A stretch of 54,941 bases of DNA from Chitinispirillaceae bacterium. Lineage in GTDB: Bacteria > Fibrobacterota > Chitinivibrionia > Chitinivibrionales > Chitinispirillaceae. Under the pieces are notes generated by a model. The model worked only from the letters and a program-made list of their open reading frames with translations, was not told the origin of the DNA and did not search any database. The stretch is taken from the NCBI GenBank assembly GCA_016927235.1, contig JAFGNB010000078.1, positions 1-54,941 on the forward strand. Direction: 5' to 3'. The position numbers were made by a program, and so were the translations under genes. Every line of letters begins with the position of its first letter. Positions within the stretch are counted from its first letter, which is position 1. Below are positions 1 through 54,941 of this stretch, in pieces.

Positions 1-518
1 CCTTCCGGAAAATTCTGAATGCCGATGCCGAGCGCCAGGGCGACGGCCGCTCCCAGTGAGGCGGACGGCAACCCGGCTGCGACCGCACCGAAGGCCACTC
101 CCACGGCGAGTCCCTCGGGAATGTTGTGCAGGGTTATTGCCAGAACGAGCAGGATGCTCCGTCGCCAGTTCGTCGGAATCCCTTCGGCCTGTTCGACGGG
201 AAGGCCCAGATGGAGATGGGGGAGAATCTTGTCTGTCAACCATAGGAAGAGCCCGCCTCCGAGAAAACCGGCAAGGGCGGGAATCCACGGAATGCCGCCT
301 TCACTTTCGACCATTTCGATCGCGGGTGCCAGAAGCGACCAGTAGCTCGCGGCGATCATGACGCCGGCGGCAAATCCCAGCATGCCGTCGAGCAGTTTTC
401 TGTTAATGGTCTTGAAGAAAAACACGGCAGCCGCGCCAAGCGCGGTCACTCCCCAGGTGAAGAGCGTTGCGACAAGCGCCTGCAGCACGGGATGGAGACC
501 ACGGAGCAGGTTGATCAT
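1..518 (-). CDS. ZIP-family divalent metal transporter (partial)
   Basis: Reading the minus strand from an ATG at 518 gives an open frame that runs off the window start, so the C-terminus is missing. The protein is a hydrophobic membrane protein. It carries the ZIP helix-IV motif HNIPEG, and a second motif IQNFPEG at the truncated end; these paired His/Asn-Pro-Glu-Gly motifs form the metal site in ZupT/GufA-type ZIP proteins. The role would be import of zinc or a related divalent metal across the inner membrane. The first ~170 residues are seen, against a usual length near 250. Metal specificity cannot be told from this fragment. It lies 65 bp downstream of the beta-barrel gene on the same strand and may be the last gene of that run. 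Confidence 0.85.
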
Positions 519-583
519 ACTCGAATCCTTTCGGGCATTACCGTTTCAGGTGAAAATAATTTATTACGTGAGAGCAGCAGGTT

Positions 584-1822
584 TCAGAAGCTCCACTGCA
601 GATTCCCGAAGACACTATGCTCGTCGCCGCCGTACTGATCGCCCGACCGGCCGAGCAATAGCTGCGCCTGCAGCGTCACCTGCGCATTGTCGCTCAGCGA
701 AAAGGAAACCAGCGGCATGAGCATCGCCGAACCGTCGGCGGGGTTGACGACCGCAGAGCAGTCGACGGTGATAAGGGGGGTAACGGGGCAGGAGGCCTGC
801 ACGAACAGCTGGAACAGCGCTTCCGACAGGTGCCGCGCGTTCAGGCGGGTGAAGAGCAGCGATTCGAATCCCCCGGCGGGCCTTTTTTTCCCCGCGCTGT
901 TAATGAGGCTTGACAGATGCACCCATATCCGCCGGGGAAACGTGTAGTCCGCCGACAGGCTCACCACTGCCTGCGGACGGGAATCGAACGAATCATCCGA
1001 AAAAACGGACGCCTCCCCCCGCAGTGCGGCGCCGCCCGCCTGCCCGGAATACCCTGCGCCGGCGACGACCGTATGACGCATCCACCCGGCAAGCAGCTGC
1101 AGGTCGAATCCTCCGGCGCTTATCTGCCCCAGCGCCGCCGCAGTAACGCTGTCGATGTCGCGCGCCCCGGCCACGGCGATCTCGGCGTTCGCCATGGGCC
1201 CGAGATACCTTCTGACAAGCAGCGCGTCGGTCCCCGGCCCCTCCCGGTAGGAGACGTCGAATATCGAGCGTGCATTGAAGAGGTCGTTGGGGTTCCAGAC
1301 CAGGTTCTTCCCCCAGTTGATCCGCTGACGTCCGACGCGCAGCTGCCACTCTCCCGGGGAGAAATCGAGGTACAGCCGGTCGGACATTACATGAAGGAGC
1401 GCGGAGCTGTCGTTCCAGAGGTTGGCGGACAGATCCAGCAGACCGTCATCGTCGCTCAGCGTCTTGTCGAATCCCCCCGGAAAGATCCGCTCGTAGAGTT
1501 TACCGTAAAGCAGACGGGTCCGCAGCGCCGAGAAGAGTGTAAGCGTCTGCAGGGGGTAGAGCGATAGTTCGATCCGGTTCTGGGCGATCGCTCCGGTGTT
1601 CCACCAGGGCGACTTCCGCGAAACAACGATCAATTCGGTATAGTCGATATACCCCTTGCATGCCATCCAGAGGGGAAACTTCGCCGGTGCGCCGACAGGC
1701 AGAAACCCTAAAAGAAGGAGCGCGACAGGAAGAGGGGACGGGCCGCGCCTCATCAAACGGAAAAACGTTCCCGCCGCCCGGATCCCAAGCCGCTGATTCG
1801 GGCCTTCCCGCCCTTCACCCAT
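584..1822 (-). CDS. Outer-membrane beta-barrel protein (DUF1302/porin-like)
   Basis: A protein of about 412 residues with a hydrophobic leader ending near APAKF, then alternating amphipathic strands and a terminal aromatic residue (ending QWSF), the usual last residue of an outer-membrane barrel. The motif VGRQRINWG followed by VWNPND is typical of DUF1302-like barrels, recalled from family knowledge. The chosen ATG at 1822 overlaps the stop of the upstream ATPase gene by 8 bases and has GGAGGAG ten bases upstream. An ATG at 1753 would give a shorter, more conventional signal peptide but has no clear ribosome site. It ends the permease/ATPase operon, so it is probably the outer-membrane partner of that exporter. 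The substrate is unknown. Confidence 0.7.
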   Translation of the reverse strand: MGEGREGPNQRLGIRAAGTFFRLMRRGPSPLPVALLLLGFLPVGAPAKFPLWMACKGYIDYTELIVVSRKSPWWNTGAIAQNRIELSLYPLQTLTLFSALRTRLLYGKLYERIFPGGFDKTLSDDDGLLDLSANLWNDSSALLHVMSDRLYLDFSPGEWQLRVGRQRINWGKNLVWNPNDLFNARSIFDVSYREGPGTDALLVRRYLGPMANAEIAVAGARDIDSVTAAALGQISAGGFDLQLLAGWMRHTVVAGAGYSGQAGGAALRGEASVFSDDSFDSRPQAVVSLSADYTFPRRIWVHLSSLINSAGKKRPAGGFESLLFTRLNARHLSEALFQLFVQASCPVTPLITVDCSAVVNPADGSAMLMPLVSFSLSDNAQVTLQAQLLLGRSGDQYGGDEHSVFGNLQWSF

Positions 1823-2522
1823 GCGCCGCCTGCTCCTCCCGCATCCGCTGATCGGAAGCGATACGGCCGTCCTCAACGGTAATCACCCGCCGCGCCTTTT
1901 TCACCACCCGCTGGTCGTGGGTGGCGAAGAGGAAGGTCGTGTTCTCCTCTTTATTCAATCGCGCCATGATGTCGAGCAGCGTTTCCGTTGAATGCGAGTC
2001 TAGATTGGCGGTGGGCTCATCGGCGAGGATGAAACGCGGACGGGGCGCAAGCGCACGGGCCACCGCTACGCGCTGCTGCTGGCCTCCCGACAGGCGTGAG
2101 GGGCGGCTGTTCATCCGGTCGGCAAGGCCGACCTCATCAAGCAACTGGCGCACCCGGCGGTCCCGTTCTGCAGGAAGCGTGCCCTGCAGCTCCATGATGA
2201 AGCCGGTGTTCTCGTAAGCGGTAAGTACGGGGATGAGGTTGTAGGACTGAAAGACGAAACCGATGTTGCGCAGCCGGAACCGGGTACGCTCGCCCGGTCT
2301 GAGGCGGGTGATGTCGGTTCCGCCGATGACGATGCTGCCGGAGGTGGGTTCGTCGAGCCCGCCGATCAGGTTGAGCAGGGTGGTTTTTCCCGAGCCGGAA
2401 GGGCCGACGATCGCGGCGAATTCACCTTCGTCAACAGTCAGGTCCACCCCTTGTACGGCGTTGATCGGCACGGCGGCTGCATTGAATGTTTTCGTGACGC
2501 CTTTGAGCTCGATGATAGTCAT
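1815..2522 (-). CDS. LolD/MacB-type ABC transporter ATPase
   Basis: A 235-residue ATP-binding subunit. Visible motifs are Walker A GPSGSGKTT, the Q-loop in FVFQSYNLIP, the signature LSGGQQQR, Walker B FILADEPTANLD and the switch histidine in FATHDQ. The FQSYNLIP and ADEPTANLD forms are typical of the LolD/MacB/FtsE branch, which drives mechanotransmission rather than substrate passage. The start at 2522 is chosen because GGGAG lies eight bases upstream; an ATG at 2558 would add 12 residues without homology. It partners with the two FtsX-type permeases upstream (2780-5240), separated from them by a 257-base gap that contains a palindromic repeat, and overlaps the beta-barrel gene downstream. 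Confidence 0.92.
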   Translation of the reverse strand: MTIIELKGVTKTFNAAAVPINAVQGVDLTVDEGEFAAIVGPSGSGKTTLLNLIGGLDEPTSGSIVIGGTDITRLRPGERTRFRLRNIGFVFQSYNLIPVLTAYENTGFIMELQGTLPAERDRRVRQLLDEVGLADRMNSRPSRLSGGQQQRVAVARALAPRPRFILADEPTANLDSHSTETLLDIMARLNKEENTTFLFATHDQRVVKKARRVITVEDGRIASDQRMREEQAAHG

Positions 2523-2600
2523 GGAAATACTCCCATTGATTCGAATCTCCCGTTTCATTCTGCTTCGGTAAAGTGAAAATAGCCTTGTTTGCTGTCTGTC

Positions 2601-2715
2601 GCCTCACCCCAACTCCCCCGGCCCCTCTTCCCCTCTCCGCAAACGGAGAGGGGAAGAGGGGTGCCCGAAGGCGATGCACTGAGCATGCCGAAGTGGCGGG
2701 GTGATGGGGTGAGGC
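2601..2715. repeat. Nested palindromic intergenic repeat
   Basis: Two nested inverted repeats lie between the permease and ATPase genes. The inner one pairs 2622-2639 with 2644-2661: 18 perfect base pairs around a four-base CAAA loop. The outer one pairs 2601-2611 with 2705-2715, 11 perfect base pairs (GCCTCACCCCA and its complement). It has no T-tract, so it is not a standard intrinsic terminator. The CTCACC...CCCCGGC...CTCTCC layout recurs at 13766-13800, which points to a dispersed repeat family. It may adjust the ratio of permease to ATPase message. Confidence 0.8.
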
Positions 2716-2779
2716 GATGCGACCTAACAACACTCATTTGATTTCCAAAATTCTTCCGAGGTTGAATTGATTTTCAAAC

Positions 2780-4000
2780 TCACGTCTCGCTCCTGACCGC
2801 GTCGGCGGGATTGAGCCCGAGCGCTTTTACCGCAGGATAGATTGATGCGGCTATGCCGGTGACGACGACCATGATGGAGAGTCCGACGAAAAAGCCGACA
2901 TCGATATATGGATAGACGAGCGGACTGTACCCCATCGCCGTGAGGCCCCGTGCGAGTGAACTGAGATTTATTCCGGTTTTCGCCGTCGCGGCGATTGCCA
3001 CCTCACCGAGCAGCATGCCGATGCCGCCGCCCGCCGCGGACAGCAGTACGGTTTCGATCATCACCATGGAAAAAATGCTGCCGTTGCTCATCCCCACCGC
3101 CATGAGCATGCCGAACTCCCTCCTCCGTTCGAGGACCGCCATGATCATAGTGTTAACGATGCCGAACGAAAGCGCGAAGAGGATCACCACGACGAAAAGG
3201 TACATCATCTGCCGCATCAGGCTCTCCATCATGCCGACTTCCGGCTGGATCTCCTTCCAGGTCTGCACCGAAAGTGCGGGATAGGCTCCCCGCAGCGCCG
3301 CAGCAACGCTGTCGGTCGAACCGTCATGTCTGAGAAGCACCGCAATCTCATGGATCGCGTCGCCCTGTGCACCGATCAGGCGCGACAGGTCGCTCCTGAT
3401 GACGAAAACAGTATTTTCGTCGAAGGTCGAATTCGAGGTCCGGAATATGCCGACCACCTTGAAGGCGCCGCCGGTCAGATCCCCTTCGATTGTCTGGGTG
3501 GTCAGTACGATCCGCGTCTTGAGTTTCGCATCGAGCTTTTGGGCGAGTTTACTTCCGATGACCACAGGATTACGCCGGGCGCCGTCGAACCAGGTTCCCT
3601 TGACAATATCGCCGGGCAGCCGGCTGATGAGCCGTTCTTGCGCCGGTTCGATTCCTTTGACCGTGACTCCTGCGCCGGTTTTTGCCGATGCGACCATGGC
3701 GGTCACCCGGGTGCGGGCGGCGGCTGCCTTCACCGACGCAACAGCGCGGAGGGCCGAAAAAATCGAATCGGCACCCGGAATCACCCGCGAGGGCAGCGGC
3801 TCCTCGACAAACAAGGGGTCGTGAAGCTGAATGTTCGCCAATTCGCGCGACACGGCGTCGTGGATGGTCTGACGCCCCATGCCGTTCATAAAAGCGGTAG
3901 AAAATATGCCGCAGCAGAGTCCGAGAGCGATTGAGACGATCACCACGCCGCTGCGCAACGGGTGGCGCCAGATGTTTTTCCAGCTAAGAGCAATGAGCAT
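2780..4000 (-). CDS. FtsX-like ABC transporter permease (second)
   Basis: A 406-residue inner-membrane permease with MacB/LolC/E topology: an N-terminal helix following ALSWKNIWRHPLRSG, a periplasmic domain of about 200 residues, and three C-terminal helices. The segment MIMAVLERRREFGMLMAVG between the second and third helices is the classic FtsX coupling motif that contacts the ATPase. It starts 16 bases after the stop of the sister permease at 4017-5240, so the two are very likely co-translated and form a heterodimer. With the LolD-type ATPase, LolA-like protein and beta-barrel in the same run, a role in moving lipids or lipoproteins towards the outer membrane is likely but inferred. Confidence 0.9.
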   Translation of the reverse strand: MLIALSWKNIWRHPLRSGVVIVSIALGLCCGIFSTAFMNGMGRQTIHDAVSRELANIQLHDPLFVEEPLPSRVIPGADSIFSALRAVASVKAAAARTRVTAMVASAKTGAGVTVKGIEPAQERLISRLPGDIVKGTWFDGARRNPVVIGSKLAQKLDAKLKTRIVLTTQTIEGDLTGGAFKVVGIFRTSNSTFDENTVFVIRSDLSRLIGAQGDAIHEIAVLLRHDGSTDSVAAALRGAYPALSVQTWKEIQPEVGMMESLMRQMMYLFVVVILFALSFGIVNTMIMAVLERRREFGMLMAVGMSNGSIFSMVMIETVLLSAAGGGIGMLLGEVAIAATAKTGINLSSLARGLTAMGYSPLVYPYIDVGFFVGLSIMVVVTGIAASIYPAVKALGLNPADAVRSET

Positions 4001-4016
4001 TGTGCGGCACTCCCTT

Positions 4017-5240
4017 TCAGCGGCGCATCGCGGAAACCGGTTTGAGCGTTCCGAGCAGAGAGAACGGATAGAGCATCGTCACTGCGGTTACGGCAATGAC
4101 AATCAGTATCTGGACAAGAAAGAGCCGCCAGTCGAGCAGAAACGGCAGCACCGGCTCCACCCCGAAATTGATCATCGCCTTGGCCGCCTCGCCGGTCAGC
4201 CGTATCGGATGAAGGTTGAAATAGAGCACGACGGGCAGTGCCAATGCGCTTCCGGCAAGCGCGGAGAGCAGGGAAAGCATTGCCGTCTCGACCGCCGCCA
4301 TGACGGCGAGCCTGCCGCACGAGAATCCGACTGCATTGACAATGCCGAACTCCCTGATGCGTTCGTTGGTCATCATGAGAATGGTGCCGAAAATGCCGAA
4401 GGCCACCACCAGGTACAGGATCGCGAGCATGATGATGCCGCCGACGTTGTCGCCCTGGATCTGCTGGACAAGCTCCGGCAGCATCTCCCGCCAGGTAAGC
4501 ACCTCGAATGTCCTCCCGTCGAGGAGCGACCGCAGCATGCGGGCAATCGTTTCGGTCGCGGCGCGGCCGCGCGGCTCGACGACCGCCGACGTCAACCGCT
4601 GTTCCGCGGAAAAAAGCGCCTGCGCCGTCGCGAGGTCGAGGTAGACAAAACTGCGATCGAGCTCGGGCGATGCGAAATGCACGATACCTTTGATGCGAAA
4701 CGCCCCGGCTGCGCTTACGCCGTGGTACCCCTGGCCGAGCAGCACGATCGTATCGCCCACCCCGAGCTTGAGAAACCGGGCGAGCCCCCCGGCGACGAGC
4801 GCGCCACTGTCGCCGGTAGTCAAATAGTCGCCTTTGATCACTCTTTTGCGCAGGCCGCTCAGCGCATGCTCCTTTTCAGGCGCGATACCCACGACAAACG
4901 ATCCGCGGGATCGCTCGGCGCCGGCCGCGAGCGCGAACGACTCGAGCCGGGGAACGACGAACGCCACCCCCGCCACCGATTCAATCATCCCGATGAGTGA
5001 ATCCGAGGCCGCAAAGGTACTGTTGATCGTTTTGTCGTTCCAATATCCCTTTTGATGTACCTGAATATGGCCGGTGTAGGTCCCCACAACATCGTTGATC
5101 ATTTTCCCGTAGCTGCCGAGCTGCATCGACCGCATGATTATCGACAGCACGATCGCAAGAACGATCGACAGCATGGTAATGATCGTCCGGCGGCGGTTTC
5201 GCCAAATGTTGCGCCATGCCATTCTAAAAATCAGTTTCAT
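4017..5240 (-). CDS. FtsX-like ABC transporter permease (first)
   Basis: A 407-residue permease of the MacB/LolC/E superfamily. It opens with FRMAWRNIWRNRRRT and a transmembrane helix, then a long periplasmic MacB_PCD-like domain, then three C-terminal helices. The coupling motif ILMMTNERIREFGIVNAVG precedes the third helix. It is paralogous to the neighbouring permease at 2780-4000 but clearly diverged, as expected for a LolC/LolE-like heterodimer. The LolA-like gene lies 60 bases upstream on the same strand. Confidence 0.9.
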   Translation of the reverse strand: MKLIFRMAWRNIWRNRRRTIITMLSIVLAIVLSIIMRSMQLGSYGKMINDVVGTYTGHIQVHQKGYWNDKTINSTFAASDSLIGMIESVAGVAFVVPRLESFALAAGAERSRGSFVVGIAPEKEHALSGLRKRVIKGDYLTTGDSGALVAGGLARFLKLGVGDTIVLLGQGYHGVSAAGAFRIKGIVHFASPELDRSFVYLDLATAQALFSAEQRLTSAVVEPRGRAATETIARMLRSLLDGRTFEVLTWREMLPELVQQIQGDNVGGIIMLAILYLVVAFGIFGTILMMTNERIREFGIVNAVGFSCGRLAVMAAVETAMLSLLSALAGSALALPVVLYFNLHPIRLTGEAAKAMINFGVEPVLPFLLDWRLFLVQILIVIAVTAVTMLYPFSLLGTLKPVSAMRR

Positions 5241-5300
5241 CGCGAAGGCATCGTTACCAATAGACTTCCGGGGGAAACGCCTTCCGAGGCGTGATGCATA

Positions 5301-6056
5301 TCACCTGACCCGTTTGAGGTTCTGCTGTGAAAAAAACGACCCGTCGATCGGACGGTCGAACCGCATGTCGCCGATTTCAAGCACGGTCCGGTTTCCTTTC
5401 TTATCGGCGGGAATCATCTCCATTCGTGTGGGAATAATCCGGTCGTCCACCTTTTTAATATTGTCCGCTTTTTCCACACTCATCAGTTCGCCGTCTTCGT
5501 CGTACCGCTGGGCTTTAATGATATTGTCATTCTCCTTGGTAATCCAGAGCACTACCTTTCCCCACACAACAGCGGCATCCTCCTTGGGGAGCAGTTCTAC
5601 TTTCCAGCATTCGATGCCGTCAAGGGTTTCGGCGCCTTTGAGGGTATGGGTGTAGTCCCGGCTCAGCGACGACTCCTTGAGCAGGTCGTCATTGGTGAAG
5701 TCGGAACCCATCCACGGCTGTGCCATCATCGAAGGAGGAAGTTTGATAATGCGGTCGATTGACGGGATAAAATTCCACATTTCGTTTTCGCGTTTGAGAA
5801 ACGCCTGCCCCTTCTCCTTTGCCGGCGACGTGACGACGATCAGGCTGTAGTCCGTCCCGAGCGACCATACGTTCATCGACACCGTCCGCTTCCAGCCCGG
5901 CCGCTCGACGGTCATGGTCATGGTTCCCGACGAGGTTTTGCCCCGGCGTTGCATATCGGCCCTGCGGACCAGGTCGGTGGCGTCAACCGTCTCCTGGGCG
6001 GACAGGGTCCCCATCAGCGCCAGCAGGGGAAGAAGTGATACGACGGTGTACGCCAT
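5301..6056 (-). CDS. Outer membrane lipoprotein-sorting protein (LolA-like)
   Basis: A 251-residue exported protein. It has a signal peptide ending near TLSAQ, followed by DATDLVRRADMQRRGKTSSG and a beta-rich fold of the LolA-like superfamily (the PF17131-type 'outer membrane lipoprotein-sorting protein', from family knowledge). Features seen are the stretch WNFIPSIDRIIKLPPSMM and the C-terminal FFSQQNLKRVR. Such proteins are thought to shuttle hydrophobic cargo through the periplasm. Its place directly before two FtsX-type permeases and a LolD-type ATPase fits a Lol-like relay. The lipid or lipoprotein cargo is unknown. Confidence 0.82.
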   Translation of the reverse strand: MAYTVVSLLPLLALMGTLSAQETVDATDLVRRADMQRRGKTSSGTMTMTVERPGWKRTVSMNVWSLGTDYSLIVVTSPAKEKGQAFLKRENEMWNFIPSIDRIIKLPPSMMAQPWMGSDFTNDDLLKESSLSRDYTHTLKGAETLDGIECWKVELLPKEDAAVVWGKVVLWITKENDNIIKAQRYDEDGELMSVEKADNIKKVDDRIIPTRMEMIPADKKGNRTVLEIGDMRFDRPIDGSFFSQQNLKRVR

Positions 6057-6111
6057 TAATTGCTTTCTCTACTTAACAAATTAAATTGCTTCAGCACTTC
6101 AACTGCTGCGA

Positions 6112-6846
6112 TCAGATGTATCCGCGTAGCGAACCTGCTATCTCGTTAAAAATACCCTGTGCCGCACCTCCAGGATCATCGGCTGCAGTAACGGCCCTGC
6201 CGAGAACGAGTATGGTTGCTCCGGCGGCAATGGCGGCCGCGGGTGTGGCGACGCGCTGCTGGTCGTGGGCATCGCTTCCGGCCGGCCGGATGCCGGGGGT
6301 GACGACAATACAATGCTCCGGCAGAACTGTCTTGACGAAAGGAATATCGGCAGCGGAGCAGACGATGCCGTCGCATCCCGCCTCTACCGCCTGCAGCGCC
6401 AGGTGCCGGACGTAATCCCGTGCGCCGATATCAACGCGCAGCTCTTTTCTGAGCATGGCTGCGCCGATGCTGGTGAGGAGAGTGACTCCGATGATCGCCG
6501 GCCGTTGTTCGCCGGAATGTGCGTCACGGGCTTTAACCGCCGCCTTGAGCATCTCGGTACCGCCCTGCGTATGTACCGTCAGATAATCCACCCCCAGGTC
6601 GGATGCCGCATGCACGGATTGCGAAACGGTATTGGGGATATCGTGCAGCTTCAGATCGAGGAACATTTTCCGCTGCGCATTACGGACGAGGTCGAGAATC
6701 GGCGGACCGAAACGAATATATTGCTCCAAGCCGATCTTAAAAACCCCTGCCCAAGGGGCTGTCGCGGCAATGAGGGATTCCAGCTTTTTCTTATCGCTCT
6801 GGTTGTCGAGAGCCAATGCGATTCTCTTTCTGATTTCAGCCGCCAT
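6112..6846 (-). CDS. pyrF: Orotidine 5'-phosphate decarboxylase
   Basis: A 244-residue enzyme that decarboxylates OMP to UMP, the last step of de novo pyrimidine synthesis, in the cytoplasm. It has the N-terminal LALD motif, the catalytic block FLDLKLHDIPNT with the Lys/Asp charge network, and the phosphate-binding segments VTPGIRP and ILVLGRAVTAADDP. The length is normal for the bacterial type. It is 55 bases upstream of the LolA-like gene on the same strand, so it may share a transcript with the export genes. It is divergent from the histidine kinase at 7054. No clear Shine-Dalgarno sequence precedes the chosen ATG. Confidence 0.95.
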   Translation of the reverse strand: MAAEIRKRIALALDNQSDKKKLESLIAATAPWAGVFKIGLEQYIRFGPPILDLVRNAQRKMFLDLKLHDIPNTVSQSVHAASDLGVDYLTVHTQGGTEMLKAAVKARDAHSGEQRPAIIGVTLLTSIGAAMLRKELRVDIGARDYVRHLALQAVEAGCDGIVCSAADIPFVKTVLPEHCIVVTPGIRPAGSDAHDQQRVATPAAAIAAGATILVLGRAVTAADDPGGAAQGIFNEIAGSLRGYI

Positions 6847-7053
6847 GGTTCAAAAATGGTTAAAACGAATCTCCGAAGCAAGTCACAGGCGGTCTCTATC
6901 GACGTTCGGAAGCGATGACTGCACCACCGCCACGGACTCACCCTTGCACCGCTTATCCCATCATGTCATACTTACTGGATGCCGGACCGGAGAACCGTTG
7001 TCAGGCTGGGTCGGGGGCAATAACGAAACCGTAACGACAAAAAATAGAGATAT

Positions 7054-8331
7054 ATGACCAGTTCGACTCTCCTGACAACCGCACTCTGGTGCGCCCTCTT
7101 TTCCGGCCTCGCCTTTCTGGTTGCCCGTTATTTTTACCGCCGAAAGCTTAACCGTTTATCGGAGGATCTTTTATCTCCGGCGGATGCTGCGGTTGTATCG
7201 TCCCTGCAACTCCAGATAAGCAAAAAGGAGCTTGAACTGGTCTTCGACGCCATTCCTGAACAGATCTGTATTCTCGACCGGAAGTATACGATCATCAGGG
7301 CGAATAAAAGCTATGCCGATTGTGTCGGAGCGCCGGTCAAACACCTACCGGGAAAGAAATGTTACCATCTGTATTGGAAACGGAAGGGCCGATGCGATGA
7401 TTGTCCGGTTGAAACGACGTTTGAAGAAGGAATTGCGGTTATTAAGCGAAAAGTTACCCGGACTTTCGGAGATACGGTCAGACACTTCGAGATCAGTTCG
7501 TTCCCCGTAGTTGATGAGCGGGGGCGGGTCATTCATGCGATTGAATTTACAAAAGATATTACCAACGAAAAACGGATGGTCGAACAACTTATCCGTTCGG
7601 AAAAGCTGGCGAGCATCGGAAATATGACCGCCGGGATCGCCCATGAAATAAATAATCCGCTCTCAGGGATCAGCGGAAACGCCGCGAACCTTTTAAAAAT
7701 GCCGCAAAAATACGGCCTCAATGAGAAGGGGATCAGCCGCGTAACTACCATCCTCCATTCAGCGGCGCACGCAACCGCCATCATGGATGACCTGCTTCAC
7801 CTCTCCCATCGACCCGAACAAACCGGCATTCTGGTCAATATCAACGCATTGATCGTTAAAACCGCCAACGCCGTGCACATCAACGGTTCCCAGGAAATCG
7901 AACGCCGGTTCGCCATCGACGAAAAAATGCCTCCTGTAAACTGCGACCCCTCGAAAATACAACAGGTTATCGTTCATATCGTTACCAATGCCATGCAGGC
8001 GATACTTGATAAAAAGAAGAGTCTTCCCGATGATGCCTCCTATAAGGGACTCATGTCCATTTCCACGCAAAAGAAAGAAGACCACGCGCTTATCATTGTT
8101 GCCGATAACGGTATCGGCGTCGACAGCGAGCATCGCTCGAAAATATTCGACCCGTTTTTCAGCACCCGACCTACCGGGCAAGGCACCGGCCTCGGGTTGA
8201 GTGTTTCAAATAAAATCGTTGAGGAGCACGGCGGAAAAATCTTTTTCGAGAGCACCGATTCGATGACGCAGTTTTCAATACTTCTGCCTTTCCAACGTGA
8301 ACAGGAGATCACTTCAACCTTTTTTCAATAA
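7054..8331 (+). CDS. PAS-domain sensor histidine kinase
   Basis: A 425-residue kinase. One N-terminal transmembrane helix (about residues 5-27) leads into a PAS domain (about 60-175), then HisKA with the H-box AHEINNP (His197). The catalytic domain has the N-box, G1 ADNGIGVD and G2 GQGTGLGLSV. The PAS domain contains Cys103 and a CDDC pair (Cys114, Cys117) followed by PVE; this 'CY...C..CP' signature is seen in a subset of PAS domains and may bind a metal or sense redox state, which is inference. The cognate response regulator starts 11 bases after its stop. The polyamine operon follows, so control of polyamine metabolism is one possible role. Confidence 0.93.
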   Translation: MTSSTLLTTALWCALFSGLAFLVARYFYRRKLNRLSEDLLSPADAAVVSSLQLQISKKELELVFDAIPEQICILDRKYTIIRANKSYADCVGAPVKHLPGKKCYHLYWKRKGRCDDCPVETTFEEGIAVIKRKVTRTFGDTVRHFEISSFPVVDERGRVIHAIEFTKDITNEKRMVEQLIRSEKLASIGNMTAGIAHEINNPLSGISGNAANLLKMPQKYGLNEKGISRVTTILHSAAHATAIMDDLLHLSHRPEQTGILVNINALIVKTANAVHINGSQEIERRFAIDEKMPPVNCDPSKIQQVIVHIVTNAMQAILDKKKSLPDDASYKGLMSISTQKKEDHALIIVADNGIGVDSEHRSKIFDPFFSTRPTGQGTGLGLSVSNKIVEEHGGKIFFESTDSMTQFSILLPFQREQEITSTFFQ

Positions 8332-8342
8332 GTGAGTACGTT

Positions 8343-9263
8343 ATGAAGGAACGCCATGATGACAAGTCGTACCGGATACTCATCGTCGACGATGAAAAAG
8401 CCATCCGGCTGATGTTGCTCGACTACCTTGAAAACACGTATACCATCGAAACCGCGGAGACGGGTAAGGCTGCGCTGGACATTCTGGAAAAGCAGTCTTT
8501 TGATCTTGTTATTTCCGATATTAATATGCCCGGAATAAGCGGTCCTCAGCTCCTTGCGGAAATTCGCAGCAGATACCCGCGAACGAAGACCGCACTCATT
8601 ACCGCTTACAATATCGATGAATATATCCGGACGGCGAAGGAGTACTCCATCACCAATATCATTCCAAAAACAGTGCCCTTTAATTTCAGCGAACTTGATT
8701 TCATCGTGCGGGGTCTTGTTACCGGAGAGATTTTCGGAATCACCCGTTATTTACTTGAGGATGGAACGATTATTGAGAAGCACGTCATCACCTCCACCGC
8801 CGACGCCCGACGACTTCAAGACCATCTCATAGAGCTTTTTCAGGAGAAATTCGGCACCGCAGGCGATATGAAACTGATCCTCGATGAAATTATTACCAAC
8901 GCCATCTACCATGCCCCGGTGCATGAGGACGGCACTGAAAAATATCAGGAATTCAGCGATATCACCCTCGAACCGCATGAATATATCGCCATTGAATGGG
9001 GGTACGATTCCGAAAAATATGCCGTGTCGATCACCGACAGTCAAGGCCGCCTTACCAAGGAGACGGTACTCTATAAAATTGAACGTCAAATTACCGGTGA
9101 AGGTCTTCTCGACGATTCGGGGAGAGGGATCCATATGAGCCGGCTTTTTGCCGACAGGATGATCATCAACATCGATCCGAATAAAAAGACCGAAGTCATT
9201 CTCATCAACTACTTTTCCAATAAATATCGCGGGTATAAGCCCCTCTATATCAACGAGCTGTAA
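8343..9263 (+). CDS. Response regulator with C-terminal HATPase-like domain
   Basis: 306 residues. Residues 9-130 form a receiver domain with all key residues: acidic pair Asp16/Asp17, phosphoacceptor Asp59 in VISDINMPG, Thr87 and Lys109. Instead of a DNA-binding domain, the C-terminal half resembles an RsbW/SpoIIAB-type HATPase_c_2 domain: an N-box-like LILDEIITNAIYH near 180, a D-x-x-G-like block GLLDDSGRGIHM, and a final beta-strand EVILINYF. Proteins with that fold usually phosphorylate or bind an anti-anti-sigma partner. The output may therefore be partner switching rather than direct transcription control. Its stop (9261-9263) overlaps the first base of an inverted repeat before speD. 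Confidence 0.88.
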   Translation: MKERHDDKSYRILIVDDEKAIRLMLLDYLENTYTIETAETGKAALDILEKQSFDLVISDINMPGISGPQLLAEIRSRYPRTKTALITAYNIDEYIRTAKEYSITNIIPKTVPFNFSELDFIVRGLVTGEIFGITRYLLEDGTIIEKHVITSTADARRLQDHLIELFQEKFGTAGDMKLILDEIITNAIYHAPVHEDGTEKYQEFSDITLEPHEYIAIEWGYDSEKYAVSITDSQGRLTKETVLYKIERQITGEGLLDDSGRGIHMSRLFADRMIINIDPNKKTEVILINYFSNKYRGYKPLYINEL

Positions 9264-9330
9264 TACCGCGTGCAGCGGTCGTGTCGGAAGAGGCATTATT
9301 CCGCCAGAAAAAACCTTCGGAACGCGGTAT
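9263..9330 (+). promoter_or_regulatory. Structured leader before speD (candidate)
   Basis: A perfect 9-bp inverted repeat pairs 9263-9271 with 9322-9330. It encloses a smaller stem, 9285-9289 with 9299-9303. Directly downstream, ATCCTTCG is repeated at 9331-9338 and 9342-9349. There is no T-tract, so it is not an ordinary terminator. The element sits in the 169-base gap between the response regulator and speD and could be an RNA leader or a mRNA-processing site. It matches no riboswitch class that I recognise. Confidence 0.4.
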
Positions 9331-9432
9331 ATCCTTCGGCGATCCTTCGCATCACTTATTTTATGCAGGTACCACCGAATGAGAGCGAAATTTATTTTTC
9401 CTGTAGAGGAACAAGGAGATGGGGGGTGAACA

Positions 9433-10209
9433 ATGATCAACCGTTGCCGGGGTCGAAAAATAAAACTGAAGGGGTTCAACAATCTGACCAAATCCCTCAG
9501 TTTTAACATTTACGATATCTGTTATGCCCGCTCGAAAGCATCGCAGATAGACTATCTGGAATACATCGATGAGGTGTATAATTCCGAAAAACTGCGTTCG
9601 ATCGTCGAAGGAGTCACCAACATCGTTCAGGCACGCATTGTCAATATTTCTTCTCAGGACTACGATCCCCGCGGCGCATCGGTAACGGTGCTCATCAACG
9701 AAGGCCATCATCCGCGCGACGTGGAGCTGGCGCATCTTGACAAGAGCCATATCGCCGCCCATACCTACCCCGAAAACAACATCGCTACGGGCATCGCAAC
9801 CTTCCGGGTCGACATCGATGTTTCTACGTGCGGGATGATCTCACCCTTACGCGCCCTTGATTTTCTCATCGACAGCTTCGATTCCGATGTCGTCCTTATG
9901 GACTATAAGGTGCGTGGTTTTACACGGGATGTCAACGGCCGGAAAATTTACATCGATCATGATATCGCCTCCATTCAAGATTACATCTCCGATGAAATTC
10001 TCGAGAAGTACACCGCCTACGATATCAACATCGTTTCGGATAATATCTTCCACACCAAGATGATGCTGAAAAACCTCAAACTCGAAAACTATCTCTTCGG
10101 CCCGGAGAATGCGACGCTTAAAAAGAACGAACGGGCGCGGATCAGAAGCCTGCTCAAAAAAGAGATACAGGAGATTTTCGAATGCAGAAATCTATTCGAC
10201 CGGGAGTAG
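9433..10209 (+). CDS. speD: S-adenosylmethionine decarboxylase proenzyme (E. coli type)
   Basis: A 258-residue proenzyme that makes decarboxylated SAM, the aminopropyl donor for spermidine. It matches the long E. coli-type SpeD (264 residues), not the short Thermotoga/Bacillus type. The self-cleavage site is in LDKSHIAAHTYPE, where Ser105 would become the pyruvoyl group. The second active-site block STCGMISP supplies Cys133. The ATG at 9433 follows a G-rich tract (9421-9426); a GGAG lies a little further upstream. Its 3' end overlaps speE by 28 bases, which indicates translational coupling. Confidence 0.95.
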   Translation: MINRCRGRKIKLKGFNNLTKSLSFNIYDICYARSKASQIDYLEYIDEVYNSEKLRSIVEGVTNIVQARIVNISSQDYDPRGASVTVLINEGHHPRDVELAHLDKSHIAAHTYPENNIATGIATFRVDIDVSTCGMISPLRALDFLIDSFDSDVVLMDYKVRGFTRDVNGRKIYIDHDIASIQDYISDEILEKYTAYDINIVSDNIFHTKMMLKNLKLENYLFGPENATLKKNERARIRSLLKKEIQEIFECRNLFDRE

Positions 10210-11141
10210 CGCACATCAACCGCATCGCGCCGAGGCGTCGGATTTTTTTCGAAGCCCTCAATCCGTATTTCGGCTATTTCTATACGGTGAACAAGTCGAT
10301 ACGCAAAACCTCGTCCTTTTTCCAGAATATAGAGCTGGTTGAAACCGATGAATTCGGGAAGGTCCTTCTGCTTGATAATATAACGCAGGTTTGCGAACGG
10401 AACGAATACAGCTACCATGAACCGATGGTACATCCGGCCCTTTGCTGCCATCCGAAACCGGAATCGGTGCTGGTGATCGGCGGCGGCGACGGGTGTCTGC
10501 TGCGAGAAATACTCAAGTATCCGACCGTCACGAGGGTCGAGGTCGCCGAAATCGATCACGGCGTCATTCACTTCGCAAAGAAATATCTTGCCGCCATCAA
10601 CCGCAACGCCTTCGAGAGCGGGCGCCTGCATATCAACATCACCGACGGAAGGAAATATATCGAGGAACACCCGGGGGAGTTCGACGTCATTATCATGGAT
10701 ATGACGGATCCGTTCGGTCCGTCGAAAATGCTCTATACCAGCAACTTTTTTCGCCTTATCCGCCGCGCATTCCGCAGTGAAAAGGGGATGTTCGTCATGC
10801 ACAGCGAATCCCCGGTCTCCCGGCCCGCCGCCTTCTCGTGCATCGGCAAGACACTGCGGTCAGTTTTCACCTACGTCAATCTACTCTACTGTTATATACA
10901 GATGTACGGCGTTTTATGGTCGATTGCCGTCTGTTCATCCACCGTCGATATATCGCTTATAAAACCCGCCGCGATCGATCGCATGCTGCAAAAAAACGGA
11001 ATCGACGATCTGCAGGTGTATAACGGCGCCACCCATGCAGCCATGCAGGTACCGTATCCCTACATCACAAAACTTCTTAGGAAACCGGCACGCATTATTA
11101 CCGACAACCGTCCCGATTTTCCCGACGACTTCATCTTCTGA
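10182..11141 (+). CDS. speE: Spermidine synthase (aminopropyltransferase)
   Basis: A 319-residue class I methyltransferase-fold enzyme that moves the aminopropyl group from decarboxylated SAM to putrescine. Visible are the YHEPMVH block, the GGGDG nucleotide motif (residues 100-104), the acidic residue in VAEIDHG, and DMTDPFGP holding the two active-site aspartates (Asp173 and Asp176). It overlaps speD by 28 bases and the ODC-like gene begins 22 bases later. A longer basic N-terminus (AHINRIAPRRR) precedes the usual start of the family domain. The exact acceptor polyamine cannot be proved from sequence. Confidence 0.92.
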   Translation: MQKSIRPGVAHINRIAPRRRIFFEALNPYFGYFYTVNKSIRKTSSFFQNIELVETDEFGKVLLLDNITQVCERNEYSYHEPMVHPALCCHPKPESVLVIGGGDGCLLREILKYPTVTRVEVAEIDHGVIHFAKKYLAAINRNAFESGRLHINITDGRKYIEEHPGEFDVIIMDMTDPFGPSKMLYTSNFFRLIRRAFRSEKGMFVMHSESPVSRPAAFSCIGKTLRSVFTYVNLLYCYIQMYGVLWSIAVCSSTVDISLIKPAAIDRMLQKNGIDDLQVYNGATHAAMQVPYPYITKLLRKPARIITDNRPDFPDDFIF

Positions 11142-11163
11142 TCGAAAGAACCTTTTTCAAGCG

Positions 11164-12300
11164 ATGGATTTCACAACGATTCAAAACCTCGTCGCCATTT
11201 ACGGAACACCGACGCTGTTCCTGTCAGAGAACCGGCTCCGTGAAAGTTACCGGTCGTTGAAAACGGCGCTTCACGGCGTAACGCTTCATTATGCGGTAAA
11301 ATCGAATGCCGCCCCCCAGATTGTCTCCATTCTTTCCAACGAAGGCAGTTTTTTCGACATCTGCTCCAACGGAGAAATTGACGTAGTAAAAGAGTGCGCC
11401 GTCGCGCCGCAGCGGTGCATTCATACCCATCCGATCAAGCGCGATTCGGATATAACGTATGCGCTCAATTATGGCGTCACAACGTTTGTCGCCGACAACG
11501 AACATGAACTGAATAAGTTCATCCCCTACCGGGAAAAAGTGCGGCTCCTCATACGCATGAGCATCCAAAACCCCGGTTGCCTGGTTAATCTGTCGCATAA
11601 ATTCGGCGTCGCACCCGAAAAAACATGGGCACTTATCCGTAAAGCACATAAACTCGGTCTCACGGTGGCGGGCATCAGTTTTCATACCGGTTCCCAGAAT
11701 GAAAATGCGCTTAAATACATCGAGGCGCTGGAATATTGCCGCGATATTTACCGCAAAGCCGCTCTTTACGGCATTAATTTCGACACCATCGATATCGGCG
11801 GCGGATTTCCGATCAGTTATCTCACCCCGGTAATCCCCTTGGTTCAATTCTGCCAGCCGATCAATGAGTATCTTGACCGCTTCTTTTCAAAATACCATAT
11901 TATTGCGGAACCCGGACGCTTCATAAGCGGCCCTTCCGTGACACTGGCGACCCGGATCATGGGAAAATCACTTCGCAATGGTCTGTGGTGGTACTATCTC
12001 GATGACGGCATGTACGGATCCTTCTCGGGAAAAATGTACGATCATGCCGATTATCCCATGTGGGTCGAACGGGGCGGACAACGGCACAGTTCGGTGCTCG
12101 CGGGACCGACGTGCGATTCGATCGACATTATTTACAACGACATCAGTCTTCCCCGTCTGGAAATCGGCGATCTTCTTATTTTCAAATCGATGGGGGCCTA
12201 TACATCGGCGAGCGCATCGAATTTTAACGGATTCCCCCAGGCAAAAATCGTTCTGATCAATAGCCAGAACGAATCGAAACCTGTTATTCGGAATTCGTGA
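11164..12300 (+). CDS. Ornithine decarboxylase-like PLP enzyme
   Basis: A 378-residue fold-III PLP decarboxylase of the Orn/DAP/Arg group 2 family. The PLP lysine lies in YAVKSN (Lys46), the phosphate-binding glycines in IDIGGGFP, and the essential cysteine in GPTCDSID (Cys317). The segment DDGMYGSFSG is ODC-like. The start at 11164 is chosen because the upstream in-frame extension lies inside speE and lacks homology. It probably makes putrescine from ornithine, feeding the aminopropyltransferases on each side. Diaminopimelate decarboxylase is less likely, given GPTCDSID and the spe operon context; lysine or bifunctional activity remains possible. Confidence 0.88.
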   Translation: MDFTTIQNLVAIYGTPTLFLSENRLRESYRSLKTALHGVTLHYAVKSNAAPQIVSILSNEGSFFDICSNGEIDVVKECAVAPQRCIHTHPIKRDSDITYALNYGVTTFVADNEHELNKFIPYREKVRLLIRMSIQNPGCLVNLSHKFGVAPEKTWALIRKAHKLGLTVAGISFHTGSQNENALKYIEALEYCRDIYRKAALYGINFDTIDIGGGFPISYLTPVIPLVQFCQPINEYLDRFFSKYHIIAEPGRFISGPSVTLATRIMGKSLRNGLWWYYLDDGMYGSFSGKMYDHADYPMWVERGGQRHSSVLAGPTCDSIDIIYNDISLPRLEIGDLLIFKSMGAYTSASASNFNGFPQAKIVLINSQNESKPVIRNS

Positions 12301-12348
12301 TCCGGTGAGAGGCGCGTTTCAGCAGGCATATTCAATCGCGAGGTTTTT

Positions 12349-13218
12349 ATGAACGACGTGAGTCTCTATCCCGAAAGCATCTCCTCCCTCTGGATACAGA
12401 ACCTGATCAACGGGCTTTCCGGCCTCACCATCAAGGCGAAACATGCGGTTTTCTGCGGTTCAAGCCCGTTTCAGAAAGTCGAGGTCTTCGATACCTACAG
12501 CTTCGGGCGCGTGCTTTGTCTCGGCGGAAACATCGTCATGGCTGAACTCGACGACACCTATCACGAAATGATGGTACACCCCGCGATGTTTATACATCAT
12601 GCACCACGACAGGTCTGTTGTATCGGCGGGGGAGACGGAAGCTGTCTTAAGGAGATCCTCAAGCATCCCGCCGTGGAAAAAATCACTGTCGTTGAAATAG
12701 ATCAGCTGGTCCAGGAAACAATCCGGAGTTACTTTCCATCGTTTGCCGAGGGATTCGACGATCCGCGGACTGAGCTTGTTATCGATGACGGCTATCATTT
12801 TTTAAAATTCAATGAAAATACCTATGATGTAATCCTGGTGGATTCTTACGATCCGGGAGGCCCGGTTCAGTCACTCGAAACCTCGGATTTCCACCACATG
12901 GTTTCGGAACGACTGCGCAAAGAGGGCATAGCGGTGTTTCAAACCGATTCTCCACGTATCAGAAACTATTTTATACAGGCGACGATACGGAGTGTCTCCC
13001 CTTTTTTCCGCCGCATAAGGCCGTATATGTGTTCAATCCGCTCTTTTCCCGACGGAATCTGCAGCTTCCTTGCATGTGCTCAACAACAGGAAGTTCTTGA
13101 TCACTTCGATCAACAACGGTATAATAATTTTGCTTCGCAGTGTAGTTATTATAACAGCGATATTCATATCGGAGCATTTCTGCTTCCGCAATATTTAAAA
13201 AATATCATCAATGCATGA
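12349..13218 (+). CDS. Second polyamine aminopropyltransferase
   Basis: A 289-residue spermidine synthase homologue, diverged from the speE product. It has YHEMMVHPAM, GGGDG (residues 93-97), VVEIDQ and the active-site block DSYDPGGP (Asp165 and Asp168). The usual Thr/Ser before the second Asp is replaced by Tyr, which may change acceptor preference. A GAGG ribosome site lies just before the ATG. It ends the spe operon, 48 bases after the ODC-like gene. It could make spermine, thermospermine or another aminopropylated product, or act as a partner of the first enzyme. I cannot tell which. Confidence 0.88.
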   Translation: MNDVSLYPESISSLWIQNLINGLSGLTIKAKHAVFCGSSPFQKVEVFDTYSFGRVLCLGGNIVMAELDDTYHEMMVHPAMFIHHAPRQVCCIGGGDGSCLKEILKHPAVEKITVVEIDQLVQETIRSYFPSFAEGFDDPRTELVIDDGYHFLKFNENTYDVILVDSYDPGGPVQSLETSDFHHMVSERLRKEGIAVFQTDSPRIRNYFIQATIRSVSPFFRRIRPYMCSIRSFPDGICSFLACAQQQEVLDHFDQQRYNNFASQCSYYNSDIHIGAFLLPQYLKNIINA

Positions 13219-13296
13219 ACATGAAATTACTCTTGCACCATCATTTTCCCTTTTTCTATTTTTATCTTTATCATAGCCGCGCAGTATGAGCTCCCC

Positions 13297-13461
13297 ATGG
13301 AATATATAATCGTTTTATGGAGTTCGGTTTTTTTCCTGTTTTCTCTGTGCCTGATTTTTATATGGAGCAAGATACTGGTTATCTTCAAACGTACATTGGC
13401 AATCGAGACGTTGCTGAAAGAATTCGATCGACTTATCGTGAAAGAATCTCAGGCGGACTGA
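13297..13461 (+). CDS. Possible small membrane protein (54 aa)
   Basis: A short frame with an N-terminal hydrophobic helix (about residues 3-28, beginning EYIIVLWSSVFF) and a charged C-terminal half (FKRTLAIETLLKEFDRLIVKE). That is the look of a small single-pass protein with a short cytoplasmic amphipathic helix. It follows the second aminopropyltransferase by 78 bases. A GAG lies near the ATG but the ribosome site is weak. I do not recognise a family. The helix-plus-charged-tail layout supports a real gene, but chance cannot be excluded. Confidence 0.4.
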   Translation: MEYIIVLWSSVFFLFSLCLIFIWSKILVIFKRTLAIETLLKEFDRLIVKESQAD

Positions 13462-13895
13462 GTGCGCCGCGGATTTTGGTTCTTTGACAGACATCATCCT
13501 TGATACCGTACCTGATCTGCCGTTTCCCCCCGCGGTCGGAAAAGCCGCGCCCTTACCTGAAAATAGCAAAGGAGGTACAAGCGGCAACCTTTACACCCAC
13601 ATCATGCGTAAGGCACCTCTTTGAATCGATATCGCGTGCATGATTCACCGAAATGAGCTTTTAAGCATGTGCCGCCTTTACCGGTCGATTCCTGAAGGCA
13701 TCGAACCGTGGCGTGCCGGTTACCAACAACAGTAGGCGTCGGACGTAACGTCGCATCGCGAACAACTCACCTTACCCCGGCACTCTCCTGCAGGAGAGTG
13801 CGTCAGTGCGGTGGTGACGATAAAGACAATGACGTTATCCGATCCGCTGACTACAGAATGCACAGCCATTACCAACATTATGGAGAATCAAACTT
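13462..13895. other. Intergenic region before the basic membrane-anchored protein
   Basis: No convincing gene is seen in these 434 bases. A hairpin pairs CGCGG at 13531-13535 with CCGCG at 13545-13549. A palindromic repeat lies at 13766-13800 and is listed separately. No known riboswitch was recognised. Confidence 0.6.
13766..13800. repeat. Palindromic repeat, second copy of a CTCACC-type family
   Basis: The 20 bases at 13781-13800 are a perfect palindrome (CACTCTCCTGCAGGAGAGTG). They are preceded by CTCACCTTACCCCGG, which resembles the left arm of the repeat at 2601-2715. The match in layout suggests a shared dispersed element that is shorter here. Confidence 0.6.
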
Positions 13896-14702
13896 ATGGA
13901 ATTTGCAGTTATCATACTTGCGACGTTATCAGTCGTTCTATTGTTCCAGATCATCATCCTCGTCAACCAGCAGAAAAACGGAAAAGCAGTGCGTGAGCTC
14001 ATGGCGCAGCGCGCAAAACCCTTTCAGTCCGAACGGGAACGTTTTCGTGATCGAAAAGAGAACAGTTTCAGGCAGCAGCGGCACCACCATCAGGATGCCC
14101 ACCCGAAACAGCCGCAGGCGCCGTCGTCATCAACCCCAAGCGGCAATGCCGACAATGTTGAAAAATCCCTGCGTGACATCAATCTTAAACTGAAAAATGC
14201 GGAACGTGACCAGGAGGTCGCACGGCGCCGTATCCAGGAAAATATGGGAAAAGAGCATCCGCGCCGCCGCCATCACAACGACAACAACCGCGGGGGCGGC
14301 GGAAGAGACGATGGGAGAGATCACCGTCGCGACCGTCGCGACCGCCACAATCGGAACGACTGGCATAACCGAAAAAATCAGGAACAACCGTACCATGATG
14401 CCCAACCTCCGTCTCCCGATCTTGAATCCCCCCCTGTAGTAACTGCGGAGCTTAAACCCGCCCTCCCTGATCTGAATCCGTCGGATTTTGACACTGATAC
14501 CACTCAACATGGACGTAAATTCATGGTACGACGACACCCTCTTCAAGAAGAAGGGGAGAAAGACCGGCCGGATAGGACGGAGGACGTCTCGTCGGATCCC
14601 TCCATGGCCCCATCTCCTGTTACGGATTCAACGACGTCAACTGAAACAACCGGACAATCGGAACAGACAGACGATACTGAAATCAGTTTCGGGCGCCGGT
14701 AA
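13896..14702 (+). CDS. Membrane-anchored low-complexity protein, function unknown
   Basis: 268 residues. The N-terminus is a clear transmembrane helix (EFAVIILATLSVVLLFQIIILV). A charged, largely disordered region follows: His/Arg/Asp/Asn-rich with HHHQ, RRRHH, GGGG and a run of DHRRDRRDRH-type repeats near residues 135-155, then an acidic Pro/Thr/Ser-rich tail ending GRR. A short helical stretch near residues 85-115 (EKSLRDINLKLKNAERDQE) may form a coiled coil. I recognise no family. It could be an envelope-tethered scaffold or a nucleic-acid-binding protein on the basis of its basic middle part. A strong terminator follows. Confidence 0.75.
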   Translation: MEFAVIILATLSVVLLFQIIILVNQQKNGKAVRELMAQRAKPFQSERERFRDRKENSFRQQRHHHQDAHPKQPQAPSSSTPSGNADNVEKSLRDINLKLKNAERDQEVARRRIQENMGKEHPRRRHHNDNNRGGGGRDDGRDHRRDRRDRHNRNDWHNRKNQEQPYHDAQPPSPDLESPPVVTAELKPALPDLNPSDFDTDTTQHGRKFMVRRHPLQEEGEKDRPDRTEDVSSDPSMAPSPVTDSTTSTETTGQSEQTDDTEISFGRR

Positions 14703-14718
14703 ATCATCCGGGAAACCG

Positions 14719-14751
14719 AAGGCAGGGGAGCACTCCTTGCCTTCTTTTTTT
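14719..14751 (+). terminator. Intrinsic terminator after the 13896-14702 gene
   Basis: The stem GAAGGCA (14719-14725) pairs with TGCCTTC (14739-14745) and is followed by six T bases at 14746-14751. It lies 17 bases after the stop codon and points forward. Confidence 0.85.
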
Positions 14752-14830
14752 GTTTTCGCAACGCCGCTTCCCGTATATATCTTTCACTTGCTTTTCTGCC
14801 AACCATTCAACGGGCAGCGGGGGGAGGCTG

Positions 14831-16444
14831 TTACTTTCTGAAAAAGCCCTTCACCGATTCTCTGAATCGCTGCACGCCCATACGGTCATAAAGAAAGAAA
14901 ACAAGACACAGCATTGGCAGCGCCACGATCATAATAATACATCCATTGTTCAAAAGAGCGTTATGTAAGGTAATATGCGATGCCGCCCATTGGCGCAGCA
15001 GCAGTGCAGGACCTGCCGCAAGTGCGGTAATACTAATAATTTTTGTTAAAAGGATCAGTTCCGTACACGCTCGCTGCCGTGATCCATGTTTTCGCACCCA
15101 TACACCGTAGAGAATGCCGCATTGCAGGGAGATGCCGAGAATTGCGGCAAGTGCAATCCCCCGAGCTCCAATAACCCGGCTGAAGATAAGGTACAACGGC
15201 ACCGTTATAATGGAGATGCCCGTACTTACCACCATGGGAACGACCATATTCTGCATTGCATAAAAAGACCGTGCGATAATCATCGCAGCGCTGAATGAAA
15301 AACAGCCGATCAGATATATGGAAAAGACCGAAGCGGTATCGATACTTGATTGAACATCAAAACGCCCCCGTTCATAGAGTAATGCTATTACCGGGCGGGA
15401 AAGGACCATCAACAGTGCGGAAAGAGGAATCAGATAGATCGCCATTTTTCTCAGTACGGTGGTGAGCAGCGACCTCATCGCATCGAATCTCCTTTCCGCG
15501 GCCAATTGTGAAAGATATGGATAAAAGGCAACGCCCGAAGCCTGTCCGAACACGGCAACGATCATCATCATCGTGCGGAGAGCGTAGTTCACGCTTGATG
15601 TTCCTCCTTCCGGAAGAAAAGAGCCGAAAAACCGGAAAAACACCTCATTCGAAAAGGTCATGCCGAGCCCTAAAATCAACGGAACGCTCTTTTTAACATA
15701 CCGGATCACATCGGGGTGCAGTAGTTCGCATCGCGGGATGAAAATCATACCGCATCTGATCGCACCGGGCACTTGGAGTACGACATTTCCGAAAAAAGCC
15801 CCGAAAAGTACTCCCCATGCGAATCCCTCGATTCCTATCCGCGGTCCGAGTACTATTCCGCCAAGAATTATTCCTCCATTATATCCGAGCGGCGCCAGTG
15901 CCGGAAGAAAGAACCGTTTATGGGACATCTGAACGGCGCTCAAGAAAGCTCCCCAGTAAAAAAAGAGTTGTGCGGGAAGTATGATCCGTGTTAATTTGAC
16001 CGTGAGTAAGAAATGTTCAGGCTTTTTAATGTGCGGTCCTAAAAGTGAAAGAATCCTCGGCGTCGTTATCAGTGCGGTTGGCAGCACCACCAGGAAAAGC
16101 AACGATCCGATGCAGAGGAGATTTGAAAATGATTCCCAGGCTTTATCATGCCGGTTATCAATGATATGGCGTTGGAAAATCGGAATGAACGTTATTGAAA
16201 GAAAACCGCCCGCGAGAAAATGGTTGAGCAGTTCGGGAATGATGAAGGCGGTTACATAGGCATCCATTTCAAATGACGTTCCGCCGTACTTGGCAAGAAA
16301 TACCTCCCGAAACAGTCCGATGATTCTGCTTAACAGCACCGAGCCCATCATGATAACCGTCGCAATCGACAATGATCGGTCTATGGAAGCCGGGTGCTTC
16401 GCCACATGCGCACCGTGGGTAGGGTTGGTTGCATCGTCGGACAT
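14831..16444 (-). CDS. murJ: Lipid II flippase MurJ
   Basis: A 537-residue multi-pass inner-membrane protein of the MATE-like MviN/MurJ family, with about 14 hydrophobic helices. The N-terminal block VLLSRIIGLFREVFLAKYGG and FIIPELLNHFLAGGFLSITFIPIF is diagnostic. MurJ moves lipid II across the membrane for peptidoglycan synthesis. It is an isolated gene convergent with the low-complexity protein gene at 13896 and just downstream of the HTH gene at 16547-16918 on the same strand, with a terminator between them. The first 25 residues (SDDATNPTHGAHVAKHPAS) are a soluble extension. Confidence 0.93.
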   Translation of the reverse strand: MSDDATNPTHGAHVAKHPASIDRSLSIATVIMMGSVLLSRIIGLFREVFLAKYGGTSFEMDAYVTAFIIPELLNHFLAGGFLSITFIPIFQRHIIDNRHDKAWESFSNLLCIGSLLFLVVLPTALITTPRILSLLGPHIKKPEHFLLTVKLTRIILPAQLFFYWGAFLSAVQMSHKRFFLPALAPLGYNGGIILGGIVLGPRIGIEGFAWGVLFGAFFGNVVLQVPGAIRCGMIFIPRCELLHPDVIRYVKKSVPLILGLGMTFSNEVFFRFFGSFLPEGGTSSVNYALRTMMMIVAVFGQASGVAFYPYLSQLAAERRFDAMRSLLTTVLRKMAIYLIPLSALLMVLSRPVIALLYERGRFDVQSSIDTASVFSIYLIGCFSFSAAMIIARSFYAMQNMVVPMVVSTGISIITVPLYLIFSRVIGARGIALAAILGISLQCGILYGVWVRKHGSRQRACTELILLTKIISITALAAGPALLLRQWAASHITLHNALLNNGCIIMIVALPMLCLVFFLYDRMGVQRFRESVKGFFRK

Positions 16445-16482
16445 AGGGTATCAGACGGTTATCCGTGCATCGGCGCAGTGTT

Positions 16483-16526
16483 AAAAAAATAGAAAAAGGG
16501 ACTTGCGACGACAATCGCAAATCCCT
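16483..16526 (-). terminator. Intrinsic terminator of the HTH/H1-tail gene
   Basis: On the minus strand a 12-bp stem, 16515-16526 with 16497-16508 and one G-U wobble, closes a six-base loop and runs into a U-rich tract over 16483-16496. It begins about 20 bases after the HTH gene's stop and separates that gene from murJ. Confidence 0.88.
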
Positions 16527-16546
16527 CATCGGTTCAACTTAAAAAA

Positions 16547-16918
16547 CTATTTTTTCCCTTTTTTCTTTGCCGCTTTTTTTACGGCTTTTTTCTTCGGCGC
16601 CTTCTTTACCGCGGCCTTTTTTGCGGCCTTTTTTACGGCCTTCTTTTTTTTCTTCTTTGACTCGTTAATGATACGATACGTCTGGGAAATAGACAGTTTG
16701 TACTTTTTCGCCAGAGCCGTTCCCGAAGCGCCCTTTCCGTACGCTGCAACGATCTCGGCATTGCGCTGCGGATTATCGGCGAGGGACGAATCGATGCCAT
16801 ACTTTTTACGCAGCTGATGAACAGCCTGACGGGTAATCCCGAACTGCTCACCGATTGCAGCATCGGTTTTCAACTTCTTCTGAAGTTTGATGAGTTGAGT
16901 TTTACTTATACGTGCCAT
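16547..16918 (-). CDS. Helix-turn-helix protein with histone H1-like Lys/Ala tail
   Basis: 123 residues. Residues 1-86 hold two predicted helix-turn-helix units: IGEQFGITRQAVHQLRKKYGI and ALAKKYKLSISQTYRIINE. Residues 88-123 are almost only Lys, Ala, Val, Pro and Gly (KKAVKKAAKK, VKKAPKKKAVKK), as in bacterial histone H1-like tails. The protein probably binds DNA through the HTH part and coats or bridges it through the basic tail, so a nucleoid-associated or global regulatory role is likely by inference. A GAGGAG lies about 11 bases before the ATG. It has its own promoter (17065-17093) and terminator. The tail is repetitive, so slippage in length is possible. Confidence 0.85.
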   Translation of the reverse strand: MARISKTQLIKLQKKLKTDAAIGEQFGITRQAVHQLRKKYGIDSSLADNPQRNAEIVAAYGKGASGTALAKKYKLSISQTYRIINESKKKKKKAVKKAAKKAAVKKAPKKKAVKKAAKKKGKK

Positions 16919-17570
16919 ACGACGCTTACTCCTCTCTAAGTAAGGTTGAAGGACAATTTATGCGACAACTGCATGGCAACAATGTTATCTTCCCGCAATT
17001 GCAGGTACTGTTTTCAGGTTGATTTCGAGGAGCATTCCGATATAATCCATATCTTGACTTCATAAATATACACTTAAAAATAACTTTTGGCAACAAAATA
17101 TTTGCAAATGTCTTCAATGTATCTCAATTATACAAGTTTCCATTGATCTTGTCCGGTACAAATAGACGGGTGCTATTATCATAGAATAAATTTTCTCGTC
17201 CGAAAGCATTCCCGTATCCGTACGTTCAGCGTCGCGCTTCGCTCAATACGGCTTCGATTGTCAAATCGCTTCCGACGGCCCACTTCTTATCCGGTGAAAA
17301 AACCTCGTCAAGAAGTCAATAATTTCCCTGTCGTTCGCCGGGCCGTTCCCGACGGCGACTGCGCAGCCTCCGTTGCGGAAGCCGCTTGCGTAGACGCTTC
17401 CGCTAAAGCGGAGAAAATGTGGTGGTTCTATAACTATTCATCGGCACTGTAGTTTTTCTTTCTGTTTTAGATTATTTTAGTAGGGATGGGATTATCGTCA
17501 TCACTGCAGGTCGGTGCGTCGGATAAACCGTCATGTGTGTTGTATTACCGCAAACCGGAGACATAAACGT
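16919..17570. other. Long intergenic region with a promoter and a possible gene relic
   Basis: The left part is AT-rich and holds the promoter of the HTH gene. The right part (about 17220-17440) is more GC-rich. It contains an 8-bp inverted repeat, 17375-17382 with 17396-17403, and an open minus-strand frame at 17261-17437 without a usable start codon. No intact gene was recognised. Confidence 0.55.
17065..17093 (-). promoter_or_regulatory. Sigma70-type promoter for the HTH/H1-tail gene
   Basis: On the minus strand, TTGCCA (17088-17093) and TATATT (17065-17070) are separated by exactly 17 bases. The start codon is about 145 bases downstream, leaving a long untranslated leader. Confidence 0.6.
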
Positions 17571-17900
17571 ATGGGCTTCTCATATGATCACGACAAGTTC
17601 GTGGCAAAAAACAGGGCTTTGGCATCAGCCGAGCGCATTAAACAGAGAGATGAGGCATTGGAACGCAAAGAGTTTTCCCATCTGAAGCGGGAACGCGAAG
17701 CCTCATGCTTTAATTGTAAAATGCGACAGACATGCTCTTTATTCAAAGGGAAACGAAGCGGGGGTGCTTCCGGGGTCGTCTCCTTTGGCGGTGAACAGAC
17801 CTTTATCTGCGATCGATACACTCCCGCCCCGGTACAGGAAAAAAACATGTCGAAAAAGCAGATCAAATCATTACTAAAAAATATAAAAAAGGGTTACTGA
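17571..17900 (+). CDS. Small four-cysteine protein, function unknown
   Basis: 109 residues, mostly charged. The N-terminal half is helical (LASAERIKQRDEALERKEFSHLK). A CFNCKMRQTC block (Cys46, Cys49, Cys55) with a fourth cysteine in FICDRY (Cys80) could bind zinc or an iron-sulfur cluster. The C-terminus is basic (KKQIKSLLKNIKKGY). The start at 17571 is chosen because GGAG lies ten bases upstream; the in-frame extension above it has no sign of coding. I do not recognise a named family. The four-Cys pattern argues for a real metal-binding protein. Confidence 0.72.
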   Translation: MGFSYDHDKFVAKNRALASAERIKQRDEALERKEFSHLKREREASCFNCKMRQTCSLFKGKRSGGASGVVSFGGEQTFICDRYTPAPVQEKNMSKKQIKSLLKNIKKGY

Positions 17901-17941
17901 TTTTCCTCCTCCATTTTGAGAAACCCATCGACGGGGAAGCG

Positions 17942-17967
17942 ACATTGTTGATTGAATGTAACAATGT
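17942..17967. promoter_or_regulatory. Inverted repeat overlapping a promoter (candidate operator)
   Basis: ACATTGTT (17942-17949) and AACAATGT (17960-17967) form a perfect 8-bp inverted repeat with a 10-base spacer. It overlaps the -35 box of the promoter for the gene at 18051, the usual position for repressor control. Confidence 0.4.
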
Positions 17968-17977
17968 GAGATACTAT
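17948..17977 (+). promoter_or_regulatory. Possible sigma70 promoter for the 18051 gene
   Basis: TTGATT (17948-17953) and TACTAT (17972-17977) are separated by 18 bases, about 75 bases before the start codon. Confidence 0.4.
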
Positions 17978-18050
17978 TTTACCGTTATATGATTGATTAA
18001 GCGAATAACCGACATTCAGATTTACCAGCAGACGCTCAAGGAGTACTTCT

Positions 18051-18812
18051 ATGGAAACCACCCCATTAGAACTGTACGAAACTGCATACCGATTCCACTA
18101 CAACGAAAATCGTCTGGCGGACGCCGTTGATTATTATAATAGATTAATAAAAGAGTTTCCCAATTCGAATGAGTGCGGGTATGCGGTCATTCAACTTCAG
18201 AAAATCAAGGCGCACGATGTTGCCGAAAGCCTGCAGGCGCTCTCCGGACCACGGACGTCACCGTTGCACCCGCTGGTAATAATTACGTTTTTTCTTACAC
18301 TGCTAGCAATCTTCGTAGGATGGTATTCTTTTCTTTTTCTCAATAAGAAAATCGCCGGAGAACGGAAACGCGCCTCATTAGCGATAAATGCCCTGAGTAA
18401 AATTGGACGAATGGAGAACGATGAGGCGCTTAAACTGCTCTCCGAACTTAAAACATTTGATACTGAAGATATCACCCCGTGGGAACTTTCCGCCGATATA
18501 TATCGTCGACAATGTAAATTCGATGAAGCACAAAAAGAATACGTCACTTTTTTTCAGCACAACCCGAATCGTAAACCCTCCGAAAGCGAATTGAAATTCA
18601 TGCACTTCAAGGAGAAGCCGGAGGTAAAAAAACCGGTGCGTCGACCCACTATTCAGAGATCAACCTCACGTGCTCCCGCCCCTCCCCCTCCGGTAAAAAA
18701 ACGGTCTCTTCGTACAAAAGCGAAAGTGACTAAACCGCCCCCGCCGCCGAGCCGGACAAAACGGAAAAAAGGGCTTCTACTGGTTGATCCCGACAGTATT
18801 TCCTATTTTTAA
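18051..18812 (+). CDS. TPR-like single-pass membrane protein
   Basis: 253 residues. An N-terminal TPR-like helix pair (LYETAYRFHYNENRLADAVDYYNRLIKEFPNS, split here as about residues 8-40) is followed by one transmembrane helix (about 74-97). A second set of TPR-like helices lies near residues 105-175 (ALKLLSELK, ADIYRRQCKFDEAQKEY). The tail is Pro/Lys/Arg-rich with PAPPPPVKK and PPPPPSRTK. It is probably a scaffold that brings proteins to the membrane. The 18824 gene follows after 11 bases, so the two probably form an operon. No closer function can be given. Confidence 0.78.
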   Translation: METTPLELYETAYRFHYNENRLADAVDYYNRLIKEFPNSNECGYAVIQLQKIKAHDVAESLQALSGPRTSPLHPLVIITFFLTLLAIFVGWYSFLFLNKKIAGERKRASLAINALSKIGRMENDEALKLLSELKTFDTEDITPWELSADIYRRQCKFDEAQKEYVTFFQHNPNRKPSESELKFMHFKEKPEVKKPVRRPTIQRSTSRAPAPPPPVKKRSLRTKAKVTKPPPPPSRTKRKKGLLLVDPDSISYF

Positions 18813-18823
18813 GCGAGGGCATC

Positions 18824-19594
18824 GTGCCGTCAATGAAACATATTGAGGAACTTGTCTATAAAGGGATGGTTCTTGATGAACATGGGGGATGGATTCCTCT
18901 TGCAGAAAAACTGCATAAGGAAAAAGAGTTTCTTCGCCATTTGGAACGTGGAGAGATCCTCGTTAACGGTTTGTGGACTGAAATGACCTTTCTTTCCAAG
19001 GGTACCGGAAATCCGGAGGAGACCAGGCACATTCTTCTTGACCCGTCGGCCGCCGTTACCGAAGAGACGGTGTTGTCTCACTGTGCGATTCCTGAAGAGA
19101 CCGTCTCGGTGTCAACCGAAACGCTTGATAACGAATCTGCCGAGGGTGCCCCTGTCGAATCGGAGAGTGATTATGCCCCGGAAACCAAAATGTTTTCAAT
19201 CGCGCGTTCCGGACAATCCGCATCGTCGTCGGTTGCGGCTGCTACGGAGGCTTCAATGGGCGACGGGGCTGCTGTCGACAAAATGCACGACGGTTGTTCT
19301 CTTGACAATAAATCAATTTCTGAATCCGGACGTGCGCGGCAAGAAACCACTGAAAGCGAATTTGAGGAAACGGTCCTTTACAGCATCAATATGCTTCGGC
19401 AAACCGCCGACAGAAACCCGCACGCATCTGAAGCGGGTAACGCCGACGGCGCCCGTTTATCTCCGTCCGTACATGCGGTTGACGATTCCAACTCAGACAT
19501 CGTCCGCCCGGATCGGAAAAGTGCGGTCGGATGGGTACTAGCGATCATTCTTGCCGTCATTCTGCTGGCATGCGGCATCTGGTTGTTTCGGTAA
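18824..19594 (+). CDS. C-terminally anchored protein, function unknown
   Basis: 256 residues from a GTG at 18824 with GAGGG just upstream; an ATG at 18833 is the alternative. The N-terminal ~50 residues hold two related short units, KGMVLDEHGGWIPL and RGEILVNGLWTEM, which may be a small repeated fold. A long acidic Ser/Glu/Thr-rich linker follows, then a C-terminal transmembrane helix (GWVLAIILAVILLACGIWLF) with almost nothing after it, as in tail-anchored proteins. It is likely co-transcribed with the TPR protein. Its last 38 bases overlap the 3' end of the convergent glycosyltransferase gene. Confidence 0.72.
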   Translation: MPSMKHIEELVYKGMVLDEHGGWIPLAEKLHKEKEFLRHLERGEILVNGLWTEMTFLSKGTGNPEETRHILLDPSAAVTEETVLSHCAIPEETVSVSTETLDNESAEGAPVESESDYAPETKMFSIARSGQSASSSVAAATEASMGDGAAVDKMHDGCSLDNKSISESGRARQETTESEFEETVLYSINMLRQTADRNPHASEAGNADGARLSPSVHAVDDSNSDIVRPDRKSAVGWVLAIILAVILLACGIWLFR

Positions 19595-20750
19595 TCCGGT
19601 CCATGATAAAATCGACCGTCAGCGGAACCTGCCGTTCACGGTTAAATAACCTCTCGGCGCGACTGCGGCCCCGGTTTCCCATCTCGACAATTTTATAAGG
19701 GCGTGCAATGAGGCTCGCCATTGCCCCTGTCAATGCCGCAATATCACCTTCGTCAACGAGCAGTCCGGTTTCACCGTGGACGACGATTTCGGGAAGACCT
19801 CCGCTCGAAAATCCGATCACTGGAAGTCCGCACCCCTGGGCTTCAACGGCGACACGGCCGAACGGCTCACATCGAGAGGCCATGCAAAGGACATGATGGC
19901 GGCATAACAACCGGTATGGATCGTCGGTCATCTCCGCGATGGTTACGTTCCCTTCGAGGTGATGCTCGCCGATTGAACGCTGCAGAGCATCGCGGTAGGA
20001 GGAGTCCCAGTAAATAGTCGCTCCCGTCAGGCAGAGTGTGGCGGACCCGGACGCCCCGCAATGCATCAATCCGTAGAATGCATCAATGAGCAAATGGCAC
20101 CCTTTCCAGGGAACGATCCGACCCAGGTAGAGAAACTTCACCGGCGGAGGCACTGTGCGCTCATTTCCGCAGGTACCGATCGCGACGCCATTGTAAATTA
20201 CCCGTGATATTTTCCGCATTCTATGGGGCAGCGCAATTTTTACCGCCTTGGATATCGCAATGACGTCTGTCTGCGAGAAGGGAAATAAAAAGTAATAGAG
20301 ACAGTAGGCAGTGCTGTTTCGGGGAAAAATTTCGCGCATATGGACGACACCCTTGCCGCGATACCCGAGCAGCCGAAGTAAAAAAAGCGTCATGTGCGAT
20401 TTGGGAACATTGGAATGAATACAATCGGGGCGGACCCGCACCACGTAGCGGCGGACCTTGAGAACAAAGAGCAGAAAAGCGGCAACGGCGCGCCACTGGC
20501 ATACGAGCGACCGGGGCAGTGAATCACGTTTTACAAAATTGACATTCGGTTTGCACGGAATCACCTTGCGCAGTACCCCGGTACTGGTGAGCCGGTCGAG
20601 CAGTGTACCCGGTTCAGAGGTTACCACGTGCACCTCGGCGCATCTGCTTATCTGCGGCAGTATATCAAGAAGGGAGTGTTCGGCTCCACCGAGATGGCGC
20701 GCCCAGTGATTGAGAAAAAGAACGCACCACTTATGCCTCTTTCCAGACAT
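19557..20750 (-). CDS. GT4-family glycosyltransferase
   Basis: A 397-residue GT-B fold enzyme. The N-terminal domain has the glycine-rich acceptor loop NHWARHLGGAEHSLLD. The C-terminal nucleotide-sugar domain has FLYLGRIVPWKG and the EPFGRVAVE E-x7-E motif followed by GLPVIGFSSGGLPEIV. It probably adds one sugar to a cell-surface glycan. The ATG at 20750 is chosen because GAGGAAAGG precedes it; it overlaps the stop of the upstream glycosyltransferase by 20 bases. Sugar and linkage cannot be told. With the next two genes it forms a compact O-antigen or exopolysaccharide assembly operon. Confidence 0.9.
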   Translation of the reverse strand: MSGKRHKWCVLFLNHWARHLGGAEHSLLDILPQISRCAEVHVVTSEPGTLLDRLTSTGVLRKVIPCKPNVNFVKRDSLPRSLVCQWRAVAAFLLFVLKVRRYVVRVRPDCIHSNVPKSHMTLFLLRLLGYRGKGVVHMREIFPRNSTAYCLYYFLFPFSQTDVIAISKAVKIALPHRMRKISRVIYNGVAIGTCGNERTVPPPVKFLYLGRIVPWKGCHLLIDAFYGLMHCGASGSATLCLTGATIYWDSSYRDALQRSIGEHHLEGNVTIAEMTDDPYRLLCRHHVLCMASRCEPFGRVAVEAQGCGLPVIGFSSGGLPEIVVHGETGLLVDEGDIAALTGAMASLIARPYKIVEMGNRGRSRAERLFNRERQVPLTVDFIMDRITETTRCRMPAE

Positions 20751-21810
20751 ACCTTTCCTCGAGAAATCGACGTGCCGCGCACGCCATGCGGTACCGGCGT
20801 TTGCCGTCAATCATGAGCCCCATCAGCCCGTTTTTCAGCGCTTCGGGGTCGTCGGGGGGAACCAGTACGGCATAATCATTATTGTTATCGACGACCTCCG
20901 CGATTCCACCGCTCCGGCAGGCGACAATCGCGGCACCGTATGCCATCGCTTCCAGCAAAACGATGCCGAATCCTTCAACCGCTGAGACGGTTTCCATCGA
21001 AGGAAAGACAAAAATATCGGCGGCTTTATAACAACCTGCCAGTTCCGAACCCGACACGCTGCCCGCAAGGAAGACATGATTTTCAAGACCGTAGCGTCGT
21101 ACCAGCGAACCGAGTCTGCCGAACTCCGGCCCCTCTCCGACAATGGTGAGATTCCAGGGCACCGATCCCTTCAATAGTGAGACCGCCGCAATTAAAACAG
21201 CATGACCCTTATGCGGCACCAGCCTTCCTACCGAAAGGAGACGTACGATTCCTTCGCGCGGTTCTTTACGGCAAACTTGATAATCGGGAAGGTCGATCCT
21301 TGGTGGAATCCGTTCACAGGGCGCACAACCGCGGCAGTATTTCAGAAGCTCCAGGGTTGTTTTTGTCAAATAATAGACCGCCGTGCAGCGGCGCAACACA
21401 GTTCTCCATATCAGCCCCCGCAATGAACACTTTTTCTTGAGAGGGAGCAATTCGGTCCCGTAACAATAGATATGATATCGTAATGGGCGCCCCAACGAAA
21501 TAAGAGCCGGCACAAGTGCTGCATAGATATTACCCGCGAACACCGTCACCTGCGGCCATCGACGCACGACCTGATACCACAGCAGAACAAGCATCTGCAG
21601 CAGCTGTATTTTTTTATTAACAAACAAAAAGAGGTGGGGCACACGGATAATCCTGCAGGGGTAGCGGTGTTCATCATCCCTCTGCCGGCGGCATCTTCCC
21701 CCCGTTATGACAAGGTCCTCTGCGGTAAAGGTATGAGCGACAATATCGGCCAGATACCGTTGAATTCCTCCCGTTTCGGGCGGGAAATCGAGAGTGACAA
21801 GTACGTTCAT
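20731..21810 (-). CDS. GT4-family glycosyltransferase
   Basis: A 359-residue GT-B enzyme starting MNVLVTLDFPPETGGIQRY, a typical PimB/GT4 opening. The donor domain shows LLSVGRLVPHKGH and EGFGIVLLE (E-x7-E) followed by GAAIVACRSGGIAEVV. The start at 21810 is preferred over an earlier in-frame ATG because the family begins at this methionine. It lies ten bases after the polymerase gene and overlaps the next glycosyltransferase by 20 bases. The likely role is cytoplasmic extension of a lipid-linked surface oligosaccharide. Confidence 0.9.
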   Translation of the reverse strand: MNVLVTLDFPPETGGIQRYLADIVAHTFTAEDLVITGGRCRRQRDDEHRYPCRIIRVPHLFLFVNKKIQLLQMLVLLWYQVVRRWPQVTVFAGNIYAALVPALISLGRPLRYHIYCYGTELLPLKKKCSLRGLIWRTVLRRCTAVYYLTKTTLELLKYCRGCAPCERIPPRIDLPDYQVCRKEPREGIVRLLSVGRLVPHKGHAVLIAAVSLLKGSVPWNLTIVGEGPEFGRLGSLVRRYGLENHVFLAGSVSGSELAGCYKAADIFVFPSMETVSAVEGFGIVLLEAMAYGAAIVACRSGGIAEVVDNNNDYAVLVPPDDPEALKNGLMGLMIDGKRRYRMACAARRFLEERYVWKEA

Positions 21811-21820
21811 AGGCGGACGA

Positions 21821-23293
21821 TCAACGATTCTGCGGCCGGACCGCCGTAAGTTTGACAAGCGCCCCATTCCAGAACCAGAAAAAGACGTCCCCCGGAAAAG
21901 AATGGATGTGGGTGCCGGTAAGATTGATTACCGCAAAAACGATATTCATCAGGGTTATGCCCTTTGCCAGTGAGATGATCTCCGGCGACGGCGCGCTGTC
22001 GAGCAGCGTGAATCCTTTATTGATCGTCACGACGATAAACCAGACGATGAAAATGACTCCCGGATAGCCGAACTGCGCCAGAAAGGTAATATAGAGCGAA
22101 TCGGCATTGATGGTGCCGATACCCCGTCCCAGAAGCGCGTTCACCGGTTCGGCCGACAGTGCGAGGAGATATTTCCAAAAAGCAATACGGGAAAGAAACG
22201 AATGTTCTTCGAAAGGGTTCGAAATGGCGCCGGTGCGTTCCGTAACCAGAAGATGGAGGTGCTCCTGCTTCAATCCCCTTCCCAATGTCGAAAACAGCGC
22301 ATTGATGCCGACGTTATAGTGCGCCGAAAAATCAAGCAGCTGGGAAATGAAGAAAAAAACGCCCAACAGCAGAATCATAACGGCACGATACCGTGCTCCT
22401 CTGATCTGCAGCAGAATCAACCACAGCATGAGCGCAAGCATAATGCCGATCCAGTTGGACCTTACCGAGGTAATAAGCGCTCCATAGAAAAAAAAGGGGA
22501 CCAGCAACAGTACCGCAAAGGACCATTTCATTTTTTTATCGCTTGCGATAATCAGTACGCCGATAATCGAGATAAGCATATAATCGGCAAAACATGCAGG
22601 CGACTGAAAAACGGAAAAAGGCCGCGCAATGCCTTTTATAAACAGTGTAGTAAATGAGATCGATGAAAACCAGATTTGTTCGGCCTCGGAATAACCGAGG
22701 AACAGCTGTTTCATTCCATACAATGTGACGACCACGCCGATGCCGATGGTGAGGTACCAGATTTTTTTGAGCATGGCCATGTTGTCGGCGTATAATGTCC
22801 CGATAAAATAAAAAATCACCGCCGGTCCGTAAAAATGAAATTGCATGATTGCTTCCCGTGGAGGAAGGATATTGAAAAAAAATGTCCGGAACAGGCAATA
22901 CAGAAAATATCCCAGTACAGCCCCGTTAATGAATCTATTCCGGTCCTCCCGTTCGCGCTGTTCCCGAAAGACAAAAAAGAGCCCGATGAGGGTCAGCGCA
23001 ATGATAACGTCTCCAACGGCGATCAGCGGATCTATCGACGGCCGCTGGTCCAGGAGATAGTATGACCGGCGCAGAAAGGGAATAAAGGGCATGATGATAA
23101 ACAGCAGATATACGCCGATCGCCGGCTTCCGCAACACCGGGTAAAAAAATGCGGCCGTCAGGAGGACGACCAGTTCCAACTGCGTGGGGATATGAACAAT
23201 TTTATAGGCAATGAAATGACCCCCTGCAACGACCGTCAGGAAAAGCAAGCCGGTGCGAAGGATATTTTTATTTATCGTTGGAACCGCGATCAT
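21821..23293 (-). CDS. O-antigen ligase/polymerase-like membrane protein
   Basis: A 490-residue protein with about 10-12 hydrophobic helices and a large periplasmic loop (around residues 305-390, containing the AHYNVGINALFSTLGRG stretch), the layout of the Wzy_C/WaaL superfamily. Such proteins polymerise O-antigen units or ligate them to lipid A-core in the periplasm. The neighbouring GT4 genes support a surface-glycan role. Wzy and WaaL cannot be separated by sequence alone. It begins 91 bases after the potD stop on the same strand. Confidence 0.82.
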   Translation of the reverse strand: MIAVPTINKNILRTGLLFLTVVAGGHFIAYKIVHIPTQLELVVLLTAAFFYPVLRKPAIGVYLLFIIMPFIPFLRRSYYLLDQRPSIDPLIAVGDVIIALTLIGLFFVFREQREREDRNRFINGAVLGYFLYCLFRTFFFNILPPREAIMQFHFYGPAVIFYFIGTLYADNMAMLKKIWYLTIGIGVVVTLYGMKQLFLGYSEAEQIWFSSISFTTLFIKGIARPFSVFQSPACFADYMLISIIGVLIIASDKKMKWSFAVLLLVPFFFYGALITSVRSNWIGIMLALMLWLILLQIRGARYRAVMILLLGVFFFISQLLDFSAHYNVGINALFSTLGRGLKQEHLHLLVTERTGAISNPFEEHSFLSRIAFWKYLLALSAEPVNALLGRGIGTINADSLYITFLAQFGYPGVIFIVWFIVVTINKGFTLLDSAPSPEIISLAKGITLMNIVFAVINLTGTHIHSFPGDVFFWFWNGALVKLTAVRPQNR

Positions 23294-23384
23294 CGATCCT
23301 CCAGGAACCCTAGAAGTGCAACATCCGCTCCCCGGTCCGATAAATTATAGCCTCAGGGGGACAACTGGTCAACCGCACCGTCGG

Positions 23385-24419
23385 CTATCTCCCGATTCTG
23401 ATTTCCTGCCAGATCTCATTGTAGCGTTCAAGATGCTCCCCGAGGTCCTCTTTGAGTTCTGAATTGGCAAGATCGGTCAAGTCGTACCGCGGCGTTACTT
23501 TGCGTTGAGCCCTTGTTGCGGTGTTGATGGAGGGAAGTTTAAGATAATCGACAATGCGGGCGTAGACCGATGGATCGAGGATGTAATTCATAAACATATA
23601 CGCCACATCCTTGTTTTTCGCCCCTTTCAAGATTACCATGTTGTCCATGTAGGCACAACCTCCCTCCCGGGGGATAAAAAAATCCGCCGCCGACGCCTGC
23701 GTCGAATCGAGCTCGAGAAAAACGTTCTCGGCATAGCAGTGCACCGCCCAGAATTCTCCCGCGGCAAATCCCTTCCCGAAAGCTTCGGCATCGAATTTGA
23801 CTATGTTTTTTCTCCACTGCATAACGATCGCCTTCGCCTGCCGGAGCTGTCCTTCATCAATGGTATTGACGGAATATCCCAGGGTACGCAGTGCAGCGCC
23901 GAGCACCTCGCGCATATCGTCGAGCAGGGTAAGCCTTCCCCGCAGATCGCTACGGTTAAAGATGCTCCAGCTTCGCTCATAATCGGCGACGTTCTCTTTA
24001 TTCACCGTAATTCCCGCAGCTCCCATCATATAGGGGACGCAATAACGGCAGCCGGGATCAAATCGGATTTTCTGCAACACAGCCGTATCGAGGAAACCGA
24101 AGTTCGACAGTTTTGATTTGTCGATCGGCTCGAGCATCCCTTCACGGATCATTATCGACACATAATCACCCGATGGAAAGACTATATCGTATCCCCCGCC
24201 GCCGGCCTTGAGTTTGGCGAACATCTCTTCGTTCGACGCATACATATCGTAAACGACAGCGACGTGGTACTCCCGTTCGAACGCGCTTACTACGTCATCG
24301 GGAATATAGTAGGTCCAGTTGTAAATGTATAGTCTTTTCGACGGTGTCTTTTGACAGCCGCACATACCAGACAGAAGCAGCATTCCCGCCAGAAATACCG
24401 CGCGTGCACGCATACGCAC
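23385..24419 (-). CDS. potD: Spermidine/putrescine ABC transporter substrate-binding protein
   Basis: A 344-residue periplasmic binding protein with a lipoprotein-type leader ending near CGCQK. The mature N-terminus KRLYIYNWTYYIPDDVVSAFE is the PotD/PotF opening (YNWxxYIP). Other family blocks are YDIVFPSGDYV and VPYMMGAAGITVNK. It would capture polyamines in the periplasm and hand them to PotBC. The start has AGGAG upstream. The gene ends the potABCD run, three bases after potC. Confidence 0.93.
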   Translation of the reverse strand: MRMRARAVFLAGMLLLSGMCGCQKTPSKRLYIYNWTYYIPDDVVSAFEREYHVAVVYDMYASNEEMFAKLKAGGGGYDIVFPSGDYVSIMIREGMLEPIDKSKLSNFGFLDTAVLQKIRFDPGCRYCVPYMMGAAGITVNKENVADYERSWSIFNRSDLRGRLTLLDDMREVLGAALRTLGYSVNTIDEGQLRQAKAIVMQWRKNIVKFDAEAFGKGFAAGEFWAVHCYAENVFLELDSTQASAADFFIPREGGCAYMDNMVILKGAKNKDVAYMFMNYILDPSVYARIVDYLKLPSINTATRAQRKVTPRYDLTDLANSELKEDLGEHLERYNEIWQEIRIGR

Positions 24420-24422
24420 TCC

Positions 24423-25202
24423 TCACTTACGGACGATATATTTAAAAACATTGCCAGCCGATAGAGCGAGCACCGCCGTTGCGGCAATGATCACCACCGA
24501 AAGGGCGTTAATGACCGGAGATACGCCAAATCGTATCATCGAATAAACATGCAGCGGCAGAGTCGAGGCACCGGGCCCGGCGACAAAGAAGGTAATGACG
24601 AAATCTTCAAGCGACAGGGTCACCGCGATTAAAAAGCCCGATAAAATCCCCGGAAAGGCAAGGGGGATGATGATCCGCAGGAGCGCATCAATTTCACGGG
24701 CGCCTAAGTCGTATGCCGCCTCGACGATCGAAAAATCGAACTCTTCAAGCCGGGCCGTCACCATGAGGAGCACAAACGGAATATTAAACGTCGTATGCGC
24801 CAAAAAAACGGTAAAAAGGCTGAGCTTCAATTTAATACCGGCGAAAAATATGAGCAAACTCACGCCGATGATGATTTCCGGGAGTATCAGTGGAAGAAAT
24901 CCGGCGACCTGCAGCATCCGTTTACCTCTGAAATCATACCAGGAGATGCCGACTGCACCCAGCGTGCCGACAATGGTTGAAATGAGCCCCGACGAAAGCG
25001 CAACGATCACACTGTTAAAAACCGAATTCCAGAGTGTGCGCGAGTGAAAAAAGAGCTCCTCATACCAGCGAAATGATAAACCGCCCCACGACATCGTTTT
25101 TGAATGGTTGAATGAGAAAAGAATAAGAATAACAAGCGGCAGATAGAAAAAAAGCACGACCAGCGTAAACACGACCGACGAAAACCCCCTTTTACTGTTC
25201 AT
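24423..25202 (-). CDS. potC: Spermidine/putrescine ABC transporter permease
   Basis: A 259-residue inner-membrane permease with about six helices, opening with a hydrophobic segment (FTLVVLFFYLPLVILILFSFNHSK). The EAA coupling loop is IVEAAYDLGAREIDALLRIIIPLAFPGI. It forms a heterodimer with PotB. It overlaps potB by 11 bases and is followed almost directly by potD, so all are one operon. Confidence 0.93.
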   Translation of the reverse strand: MNSKRGFSSVVFTLVVLFFYLPLVILILFSFNHSKTMSWGGLSFRWYEELFFHSRTLWNSVFNSVIVALSSGLISTIVGTLGAVGISWYDFRGKRMLQVAGFLPLILPEIIIGVSLLIFFAGIKLKLSLFTVFLAHTTFNIPFVLLMVTARLEEFDFSIVEAAYDLGAREIDALLRIIIPLAFPGILSGFLIAVTLSLEDFVITFFVAGPGASTLPLHVYSMIRFGVSPVINALSVVIIAATAVLALSAGNVFKYIVRK

Positions 25203-26073
25203 CGCCGTCTACCCCGCCCGCCGTAAAAGCTTCCGGTGCGGTCGTTACGGTTTGGAAACGGTTGAGTCGAATAAAAAGGACCACCCCGAAGGTCGTCACC
25301 ACCGTGAGTACCATCGCGATCGAGGAGGCAAGCGGCCAGTTCCGTGTAACGGTCAATTCCCGGGCGATAATGTTCCCCAGCATCAGCGAATCGCTTCCAC
25401 CCAGTATCTGCGGAATGGCGTATGAACCGAAGGCCGGGATGAAAGTGAAAAGAATCGCGGTGGTGATGCCTCCCCGGATGGAAGGGATGAGCACCCGGAA
25501 TATCGATTGCGACACGGTCGCTCCGAGATCGCGCGCAGCTTCGAGGAGTGAAAAATCGAATTTCTCTATTGTCGAATAGAGCGGCAGTATGGCGAATGGC
25601 AGGTAGGTGTAAACCGTGACGAGAAGGACCGCATACTTATTGTAAAGAAACTGCAGGTGATGCGACGTTATGCCGGTCGCCAAAAGCAGGCTGTTGAGAA
25701 AACCGTTGTTGCCGAGGATGGCGATCCATGCGTAAATGCGGATGAGGAAGTTCGTCCAAAAGGGAATGATGACCAGAAACAGCCACAGGTTTTTTCTGGC
25801 GCTGCGGGCGATGAAATAGGCGGCGGGAAGCGCCAGCAGCACCGTGATGACCGATGATGATGCGGCTATAAGGAAGGTCGTCAGTGTGACGGTGAGAAAG
25901 AGAGGGTTGAACAGCGCCGTATAACCGCCGAAACTGAAGCGGTGGACGACTCCGCCGTAGACACCTTTACTCATAAAACTGTATAACGCGATGATCCCGA
26001 GCGGTACGATAAAAAAGCAGCACAGCCATAGTGCCAGCGGTGCAACATACAACGGTCCGGCGTTTCTTCTCAC
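25192..26073 (-). CDS. potB: Spermidine/putrescine ABC transporter permease
   Basis: A 293-residue permease of the PotB/PotH type, with LWLCCFFIVPLGIIALYSF as the first helix and the EAA loop LLEAARDLGATVSQSIFRVLIPS. The start is placed at a GTG at 26073 that overlaps the potA stop in a GTGA arrangement, with GGAGGTGG upstream; this is better than an ATG at 26139 buried in potA. It pairs with PotC to form the membrane channel. Confidence 0.92.
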   Translation of the reverse strand: MRRNAGPLYVAPLALWLCCFFIVPLGIIALYSFMSKGVYGGVVHRFSFGGYTALFNPLFLTVTLTTFLIAASSSVITVLLALPAAYFIARSARKNLWLFLVIIPFWTNFLIRIYAWIAILGNNGFLNSLLLATGITSHHLQFLYNKYAVLLVTVYTYLPFAILPLYSTIEKFDFSLLEAARDLGATVSQSIFRVLIPSIRGGITTAILFTFIPAFGSYAIPQILGGSDSLMLGNIIARELTVTRNWPLASSIAMVLTVVTTFGVVLFIRLNRFQTVTTAPEAFTAGGVDGDEQ

Positions 26074-27179
26074 CGGTGCACCACCTCCACCATATAGCCG
26101 TCGTCCGCCGACCACCAGATGAAAGCCCGGTCCTTCCACGATATGCTCTTTTCGTTGAGACGGCAGTTGATGTGCTGCTTGAAAACTCGGAACAATGTAT
26201 CGGCGACATTTACAAAATATTTACTCTGAAATCCGGTATAAATGATCTCCTCGACACTCCCCCGGAGAACATTGACGTGCGCTGCAAGTTGTTGAGGATC
26301 CTCCGCTGAAATGTTTATCTTTTCGGGCCGGACCGTCATTTTGACGGTGTCGCCGATCGACACCTTTTTATCGGCATTGACGATGAGGGATCCGATCGGT
26401 CCGGTATCAATGAGCGCGTAGCCGTTGTCGGCCATCTCCCGCACCGTCCCGGTAATGAAATTGGTTTCGCCGATAAAAATCGCCACAAAACCGTCCGCCG
26501 GGCTTTCATAAATCTCGACCGGAGTCCCGATCTGATGGATTTTCCCGGCATTGAATACCGCCACCCGGTCGGAAACGCTTATCGCCTCCTGCTGGTCGTG
26601 GGTAACGTAAATGAACGTTATGCCTACTTTATCGTGGATTGCGTCAAGTTCGATCAGCATATGCTGCCGCAGCTTCGCGTCGAGCGCGGAGAGCGGCTCA
26701 TCGAGCAGCAGCACGCTCGGCTGGTTGATGAGCGCACGGGCTATCGCAACACGCTGCTTTTGCCCGCCGCTGAGCTGCTGCGGCAGCTTGTTCGTTTCGG
26801 CGGTGAGTTTGACGAGATCTAGATACTCCTCGACCGTGGTTTGAATCTGCCGCTTCCCGGTTTTTTTCAGTCGGAGCGGGAACGCCACGTTTTCAAATAC
26901 CGACAGGTGCGGAAACAGCGCATAGTTTTGAAACACCGTATTAATATGCCGCTTGTTCGGCGGCAAGGCAAGGATCTCCCGGTCGTCCAAATACAGCTCA
27001 CCGGCCGTTGGATTTTCAAATCCGGCGATAATGCGCAGCAGCGTCGTCTTTCCGCAGCCCGACGGTCCCAACAGCGAAAAGAATTCTCCCTTGTTTATTG
27101 AAATGGTAATGTCGTGAAGTGCCTCAAAAGAACCGAACCGTTTACTGATTTTTTCGGTTCGGATACTGCTTCCCTTCAA
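26070..27179 (-). CDS. potA: Spermidine/putrescine ABC transporter ATPase
   Basis: A 369-residue ATPase. It has Walker A GPSGCGKTT, Q-loop TVFQNYALFPH, signature LSGGQKQR, Walker B VLLLDEPLSALD and switch YVTHDQ. A C-terminal TOBE regulatory domain (from about residue 270, with VRPEKINIS) is present, as in PotA. It energises the PotBC permease. It heads the potABCD run and starts 81 bases after the pyruvate kinase stop on the same strand. Confidence 0.95.
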   Translation of the reverse strand: MKGSSIRTEKISKRFGSFEALHDITISINKGEFFSLLGPSGCGKTTLLRIIAGFENPTAGELYLDDREILALPPNKRHINTVFQNYALFPHLSVFENVAFPLRLKKTGKRQIQTTVEEYLDLVKLTAETNKLPQQLSGGQKQRVAIARALINQPSVLLLDEPLSALDAKLRQHMLIELDAIHDKVGITFIYVTHDQQEAISVSDRVAVFNAGKIHQIGTPVEIYESPADGFVAIFIGETNFITGTVREMADNGYALIDTGPIGSLIVNADKKVSIGDTVKMTVRPEKINISAEDPQQLAAHVNVLRGSVEEIIYTGFQSKYFVNVADTLFRVFKQHINCRLNEKSISWKDRAFIWWSADDGYMVEVVHR

Positions 27180-27260
27180 GGGATATCTCCTGATTGAATT
27201 TCAACCCCCGACGTCGCACGGATGGTGACGCTAAAAATAACATCAGCCGGAAGAGCACCG

Positions 27261-28694
27261 TCAATTTTCTCCCACGCTCTTTATCCGCAGGGAGTTCGTC
27301 GCCCCGCGTACTGCATTAGTTCCGCTGATGATGCCGATGATATCTCCCGACTGCACCAGCCGGCGTGCGGTAAGCTGCTGCTCACCATTGTGGTGAAGCC
27401 GAGCGATATCCTGCGTAAAGGGCAAGCAAAAGGCCCGCACATTCCAAGCGAGCGAAAGCATCCGCACCACCTGCAGATCGGGTGCGAACGCGAAGACCGG
27501 AGCTTCATAGCGCAATTTGGCCAGGTAAAGGGCGGTTTCCCCGGAGATGGTATATACACAGAGCGGTACATTGCCCAGATCGCGGCCGGCCCATACCGCG
27601 GCTTCGCATACCGCATGGGGCGGAGAATGCTTGCCGGTTGTCAAATCGACTATTTCACGGTTCAGATAACTGCTTTTTTCCGTTACCTGAGCAATGTTGG
27701 CCATGGTGTCCACGGCACGCTCGGGATAGAGTCCGACGGCGGTCTCCCCCGACAGCATGATCGCATCGGTTCCATCAATGATGGCATTCGCCACATCCGT
27801 CGACTCGGCCCTTGTAGGTATGGCGTTTTTAATCATTGACTCAAGCATCTGGGTGGCAACGATGACAATTTTTCCGGCGCTGTTCGCCTTTTTGATAAGA
27901 TCCTTCTGAATAATGGGAACGACATAGGGCGTCGCCTCTACACCCAGATCGCCGCGGGCGACCATGATCCCGTCAACCCAGGGAAGGATCGTGTCGATCC
28001 TGCGGGCCGCTTCGGGTTTTTCAATTTTCGCGATGATTTTAATATCCCGGCGCTTCTTTTGTACGATGGAACGCAGCGCCTTCACATCTTCCGCCTTTCT
28101 TACGAATGAGAGTGCGATGTACTGCACATCCTGCTCGAGTATGAATTCGAGGTCGCGGCGGTCTTTGGCGGTAAGCGACGGGACGTTCAGATCGACATCG
28201 GGAAAATTGACGCCTTTGTGCGATGCGTACTCGCCGCCGGAAAGCACCTTCGCCGAAAGGTCCCCCGACGGCTTTTTCGCCGTCACCTTCAGTCGGATCG
28301 CTCCGTCGTTGATCATTATTTCCCGGCCCGCATCGATCTCTTTTGCTAGGTTGCGGTAATCGACGGCGATGAGGGTTTCGGTGCAGGGGACCCGGCGGGC
28401 GGTGATACGGACGGCCGCTCCCGTTAGCACCGTAACCGTGCGGTTTCCCTCCGTGGCGCGCGTCCGTATCTTCGGTCCCTGAAGATCGGCGAGAATCGCC
28501 ACCTCTCGACCCAGCTTTTCGGCGGCCCTCCGGATAATCTCGATCCTTTCATGATGTTCCCGCCGGTCGCCGTGGGAAAAATTCAGGCGAAAGACGTCGA
28601 CGCCCCGCCTGATGAGCGAACTGATGATTACCGGCGAGGTGCTCGCCGGGCCGACGGTCGCGACTATTTTTACCCGTTTGGCAATTGGTTTCAT
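27261..28694 (-). CDS. pyk: Pyruvate kinase
   Basis: A 477-residue glycolytic enzyme converting PEP and ADP to pyruvate and ATP. Family blocks are KIVATVGPAS, VFRLNFSHGD, ILADLQGPKIRTR, the catalytic IAKIEKPEA, the metal-site VDGIMVARGDLGVE, and ATQMLESMI with NAIIDGTDAIMLSGETA. The C-terminal allosteric domain is present and the length is normal. The ATG at 28694 is chosen because homology begins there and AAGGA lies upstream. It may be co-transcribed with potABCD, an unusual neighbour. Confidence 0.95.
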   Translation of the reverse strand: MKPIAKRVKIVATVGPASTSPVIISSLIRRGVDVFRLNFSHGDRREHHERIEIIRRAAEKLGREVAILADLQGPKIRTRATEGNRTVTVLTGAAVRITARRVPCTETLIAVDYRNLAKEIDAGREIMINDGAIRLKVTAKKPSGDLSAKVLSGGEYASHKGVNFPDVDLNVPSLTAKDRRDLEFILEQDVQYIALSFVRKAEDVKALRSIVQKKRRDIKIIAKIEKPEAARRIDTILPWVDGIMVARGDLGVEATPYVVPIIQKDLIKKANSAGKIVIVATQMLESMIKNAIPTRAESTDVANAIIDGTDAIMLSGETAVGLYPERAVDTMANIAQVTEKSSYLNREIVDLTTGKHSPPHAVCEAAVWAGRDLGNVPLCVYTISGETALYLAKLRYEAPVFAFAPDLQVVRMLSLAWNVRAFCLPFTQDIARLHHNGEQQLTARRLVQSGDIIGIISGTNAVRGATNSLRIKSVGEN

Positions 28695-28912
28695 CGGGTA
28701 CCATCCTTCTTTCTTTTTTCTCATGCCCGCCTGCATCCATGCAGTCTCTGTCAAAGCGGGAGGGAGCTCTTTCGGAAAATAGTGTCTGCTACATTGGCGC
28801 GTAAACACACTGACGCATCATTAAGAAACCGTCCCCACAGGATGCCGGCGATGGGATTCGATTAATCGTGCCGCCGACAAGGAGATTCTGATGAAGAACC
28901 AACCTGCCGAAA

Positions 28913-30067
28913 CTACTTATTGACGCGTAATTGCACCACCGGTTTTTTAGCGGGAATGACCATAGGTATTGCCGCCAGCTTTTCCCGGCCGCCGCGCTTC
29001 GCGCCGTGCAGAGTGAAAAAATCGCCGGGCCGGAGAAATGCCGGAGCATACTGAGGGGCGCTGCCGATAAAGAACTTGTTCCGCCGTTCCGCGGAAACGG
29101 GCGTGCCGAACGGCCCGGCCCCGGCCATGACGATACGTTTTACGTCCGCGCCGACGTCGAGGCGGTAGGAATAGGGAATCGCGAATACGCTCCCCTGCCC
29201 GACGTCCCTCCTTCCGGTGACGTTTACATACTGGTTATCGTCGTCGATCCGGATCTGGGCGGAAGAGACGCTGTCGAAAAAGATATGCGGATTATTGACG
29301 TTTTCAAAATAATTGCTTTCCACCACGACTTCGGCGTCGACGCCGGGACCGATGCAGTAGTTGTTGCCCGCGGCGCTGTAATAGTTGTTGAAAATATGGA
29401 TCTTCCCGAACCGCGCCCGCGGCATTCGTTCAGTAATATTGTCGGCCCACCAGTTGTGGTGAATGGTGATGCGCTCTTTTCCCGCATCCTCGCCGCCCGC
29501 ATCGTCGCTGTGGCTGATGAGCATGGCGAACCGGTGGTCGAGCGTGTTGTCCGGGTAATGGAACTTGTTCCAGGAGATGGTGATGTTGTCGCACCCGTGG
29601 GTCATGTCGACGAGGCCGTCGAGTTTGTTCCGCTTGTCGGAAATATCGCAGTGGTCGATCCAGATATGATTGGCGCCCTCCTCCATGCTGAAAATATCCA
29701 TCTGTCCGCCGTTTACCGCCGAGATAATCAGGTTTCTGATGATCACGTTGGCGGCGCTTTCGATATAAAAGGTCGCCTCCAGCTCCGCGCCCCGCCCGGC
29801 GCCTTCAATGGTCAAGTCCTTCACTTCGGACATGCTTATCCGCTGGACCGCTATTTTACCCTGTACCCTGATGACCCGTTTTCCCTCTTTGGCAATATTC
29901 GAGGTGAGCTCGGCGGGAGTGGATACCGTGACGACCTCGCCGCCCGCCCCGCCGGTGACGGCGCCGCCAACCGTTGCCCAGCCGATACATTGATCTTGGG
30001 CGGGAGCCGGGGCGAATGATAGAAGCGATAAGAGCGTAAATACGCACGCCGGCACCACTATTCGCAC
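28913..30067 (-). CDS. Pectate lyase, PL1 family
   Basis: A 384-residue secreted lyase that cuts polygalacturonate by calcium-dependent beta-elimination. After a signal peptide (VFTLLSLLSFAPAPAQ) the right-handed beta-helix shows IWIDHCDIS, LVDMTHGCDNITISWNKF, ITIHHNWWADNITERMPRARFGKIHIFNNYY, split over successive coils. These contain the calcium-site aspartates and the conserved ERxPRxRxG arginines. The GTG at 30067 is chosen because AGGAG precedes it; an ATG at 30112 lies inside the upstream gene. It lies 13 bases after its PL1 paralogue. Confidence 0.92.
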   Translation of the reverse strand: MRIVVPACVFTLLSLLSFAPAPAQDQCIGWATVGGAVTGGAGGEVVTVSTPAELTSNIAKEGKRVIRVQGKIAVQRISMSEVKDLTIEGAGRGAELEATFYIESAANVIIRNLIISAVNGGQMDIFSMEEGANHIWIDHCDISDKRNKLDGLVDMTHGCDNITISWNKFHYPDNTLDHRFAMLISHSDDAGGEDAGKERITIHHNWWADNITERMPRARFGKIHIFNNYYSAAGNNYCIGPGVDAEVVVESNYFENVNNPHIFFDSVSSAQIRIDDDNQYVNVTGRRDVGQGSVFAIPYSYRLDVGADVKRIVMAGAGPFGTPVSAERRNKFFIGSAPQYAPAFLRPGDFFTLHGAKRGGREKLAAIPMVIPAKKPVVQLRVNK

Positions 30068-30080
30068 CCCCCTACCACTC

Positions 30081-31286
30081 CTATTTTCCACAACGGAGCC
30101 CGATCCGCACATCCGTACGGTTCTTGACGATAAAGATTCCAGGCGATTGTCCGGCGCCCGGAACCGTCCCTGCTATTTTTGCCCCCCTGCAATCATAGAA
30201 TGTGCGGGCCGTATGGGTGGAAACGCCGAAGTACACGCCCGCCTCCTCCTTTCCCGGCACCGTAATACCCGACCTGTCGAGCTTTCCCACCCCTGACCAT
30301 GCCTCGACGGTCTCCTTTACCTCATCAGAAGCCTGGAGGACATCGCTGTAAGAATAGGACGGCGTGAACGTGCAGGTTGATGTCGCGGGCTGGTTGCCCT
30401 TGCAGTCGATAAAAACGTTGTCCCTGACGTCCCAGCATCCGGTTGTTTTGCTGTAGTAGGCGCCGATCGGCCCCCATTGGACCTTGGTATCTGAATCAAC
30501 TTCACCCGAACCGACATTTTCAAACACATTGCCCTCAACGCGGATTTTCGCATTCATGCGGGAATTCACGGCACTGTGATCGATGTTGGTGAAGTAATTA
30601 TTGAACACATGTCCTGTCCCGCCGCGGTAACTCGGAACCCGCTCCCATAATTTGTAAAAATGGTTGTGATGGAACGTTGCCTTACGGTCCGAATCGTCGC
30701 TGTCAGAACTGCCCACCAGCATGGCTTTGAACGAATCGTGGATCTTGTTCCATGAAATGGTGATGTTGGCGCTCGATTTTGTCATGTCGATGAGTCCGTC
30801 GTACCAGTCGACATCACCGCCATCGATATCGCCCTCGGTATCGACCTTGCCGTCGCCGTTGAGGTCTCCGATCGCATTGTAGATATCGCAGTGGTCGATC
30901 CAGATGTTCTTTCCGCCGGAAATGGAAATAACATCCTTTCCCTTGCCGGAGTGGTGGATTGTGAGATTGCGAATGATGATGTTGCTTCCGTCGGAAATGG
31001 AGAGTGTGGTTCCGGTCAACTCGCCGGAGCTGCCGACGCCGATGATGGTTTTATTTGACTTGATGCTCGTGGAAGCGCTGTTTATTTTGCCGGTAACCTG
31101 GATGATACATTTTTCCGAGCTTTGACAATTGCTCTTGAAAGCGGAGGCGTTGTTCACCGATACGGTCTTCCCCCCCTGCCCTCCGGTTACCCCGGCTGCA
31201 AAACCGACTAAGGAAAAGTCGGGTGCAGCAGATGTCTGGAAAGAAATCAGCAGGCAGGTTATAATAATAGCAAAATACTTTTTCAT
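30081..31286 (-). CDS. Pectate lyase, PL1 family, with an EF-hand-like insert
   Basis: A 401-residue secreted PL1 lyase with a signal peptide ending FQTSAAP. Family blocks are IWIDHCDIY, LIDMTKSSANITISWNKI and HHNHFYKLWERVPSYRGG. The last differs from the usual ERxPRxRxG: the Pro-Arg is Pro-Ser. Residues 138-160 insert DLNGDGKVD and further Asp/Gly residues between the IDHCD strand and the DGLIDMT strand, like an EF-hand or dockerin calcium loop. A strong AAGGAGA site precedes the ATG. It heads the pair of PL1 genes. Confidence 0.92.
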   Translation of the reverse strand: MKKYFAIIITCLLISFQTSAAPDFSLVGFAAGVTGGQGGKTVSVNNASAFKSNCQSSEKCIIQVTGKINSASTSIKSNKTIIGVGSSGELTGTTLSISDGSNIIIRNLTIHHSGKGKDVISISGGKNIWIDHCDIYNAIGDLNGDGKVDTEGDIDGGDVDWYDGLIDMTKSSANITISWNKIHDSFKAMLVGSSDSDDSDRKATFHHNHFYKLWERVPSYRGGTGHVFNNYFTNIDHSAVNSRMNAKIRVEGNVFENVGSGEVDSDTKVQWGPIGAYYSKTTGCWDVRDNVFIDCKGNQPATSTCTFTPSYSYSDVLQASDEVKETVEAWSGVGKLDRSGITVPGKEEAGVYFGVSTHTARTFYDCRGAKIAGTVPGAGQSPGIFIVKNRTDVRIGLRCGK

Positions 31287-31730
31287 TGCATCTCCTTATA
31301 AGACGTAACTTTGATTAAGCGCTAAAATAACAATTTCTTATACATTTAAAAGACGGTATATGAAATAGAGTGAACATTTATTAACTAATTAATTATCTTT
31401 TTTTCCATAATATAGCCATTTATTACGCTTTTTGCCAAAAAAGTATCAATTATTTATTTTTCTCCAGTGAACAAAAAACCCAACAAAGTCTCAAGTTTTT
31501 TACTTCGATGACGTACTGGTGAACAGTTGTTGAAAAATTTCCCTGCCAAAAAGGCGTCCTATACGCAACCTTTTTCGCACACAGCGCGCTCGGCAATTCA
31601 GCGGGCGGCGGCACTGTCCTTTGCGGCCGCATCGTCTACATCATAGAGCGTGAATAGATTTACATGCCAGCAACAATAAAACAACTTTTCAACCGGTCGC
31701 ACGGTGCATGTCCGGGCCGAAATACCGCAA
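31287..31730. other. Intergenic region before the pectate lyase pair
   Basis: The part next to 31286 is strongly AT-rich and very likely holds the pectate lyase promoter, but I could not fix its boxes with confidence. The rest shows no coding signal. No terminator hairpin was recognised. Confidence 0.5.
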
Positions 31731-34700
31731 CTACTGCGTAAAACCGATCTTCATGGTTCGAATGAAACCTCGGTTGGTGCCGTCGTCGACCCTGATAAAT
31801 GCAAGATACGTCCCGGACCCCACATACCTTCCCTTACGGTTCTCCCCTCTCCATACCATTCTGAATCCGTTGTTGAAAGGAGTAAAATCCGCTTGTTTCA
31901 CCACCGTACCGACCGGATCGTAAATCGTAATCGTCGCCCTGACCCGTGTCTCGTCTACCGGCGCTGTCGGTATCAATACAATTGCAGTCCCCACGCCGGT
32001 GCCGAACGTTTGCCCCGTTATCGGTGTGTTACGCGTAAAGGGGTTCGATGAAATCCTGATGTTCCATTGCGCCTGCGGCCAGTCGACCTGGAGAAGTACC
32101 CTGCGGTTGAGCGGGTTTAATTGGGCGACACCGCCGCTGTCGCTTACCCCGGCAGCGGGATCGATCCAGATCGTATCTCCTGCGGAGGCAAACAGCAGCG
32201 AAGGGGTGATTGAGAGCACCTTGAAGCGGTACGAATACGACGCAGAACCCTCTTCGTCAAGATACTCAAGCGAAAAACTGTACCGCTGGCCGTCTTTCTT
32301 TGCCGACAAAAGAAACGGCGACCGGCCCAACCGAGCTACCCCTTCCGAAAAGGTCACTATCAGGATATCATTGTCGCGCACGTCCGCCGCGGTGAGCGAC
32401 CCGGGAAGCAACATGGCGGATACGATCACCGGCGCAGCGCTGTCGGCTGCGGTGGAGTTGCGATAGATGCCCGGGAATGCGGGATACCCGACCGTCACAT
32501 GCATTGGTCCCCCGGTGCTGATAGCATTGAGTCGTGCGATGGAGTCGCCCACGGGTATCATGTATATCGAATCGCTCACCCGTGTACACCGTGAGAACGG
32601 TATCCTGAAGGAACTCAGGTTCCGCCGTACACTGACCGTATCGATCTCCGACTGCTCAACCTTACGCATGAACTTTACCATTAGCTGGTCGATGATGCCG
32701 TCGGCGTTAACGTCGAGGTACCACGCTCCGGCGATCGAGGCTGCGCCCGGCCTGAACCCTATGACCACCGACCGGTTCAGATCATGGGGCATGTTTTTTT
32801 TGCGGTCCGAGAGAGTACCGCCGTCGCTTTCCGGAATCAAACGGAGACGATCGCCGACATGCACCCGCAGATCCCTTTCTGACGGGGCAACCTGCACGGT
32901 AAACGTCGAATCATTGATCGGGGCAAGTATCTGGATGACCGTCAGCGCCGTCGTATCGGCAGTGCCCTGTGGTATCAGCAGAAGCTGGCGTCCGATAATG
33001 GTCCCCGTAACGATCGGCTCGGATAACGTGATAAAAAGAACATCATAGTCCGATCCGTCGCTTTCCAGCACATCGGCGGCAATAATCGCCGGTGAAACGC
33101 CGTCGGTAAAGGCCCGGGAATTGTTTTTCACCTCGCCGCTGACGGTCATGAAGAGGGCGGCCGTACCCTCCGGCCGGCCGTCGATCCCCATATTTTCAGG
33201 CAGGGGTACGTCGAGCTGTGTCCCCCGGAGGGTGACGCTCGCGACAGGGACGGTGATTGTTAATCCGCGGTAATCGATCCGCACCGAGTCGAGCCGCTGG
33301 TCCGTCTGGAAGGTATCCGAAAGCGTCAGGTAAAGCATATCCGGCACCAGATCCGCGTTGTTATCGCACATAACACCCGAAACGATAATCGGATAGGGAG
33401 GCTGTACATAGGCGATTACCAGCACCGAATCCGGCTTGAGTCCCGGCGCGTGGTTGACAACGAGCCAGGTGTTTCCTTCGTTTACTTTAGTTAATATGCA
33501 GCGCGACGGCGACGCGGCCGAGCGCGCCACCGTTACCACCGTGGAATCGCGAACGGTCCACACCGGGTCGGTTGCGTGATTCAGATAGGTCTGGTCCGCA
33601 TCCCTGATTACCGCATACGCCTCGGCACTGCTGTCGAGCATGCCGATGACGACGGAATCCACCACCGCATCTTTTTCAAGGTCCATGGGAATCGTATCTA
33701 CCAGAATATCAAGGTGGTCGGGCGGCAGCGCCGTAACAGAGAAGGGAATCGTACCCCCCTGCGAGTGATCTCTGCTCAGATGATAACGAATAAGATAATC
33801 GCCAGGAGGCAGACCGGTCATCGTCGAGGTATCAATAATAACGGTAGAGTTGTTGACAATGGTAATGCCGCCGTATGAGGTGCCGATAGGAAGCCCGGTG
33901 GGCGGTTCAGGCGGAAACGGCGGGCCCTCAATGTAGAACTCGACGATCGCCTTCTCCGTATCGATCACGGTCTCACCCAGGTCGCACGAAAGGTTGTTCT
34001 TCGAAATTTTTTCATACATGTCGTACTGTTTCGTCGTGGGAGATACGACGGTAACCGTGGTAAAAAGGCTCGACGTGGTCCTGAGATTGATGGAAGTGAC
34101 CATGCGGAAGTTGGAGCCGCAACAGTTTCGCTCGACGAAAAACCCCTTGAAGCTGTAAGTATTCCCCACCGTGAGACCGAGCGTATCGAGGTTGACCGCG
34201 CCTTCGCAGGGGTTGTGAATGCCGCCGATATCCACGACAAGACGGTTGTTGATGAATACCCACACGTCATCGTCGCCCCTGAAATAGAACGTCTGCCCCT
34301 TCGTGTAATCAAACTGCGCGGAGAGTTCCATGGTGAAATAGTAATTGTGTGGATTCCCGTTATTGTCCTGCCCGCCGCCGTAACGCGGGTTGGGGATCGT
34401 CCCCTCTGGATCGAGATAGCGGAAACTGTCGGCAGGGAAAAAATAGTTCGTATCGTATTCAAAAAGGCCCTCATCATTCTTTGTCAATTTCAGGTTATAG
34501 CACATCGCGTTGGTATACTGGCCCGTTACCATTTCCGTCGTGAACCAGTTGAACCGGTCGACGGGACAGGTACTGTTGCCGAGAACCGGTTTACCGTTCG
34601 CGTCAAGCTGAGAGCGCACCATGCCGGAAGTGATCTCGTTGTAGCTTTGATCCGCACCGCATCCCCTTTTTGTTTCGCCGACGCCGACATCGGGGTGCGT

Positions 34701-35486
34701 CGTGTCCCAGTCGCGCAGGGTGGTGGCGAGAAGCAGGGTCCTGTTACAGGGTAACGATTGCCCGGGATACGACGAATGTACTGTTGCGGCACCATCAGGA
34801 TGGGGTGTTGGAAGTATCCACGCCGTATCGCTGGTTTCAAAAACCGTTGAGAGATCAATGAATGGACCATCGCCTAAACCTATGCCTGAAAACAGCGTGC
34901 TGTCGAGCGAATTCATGAATTTGACCTGAGCAGAGTCTGGAATTCCATAGTAAGGATATTTGAACCAGCCGCAACGGGTGATACTCGTGTCCATGCGCAT
35001 CCGCGGCGCCCCAAAACCCTCGATAATGATCTGTGGAGTGCCAATCGGCCATGGACTCAAGAAGTAAATGTACTTGCAGCCTAGAGGAGGCTTGTCGGTA
35101 ATGATCATCCGCGCAGTCAATTCTGGAATTACGATCCAAATATCTTTCGTGGAAGAAGAAAACCGTGAAAATATAGTATCAAGGCGAAAATCAAGCTGAT
35201 ACTCAGCCCAGCCTTGCCATGTCTCCGGACCGCAAAAGGTAGCCAATCGAGAGACAAACAATTCTTTTCTTGGAAAAATATAAAAAAACCATCCCCCGCC
35301 TTCAGATGAAATCGTCTTTCCCGGTGACCAATTCAAACCGGCATCAGGTTCACCCTGCAGGAGCAAGGAATCCCTATGCCCCGCACAGGTATCGTCGCGC
35401 CATGGATTCAATATATGAACGGTTACCTGGGCGTATATGCCCTGGGATAGCACCAGTGATAGTATCAATCCATACAGCCGTGCCAT
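31731..35486 (-). CDS. Secreted fibro-slime domain protein
   Basis: A 1251-residue exported protein with a signal peptide ending SQGIYAQ. Residues about 250-470 form a fibro-slime/PA14-like domain, shown by WFTTEMVTGQY, FYFRGDDDVWVFINNRLVVD and IGGIHN. Fibro-slime proteins of Fibrobacter are linked to adhesion to plant fibre. Downstream are several bacterial Ig-like units with repeated D-x-N-x-D-x-x-x-D loops (DNNADLVPD, DVNADGIID) and a 'DVLFITLSE' strand. The C-terminus (VRATITIYDPVGTVV, WRGENRKGRYVGSGTYLAFIRV) is a FlgD-like or sorting-like module. It lies among pectin-degrading enzymes, so it may bind the cell to pectin or plant cell wall. Confidence 0.88.
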   Translation of the reverse strand: MARLYGLILSLVLSQGIYAQVTVHILNPWRDDTCAGHRDSLLLQGEPDAGLNWSPGKTISSEGGGWFFYIFPRKELFVSRLATFCGPETWQGWAEYQLDFRLDTIFSRFSSSTKDIWIVIPELTARMIITDKPPLGCKYIYFLSPWPIGTPQIIIEGFGAPRMRMDTSITRCGWFKYPYYGIPDSAQVKFMNSLDSTLFSGIGLGDGPFIDLSTVFETSDTAWILPTPHPDGAATVHSSYPGQSLPCNRTLLLATTLRDWDTTHPDVGVGETKRGCGADQSYNEITSGMVRSQLDANGKPVLGNSTCPVDRFNWFTTEMVTGQYTNAMCYNLKLTKNDEGLFEYDTNYFFPADSFRYLDPEGTIPNPRYGGGQDNNGNPHNYYFTMELSAQFDYTKGQTFYFRGDDDVWVFINNRLVVDIGGIHNPCEGAVNLDTLGLTVGNTYSFKGFFVERNCCGSNFRMVTSINLRTTSSLFTTVTVVSPTTKQYDMYEKISKNNLSCDLGETVIDTEKAIVEFYIEGPPFPPEPPTGLPIGTSYGGITIVNNSTVIIDTSTMTGLPPGDYLIRYHLSRDHSQGGTIPFSVTALPPDHLDILVDTIPMDLEKDAVVDSVVIGMLDSSAEAYAVIRDADQTYLNHATDPVWTVRDSTVVTVARSAASPSRCILTKVNEGNTWLVVNHAPGLKPDSVLVIAYVQPPYPIIVSGVMCDNNADLVPDMLYLTLSDTFQTDQRLDSVRIDYRGLTITVPVASVTLRGTQLDVPLPENMGIDGRPEGTAALFMTVSGEVKNNSRAFTDGVSPAIIAADVLESDGSDYDVLFITLSEPIVTGTIIGRQLLLIPQGTADTTALTVIQILAPINDSTFTVQVAPSERDLRVHVGDRLRLIPESDGGTLSDRKKNMPHDLNRSVVIGFRPGAASIAGAWYLDVNADGIIDQLMVKFMRKVEQSEIDTVSVRRNLSSFRIPFSRCTRVSDSIYMIPVGDSIARLNAISTGGPMHVTVGYPAFPGIYRNSTAADSAAPVIVSAMLLPGSLTAADVRDNDILIVTFSEGVARLGRSPFLLSAKKDGQRYSFSLEYLDEEGSASYSYRFKVLSITPSLLFASAGDTIWIDPAAGVSDSGGVAQLNPLNRRVLLQVDWPQAQWNIRISSNPFTRNTPITGQTFGTGVGTAIVLIPTAPVDETRVRATITIYDPVGTVVKQADFTPFNNGFRMVWRGENRKGRYVGSGTYLAFIRVDDGTNRGFIRTMKIGFTQ

Positions 35487-35666
35487 TACATACTCCTTGC
35501 AACCACAGAAAAACCAGACTCTATTTATAATTTATCATTAAATCTACTTTTTGCCGTTTAAAATTTTTCGGCAAAGCGGGATGAAGTCACCCGGAGGATT
35601 TCGATGAGGCTTGAATCAGCGGTAGAAATCAAATCCCTTTCAAGCGAATAGCCGCTCCCGCTACCT

Positions 35667-37163
35667 TTAGCGCAAATGCGACCGGGGGAGAATCCCTATT
35701 TTTCCATAAAAAACGGCGCCGTTCAGATCCGCCCGGTAGTAGTAGATCCCCTGATCCAAAACGGGAATTCGCCATGAAACGGCCGTTTGACCTTGCACCG
35801 CTCTGTTTCTCCTGCGTACAACAAACCTGCCGCCGGCATCATACAGTGCCATGACTATTTTGCCGGAACCGCAGCAGGGATCGAAGCGCGCCGTAAGCCG
35901 GTTTGTCGCCTGGTTATGAAATACCGCGACCTTTTTAACGCGGGAGTAAAGCTCGATACCTTTCGGTGAAACAGCTACCTTGCCCGAATCGAGAAGCCGG
36001 GCTGTGTGTGATCTGACAATGGCATAAATTGAATTGGTATCCACCCTCGGCCGCCAGTCTAATTCCGGAAGGGGCGGAAAGGTATCGCGGCCGCATTTCA
36101 GGAAAAAGCGCGCGATGTCGACCATATTGGGCGTTGTCGAAACCTCAAACCGCCGCAGGATCGTATTGGTTTCGAAGGTGTCGGCTGCCTCGCCCAGCGG
36201 AAACGCACTTGCGGAAAATATGGAATCCAGTGTATAGCTTTTCGCCTCCTGATCGGTAAGCTGCTTTCCAAAGTCAACCCTGCCGGAGGTGCTGCTCCCC
36301 GGACCGGTGCATTTATATTCGCGGTAAAAACAGGTCTCCTCCCTGCCGTTCCACGCCTTCCATCCCGCCTTGTTGACCGCCGAGCTTTCCCAACAGTTTA
36401 AAAGAACGGTTCGGGCATAGGCGAACCAGGGTCTTCCAAGGTAAAATGAAGTAACGGTCGAAGGGTTGCTGATTTTACAATTCATGAAAACGAAGCCGAA
36501 TTTATAATTCTGCGAGGTTGCCGCAGCGCTCATGTATCCGTCGGTCCTGATAGTATTGATGAGGCAGCTGTCGAACAGCACGATGCCGAAGCCGAACAGA
36601 TAATCAACGGCGCCCTCCATAACGCAGTCTTTGAAATAATTGCGCGTCCGGATGTTGTTGAAATAGGTGTCCTGCCACCCTTTAATACGGCAGTGCAGAA
36701 ACACCTGGCAATCGCCGTTGGCATGGAGTGCCACCGCCTGCGCGCTGGTGGACGTGTTCGAGATCGTCAAATTTACGGCTTCGAAAAAATCGGCATCCAC
36801 CCGCATGGAATGGGAGGTGAAGGTGTTCATGGCGATGGTTTCAAGCGAGGCGTCGTTATAGGTAATTATTGAGCTGTCGACGTGTTCTCCGACAAGAGTG
36901 ATATGAGTTTTTTTCCAGGGAACGATCAGCTTTTCCCGGTAGGTCCCTTTTTTCAGGAAGATCACTTTCCGTGCGGGATTACTGTCGGGAATCGCCGCAA
37001 TGGCATCCTGCACCTTTGTATAATCCCCCGAACCATCGGCGGCGACGACGATGTCGATCTTTTCCGCAAGGGCGGACTGGAGCGTCTGGGCGAAGCCCGG
37101 AAAAAAATTCAACACGATTGCCGTTCCCGCCACCGGCAGCGGAATGATTCTGAACTTTTTCAC
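35667..37163 (-). CDS. Pectin methylesterase (CE8) with C-terminal sorting-like tail
   Basis: A 498-residue secreted enzyme removing methyl groups from homogalacturonan. After the signal peptide the beta-helix shows all five CE8 blocks: GTYREK, QAVALHANGD, WQDTYF, DYLFG (catalytic Asp) and LGRPW. The last ~90 residues are a separate module ending with MALYDAGGRF and DQGIYYYRADL, like type IX sorting tails. The start is a GTG at 37163 overlapping the GH2 stop by four bases (GTGA) with GAGAGGGA upstream, so the two are co-translated. De-esterification would expose substrate for the PL1 lyases. Confidence 0.92.
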   Translation of the reverse strand: MKKFRIIPLPVAGTAIVLNFFPGFAQTLQSALAEKIDIVVAADGSGDYTKVQDAIAAIPDSNPARKVIFLKKGTYREKLIVPWKKTHITLVGEHVDSSIITYNDASLETIAMNTFTSHSMRVDADFFEAVNLTISNTSTSAQAVALHANGDCQVFLHCRIKGWQDTYFNNIRTRNYFKDCVMEGAVDYLFGFGIVLFDSCLINTIRTDGYMSAAATSQNYKFGFVFMNCKISNPSTVTSFYLGRPWFAYARTVLLNCWESSAVNKAGWKAWNGREETCFYREYKCTGPGSSTSGRVDFGKQLTDQEAKSYTLDSIFSASAFPLGEAADTFETNTILRRFEVSTTPNMVDIARFFLKCGRDTFPPLPELDWRPRVDTNSIYAIVRSHTARLLDSGKVAVSPKGIELYSRVKKVAVFHNQATNRLTARFDPCCGSGKIVMALYDAGGRFVVRRRNRAVQGQTAVSWRIPVLDQGIYYYRADLNGAVFYGKIGILPRSHLR

Positions 37164-39823
37164 TCTTTTCCCTCTCTACACCCTTTACCGGCGGCGGTCC
37201 TGCCGCATTCAATCTTGACTAAATAGATACCGTTCGAGACTCCGGCCGTTTTGCCGAAATCGAGAACCTGTGCCGGTTGCGTCGTCACCCTGCGGAGAAG
37301 TCTTCCCGCCAAATCGTACACGGAAACACGCGCGTTTTCCGGCTCATTCGGCGGAACATGGAAACGATTTCCCACTATCTTCCGATAAATCGTTTTTTCT
37401 GATGCGGCAGTGCCCGTATGGGCCGTCGGCGTGAAACGCTGCGCGACGGAGGCTTCTCTTATTACATTTACCGTTGCGCTCCCCGGCGAAATATCGGTGT
37501 TGCCGATAACGCTTGAGGCGCAGTTGACGGCACCATACTCCCCGTCACGGCTTTTCACATAAAAAGCGAACTGGCCGCCTTCGAGCGCCGACCGTGCTTC
37601 CCCCACGAATTCGCCGGCACCGGTTGCCGACATGGTGATGGAGTCAGCCCTCGAGCGGATGGGCCGGCCCGAGGTGTCAACCAGCGAGACCACCACGCGG
37701 GTCATGTCGCCGCCGTCGTAAATTATCGAATCATCGGGGGTGAGCACTATTGCAACGGGATCTCCCGGAGGGCTCACCTGATGGGACACCCCGCCTTCAG
37801 ACCCTATTGCCCGGAGCGTACCCCCGGAAGCTACGCCGGTCCATTGAAACACCGGATGGGGGAGGTTCGGTCCGACGGTTCCGCTCTTTGATCCGAGGGA
37901 GGTGCCGTTGCGGAACAGTTCGACCGTTGAGCAGTTGCTGAAGACCGTAACCGTGGTCGGAGACGTCTCGGTTCGGTCGTTGGCGATGTATACCATGTAA
38001 CCGCACGTGGCAGGATCGCGCTGCGATTGAAAGAGATACCCTGCAAGCTTCGGAATACGGAAAATACTTGCGACGCCGTGGGGTGAAAGGTAGGGTGCGG
38101 CGGTGATTCTTCCGCCGATTTCGTTCGTAGTGGCATTAGGGTGCGGAGAGTTGTAATCAAATGCACACCAGCCAAGCCTTCCCATTGAGTACTGGTTTCC
38201 GAACGTTTTATTTTGTTCGTTGATATGTGCGGTGGCCTGTCTCAGCTGGTCCGCGTCATTGTCCCACGAATGCACCTGCGGGCGAAGGTTGTGTCCCACC
38301 GCCTCGGTCGTTATCCACGGATCGTTGTCTCCCGCCCCGGGTTCGACGAAATTCTGCGTCCAGATATCCTCGAGAAAACTGCTTGTGCCGCCCATGCGCA
38401 CTCCGTGGGTCGGACGGGAAGGGTCAATGGCGCGTGCGGTATCATTCATCGGCCCGTAGAGGCTGTTATTGTCCATCGATTCATTGACACGTACGCCGAA
38501 ACTTATGACCGAGGGACGGTTCCGGTCCCGGTATATCATCTCCTTGAGGCACTGCCGGAGCAGGTTCCACCACACTCCGTCTCTCGATGGCACATGCTGC
38601 CATCCCGGCACCTCCTGCAGTATCATCAGGCCGATTTCGTCGCACCGCTTGAGGAAATCCGACGCCTGCGGATAATGGGAGCAGCGTACCGTGTTGCACC
38701 CGAGGTCATATTTAAGGATATCGGCGTCTTTACGCTGCAATCGCCTTGCAGCGGCCCTGCCGATAAAGGGAAATGTCTCGTGACGGTTCAATCCGAAAAG
38801 CTTGATCTTCGTGCCGTTGATGTAAATCCCGCTGTAGGAAGTTCCCCGGCTCATGGGGTAGATCGTACGGAAGCCGGTCCGGTCGACCTGTTCGTCAACA
38901 TACGCCTCCCCGTCCTGAACCTGCGTGTAGACGTTATAAAGATAAGGGTTCACCGGCGACCAGAAATTGTCGACCGAGCCGTTTGAAGTCTCGTAGGTGA
39001 TCACCGAAGCGCCACCCGCGTCGATGGCCCCGTCGGCGGACCCTGAAGCGACAACGTTGCCTGCATGGTCGACGATGGAGGTGGTGAGCCTATAATTTTT
39101 CGCCGATGCGGCATTGTTGATCAGCTTCACATGAGAAGTAACCGTGCCGGAGGGGACGCTCGAGGGCGAGGTGGCGGGAGGAATGGAGACCCAGTTCCAC
39201 TCAACGTGCAGCGGGTCAACGACGTGTAAATTGACATTACGTACTATGCCGCCGAACACGCAGAAATCGATTTCGCCGCACTCGGGAGGAACGTCCGACT
39301 GGTAGTGCGAATTGACCTGCACGGCGATGACATTGTCGGAACCCGCGGCGATCTTTTCCGTGATATCGACGGTAAAAGGGGTGTAGCCTCCCTGATGCAT
39401 CACTACCTGGTCGCCGTTGACGTAAACGGTTGCGGTCGTCGCGACGCCTTCGAATTCGAGAAGAAATATTCGTCCGGCGTAGGCGGCGGGAGGGGTATAG
39501 TGCTTGCGGTACCATGAGGTGAAGTCCCACGCTGCACCGGAACCGGTTGTCTTCCCGCCGTTGAAAAACATGTGTTTGACCGTGACATTCTCCTGCGGAA
39601 GGCAGACCGAAATCCACCCTGAACCGGAATCGTTGACGGAAACGCCGGAAAAGGCCCCGTTAGTACCGTTGAACCGCCAGGCCCTGTTGAAATTCAGGGT
39701 CACGCGGTTGGAATTACGGTGCACGAACGACGCGGCCGTTGCTGCCGAAGCGGTGAGAACAATCGCTGCCGCAGCCAGCAGCAGCGCCGGTTTTTTACTT
39801 ATACCGCAAACTTTTGTTTCCAT
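37160..39823 (-). CDS. GH2-family glycoside hydrolase with sorting-like tail
   Basis: An 887-residue secreted enzyme. After a signal peptide come the GH2 sugar-binding domain (FEGVATTATVYVNGDQV), an Ig-like domain and the TIM barrel (IKLFGLNRHETFPFIGRA). The acid/base Glu is in RVNES and the likely nucleophile in WITTEAVGH. A DUF4982/Big-like region follows, then a tail with VSVYDLAGRLLRRV and NGIYLVKIE. It probably acts on galactosyl or related side chains of rhamnogalacturonan I; sugar specificity is not certain. The start at 39823 has GGGGAG upstream. It is coupled to the CE8 gene. Confidence 0.9.
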   Translation of the reverse strand: METKVCGISKKPALLLAAAAIVLTASAATAASFVHRNSNRVTLNFNRAWRFNGTNGAFSGVSVNDSGSGWISVCLPQENVTVKHMFFNGGKTTGSGAAWDFTSWYRKHYTPPAAYAGRIFLLEFEGVATTATVYVNGDQVVMHQGGYTPFTVDITEKIAAGSDNVIAVQVNSHYQSDVPPECGEIDFCVFGGIVRNVNLHVVDPLHVEWNWVSIPPATSPSSVPSGTVTSHVKLINNAASAKNYRLTTSIVDHAGNVVASGSADGAIDAGGASVITYETSNGSVDNFWSPVNPYLYNVYTQVQDGEAYVDEQVDRTGFRTIYPMSRGTSYSGIYINGTKIKLFGLNRHETFPFIGRAAARRLQRKDADILKYDLGCNTVRCSHYPQASDFLKRCDEIGLMILQEVPGWQHVPSRDGVWWNLLRQCLKEMIYRDRNRPSVISFGVRVNESMDNNSLYGPMNDTARAIDPSRPTHGVRMGGTSSFLEDIWTQNFVEPGAGDNDPWITTEAVGHNLRPQVHSWDNDADQLRQATAHINEQNKTFGNQYSMGRLGWCAFDYNSPHPNATTNEIGGRITAAPYLSPHGVASIFRIPKLAGYLFQSQRDPATCGYMVYIANDRTETSPTTVTVFSNCSTVELFRNGTSLGSKSGTVGPNLPHPVFQWTGVASGGTLRAIGSEGGVSHQVSPPGDPVAIVLTPDDSIIYDGGDMTRVVVSLVDTSGRPIRSRADSITMSATGAGEFVGEARSALEGGQFAFYVKSRDGEYGAVNCASSVIGNTDISPGSATVNVIREASVAQRFTPTAHTGTAASEKTIYRKIVGNRFHVPPNEPENARVSVYDLAGRLLRRVTTQPAQVLDFGKTAGVSNGIYLVKIECGRTAAGKGCREGKE

Positions 39824-39963
39824 GAGTCTCCCCTTTAAAACCTGAAACGACATACCCTGTTATTGACGAATAAATAAAGCACTCCCGGGGTTGTTCTTGC
39901 AGCACCCGCGTGACGGCGATTTCCCTCCCGCGGCAGGGCGGGGTTGTCAGTCATGCATCATGA

Positions 39964-41151
39964 CTACCTGCGTGAATCGACAATGACAATTCCCTGCGGT
40001 ATCCTGTACCGGCCGGCTGGCGGTCCGGACGTAATTTCCCTACCGGTTATGGTAAAGATCCTGTCGCCCGAACGGCTGATGTCCTCGCAGGAAAGGGTAA
40101 GTGAGATTCGGATATTCGGTACATAGTGCGGCGCCATTGTTGTTACCATCCCTGTTACACCGACCGTAGGAGCTTTGGTAACCGTCCCGGTGAACGACGG
40201 CCATCCGTCGTCAAAGTAAAGGTGTCGAATTTGAAGGATTGAATTGCATGCGTAATAATGGTTGACACAAAAAACGGTATCATTATCGATTAATATCCCG
40301 TTATGTCCGGGTCCCTTGCGGACATCGTCGCCGGCATCGATGATTTCTCCGCCGCCATCAAGCATATCGGTACCCTCTTTATCCACATAAGGACCTTTAA
40401 TGTTGGTGGCGCGGCCGACGACGATTTTATACGTGCTGTTGCATCCTTGGCAGCACTTGTCCCACGAAACGAACAGATAATAATATCCCCATTTGCACAG
40501 ATAGGGAGCCTCGATACCCGAGCGGTGGTTAGCTATCGAAATATAATCCGGCCTTGTTTCCGGCGGTTTTCCCGTAGCGGGGTCGCACTCCACGAGCTTG
40601 ATGCCGGACCAGTACGAACCGAAGGTGAGCCACACTTTTCCGTCATCGTCCTGAAAAATTGCCGGATCAATGCAGTTGTAGTTGTCGGAGCTGCTTGATT
40701 TAACCACCACGCCCTGGTCGGTCCATGTCGGATTGGTCAGGGTCGGCGAAGTGGCCAGACCGATGGCCGAAGTGTTTTTACTGAAGACGGAGACGGAATA
40801 GTACAGCCAATATTTATTATCCCTGAACATGATGTCAGGCGCCCAGAAATCCGAGCCGCTGTTGCCCGGGACCTCCTCCTTGACCCAACCGGGAGCACGA
40901 AGTCCCGAACTGGCACTTCTCCAGGTAATCCGGTCGCTTGATGTCTTGCTTCCGACATTATATCCCGTAAAATATATCCGATAGGTCGAAGTCGCTTCCT
41001 CCCTGATCATGACCGGATCGTGGACTCCCAGATCGCCCTTGAGCGGGTTGACATAGCCGCTGGCGGAAAGAAAAGCCGCAAGAACGAAAATCGCCAATAT
41101 ACCTGGGCAATACACCGAACTATTCGGAAATAACCATATATTTACTCGCAT
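39964..41151 (-). CDS. GH43-family arabinanase-like enzyme
   Basis: A 395-residue secreted five-bladed beta-propeller hydrolase. The catalytic triad is visible: Asp in GVHDPVMI, Asp in NCIDPAIF and Glu in GIEAPYL. The GPGHNGIL block supplies the histidine that binds the central ion in endo-1,5-alpha-L-arabinanases. It would trim arabinan side chains of pectin. The C-terminus (IFTITGREI then QGIVIVDSRR) looks like a shortened sorting tail. AAAGGAGA precedes the ATG. Confidence 0.9.
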   Translation of the reverse strand: MRVNIWLFPNSSVYCPGILAIFVLAAFLSASGYVNPLKGDLGVHDPVMIREEATSTYRIYFTGYNVGSKTSSDRITWRSASSGLRAPGWVKEEVPGNSGSDFWAPDIMFRDNKYWLYYSVSVFSKNTSAIGLATSPTLTNPTWTDQGVVVKSSSSDNYNCIDPAIFQDDDGKVWLTFGSYWSGIKLVECDPATGKPPETRPDYISIANHRSGIEAPYLCKWGYYYLFVSWDKCCQGCNSTYKIVVGRATNIKGPYVDKEGTDMLDGGGEIIDAGDDVRKGPGHNGILIDNDTVFCVNHYYACNSILQIRHLYFDDGWPSFTGTVTKAPTVGVTGMVTTMAPHYVPNIRISLTLSCEDISRSGDRIFTITGREITSGPPAGRYRIPQGIVIVDSRR

Positions 41152-41421
41152 GCTTTATCTCCTTTGACGGCCCTGCTCACGGTTGGCCTATAATAATAAT
41201 ATAAAGCCATTTTTTCCTCAATGAAATTAATTTTCCTTCAGCACAATGCTACGTTAGCCCTTCATCCAGAGCATGGTCGAAAAATAAACGTTCACGGCTC
41301 CCTTCGGCCAAAAATCCTTTCGTCGATAACCGGTTGCGCGATGAAGAAGACGGTGCATTTTTATTTTTTGTAAAATCACTCTTGCCGTTGACGGCAGGCG
41401 CCTTTGTCAACCTTTTGTCGG

Positions 41422-43500
41422 CTATCTTCGCGCCGCCCTTGTTTTATCGCTTATTCTCACTATATAGACGCCGCGGGCTATTTTGCATTCGTTCAATGAG
41501 ACGGCCTTTTTCCGCGTAATGATATCCCTTAGATGTTTCCCCGACAGATCGTAAACCGATAGCTGCCTGGGCGCGGTCGGCGCCTTGCCGGGCAGCACGA
41601 ACATCCTGTCTCCGTATACTTTTATCGGCGCGCCGGACATTTGCACCGGTTGAATCTCAGCTATCGACCGTAAGGAAGTACCTGAGCCGTCGGGGTACAC
41701 GATGTCGGGTTTCTTCTGCGGCAGTGTCATGCCGTCTCCCAGGAAAAAACCGGTATGCGGCGGCTGGTTATAGGCCACATTCTGCCAGGCGATTGATACC
41801 CGGTAGTGAGGATCGTGCATGAGCGTATAGAAACGGTGGTTGGTGGGTGTGGTTGTCGTATAGATACGCAGCGTGCCGCCGCAGCTGAACATCACCTCTT
41901 CGCGCCAGTCGCCGAACAGGTCGGCGGAGAGGCAGGGATTGGACTTGGTACCGTTGATCGCGGAACATCCCGACGCGCTGAGCAGCGAGCCGCCGCCGAA
42001 TTTGCTGACCGTTGTTCCATCCAGAAGTTCGCGAAGCAGGTCGCCGTCCCACCACAGAAGAAAGTTGATTTGACTCGGCCCGCTGATCGAGGTGCCTTTA
42101 CAATTGTAAGCTCCGACACCCGTCGACGCCCAGCACTCCATGCCGGGGTGCGACGCGGTAATGTCGGCGGCGCAGGCGCGGCCGACGTCATCGGTCCCTT
42201 TCTTTGACCACAGTACACCCCCGTTCGACTGAGACGGGTCTCGCAGGTCCGCACATGCGCCGCCTTCATGGCAGCACCAGTACTCAAGCCCGGGCCGCTC
42301 AGGATCGATATCGGTAAGGTGGGCAGCATCTCCGTGACCGACACGGGAACTCCCTAAAAGGGTTCCATCATCATCGATAGTACAGGCCCCGTACACAATC
42401 TCCTGCTTGCCGTCATCGTCGACATCGCCGACGCTCAGGTTATGGTTACCCTGGCCGGCTCCGGCTGAATTCCCGCCCGCATTCGAATCGAAAAACCAGC
42501 GTTCGGTAAGCTTTTCGTTCCGCCAGTCGAGTGCCCAGAGGCAGGTGCGCGTATAGTAGCCGCGGCACATCACCACGCTCGGACGATGTCCGTCGAGGTA
42601 GGCGACACAGGCGAGAAACCGGTCGACTCGGTTGCCATAGGAATCGCCCCAGCTCGATACGGTGCCGCGCGGCGGCTTATAGTCGACAGTGGCGAGCTCC
42701 TTACCGGTTCTGCCGCTGAAAATGGTAAAATATTCGGGTCCGCTTAAAATATATCCGTCAGAATTGCGATAATCGGCCGCATGGTCAGCGTTGGCCGCCG
42801 GACCGAGTTTCAGGTAACTGCCGCCTGCATCTTTGCTGCCCGGCGCAGTCTTGCATGCTATTTCGGCACTGCCATCGCCGTCAAGGTCATACACCATGAA
42901 CTGGGTGTAATGGGCGCCTTCGCGGATGTTGATCCCCAGATCGATCCGCCACATCCTCGTTCCGTCAAGTTTGTAAGCGGTAAGCTTGGTTTGGCCGGTC
43001 CTTCCGGAATTGGAATTATCCTGCGGGCTGTTCTCTTCCTTCAGAACGATTTCGTACTGACCGTCACCGTCGAGGTCGCCGCAGCTCGCGTCACCCGCTC
43101 GATACCCTGAGGCATTCTGGAGTGGAATCGAGATATAATTGTTCGAAAGGGTATATTCGGCGCTGCTTGCTGCCTGTTCCTCACCGCCGACAATCGCCCG
43201 CACTGAATAATCGCCCGTGCTGTTGCCATTATCCTGATAACAGGTAGCATCGGTGATCGGTGTCGAGTTGAGCTTCGTCGTTCCCTTATAAATATTAAAA
43301 GCAATGTCCGTCCCCTGGTCAGTGCCGAACAGCCTCCAGCTCAGGAAATACCCGCTGCCTGACTTGACGGCGACAAGCCCGCGTGTGAGTTTCTCCACTT
43401 CAATCTGCCCGTGCGCAACATCGGCTTTTCCCATGATCAGAGCAAATGAACAGGTAAAAATCACTATTAATTTTACACGGTAATTGCCTTTTACTTTCAC
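41422..43500 (-). CDS. Rhamnogalacturonan lyase (PL11) with sorting-like tail
   Basis: A 692-residue secreted lyase that cleaves the backbone of rhamnogalacturonan I. The beta-propeller shows the calcium-binding blocks DLDGDGQYEIVLKEE and YDLDGDGSAEIACKTAPGS, GNRVDRFLACVAYLDG, GQGNHNLSVGDVDDDGKQEI and ADLFGDWREEV, all characteristic of the YesW/YesX family. The C-terminus has LSVYDLSGKHLRDI and ARGVYIVRIS, a type IX-like tail. The start is a GTG at 43500 with GGGAGG upstream. It defines the island as RG-I specific. Confidence 0.94.
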   Translation of the reverse strand: MKVKGNYRVKLIVIFTCSFALIMGKADVAHGQIEVEKLTRGLVAVKSGSGYFLSWRLFGTDQGTDIAFNIYKGTTKLNSTPITDATCYQDNGNSTGDYSVRAIVGGEEQAASSAEYTLSNNYISIPLQNASGYRAGDASCGDLDGDGQYEIVLKEENSPQDNSNSGRTGQTKLTAYKLDGTRMWRIDLGINIREGAHYTQFMVYDLDGDGSAEIACKTAPGSKDAGGSYLKLGPAANADHAADYRNSDGYILSGPEYFTIFSGRTGKELATVDYKPPRGTVSSWGDSYGNRVDRFLACVAYLDGHRPSVVMCRGYYTRTCLWALDWRNEKLTERWFFDSNAGGNSAGAGQGNHNLSVGDVDDDGKQEIVYGACTIDDDGTLLGSSRVGHGDAAHLTDIDPERPGLEYWCCHEGGACADLRDPSQSNGGVLWSKKGTDDVGRACAADITASHPGMECWASTGVGAYNCKGTSISGPSQINFLLWWDGDLLRELLDGTTVSKFGGGSLLSASGCSAINGTKSNPCLSADLFGDWREEVMFSCGGTLRIYTTTTPTNHRFYTLMHDPHYRVSIAWQNVAYNQPPHTGFFLGDGMTLPQKKPDIVYPDGSGTSLRSIAEIQPVQMSGAPIKVYGDRMFVLPGKAPTAPRQLSVYDLSGKHLRDIITRKKAVSLNECKIARGVYIVRISDKTRAARR

Positions 43501-43747
43501 ACGACCTCCCGCAGGTTAATCGATTAATTGCCCAACCGGACCTTTTATTATCTATTCGGCATTACCATAAATAGTATTGGACGCGATTTAGACACCGGGT
43601 TTTCAATATTAATGCCGGTTCCCCTGACAAATTCTAAATAATATAGCTTGAACAGCAACATTGCGTGTAAAAAATCTGGAGTACAAAACGCCTATATTAT
43701 TCCTGACCTGTAAGAACCGGTCGAGGTTACCGTCGCGGTAGTGGCTT

Positions 43748-45331
43748 TCAATGTATGCAGAATCGCACCTTAACGCAGGGAAGATTATTGAACCGTGTCT
43801 GCAAAAGATAGATGCCGGGCGGCAGGGTTGCCAGCTGCCGCCAGACCAGCGACCCTTCGTGCCGGTTAAGATCCAGCGTCCCGGCAGCGACCGACCTTCC
43901 ACTGATCGCGTAAACCGTAAAGACAGCCCTGCCCTTTCGAAGCGTCCGGTAATGGATGCGATTCCCCCGTATATTGATCGAAAGCTCGACGGTGTTCATT
44001 TCCACGATGGTGTTCATTCCCAGTGCACGACTGGTTGAACTCCCCGGCCTTAAGGCGCTGACACTCGGTAATGTAACCAGATAATCGACCGGATCCGGCA
44101 CTGAAGGATTAAAAACCGGCAGTTCGTCCGTCAGAAACGGATTCAAGGAGTTGTCGAATTCATAAATCCCCTTTGCCACACAGCGTGCGAGTTCAAAGCC
44201 GCCGTACTCCTTGAAATGGGATACGTCCTGATAGACCGCGTTTTTCTTTGAACCGAGAGCTTTAACGAGCGTAATGGTCATCATATTGAGGTCGATAAGA
44301 GGGACATTGAGTGAGGCAGCCGTTTTGCGCATGGTTTCTGCAAGTCCGCCTATCGAAGTCAGGGGATCGGTTTCGCCGTCGCGCGCCGTAGGCGACACGA
44401 ATATCGGGATGGCGTTTTTGGCACAAATTTGATCGCGAAAGGTTTTAAGATTGGTTGGGTATGCAGTTATGCCTGCGTCGGATTTCTGGTCGTTATGCCC
44501 GAATTCCACAAAAACATAATCACCTGTCTTTGCATCGCTCATGATTTTAGCAAGACGTTTCATAGCAAGAAAGTCCCCAGAACTCAGCCCCGATTCCGCA
44601 TAGTTGGCGACACACACTCCCGGTTTGAAAAAGCGGGTAATCATCTGTCCCCAGGAACACCAAGGTGTGTCAAGCTGATCGACCACGGTCGAATTACCAC
44701 ATAGATATATTGTGATCGCATTGTCGGCCTGAGAATGCTCGATACCGCACACACATGGTTTGGGTCCGCCAAACCGCAGCGTCACCTTATCGTCCCAGGT
44801 ATAATAACTCTGCTCGCGCTCTTTGATACTCATCGTAACCTTCCCGTCGAGGCTTTTAACTTCACGCCGGTCGATGGTAATGGTTTTACTTGCAAACCTG
44901 CCCGAGGCGGTCGCTATGCGGTCGAAAAGCAAACGCCGGTTTTCGGCCGTCACCGTGGTAATTGAGGTTGCGCTCGCATCACCTACTATAACCGTCAGGT
45001 CGTATGCACCCTGGGGAACCTTGACGGAAAACATGAATTCCGTCGTGCCGGTGCAGTAATCTCCGCGTAAAAAATCCTCTCCTCCCCTGTCGACCGCAGT
45101 AACGGTCGCGCCCGGCTCAAATCCGTACCCCTGCGCCGATGAATAAATTGTATTTGGCGTTACGTTGGTGTACCCCGTTGCCGTGGCGCCCGAACCGAAA
45201 TCGTATTTGTAGTTTTGCGCATTAACCGTAACGGCAAACACCGTTACCCCAAACAGCAGTACTGTTGAAGGAAAAGGAGTGGAATGTAATTTACAGTAAT
45301 ACCGGTTTGCGGTATTTCCCCCGGTAATCAT
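43748..45331 (-). CDS. Rhamnogalacturonan acetylesterase-like (CE12) with N-terminal carbohydrate-binding-type domain
   Basis: A 527-residue secreted SGNH hydrolase. Residues about 40-190 form a malectin/galactose-binding-type domain (YKYDFGSGATATGY, VPQGAYDLTVIVGD). The CE12 domain follows: block I LCGNSTVV (GNS in place of GDS, common in this subgroup), NYAESGLSS, FVEFGHNDQK and the catalytic Asp/His in DVSHFKEYGG. The tail has FTVYAISGRSVAAG and PPGIYLLQTRF. It removes acetyl groups from RG-I and should assist the PL11 lyase downstream on the same strand. A GGGGGAG site precedes the ATG. Confidence 0.92.
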   Translation of the reverse strand: MITGGNTANRYYCKLHSTPFPSTVLLFGVTVFAVTVNAQNYKYDFGSGATATGYTNVTPNTIYSSAQGYGFEPGATVTAVDRGGEDFLRGDYCTGTTEFMFSVKVPQGAYDLTVIVGDASATSITTVTAENRRLLFDRIATASGRFASKTITIDRREVKSLDGKVTMSIKEREQSYYTWDDKVTLRFGGPKPCVCGIEHSQADNAITIYLCGNSTVVDQLDTPWCSWGQMITRFFKPGVCVANYAESGLSSGDFLAMKRLAKIMSDAKTGDYVFVEFGHNDQKSDAGITAYPTNLKTFRDQICAKNAIPIFVSPTARDGETDPLTSIGGLAETMRKTAASLNVPLIDLNMMTITLVKALGSKKNAVYQDVSHFKEYGGFELARCVAKGIYEFDNSLNPFLTDELPVFNPSVPDPVDYLVTLPSVSALRPGSSTSRALGMNTIVEMNTVELSINIRGNRIHYRTLRKGRAVFTVYAISGRSVAAGTLDLNRHEGSLVWRQLATLPPGIYLLQTRFNNLPCVKVRFCIH

Positions 45332-45498
45332 ACGTCTCCCCCCAGATGAAATTTTTTTATTAATATAAATATAACCTAAAATAGTAAGAAATATCGGGAA
45401 ATCAAGCCTGGTTTTCTTTGTACACCTTCTTCAGGCTCGAGAGACCACTTCGATCCTCGAAAAGCCATCATCGCCGAGGTAGCCTTTCAAACTTAAAT

Positions 45499-45528
45499 TT
45501 GACTATAAATCCGTAAGATGCCTATATT
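45499..45528 (+). promoter_or_regulatory. Sigma70-type promoter for the GH10 gene
   Basis: TTGACT (45499-45504) and TATATT (45523-45528) are separated by 18 bases. The GH10 start codon is about 110 bases downstream. The gap is shared with the divergent CE12 gene. Confidence 0.6.
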
Positions 45529-45639
45529 ATTGAGTGAAACGAACGCCGGAGAGTGCCGTGAACACGAGGGGAGTGCAAAGTGGCGTGAAGGTTGATTTGC
45601 AGCGCGTCGTTTTTTTATTTCATTTTTCCCGGGGGGAGT

Positions 45640-47175
45640 ATGCGTCACCACCATATTTCATCATTTTTTGCAATGGGTACGACAGTCATCGCGTGCGGTG
45701 TTTTTACGCCATGCTGTGCTGAGGATAAAGCGGGCGGTTATGATTACAGCCATCGTATGAGGGATTGCAACATAACGGTTAAAATCAACGGCCAGGGTGT
45801 TTCCGGCGCTGAAATATCCGTCAAACAGATTCGCAACCATTTCGGTTTCGGTGCATCGATCAACAGGTGGGCATTCGATACCATAGGCGAAGCGTACGGC
45901 CAGGCGTTTCTCAAGTACTTTGATATCGGCACCCCTGAAAACGAGATGAAGTGGGAATATGTTTTCAAGCATGACACGACCCAAAAAACCGAACCAGCCT
46001 ATGAAAGAGCCGATTATCTGGTCGATTTTCTTCAGAAAAACGATATTGCCATCCGTGGGCATAACCTGTTCTGGAATGAGCACACCGGCTGGATTCCCAG
46101 GTGGATCCTTTATACCGACCTTACGCAAGCCCAGTTCAAGCAGGAAATGCAGGAAAGAATTGAAAGCGCCATGACCCATTTCAATGGAAAAGTCGTTCAA
46201 TGGGACATCATCAACGAGATCGTTCACGGCAGGGGCGGCAGCACTCCCGCACCAACAATGCTGGATTCGGCGTCCGGTGATCCCAATATTTTCAAGTGGA
46301 TACTGCAGGAGGCCCGCACAATCGACACAACGTCAAAATTCGTCATCAACGATTACAATCTTATTGAAAGATACAGCGTTGTCGACAAGTTTATCGCCAA
46401 GGTGAAACCCCTGGCGGATTACTACGATATTGTCGGTTGTGAAGGTCATTTCGGCGATTATCTGGAAAAAAGCGACTATCTGTCAAAGATTGATAATCTG
46501 GCGAACCAACTCAACAAGCCTATCTGGCTTACGGAAGTCGATTTCACCATCACCTCGAATCAGGCGGCCAAGGTGGAAGAACTAATGAGAACCTGTTTTG
46601 CGCATAAAAAGATTGAAGGATTGATCTTCTGGGTCTGGTGCAAACGGAGAATGTGGCGTGAAAATTGTACCAGCTATCTTGTCGATTCGACACTTCAGGA
46701 AAGCGCCGTCGGGAAAAAATGGCGTGAAGTCCGGGAAGAGTGGAAAACGAAAGCGAACGGCGTCACCAATGCGTCGGGGAACTACAGCTTCAAAGGCTAC
46801 CAGGGGAAATACATCGCGACCATTAATAACGGCGGTACTACGATTATCGACACGTTTTACCTCGAACCCGGGTCGGGTGCCAAAGCGATCGATCTACCCA
46901 AAGGCGGTGCTGCCATTACACGCGGCGGCAGTCAACACGGGGATAGAGTACCGGTGCGGGTGAACGGCCGGACGATCTACCTGCTGCCGCCGATTGAGGG
47001 GAGGCAGCTCTATCTTTCAACCTTCTCGATCTGCGGAAAGCTGTTTTCGAAAACACCGTTGTTCGTCAATAACGGCACCTGCGTCGTTTCCGACATTCCC
47101 TCAGGATGCCATGTACTCCATATCGGTACCGTCGAACGAACGTTCTATACCGCAATGGAGGTGCAGCTTCGCTGA
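45640..47175 (+). CDS. GH10 endo-xylanase with C-terminal sorting-like tail
   Basis: A 511-residue secreted enzyme. The signal peptide runs to about CCAED. A short N-terminal beta domain (ITVKINGQGVSGAEISV) leads into the GH10 TIM barrel: YFDIGTPENEMKWEYV, GHNLFWNEH, the acid/base Glu in WDIINEIVH and the nucleophile in WLTEVDF. A small domain SGNYSFKGYQGKYI follows, then the tail with LYLSTFSICGKLF and PSGCHVLHIG. It hydrolyses xylan main chains and is the only enzyme here clearly aimed at hemicellulose. The ATG at 45640 follows a G-rich site; an ATG at 45673 is possible. Confidence 0.92.
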   Translation: MRHHHISSFFAMGTTVIACGVFTPCCAEDKAGGYDYSHRMRDCNITVKINGQGVSGAEISVKQIRNHFGFGASINRWAFDTIGEAYGQAFLKYFDIGTPENEMKWEYVFKHDTTQKTEPAYERADYLVDFLQKNDIAIRGHNLFWNEHTGWIPRWILYTDLTQAQFKQEMQERIESAMTHFNGKVVQWDIINEIVHGRGGSTPAPTMLDSASGDPNIFKWILQEARTIDTTSKFVINDYNLIERYSVVDKFIAKVKPLADYYDIVGCEGHFGDYLEKSDYLSKIDNLANQLNKPIWLTEVDFTITSNQAAKVEELMRTCFAHKKIEGLIFWVWCKRRMWRENCTSYLVDSTLQESAVGKKWREVREEWKTKANGVTNASGNYSFKGYQGKYIATINNGGTTIIDTFYLEPGSGAKAIDLPKGGAAITRGGSQHGDRVPVRVNGRTIYLLPPIEGRQLYLSTFSICGKLFSKTPLFVNNGTCVVSDIPSGCHVLHIGTVERTFYTAMEVQLR

Positions 47176-47205
47176 GCGGGTATTGTCATTATTTATCATT
47201 AGGCA

Positions 47206-47234
47206 GGGGCGTTCAGTTGAACAACGCCTCTTTT
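47206..47234 (+). terminator. Intrinsic terminator after the GH10 gene
   Basis: GGGGCGTT (47206-47213) pairs with AACGCCTC (47223-47230), one G-U pair, followed by four T bases. It sits between convergent genes, and its T-tract ends at the stop codon of the GH43 gene. Confidence 0.7.
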
Positions 47235-48454
47235 CACTTTATCTCAATGTAAACGCCAAACGGCAGGCGGCCGGTTGCCGGTCCGTCCACACGCTTTCCG
47301 TCAATTGAATAAAACCGGCCGGCGGATCTCACTGCTGTGCCGTCACCGAAAAGCCTTTTTGCAAACGGCGACCGGCACTGCCCAGTTGGGGGCGCATTTA
47401 GGCCTGCCCGGCTGATCGCCGACTTTTCACCGGTGATAATGGTGCCTTCTGACGGATCCATGGTCAGCCATCCCTCCGGGTCAAGATATACCGGCTTGAT
47501 GTTGAGAAGCGCCGCTCCGTCAGGTGCGGTATAGGCATGGTAGCTCATAAAAAGCGTATCCCTGTCCCAGAAAAATCCGGAGCACCCCATTCCGGCGTGC
47601 AGTACCGAGCCGTCCGAGTCGTAATCACGGCTGAGAAGACCGGTGGAACTGCCGGTTTTAAAACTTCTTCCTTCCCGGTTTGTATAGGGGCCCACAACCG
47701 ACGTTGCCCTTCCCTGCACGATCTGGTAGGTACTCTCCATGGCTTTGCAGCAGATGCCGGTTGATACGGTGCAGTAATAATAATCATTTAAATGAAGCAG
47801 AAAGGAGGCCTCGCCGAGATGGTCGGTGATTTTCACCGGATGTACCGTCTCGGTCAACGGTTTTCCGGTCGCCCGGTTCAGTTCGATCAGTCGTATCCCT
47901 CCCTGAAATGAGCCGAAAATCAGATACCATTTTCCATCATCGTCAAAAAAAGTTGCCGGATCGATCACATTTACCATTGGCCCGCCATCCGCCGCCTGAA
48001 GGGAATCGATAACAACTCCCTGATCCGCCCAACGGTAATCCGAATCGCTTTGATCAAGCGTGGTATTGGTCGCCACACCAATGGCGGAATTGAACTCCAT
48101 CCAGGCGGAAACCGAATAAAAAAAGTAATACACGCCGTCCATGAGCGCACATTCCGGAGCCCATATATCACCCCCGTGCACGGCCCACCACGACTGCTTC
48201 CCCATGCGGCTTATCGGATTGTCGCCCCGGCTCCAGGTGATCCGGTCTTTGGAGATCAATCCGCCGCCGCCGGTCCCGAACGTATAATAGGTGCCACCCT
48301 GCATAAGCAGGGAGGAGGGGTCGTGTATGGTTAATGACCCCTTGAGCTGATTAGTAGGGTCTCTGCTTGCAGCAGACATAAGGGCGGCAATGCCGAAAGT
48401 AATTATGATGCAAACCGCATAAACCCAGACCCGCGGCATAGTGATTGAGCGCAC
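47234..48454 (-). CDS. GH43-family arabinanase-like enzyme with altered ion-site residue
   Basis: A 406-residue secreted beta-propeller hydrolase. Catalytic residues are kept: Asp in TIHDPSSLL, Asp in NVIDPATFF and Glu in LGEASFLL. The block expected as GHN reads GMGCSGFF, so the ion-binding His is Cys. The C-terminus has FYSIDGKRVDGP and PFGVYIEIK, a sorting-like tail. The GTG at 48454 is chosen because GGAAGG lies seven bases upstream and a good signal peptide follows. It is divergent from the CHAP gene. It may act on arabinan or a related side chain. Confidence 0.86.
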   Translation of the reverse strand: MRSITMPRVWVYAVCIIITFGIAALMSAASRDPTNQLKGSLTIHDPSSLLMQGGTYYTFGTGGGGLISKDRITWSRGDNPISRMGKQSWWAVHGGDIWAPECALMDGVYYFFYSVSAWMEFNSAIGVATNTTLDQSDSDYRWADQGVVIDSLQAADGGPMVNVIDPATFFDDDGKWYLIFGSFQGGIRLIELNRATGKPLTETVHPVKITDHLGEASFLLHLNDYYYCTVSTGICCKAMESTYQIVQGRATSVVGPYTNREGRSFKTGSSTGLLSRDYDSDGSVLHAGMGCSGFFWDRDTLFMSYHAYTAPDGAALLNIKPVYLDPEGWLTMDPSEGTIITGEKSAISRAGLNAPPTGQCRSPFAKRLFGDGTAVRSAGRFYSIDGKRVDGPATGRLPFGVYIEIK

Positions 48455-48559
48455 AATGCATCCTTCCCAATAACTAAAAATTTTATAGTATATTGTATAA
48501 TTATAATAATCCCCATTTAATGGATGGAATAAATAAATTTTTTGGAGGCAAGGAAAGGT

Positions 48560-49756
48560 ATGAAACACAGGTCGTCTATCAGTTTTACGGTGGTATTCAT
48601 CACCTCCATTCTCAATGCTCAACACTACCAGATCCAGGGAACGATTACAAACCAGGCCGATTTTCCCATAAAAACACTTGTCGTCAAACTTGCCCGGGCC
48701 AAGCATGCTGATACAACGGATACAAGCGGTGCGTTTTTAATTGAAGGCGATGCCATTACCGCAGTTGCGGCAGCCGTGCCGGATCCGCAGCGCTTTACCG
48801 TACCGGCATTTAAAGAGAACCGGTTTATCTTCAACGTGCTCTCCGGAACCGAACACTTTTCGATTGACCTCTTCACGATGCGGGGCGAACATATCGCCGC
48901 CGTTTTCAATGCCGCTCTCGGGCAGGGGGAACACTCCCTTTCCATCGGTAACAACCTCTCGCGTTTCTCGTCGGCGATGCTTATTGCTGTTGTCAAATCG
49001 GAAGGTTCGAGCTATCGGTATAAATTGCTTAAAACCGGCGGCAGCGCATTTTCATGCAGCCAGAAGCCGCAGGAGGTCTATTGTGCGGCAGGCAGGCGGT
49101 TCGCCGGCGCGGCCGCCGCACCTATCGATACGCTGTTGATCCTTCGCAAGGACAGCGTGGAATATACAATCCCGATCACCGGGGAAACCGGCACATTCGA
49201 GATCATGCTCGATCTTCTGCCCTATGAGATCACGGAGGAGGTCGCGGCGAATGAAGTTGGCCGAGGTTCCGACTCCGTCGGCATCGAGTGGAAAAATCAG
49301 AACCGCTACCCGTACGATCTGTGGCGCTATCTCATGGGACCGGAGGATGCCTGGTGCTCGGAATTTTTATGCTGGGCGTACCGGTGCGCCGGATACCCGC
49401 TCGGCAGCGATGCCGGAAGCACTACGCAGCCAAAGTGGATGATCAAAGGCAACACCACCATACGGTCGTGGTTCCAGAACGCGTCGAACAAGCATGAATG
49501 GGTCGGCCGCGACTCGCCCTCGTGGGAGAGCTTCGTGCCGGTCTACGGCGATTTCGTCCGGTATGACAATGCCGCCGGAGGGCATACGGGAATCGTCCGG
49601 TACGCAAGCGGTACGTCTCTTTACACAATAGAAGGCAACGTCAACAACAGCGTCATGCAGCGCACCATTCGGAATTATAAAAACACCTCATCGAGCATCG
49701 ACGGATTCGGAAGACGAAGCGGGGTGCGGGCCGATTCGTACCGCAAGGTAAACTAG
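48560..49756 (+). CDS. Secreted CHAP-domain protein (putative amidase)
   Basis: 398 residues with a signal peptide (SISFTVVFITSILNAQ). An N-terminal carboxypeptidase-regulatory-like beta domain and an internal sorting-tail-like unit (IDLFTMRGEHIAAVF) precede the C-terminal CHAP domain. That domain has Cys in AWCSEFLCWAYR, His in GGHTGIVRY and Asn in IEGNVNN, the likely catalytic set. CHAP enzymes usually cut peptidoglycan peptides, so it may remodel the cell wall or act on other bacteria; that is inference. GGAAAGG precedes the ATG. The 105-base gap to the GH43 gene is AT-rich and should hold divergent promoters. Confidence 0.8.
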   Translation: MKHRSSISFTVVFITSILNAQHYQIQGTITNQADFPIKTLVVKLARAKHADTTDTSGAFLIEGDAITAVAAAVPDPQRFTVPAFKENRFIFNVLSGTEHFSIDLFTMRGEHIAAVFNAALGQGEHSLSIGNNLSRFSSAMLIAVVKSEGSSYRYKLLKTGGSAFSCSQKPQEVYCAAGRRFAGAAAAPIDTLLILRKDSVEYTIPITGETGTFEIMLDLLPYEITEEVAANEVGRGSDSVGIEWKNQNRYPYDLWRYLMGPEDAWCSEFLCWAYRCAGYPLGSDAGSTTQPKWMIKGNTTIRSWFQNASNKHEWVGRDSPSWESFVPVYGDFVRYDNAAGGHTGIVRYASGTSLYTIEGNVNNSVMQRTIRNYKNTSSSIDGFGRRSGVRADSYRKVN

Positions 49757-49793
49757 GGACTGCGCAAAGTGCGCTGTCCTTTATTTTTTTTCT
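49757..49793 (+). terminator. Intrinsic terminator after the CHAP gene
   Basis: GGAC (49757-49760) pairs with GTCC (49776-49779) around an inner GCGCA/TGCGC stem with one T-T mismatch. A T-rich tract follows. It begins directly after the stop codon. Confidence 0.82.
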
Positions 49794-49817
49794 CATCCGA
49801 ATTTCCGGCCGGCGGTA

Positions 49818-50597
49818 ATGTATTTTGGTGGCATGCATCCCGGCAACTCTTCACTTAAAATAGACCGTTATAAAAAAATAATCGCCACGGTGAATTTGAA
49901 CAAGCGGGTATCGCTTTACCAGCTTGAAAAACTGCTTGCGGTCTCGCGCATCACCGTTCAGCGCGACCTTGTAGAGCTCGAAAAACGAAAGCTGCTCCGC
50001 AGGTTTCACGGCGGCGCAATGTCGATCGAATATTCCGAAGATCTCTACGACCACGACCTGAAAAAATCCGTCAATGTCGCAGCAAAGAAGATAATAGCCG
50101 CAAAAGCCGCTCAGCTCATCAAGGAAGATTCTTATATCGGTCTCGATTCAAGTTCCACGGTCTATTATCTTTCCGAGACCATTTTTGCGGGTAATGTCCT
50201 GGTGCTTACCTGCTGTATCGACTCATTCAAAAACCTCATAAACAGGGATGATATCCGGGTGGTGCTGGCAGGGGGCCGTATGAATAAGAAAAGCCACACC
50301 CTTTCAGGCCCGGAAATAGTCGACATGATCAGGAAATTCCGCTTCGATATGATCTTCATTTCAGCTGAATCGTACATACCCGAAATCGGTTTCTTCGATC
50401 CTCACGCCGAAGAGGTACAGGTCAAACGGGCGCTTATCGAATCGGCGAACCGGGCCGTCATGCTCATCGACGCCTCAAAGGTAGACGCGAATGCAAACGG
50501 TATTAAGGTGTGCGATATATCCGAAATCGACTTTATCGTCACCGATAAGCCGGAAGAATCGGGGCTGAAAAAAAGTTTTAACAACAAAATTCTATAG
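49818..50597 (+). CDS. DeoR/GlpR-family transcriptional regulator
   Basis: 259 residues. The N-terminal winged helix (KRVSLYQLEKLLAVSRITVQRDLVELEKRKLLRRFHGGA) is typical of DeoR proteins. The C-terminal sugar-phosphate-sensing domain follows, with YIGLDSSSTVYYL, VLTCCIDSF, VVLAGG and MLIDASKVDANA. It probably represses the dehydrogenase/kinase genes downstream and is released by a phosphorylated sugar. Another ATG at 49833 is possible. It starts after a strong terminator, so it opens a new unit. Confidence 0.92.
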   Translation: MYFGGMHPGNSSLKIDRYKKIIATVNLNKRVSLYQLEKLLAVSRITVQRDLVELEKRKLLRRFHGGAMSIEYSEDLYDHDLKKSVNVAAKKIIAAKAAQLIKEDSYIGLDSSSTVYYLSETIFAGNVLVLTCCIDSFKNLINRDDIRVVLAGGRMNKKSHTLSGPEIVDMIRKFRFDMIFISAESYIPEIGFFDPHAEEVQVKRALIESANRAVMLIDASKVDANANGIKVCDISEIDFIVTDKPEESGLKKSFNNKIL

Positions 50598-50667
50598 CCT
50601 TTTGCCGTTTCCTGCCGTTAAATAAACATCTAAAAACATCAATAATATCAATTTGCTTCATATTTTC

Positions 50668-50696
50668 TTGCATTATGAAGAAAAAAGCTTTATATT
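50668..50696 (+). promoter_or_regulatory. Sigma70-type promoter for the SDR-PHP-ADH genes
   Basis: TTGCAT (50668-50673) and TATATT (50691-50696) are separated by 17 bases. The SDR start codon is 33 bases further on. It is a likely target of the DeoR-type regulator. Confidence 0.65.
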
Positions 50697-50729
50697 ATTG
50701 CCACAAAATATGGTACATAGAGAAGCTAC

Positions 50730-52001
50730 ATGAGTACTCCCATTATGATGCCGAAACAGGGGCAATCAAAAGAACAGGCGTCCCTGGCGGCCCCGGCGGT
50801 CAGGGCGCTGCTGCGGCCGCGCTTCGGCGGCGGGTGCGTAACGGCCTTTTTTTGCGATCCGTCCATTACTCCAATTATCCGTTCAAAGGAGTCCTTTGCC
50901 GATGCTGTTGAGGGACGAAACGATGTTCTGTTCATCCCGAAAAAAAAGGAGCCGGAGGCCCAGTATAAGGAAATTGAAGCAGCGCTTGTAACCTTCAGGC
51001 CGTCGGACATTGCCGCACCCTCCCTCATTGCCCTCCAGAACACGGGCATTTTCGCCGTAGCACCGATAAAAGCGCAGGCCGATGCCGTCATCCGTATGTT
51101 TCTTCTCACCCTGAGAGGCAGAAGAAAAGCACCGCCGAACAAAACGGCGGCGGGCCATGGAAAAAATATTCCCGGAGGCCGGGTCGCCGGAAAAATCGCC
51201 ATCATCACCGGAAGCGCCCAAGGGTTGGGCAGGGGTATCGCCGGAGAGCTGGCCCGGGAGGGCGCCTACATCGTTGTAGCGGATATCAATGAACGCGCGG
51301 GAAAGCGGTTTGCCTCAGATCTGTGCAGGGCTTACGGTGCCGGCAGGGCGATTGCGGTCGGGACGGACGTCACCAGCGAAGCTTCGATAAAAAATCTCGC
51401 CGTTGAAACCGTCCTCGCTTACGGCGGCATCGACGTCTTTATTTCAAATGCCGGCATTCTGAGGGCCGGAAGTCTCGAAAAGATGGAACTGGCGACGTTC
51501 GAGCTTGTCACCAAAATCAATTATACGGCATTCTTTCTCGGGGTAAAATGCGTCTCACGATATATGAAAATCAGTCACCGCTTCGATCCCGAATCCTTCT
51601 GCGACATCATTCAGATCAATTCGAAATCCGGGCTTGAAGGGAGTAATAAAAACTTTGCGTACGCCGGCGGAAAGTTCGGCTCAATCGGCCTGACGCAGAG
51701 TTTCGCGCTCGAGCTTGTCGATCATAATATCAAGGTCAATGCGGTCTGCCCGGGAAACTATTTCGAGGGCCCCCTCTGGTCGGACCCGGTCGGAGGACTT
51801 TTCGCCCAGTACCTGCGCGCCAACAAGGTGCCGGGAGCGAAAACCGTGGAGGACGTCAAGCATTTTTACGAAAGTAAAGTGCCCATGAAAAAGGGGTGTT
51901 CGGTGCGTCATGTGGCGCTGGCAGTCATGTACCTCATCGAGCAGACGTACGAAACGGGCCAGGCCGTTCCGGTCACCGGCGGACAGGTGATGCTGAGATA
52001 G
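50730..52001 (+). CDS. SDR dehydrogenase with degenerate class II aldolase-like N-terminus
   Basis: 423 residues. The C-terminal ~275 residues are a classical short-chain dehydrogenase: TGSAQGLGRG (NAD-binding, from residue 160), ISNAGIL, the Ser in INSKSG, the YAGGK catalytic Tyr/Lys, and a VTGGQVML end. The N-terminal ~130 residues lack metal-binding His residues. They contain APSLIALQNTGIFAVAP followed by a helix, which resembles the end of the aldolase domain in RhaEW-type aldolase-dehydrogenase fusions. The enzyme may be a sorbitol-6-phosphate- or lactaldehyde-type dehydrogenase. The relation to the aldolase domain is inferred. Confidence 0.82.
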   Translation: MSTPIMMPKQGQSKEQASLAAPAVRALLRPRFGGGCVTAFFCDPSITPIIRSKESFADAVEGRNDVLFIPKKKEPEAQYKEIEAALVTFRPSDIAAPSLIALQNTGIFAVAPIKAQADAVIRMFLLTLRGRRKAPPNKTAAGHGKNIPGGRVAGKIAIITGSAQGLGRGIAGELAREGAYIVVADINERAGKRFASDLCRAYGAGRAIAVGTDVTSEASIKNLAVETVLAYGGIDVFISNAGILRAGSLEKMELATFELVTKINYTAFFLGVKCVSRYMKISHRFDPESFCDIIQINSKSGLEGSNKNFAYAGGKFGSIGLTQSFALELVDHNIKVNAVCPGNYFEGPLWSDPVGGLFAQYLRANKVPGAKTVEDVKHFYESKVPMKKGCSVRHVALAVMYLIEQTYETGQAVPVTGGQVMLR

Positions 52002-52025
52002 ATGTGCGGAAGCAAAGGACGCATC

Positions 52026-53333
52026 ATGGAGTATGGATTCGAGCGGCTGGTCGCGGCACTGAACGATCGCCGCAGAACGGTACGGCTCGAAAGCCTGCGC
52101 CGGCTCATGGCGGCCGTGAAAGCCGGAACACTGGACGCGCCGAAGAGGTGCGACGGCGTCAATAACCATATACATACGACCTATTCGTTTTCGATTTACT
52201 CGCCGGCCATGGCCGTATGGGAGGCATACCGGGCGGGCCTGCGGTCCGCGGGCATCATGGATCACGACTCGATCTGCGGCGCGCGTGAGTTCATCGAAGC
52301 GGGGAACGTTGTCGGCATTGCCACGACTATCGGCGTTGAATGCCGCGCCGATTTCTCAGAGACTCCGCTGCGGGGCAGAAGGATCAATAATCCCGACCAG
52401 CTTTCCAACGCCTACATTTCCCTGCACGGCATACCGCACAACCGGATAACCGCCGTTAAAAACTTTTTCAAGCCGCTTATCCGCGCCCGCCACCGGCGCA
52501 ACAGGGCGATGGTCGACCGGATCAACATGCTGTTGCTTCCGTTTTCCATCACGCTCAGCTACGATTTCGATGTGCTTCCCCTGTCCAACCACTGTGAAGG
52601 AGGCACGGTGACGGAGCGGCACCTCCTGTATGCGCTTTCGCGTCGTCTGGTCTTGACCATTGGAAAGGGAAGGCCGCTTATCGACTTCCTTACCGAACGG
52701 CTGGGCATTTCCGTCGCACCGGAAATCTGCGGCCGTCTTCTCGACTGCAGCGCACCGTTTTACGAATATGACCTCCTCGGCGTGCTCAAGGGGGCGTTCG
52801 TGAGTTCTTTTTACGTGAAGGCGACCGACGAGTGTCCGCACGTCGGCCGGCTCATCTCATTTGCAAAAGAGTGCGGCTGCATCTCCGCATACGCCTATCT
52901 CGGCGACGTCGAAGCGTCGGTGACCGGCGACAAAAAGCCTCAGAAATTCGAGGACGCGTATCTCGACGAACTCATCGTTATTATCAAAAAACTCGGGTTC
53001 CACGCGGTGACCTACATGCCGTCGCGCAACACCCCTTCCCAGCTTGAACGGATCATGAAACTCTGCAGGGAGAACAACCTTCTTGAGATAAGCGGGGAAG
53101 ATATAAATTCGCCCCGGCAGCCGTTTGTAAGCCGCGCTGCAGCCAGGGGCGAATTCCTCCACCTCAGCGATGCGACGTGGGCGCTGATCGGGCATGAAAA
53201 GGCGGCGACGGCCGAACCCTGCAACGGATTTTTCTCCGCCGAAACCATCCGGAAATTCCCTGATCTGGCGGAGCGCATCCGGTTTTTCAGGGCGATCGGC
53301 CGGAGCACTTCCGCCGTCGCCGCGGCGGATTGA
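52026..53333 (+). CDS. PHP-domain protein, divergent, function unknown
   Basis: 435 residues. A short helical N-terminus precedes a PHP fold with NNHIHTTYSF (His48, His50), GIMDHDS (Asp79, His80) and GVECRAD (Glu105). The later metal ligands look altered: the usual His-Pro strand reads SAYAYLGDV, and the final D-x-H reads GEDIN, with Asn for His. PHP enzymes are metal phosphoesterases, so this one may act on a sugar phosphate or have lost activity. The ATG at 52026 is chosen because AAGGA precedes it. It lies between the SDR and the ADH genes, likely in one operon. Confidence 0.8.
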   Translation: MEYGFERLVAALNDRRRTVRLESLRRLMAAVKAGTLDAPKRCDGVNNHIHTTYSFSIYSPAMAVWEAYRAGLRSAGIMDHDSICGAREFIEAGNVVGIATTIGVECRADFSETPLRGRRINNPDQLSNAYISLHGIPHNRITAVKNFFKPLIRARHRRNRAMVDRINMLLLPFSITLSYDFDVLPLSNHCEGGTVTERHLLYALSRRLVLTIGKGRPLIDFLTERLGISVAPEICGRLLDCSAPFYEYDLLGVLKGAFVSSFYVKATDECPHVGRLISFAKECGCISAYAYLGDVEASVTGDKKPQKFEDAYLDELIVIIKKLGFHAVTYMPSRNTPSQLERIMKLCRENNLLEISGEDINSPRQPFVSRAAARGEFLHLSDATWALIGHEKAATAEPCNGFFSAETIRKFPDLAERIRFFRAIGRSTSAVAAAD

Positions 53334-53352
53334 TTAAACGGAACGTATCGTC

Positions 53353-54615
53353 ATGAGAACGAATGCGGTCAGGCTGCACGGGAAAAACGATCTTCGGCTC
53401 GATGAATTCGAACTGCCGCCCATGAAGGAGGACGAAATCCTCGCGCAGGTAATGTCGGACTCCGTCTGCATGTCTTCCCACAAAGCGGCGCTGCAGGGAG
53501 CCGACCATAAAAGAGTTCCGACTGACATCGATACCTATCCCACGATAATCGGCCACGAATTCTGCGGTACCATACTCCAGGTGGGAAAAAAGTGGCAGGG
53601 AACGTTCGTCCCCGGCGGCAAATTTTCAATCCAGCCGGCACTTAACCAAAACAACTCTCTCGACGCGCCGGGGTATTCCTACCGTTTTATCGGCGGCGAT
53701 GCAACATACATTATCATTCCCGACGAAGTGATGGAGTGCGGTTGCCTCCTCCCTTACAGCGGCGAGGGATATTTCCTCGCATCGCTCTCAGAGCCCGTGT
53801 CGTGCATCATCGGCGCTTTTCGCGCCAGCTATCACACGTCGCCGGGCTCCTGGGCGCACGAAATGGGGATTGTCAAGGGCGGTACGGCGGCGTTTCTCGC
53901 CGGTGCAGGCCCCATGGGAATCGGCGCCATCGATTACGCCCTCCACGGCGGCCGCAGGCCGCGCCTTCTGGCGGTCACCGACATCGACGGAGGCAGACTG
54001 GAGCGCGCCGCGGCCATTTACACCGTAGAGGAGGCGACCCGCTGCGGGGTCGAACTGCACTATATCAATACGTCCGGCGGCACCCACGGCGAACTTCTGC
54101 TGCGCTCGCTGACGGGCGGGAAGGGGTATGACGACATTTTCGTTTTTTCTCCGGTAAAACCGCTTGCGGAGCTGGCCGACCGCCTCCTCGCCCGCGACGG
54201 ATGCCTCAATTTCTTTGCCGGGCCGACAGGCCCCGGATTCACCGCCGAAATCAACCTTTACAACCTGCACTACGCTGCGACACACTTCGTGGGGACCAGC
54301 GGCGGCACGGTCGCCGACATGCGTGAGGCGCTCGACCTCATGGCCGCGGGCACCATCCGGCCCGCCCTCATGGTCACTCACATCGGCGGACTCGACTCGG
54401 TCGTTCGCACGACGCTCAACCTGCCGGACATTCCCGGCGGTAAAAAACTGATATACCCGAACATCAGGCTTGCTCTTACCGCAATCGACGATTTCGAACG
54501 GCTCGGCGGAAATAATGATATGTTCAAGGAGTTGGCGAAAATTATAGCAACATACAACGGCGTCTGGTCGGTTGAAGCCGAGGCGTATCTGCTCAGCCAC
54601 GCTCCGTCACTATAA
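53353..54615 (+). CDS. Zinc-dependent alcohol dehydrogenase, L-sorbose-1-phosphate reductase-like
   Basis: 420 residues of the medium-chain dehydrogenase family. Catalytic zinc ligands Cys39 and GHE (His68, Glu69) are present, and the NAD(P) fold has AGAGPMGIG. The four-cysteine lobe for structural zinc is absent, as in the SorE-like group. The overall layout and length match L-sorbose-1-phosphate reductase-like proteins. It starts 19 bases after the PHP gene. It probably oxidises or reduces a ketose/polyol phosphate made by the neighbouring enzymes; the true substrate is unknown. Confidence 0.85.
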   Translation: MRTNAVRLHGKNDLRLDEFELPPMKEDEILAQVMSDSVCMSSHKAALQGADHKRVPTDIDTYPTIIGHEFCGTILQVGKKWQGTFVPGGKFSIQPALNQNNSLDAPGYSYRFIGGDATYIIIPDEVMECGCLLPYSGEGYFLASLSEPVSCIIGAFRASYHTSPGSWAHEMGIVKGGTAAFLAGAGPMGIGAIDYALHGGRRPRLLAVTDIDGGRLERAAAIYTVEEATRCGVELHYINTSGGTHGELLLRSLTGGKGYDDIFVFSPVKPLAELADRLLARDGCLNFFAGPTGPGFTAEINLYNLHYAATHFVGTSGGTVADMREALDLMAAGTIRPALMVTHIGGLDSVVRTTLNLPDIPGGKKLIYPNIRLALTAIDDFERLGGNNDMFKELAKIIATYNGVWSVEAEAYLLSHAPSL

Positions 54616-54623
54616 AAATCGAT

Positions 54624-54941
54624 TTATACCTTGAGATTGATAAAACGCTCGTATGCGCCGTCCCACGCTCCGGAAGAGCACGGCTCATAAAGGGTGACTT
54701 CGAACGACCTGCGTACAAGCTCCCGGCCCTGCCCGATCGACCCGACATGGCCCAATGCGATCGCCTGCATCAGAACATTTCCGATTGCCGTTGCCTCCAC
54801 GGGACCCGCCGCGACCAGGCGACCGGTTGCATCCGCGGCAAATTGGCAGAGCAGCCGGTTCTGCGCCCCGCCGCCGACGATATGGACCGGATCGAGACGG
54901 CGCCCGAGGATGTCTTCGAGCTGCTGCAGCGTTCTGCGGTA
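54624..54941 (-). CDS. rhaB: FGGY carbohydrate kinase, rhamnulokinase-like (partial)
   Basis: The C-terminal ~105 residues only; the gene runs off the window end. The minus-strand frame has HIVGGGAQNRLLCQFAADATGR (split by the usual glycine loop) and AGPVEATAIGNVLMQA, closely matching rhamnulokinase, and ends FINLKV. Rhamnulokinase phosphorylates L-rhamnulose. It is convergent with the ADH gene, eight bases from its stop. It links this cluster to rhamnose released by the PL11 lyase pathway. L-fuculose or another ketose is a less likely substrate. Confidence 0.82.
   Translation of the reverse strand, partial: YRRTLQQLEDILGRRLDPVHIVGGGAQNRLLCQFAADATGRLVAAGPVEATAIGNVLMQAIALGHVGSIGQGRELVRRSFEVTLYEPCSSGAWDGAYERFINLKV

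Follow-up and report, generated by a model that had tools for sequence, protein, structure and literature searches.

Gene content of the locus

How does a bacterium profit from a set of exported pectin-degrading enzymes whose genes lie apart from any sugar importer? The question is raised by a locus in an uncultured Chitinispirillaceae bacterium of the phylum Fibrobacterota, related to the fibre digester Fibrobacter. The window studied here, the whole stretch of 54,941 nucleotides that was analysed, is one contig (C177) of a 4.15 Mb draft genome that is 87% complete and split into 396 contigs. At 28913-48454 it carries a pectin island of ten neighbouring genes with exported-type products (Table 1). 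An earlier note, made from the sequence alone, had assigned these products to PL1 (two), CE8, GH2, GH43 (two), PL11, CE12, GH10 and a fibro-slime protein, and every one of these families was matched in Pfam/NCBIfam HMM searches with scores over the curated cut-offs.

Table 1. Genes of the pectin island and its right flank, with supporting matches.
Feature	Coordinates	Strand	Evidence and remarks
PL1a pectate lyase	28913..30112	-	PF00544 110 bits (cut-off 24); pectate lyases 7bbv/7xks; export-type N-terminus, no sorting tail
PL1b pectate lyase	30081..31286	-	PF00544 117 bits (cut-off 24); 3vmv/7xks; 32 bp overlap with PL1a
Fibro-slime domain protein of 1251 aa with a putative role in attachment	31731..35486	-	TIGR02148 (Fibro_Slime) 126 bits (cut-off 45); PA14
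CE8 pectin methylesterase	35667..37163	-	PF01095 220 bits (cut-off 27); 1gq8; start shares 4 bp with GH2 end
GH2	37160..39853	-	PF02836/PF02837; 5euv; nearest solved relatives are beta-galactosidases
GH2 T9SS sorting tail			TIGR04183 27.4 bits (cut-off 23)
GH43a, endo-arabinanase-like	39964..41151	-	PF04616 138 bits (cut-off 32.2); AbnA model 297 bits, under cut-off 480; 1wl7
PL11 rhamnogalacturonan lyase	41422..43500	-	PF21348 (RGL11_C) 685 bits (cut-off 27) and RGI_lyase; 4cag, 2z8r YesW; T9SS-type tail
CE12-type rhamnogalacturonan acetylesterase-like GDSL esterase	43748..45331	-	PF21254, PF13472; PaeY model partial; YxiM and RGAE structures; T9SS-type tail
GH10 xylanase	45592..47175	+	PF00331 148 bits (cut-off 22.1); 7d88; divergent from main gene run
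GH43b, arabinanase-like	47234..48454	-	PF04616 105 bits (cut-off 32.2); 1wl7; hydrophobic N-terminus
Export-type protein, C-terminal half CHAP/amidase-like by eye	48542..49756	+	Hydrophobic N-terminus; island membership uncertain
DeoR-family regulator, right edge	49818..50597	+	PF00455, PF08220; GlpR/AgaR/fucose-activator-like models
Rhamnulokinase-family gene, C-terminal piece cut by contig end	54624..54941	-	39% identity to E. coli RhaB from residue 379

Which residues are catalytic in these enzyme families is general knowledge. Alignments to solved enzymes spanned the catalytic domains of all nine enzymes, with a weak alignment to solved structures in the case of CE12, and the active-site motifs, read by eye, are kept in the island enzymes. 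In the CE12-type protein, Pfam recognizes both a GDSL esterase and a galactose-binding domain of the YXIM/agarase type. The AbnA endo-arabinanase was the nearest NCBIfam model for both GH43 proteins, with scores under its equivalog cut-off. The reading frame of GH43b is open as far as 48706, with a likely start at about 48439-48454. Beyond it, the CHAP/amidase-like protein gave no Pfam or NCBIfam match, and the DeoR-family gene is a candidate regulator of the right flank.

Nine CAZyme genes thus lie within 19.5 kb, eight of them for pectin and its side chains and one for xylan, and eight genes in a row share one strand. As a xylanase, GH10 falls outside the pectin enzymes. As in a Bacteroidota-type PUL, several CAZymes for one glycan class stand close together. 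Genome-wide family searches, run one family at a time, found only about a dozen PL1 genes scattered over 4.15 Mb, and for this reason we judge, informally, that the clustering does not reflect random placement. The claim that the island forms an operon was dropped: the terminator count equalled that of shuffled sequence and the promoter excess was unspecific.

The enzyme set had been said to cover de-esterification, deacetylation, backbone cleavage and side-chain trimming. This holds overall, with the side chains restricted to arabinan and beta-galactosyl units. PL11, CE12, GH43 and GH2 are present and, according to Pfam, GH28, GH53, GH78/106 and GH88/105 are missing from the island, which therefore falls short of a complete set for RG-I degradation; GH51, likewise without a Pfam match in the island, was found elsewhere.

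Export of the island proteins

The description of all ten proteins as secreted agrees with a strong hydrophobic N-terminal segment in each, which holds for GH43b only with a start near 48439-48454 and for GH10 from a downstream start. Machinery for type IX secretion is predicted in the same genome by matches to SprA (307 bits against a cut-off of 200) and PorU (492 against 420), and T9SS sorting tails were recognized on GH2, PL11 and CE12. The PL11 tail scored 21.2 bits, slightly under the cut-off in one search, and passed the cut-off in another. The CE12 tail reached an E-value of 2.7e-8 against a profile built from the genome's own tails, and CE12 is the only independent result of this profile, since it was seeded with GH2 and PL11. 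For seven of the ten island proteins the tail search gave no statistical support.

Transport genes in the island, its flanks and the rest of the genome

The earlier note had seen no sugar transporter in the island, and this was borne out: SusC, SusD, TonB receptors and sugar transporters of the ABC, MFS and TRAP types are all absent among the ORFs at 28913-48454. No linked SusC/SusD pair was detected among the window ORFs examined by Pfam, and no SusCD homologues stand right beside the island. The flanks carry the DeoR gene on the right and, on the left and one gene away, an ABC system at 23385-27179, the sole transporter nearby. This system is of the polyamine type (PotABCD), with TIGR01187 over its cut-off and PotD and PotC as best hits, and it is collinear in a congener and part of the conserved backbone; on these two grounds it was ruled out as a linked sugar transporter. 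An automatic cluster caller could miscount it.

The genome does hold one SusC/SusD pair, with its only SusD, on another contig (C85), where it follows a GH9 cellulase gene. The contrast drawn with Bacteroidota PULs, namely the lack of SusC/SusD, is thus valid for the island but fails for the organism. Contamination as the origin of this pair was judged unlikely because relatives occur in both congeners (84-90% identity) and, within the order but outside the family, in two further genomes (43-49%). In the congener G002 the locus runs GH9, SusC, SusD, a PKD protein, DUF3450, ExbB, an ExbB/ExbD fusion and GH3.

With uptake encoded elsewhere, the island could still be a nutritional pectin locus, its products entering through SusCD or another TonB receptor together with a TRAP system and then being channeled into a route of GH88/105, UxaC and FucI/RhaB-like enzymes. 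The 11 TonB plug-domain proteins of the genome and its SusCD pair would accommodate such a route, but the pair sits with GH9, and in the congener also with GH3, not with pectinases.

Sugar catabolism

The catabolic genes bear on this nutritional reading in both directions. In its favor, UxaC is present beside a TRAP permease, three clear matches and one fragment of GH88/105 were found elsewhere in the genome, and genes for L-fucose isomerase (FucI) and a RhaB-like kinase of the rhamnulokinase family lie at the end of contig C257. These two sugar-catabolism genes, together with GH29 fucosidases, are probably located directly past the right end of the island's contig. Against it, UxaC also lies near a GH67 alpha-glucuronidase, a setting that fits glucuronoxylan rather than pectin. 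Family models for KduI and RhaA found nothing in the genome and gave matches in control genomes; the family model was used for RhaA after the E. coli protein had given no match in any genome. E. coli queries found neither AraA, which was matched in three other genomes, nor KDPG aldolase, and since the genome is about 87% complete these catabolic absences may be assembly gaps. We regard a nutritional locus with unlinked uptake as possible but doubtful.

Relatives of the island and its origin

In a congener the backbone is collinear up to pyruvate kinase and the island is absent at the matching site; relatives of the island genes are scattered there rather than clustered. A conserved island was rejected, as gene order around PL11 differs among the relatives examined. 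By these sequence comparisons the island is lineage-specific, and clusters of its type are of an ordinary kind, normal for the group. GH43a has relatives of 68-77% on contig C236 of the same genome and of 73-84% in G002, GH10 has relatives of 64-78% in G001 of the same genus, and PL11 reaches up to 68% in G012 (Fibrobacterota, same genus or family), whereas the scan of the collection gave no more than 61%.

These relatives weigh on two further accounts of the locus. The contig could be a misjoin in which the backbone, up to pyruvate kinase, is fused to unrelated DNA, either from this genome or from a different one, and the neighbourhood of the left edge would then be false. The fragmented state of the draft, the different genes after pyruvate kinase in the congener and the shifts of GC content along the contig would suit such an error. 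However, for island genes (GH43a, GH10) close relatives are present within this genome and its genus, and no repeat of at least 25 nt was found at the island edges, the sole direct repeat lying inside the two PL1 genes. As an error at the left edge would moreover leave the island itself intact, we consider a misjoin highly improbable. Alternatively, a Bacteroidota pectin PUL may have been acquired horizontally and have since lost SusC and SusD. PL11, CE12-like esterases and GH2 do often occur together in Bacteroidota PL11 loci, but the island genes tested have Fibrobacterota relatives of good identity, PL11 among them, the fibro-slime protein belongs to a type characteristic of Fibrobacter, and no remnant of SusC or SusD was seen. 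To such a transfer we give scarcely any credence.

Proposed function

The reading that we favor, with a probability of roughly 60%, is that lineage-specific exported enzymes dismantle the pectin matrix at or near the cell surface and open the plant wall in the manner of Fibrobacter. CE8 and CE12 would strip methyl and acetyl esters, the two PL1 lyases would cleave homogalacturonan and PL11 the rhamnogalacturonan-I backbone, while the two GH43 arabinanases and the GH2 beta-galactosidase would shorten the side chains, GH10 would cleave xylan and the fibro-slime protein might aid attachment. Acting jointly on these predicted substrates, the enzymes would chiefly give access to cellulose, rather than support growth on pectin sugars. 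Degradation by exported enzymes is supported by the family matches, the kept active-site motifs and the T9SS components and tails. Several findings argue for wall opening: the island is without an importer and its ABC neighbour is a polyamine system, KduI, RhaA and AraA were not found, the sole SusCD pair follows GH9, and the same strategy is documented for F. succinogenes S85, on whose enzymes T9SS tails have been proposed. The incompleteness of the genome and the seven proteins without a supported tail count against it, as do UxaC by the TRAP permease, GH88/105 and FucI with the RhaB-like kinase, which suggest some use of wall sugars.

We further propose, tentatively and as a rather unlikely extension, a division of labour within this uncultured genus, in which importer-less, T9SS-exported pectin islands open the wall and the single GH9-SusC-SusD locus imports the cellodextrins thus released. 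If true, SusCD-type uptake would be native to cellulose use in some Fibrobacterota.

Comparison with known systems

The nearest solved structures to the island PL11 and CE12 are the Bacillus subtilis PL11 lyases YesW/YesX and YxiM-type esterases. In Bacillus, unlike in the island, PL11/YxiM-type genes sit with their own importer and an unsaturated rhamnogalacturonyl hydrolase. With the RG-I/pectin PULs of Bacteroidota (for example those of Prolixibacteraceae and Paludibacter genomes, PMC11653725) the island has PL11, CE12, GH2, GH43, PL1 and CE8 in common and differs by the absence of SusC/SusD, a linked importer, GH28, GH78 and GH105.

A close parallel is the arsenal of F. succinogenes S85, a member of the same phylum with exported CAZymes whose basic C-terminal tails have been proposed as T9SS signals (PMC3079729, PMC6851124) and with fibro-slime proteins next to CAZyme genes. 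This strain hydrolyses pectin and xylans and grows only on the products of cellulose. For F. succinogenes, breakdown of pectin and hemicellulose has already been described where uptake is unlinked or does not even exist (PMC3079729). For cellodextrins, a TonB-dependent route has been proposed in Fibrobacterota with the receptor not identified (PMC6851124). The C85 SusC/SusD pair offers a concrete, testable candidate for this uptake, could fill the outer-membrane receptor gap of F. succinogenes if the proposed division of labour is correct, and illustrates that such relatives of Fibrobacter can keep SusC/SusD by a cellulase, not by pectinases. In contrast to F. succinogenes S85, the host of the island belongs to another family, its genome adds UxaC, fucose isomerase and the SusC/SusD pair, and the pectin/RG-I enzymes are encoded together in a single compact cluster. 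A strategy known from Fibrobacter, the breakdown of polymers other than cellulose with no uptake genes linked, would thereby extend to a compact, lineage-specific cluster in that family.

Gene content and export of the island

The earlier note had placed ten genes, nine for carbohydrate-active enzymes and one for a fibro-slime protein, in a single degradation island, and all ten were recovered by profile searches at the coordinates claimed. Alignments to solved structures showed that the enzymes retain their catalytic motifs. The best-supported reading is that the island encodes exported proteins that dismantle pectin in the manner of Fibrobacter.

Features of the window. G001 and G002 are congeners, C numbers their contigs; in identity ranges the low value is near full-length and the high value refers to a conserved core.
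Feature	Position	Strand	Nearest solved structure	Congener relative
Histidine kinase to pyruvate kinase	7054-28808			G002:C223, collinear
Polyamine biosynthesis genes	9433-13218
PotABCD-like ABC system	23385-27179			collinear in a congener
PL1 (PL1a)	28913-30112	minus	pectate lyases	G001:C106, 52-55%
PL1	30081-31286	minus	pectate lyases
Fibro-slime	31731-35486	minus
CE8	35667-37163	minus	plant pectin methylesterase
GH2	37160-39853	minus	beta-galactosidase	G001:C198, G002:C13, 47-57%
GH43 (GH43a)	39964-41151	minus	arabinanase-TS	G002:C213, 73-84%
PL11	41422-43500	minus	PL11 lyases, including YesW and YesX	G001:C34, 59%
CE12-type	43748-45331	minus	YxiM, rhamnogalacturonan acetylesterase	G002:C4, 53-69%
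GH10	45592-47175	plus	GH10 xylanase	G001:C224, 64-78%
GH43 (GH43b)	47234 to about 48454	minus	arabinanase-TS
Export-type protein	48542-49756
Short-chain dehydrogenase	50730-52001
Rhamnulokinase-family C-terminal piece	54624-54941

A signal-peptide-like hydrophobic stretch was present in the N-termini of all ten island proteins. The window spans all of contig C177 of a draft genome (4,153,719 bases, 396 contigs, 86.75% completeness) that probably belongs to a family of Fibrobacterota other than Fibrobacteraceae. This genome encodes the type IX secretion (T9SS) components SprA (TIGR04189, 307 vs cut-off 200) and PorU (NF033707, 492 vs cut-off 420), and the T9SS sorting-tail model gave 52 matches at E up to 0.001, some of them below the cut-off. 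Within the island, the GH2 tail scored above this cut-off and the PL11 tail near it. A profile made from the genome's own tails picked up the CE12 tail in addition; because the GH2 and PL11 tails were among its seeds, their own scores on it are not independent. Neither the sorting-tail model nor the own-tail profile matched the remaining island proteins significantly. Equivalent tails have been proposed as T9SS signals in F. succinogenes (PMC6851124). T9SS-tailed proteins are also abundant on another contig, C264 (L127/L128): arylsulfotransferase-like, FGE-sulfatase, CotH, GH31, GH5, GH2-like and subtilase.

Genomic context

The backbone left of the island also occurs in G002, where pyruvate kinase is followed by genes for a CAP-domain, an FGE-sulfatase-domain, a PEGA and a CBM4/9 protein; the island is absent from this position, and congener relatives of its genes sit on separate contigs. 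GH10 and GH43a at least seem to have been vertically inherited, because pyruvate kinase itself is 69-81% identical to its congener counterpart, and may have been brought together here at another site. Outside the island, the genome carries more genes directed at pectin and arabinan, such as a GH43-GH51-GH2 group on contig C236 and about a dozen PL1 genes.

The right flank comprises genes for a DeoR regulator, a short-chain dehydrogenase, a PHP-domain protein, a zinc alcohol dehydrogenase and a rhamnulokinase-family C-terminal piece cut by the contig end. Contig C257 (L163, 11494-19103) terminates in an N-terminal piece of such a gene, preceded by genes for an L-fucose isomerase (TIGR01089, 1013 bits) and for a GH29 fucosidase that carries a T9SS-type tail. 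C257 likely adjoins the right end of the window, since the two halves are compatible in orientation and do not overlap; joined, they would leave a gap of about 60 residues. Searches of seven relatives (E up to 1e-12) gave no match to the genes for the PHP-domain protein, the alcohol dehydrogenase or FucI. C257 carries two GH29 fucosidases in all, plus the L-fucose isomerase. The short-chain dehydrogenase has about 150 additional N-terminal residues with no family match. The export-type protein beside the island had no match in Pfam or NCBIfam; its C-terminal half appears CHAP-like by eye.

Uptake and catabolism

No transporter was found within the island. The ABC system one gene to its left is PotABCD-like, and the same backbone carries genes for S-adenosylmethionine decarboxylase, two spermidine-synthase-family proteins and an ornithine/arginine-type decarboxylase.

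The lone SusC/SusD pair of the genome lies off the island beside a cellulase, and is a more surprising lead than the island itself. Eleven TonB plug-domain matches were obtained and a single SusD match, on contig C85 (L125, 1-6927), in the order GH9 cellulase, SusC (TIGR04056, 767 bits vs cut-off 368), SusD. This order is shared by G002 (C280, L158, 49-15883) with identities of 74%, 84% and 85%, respectively, and there SusD is followed by a PKD protein, DUF3450, ExbB, an ExbB/ExbD fusion and GH3. SusD of G001 is 90% identical, its gene being truncated by a contig end. In other families of the order, identity is 49% (G024) and 43% (G026), and DUF3450 and ExbB also lie downstream in G024 (C148, L160, 6199-14080). 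Nine of 168 Fibrobacterota genomes had a SusD match. The literature searched, including PMC11653725, yielded no report of SusCD in Fibrobacterota, which is weak evidence. We regard the locus as a candidate for cellodextrin uptake.

A nutritional role of the island, with unlinked uptake genes, is a possible alternative. UxaC is encoded on contig C205 (NF002794, above cut-off), adjoined by a TRAP large permease and with a GH67 alpha-glucuronidase nearby, and GH88/105 gave three clear matches and one fragment. The KduI and RhaA families were not found in this genome, and control genomes gave matches; nor were there matches to the E. coli AraA, detected in G017 and two Bacteroidota, or to the E. 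coli KDPG aldolase, detected in several genomes. These absences are suggestive only, because the genome is incomplete.

The preferred reading, an exported pectin-dismantling set, likens the island to the exported enzymes described for F. succinogenes S85, a strain that hydrolyses many polysaccharides but utilizes only the cellulose-derived products (PMC3079729).
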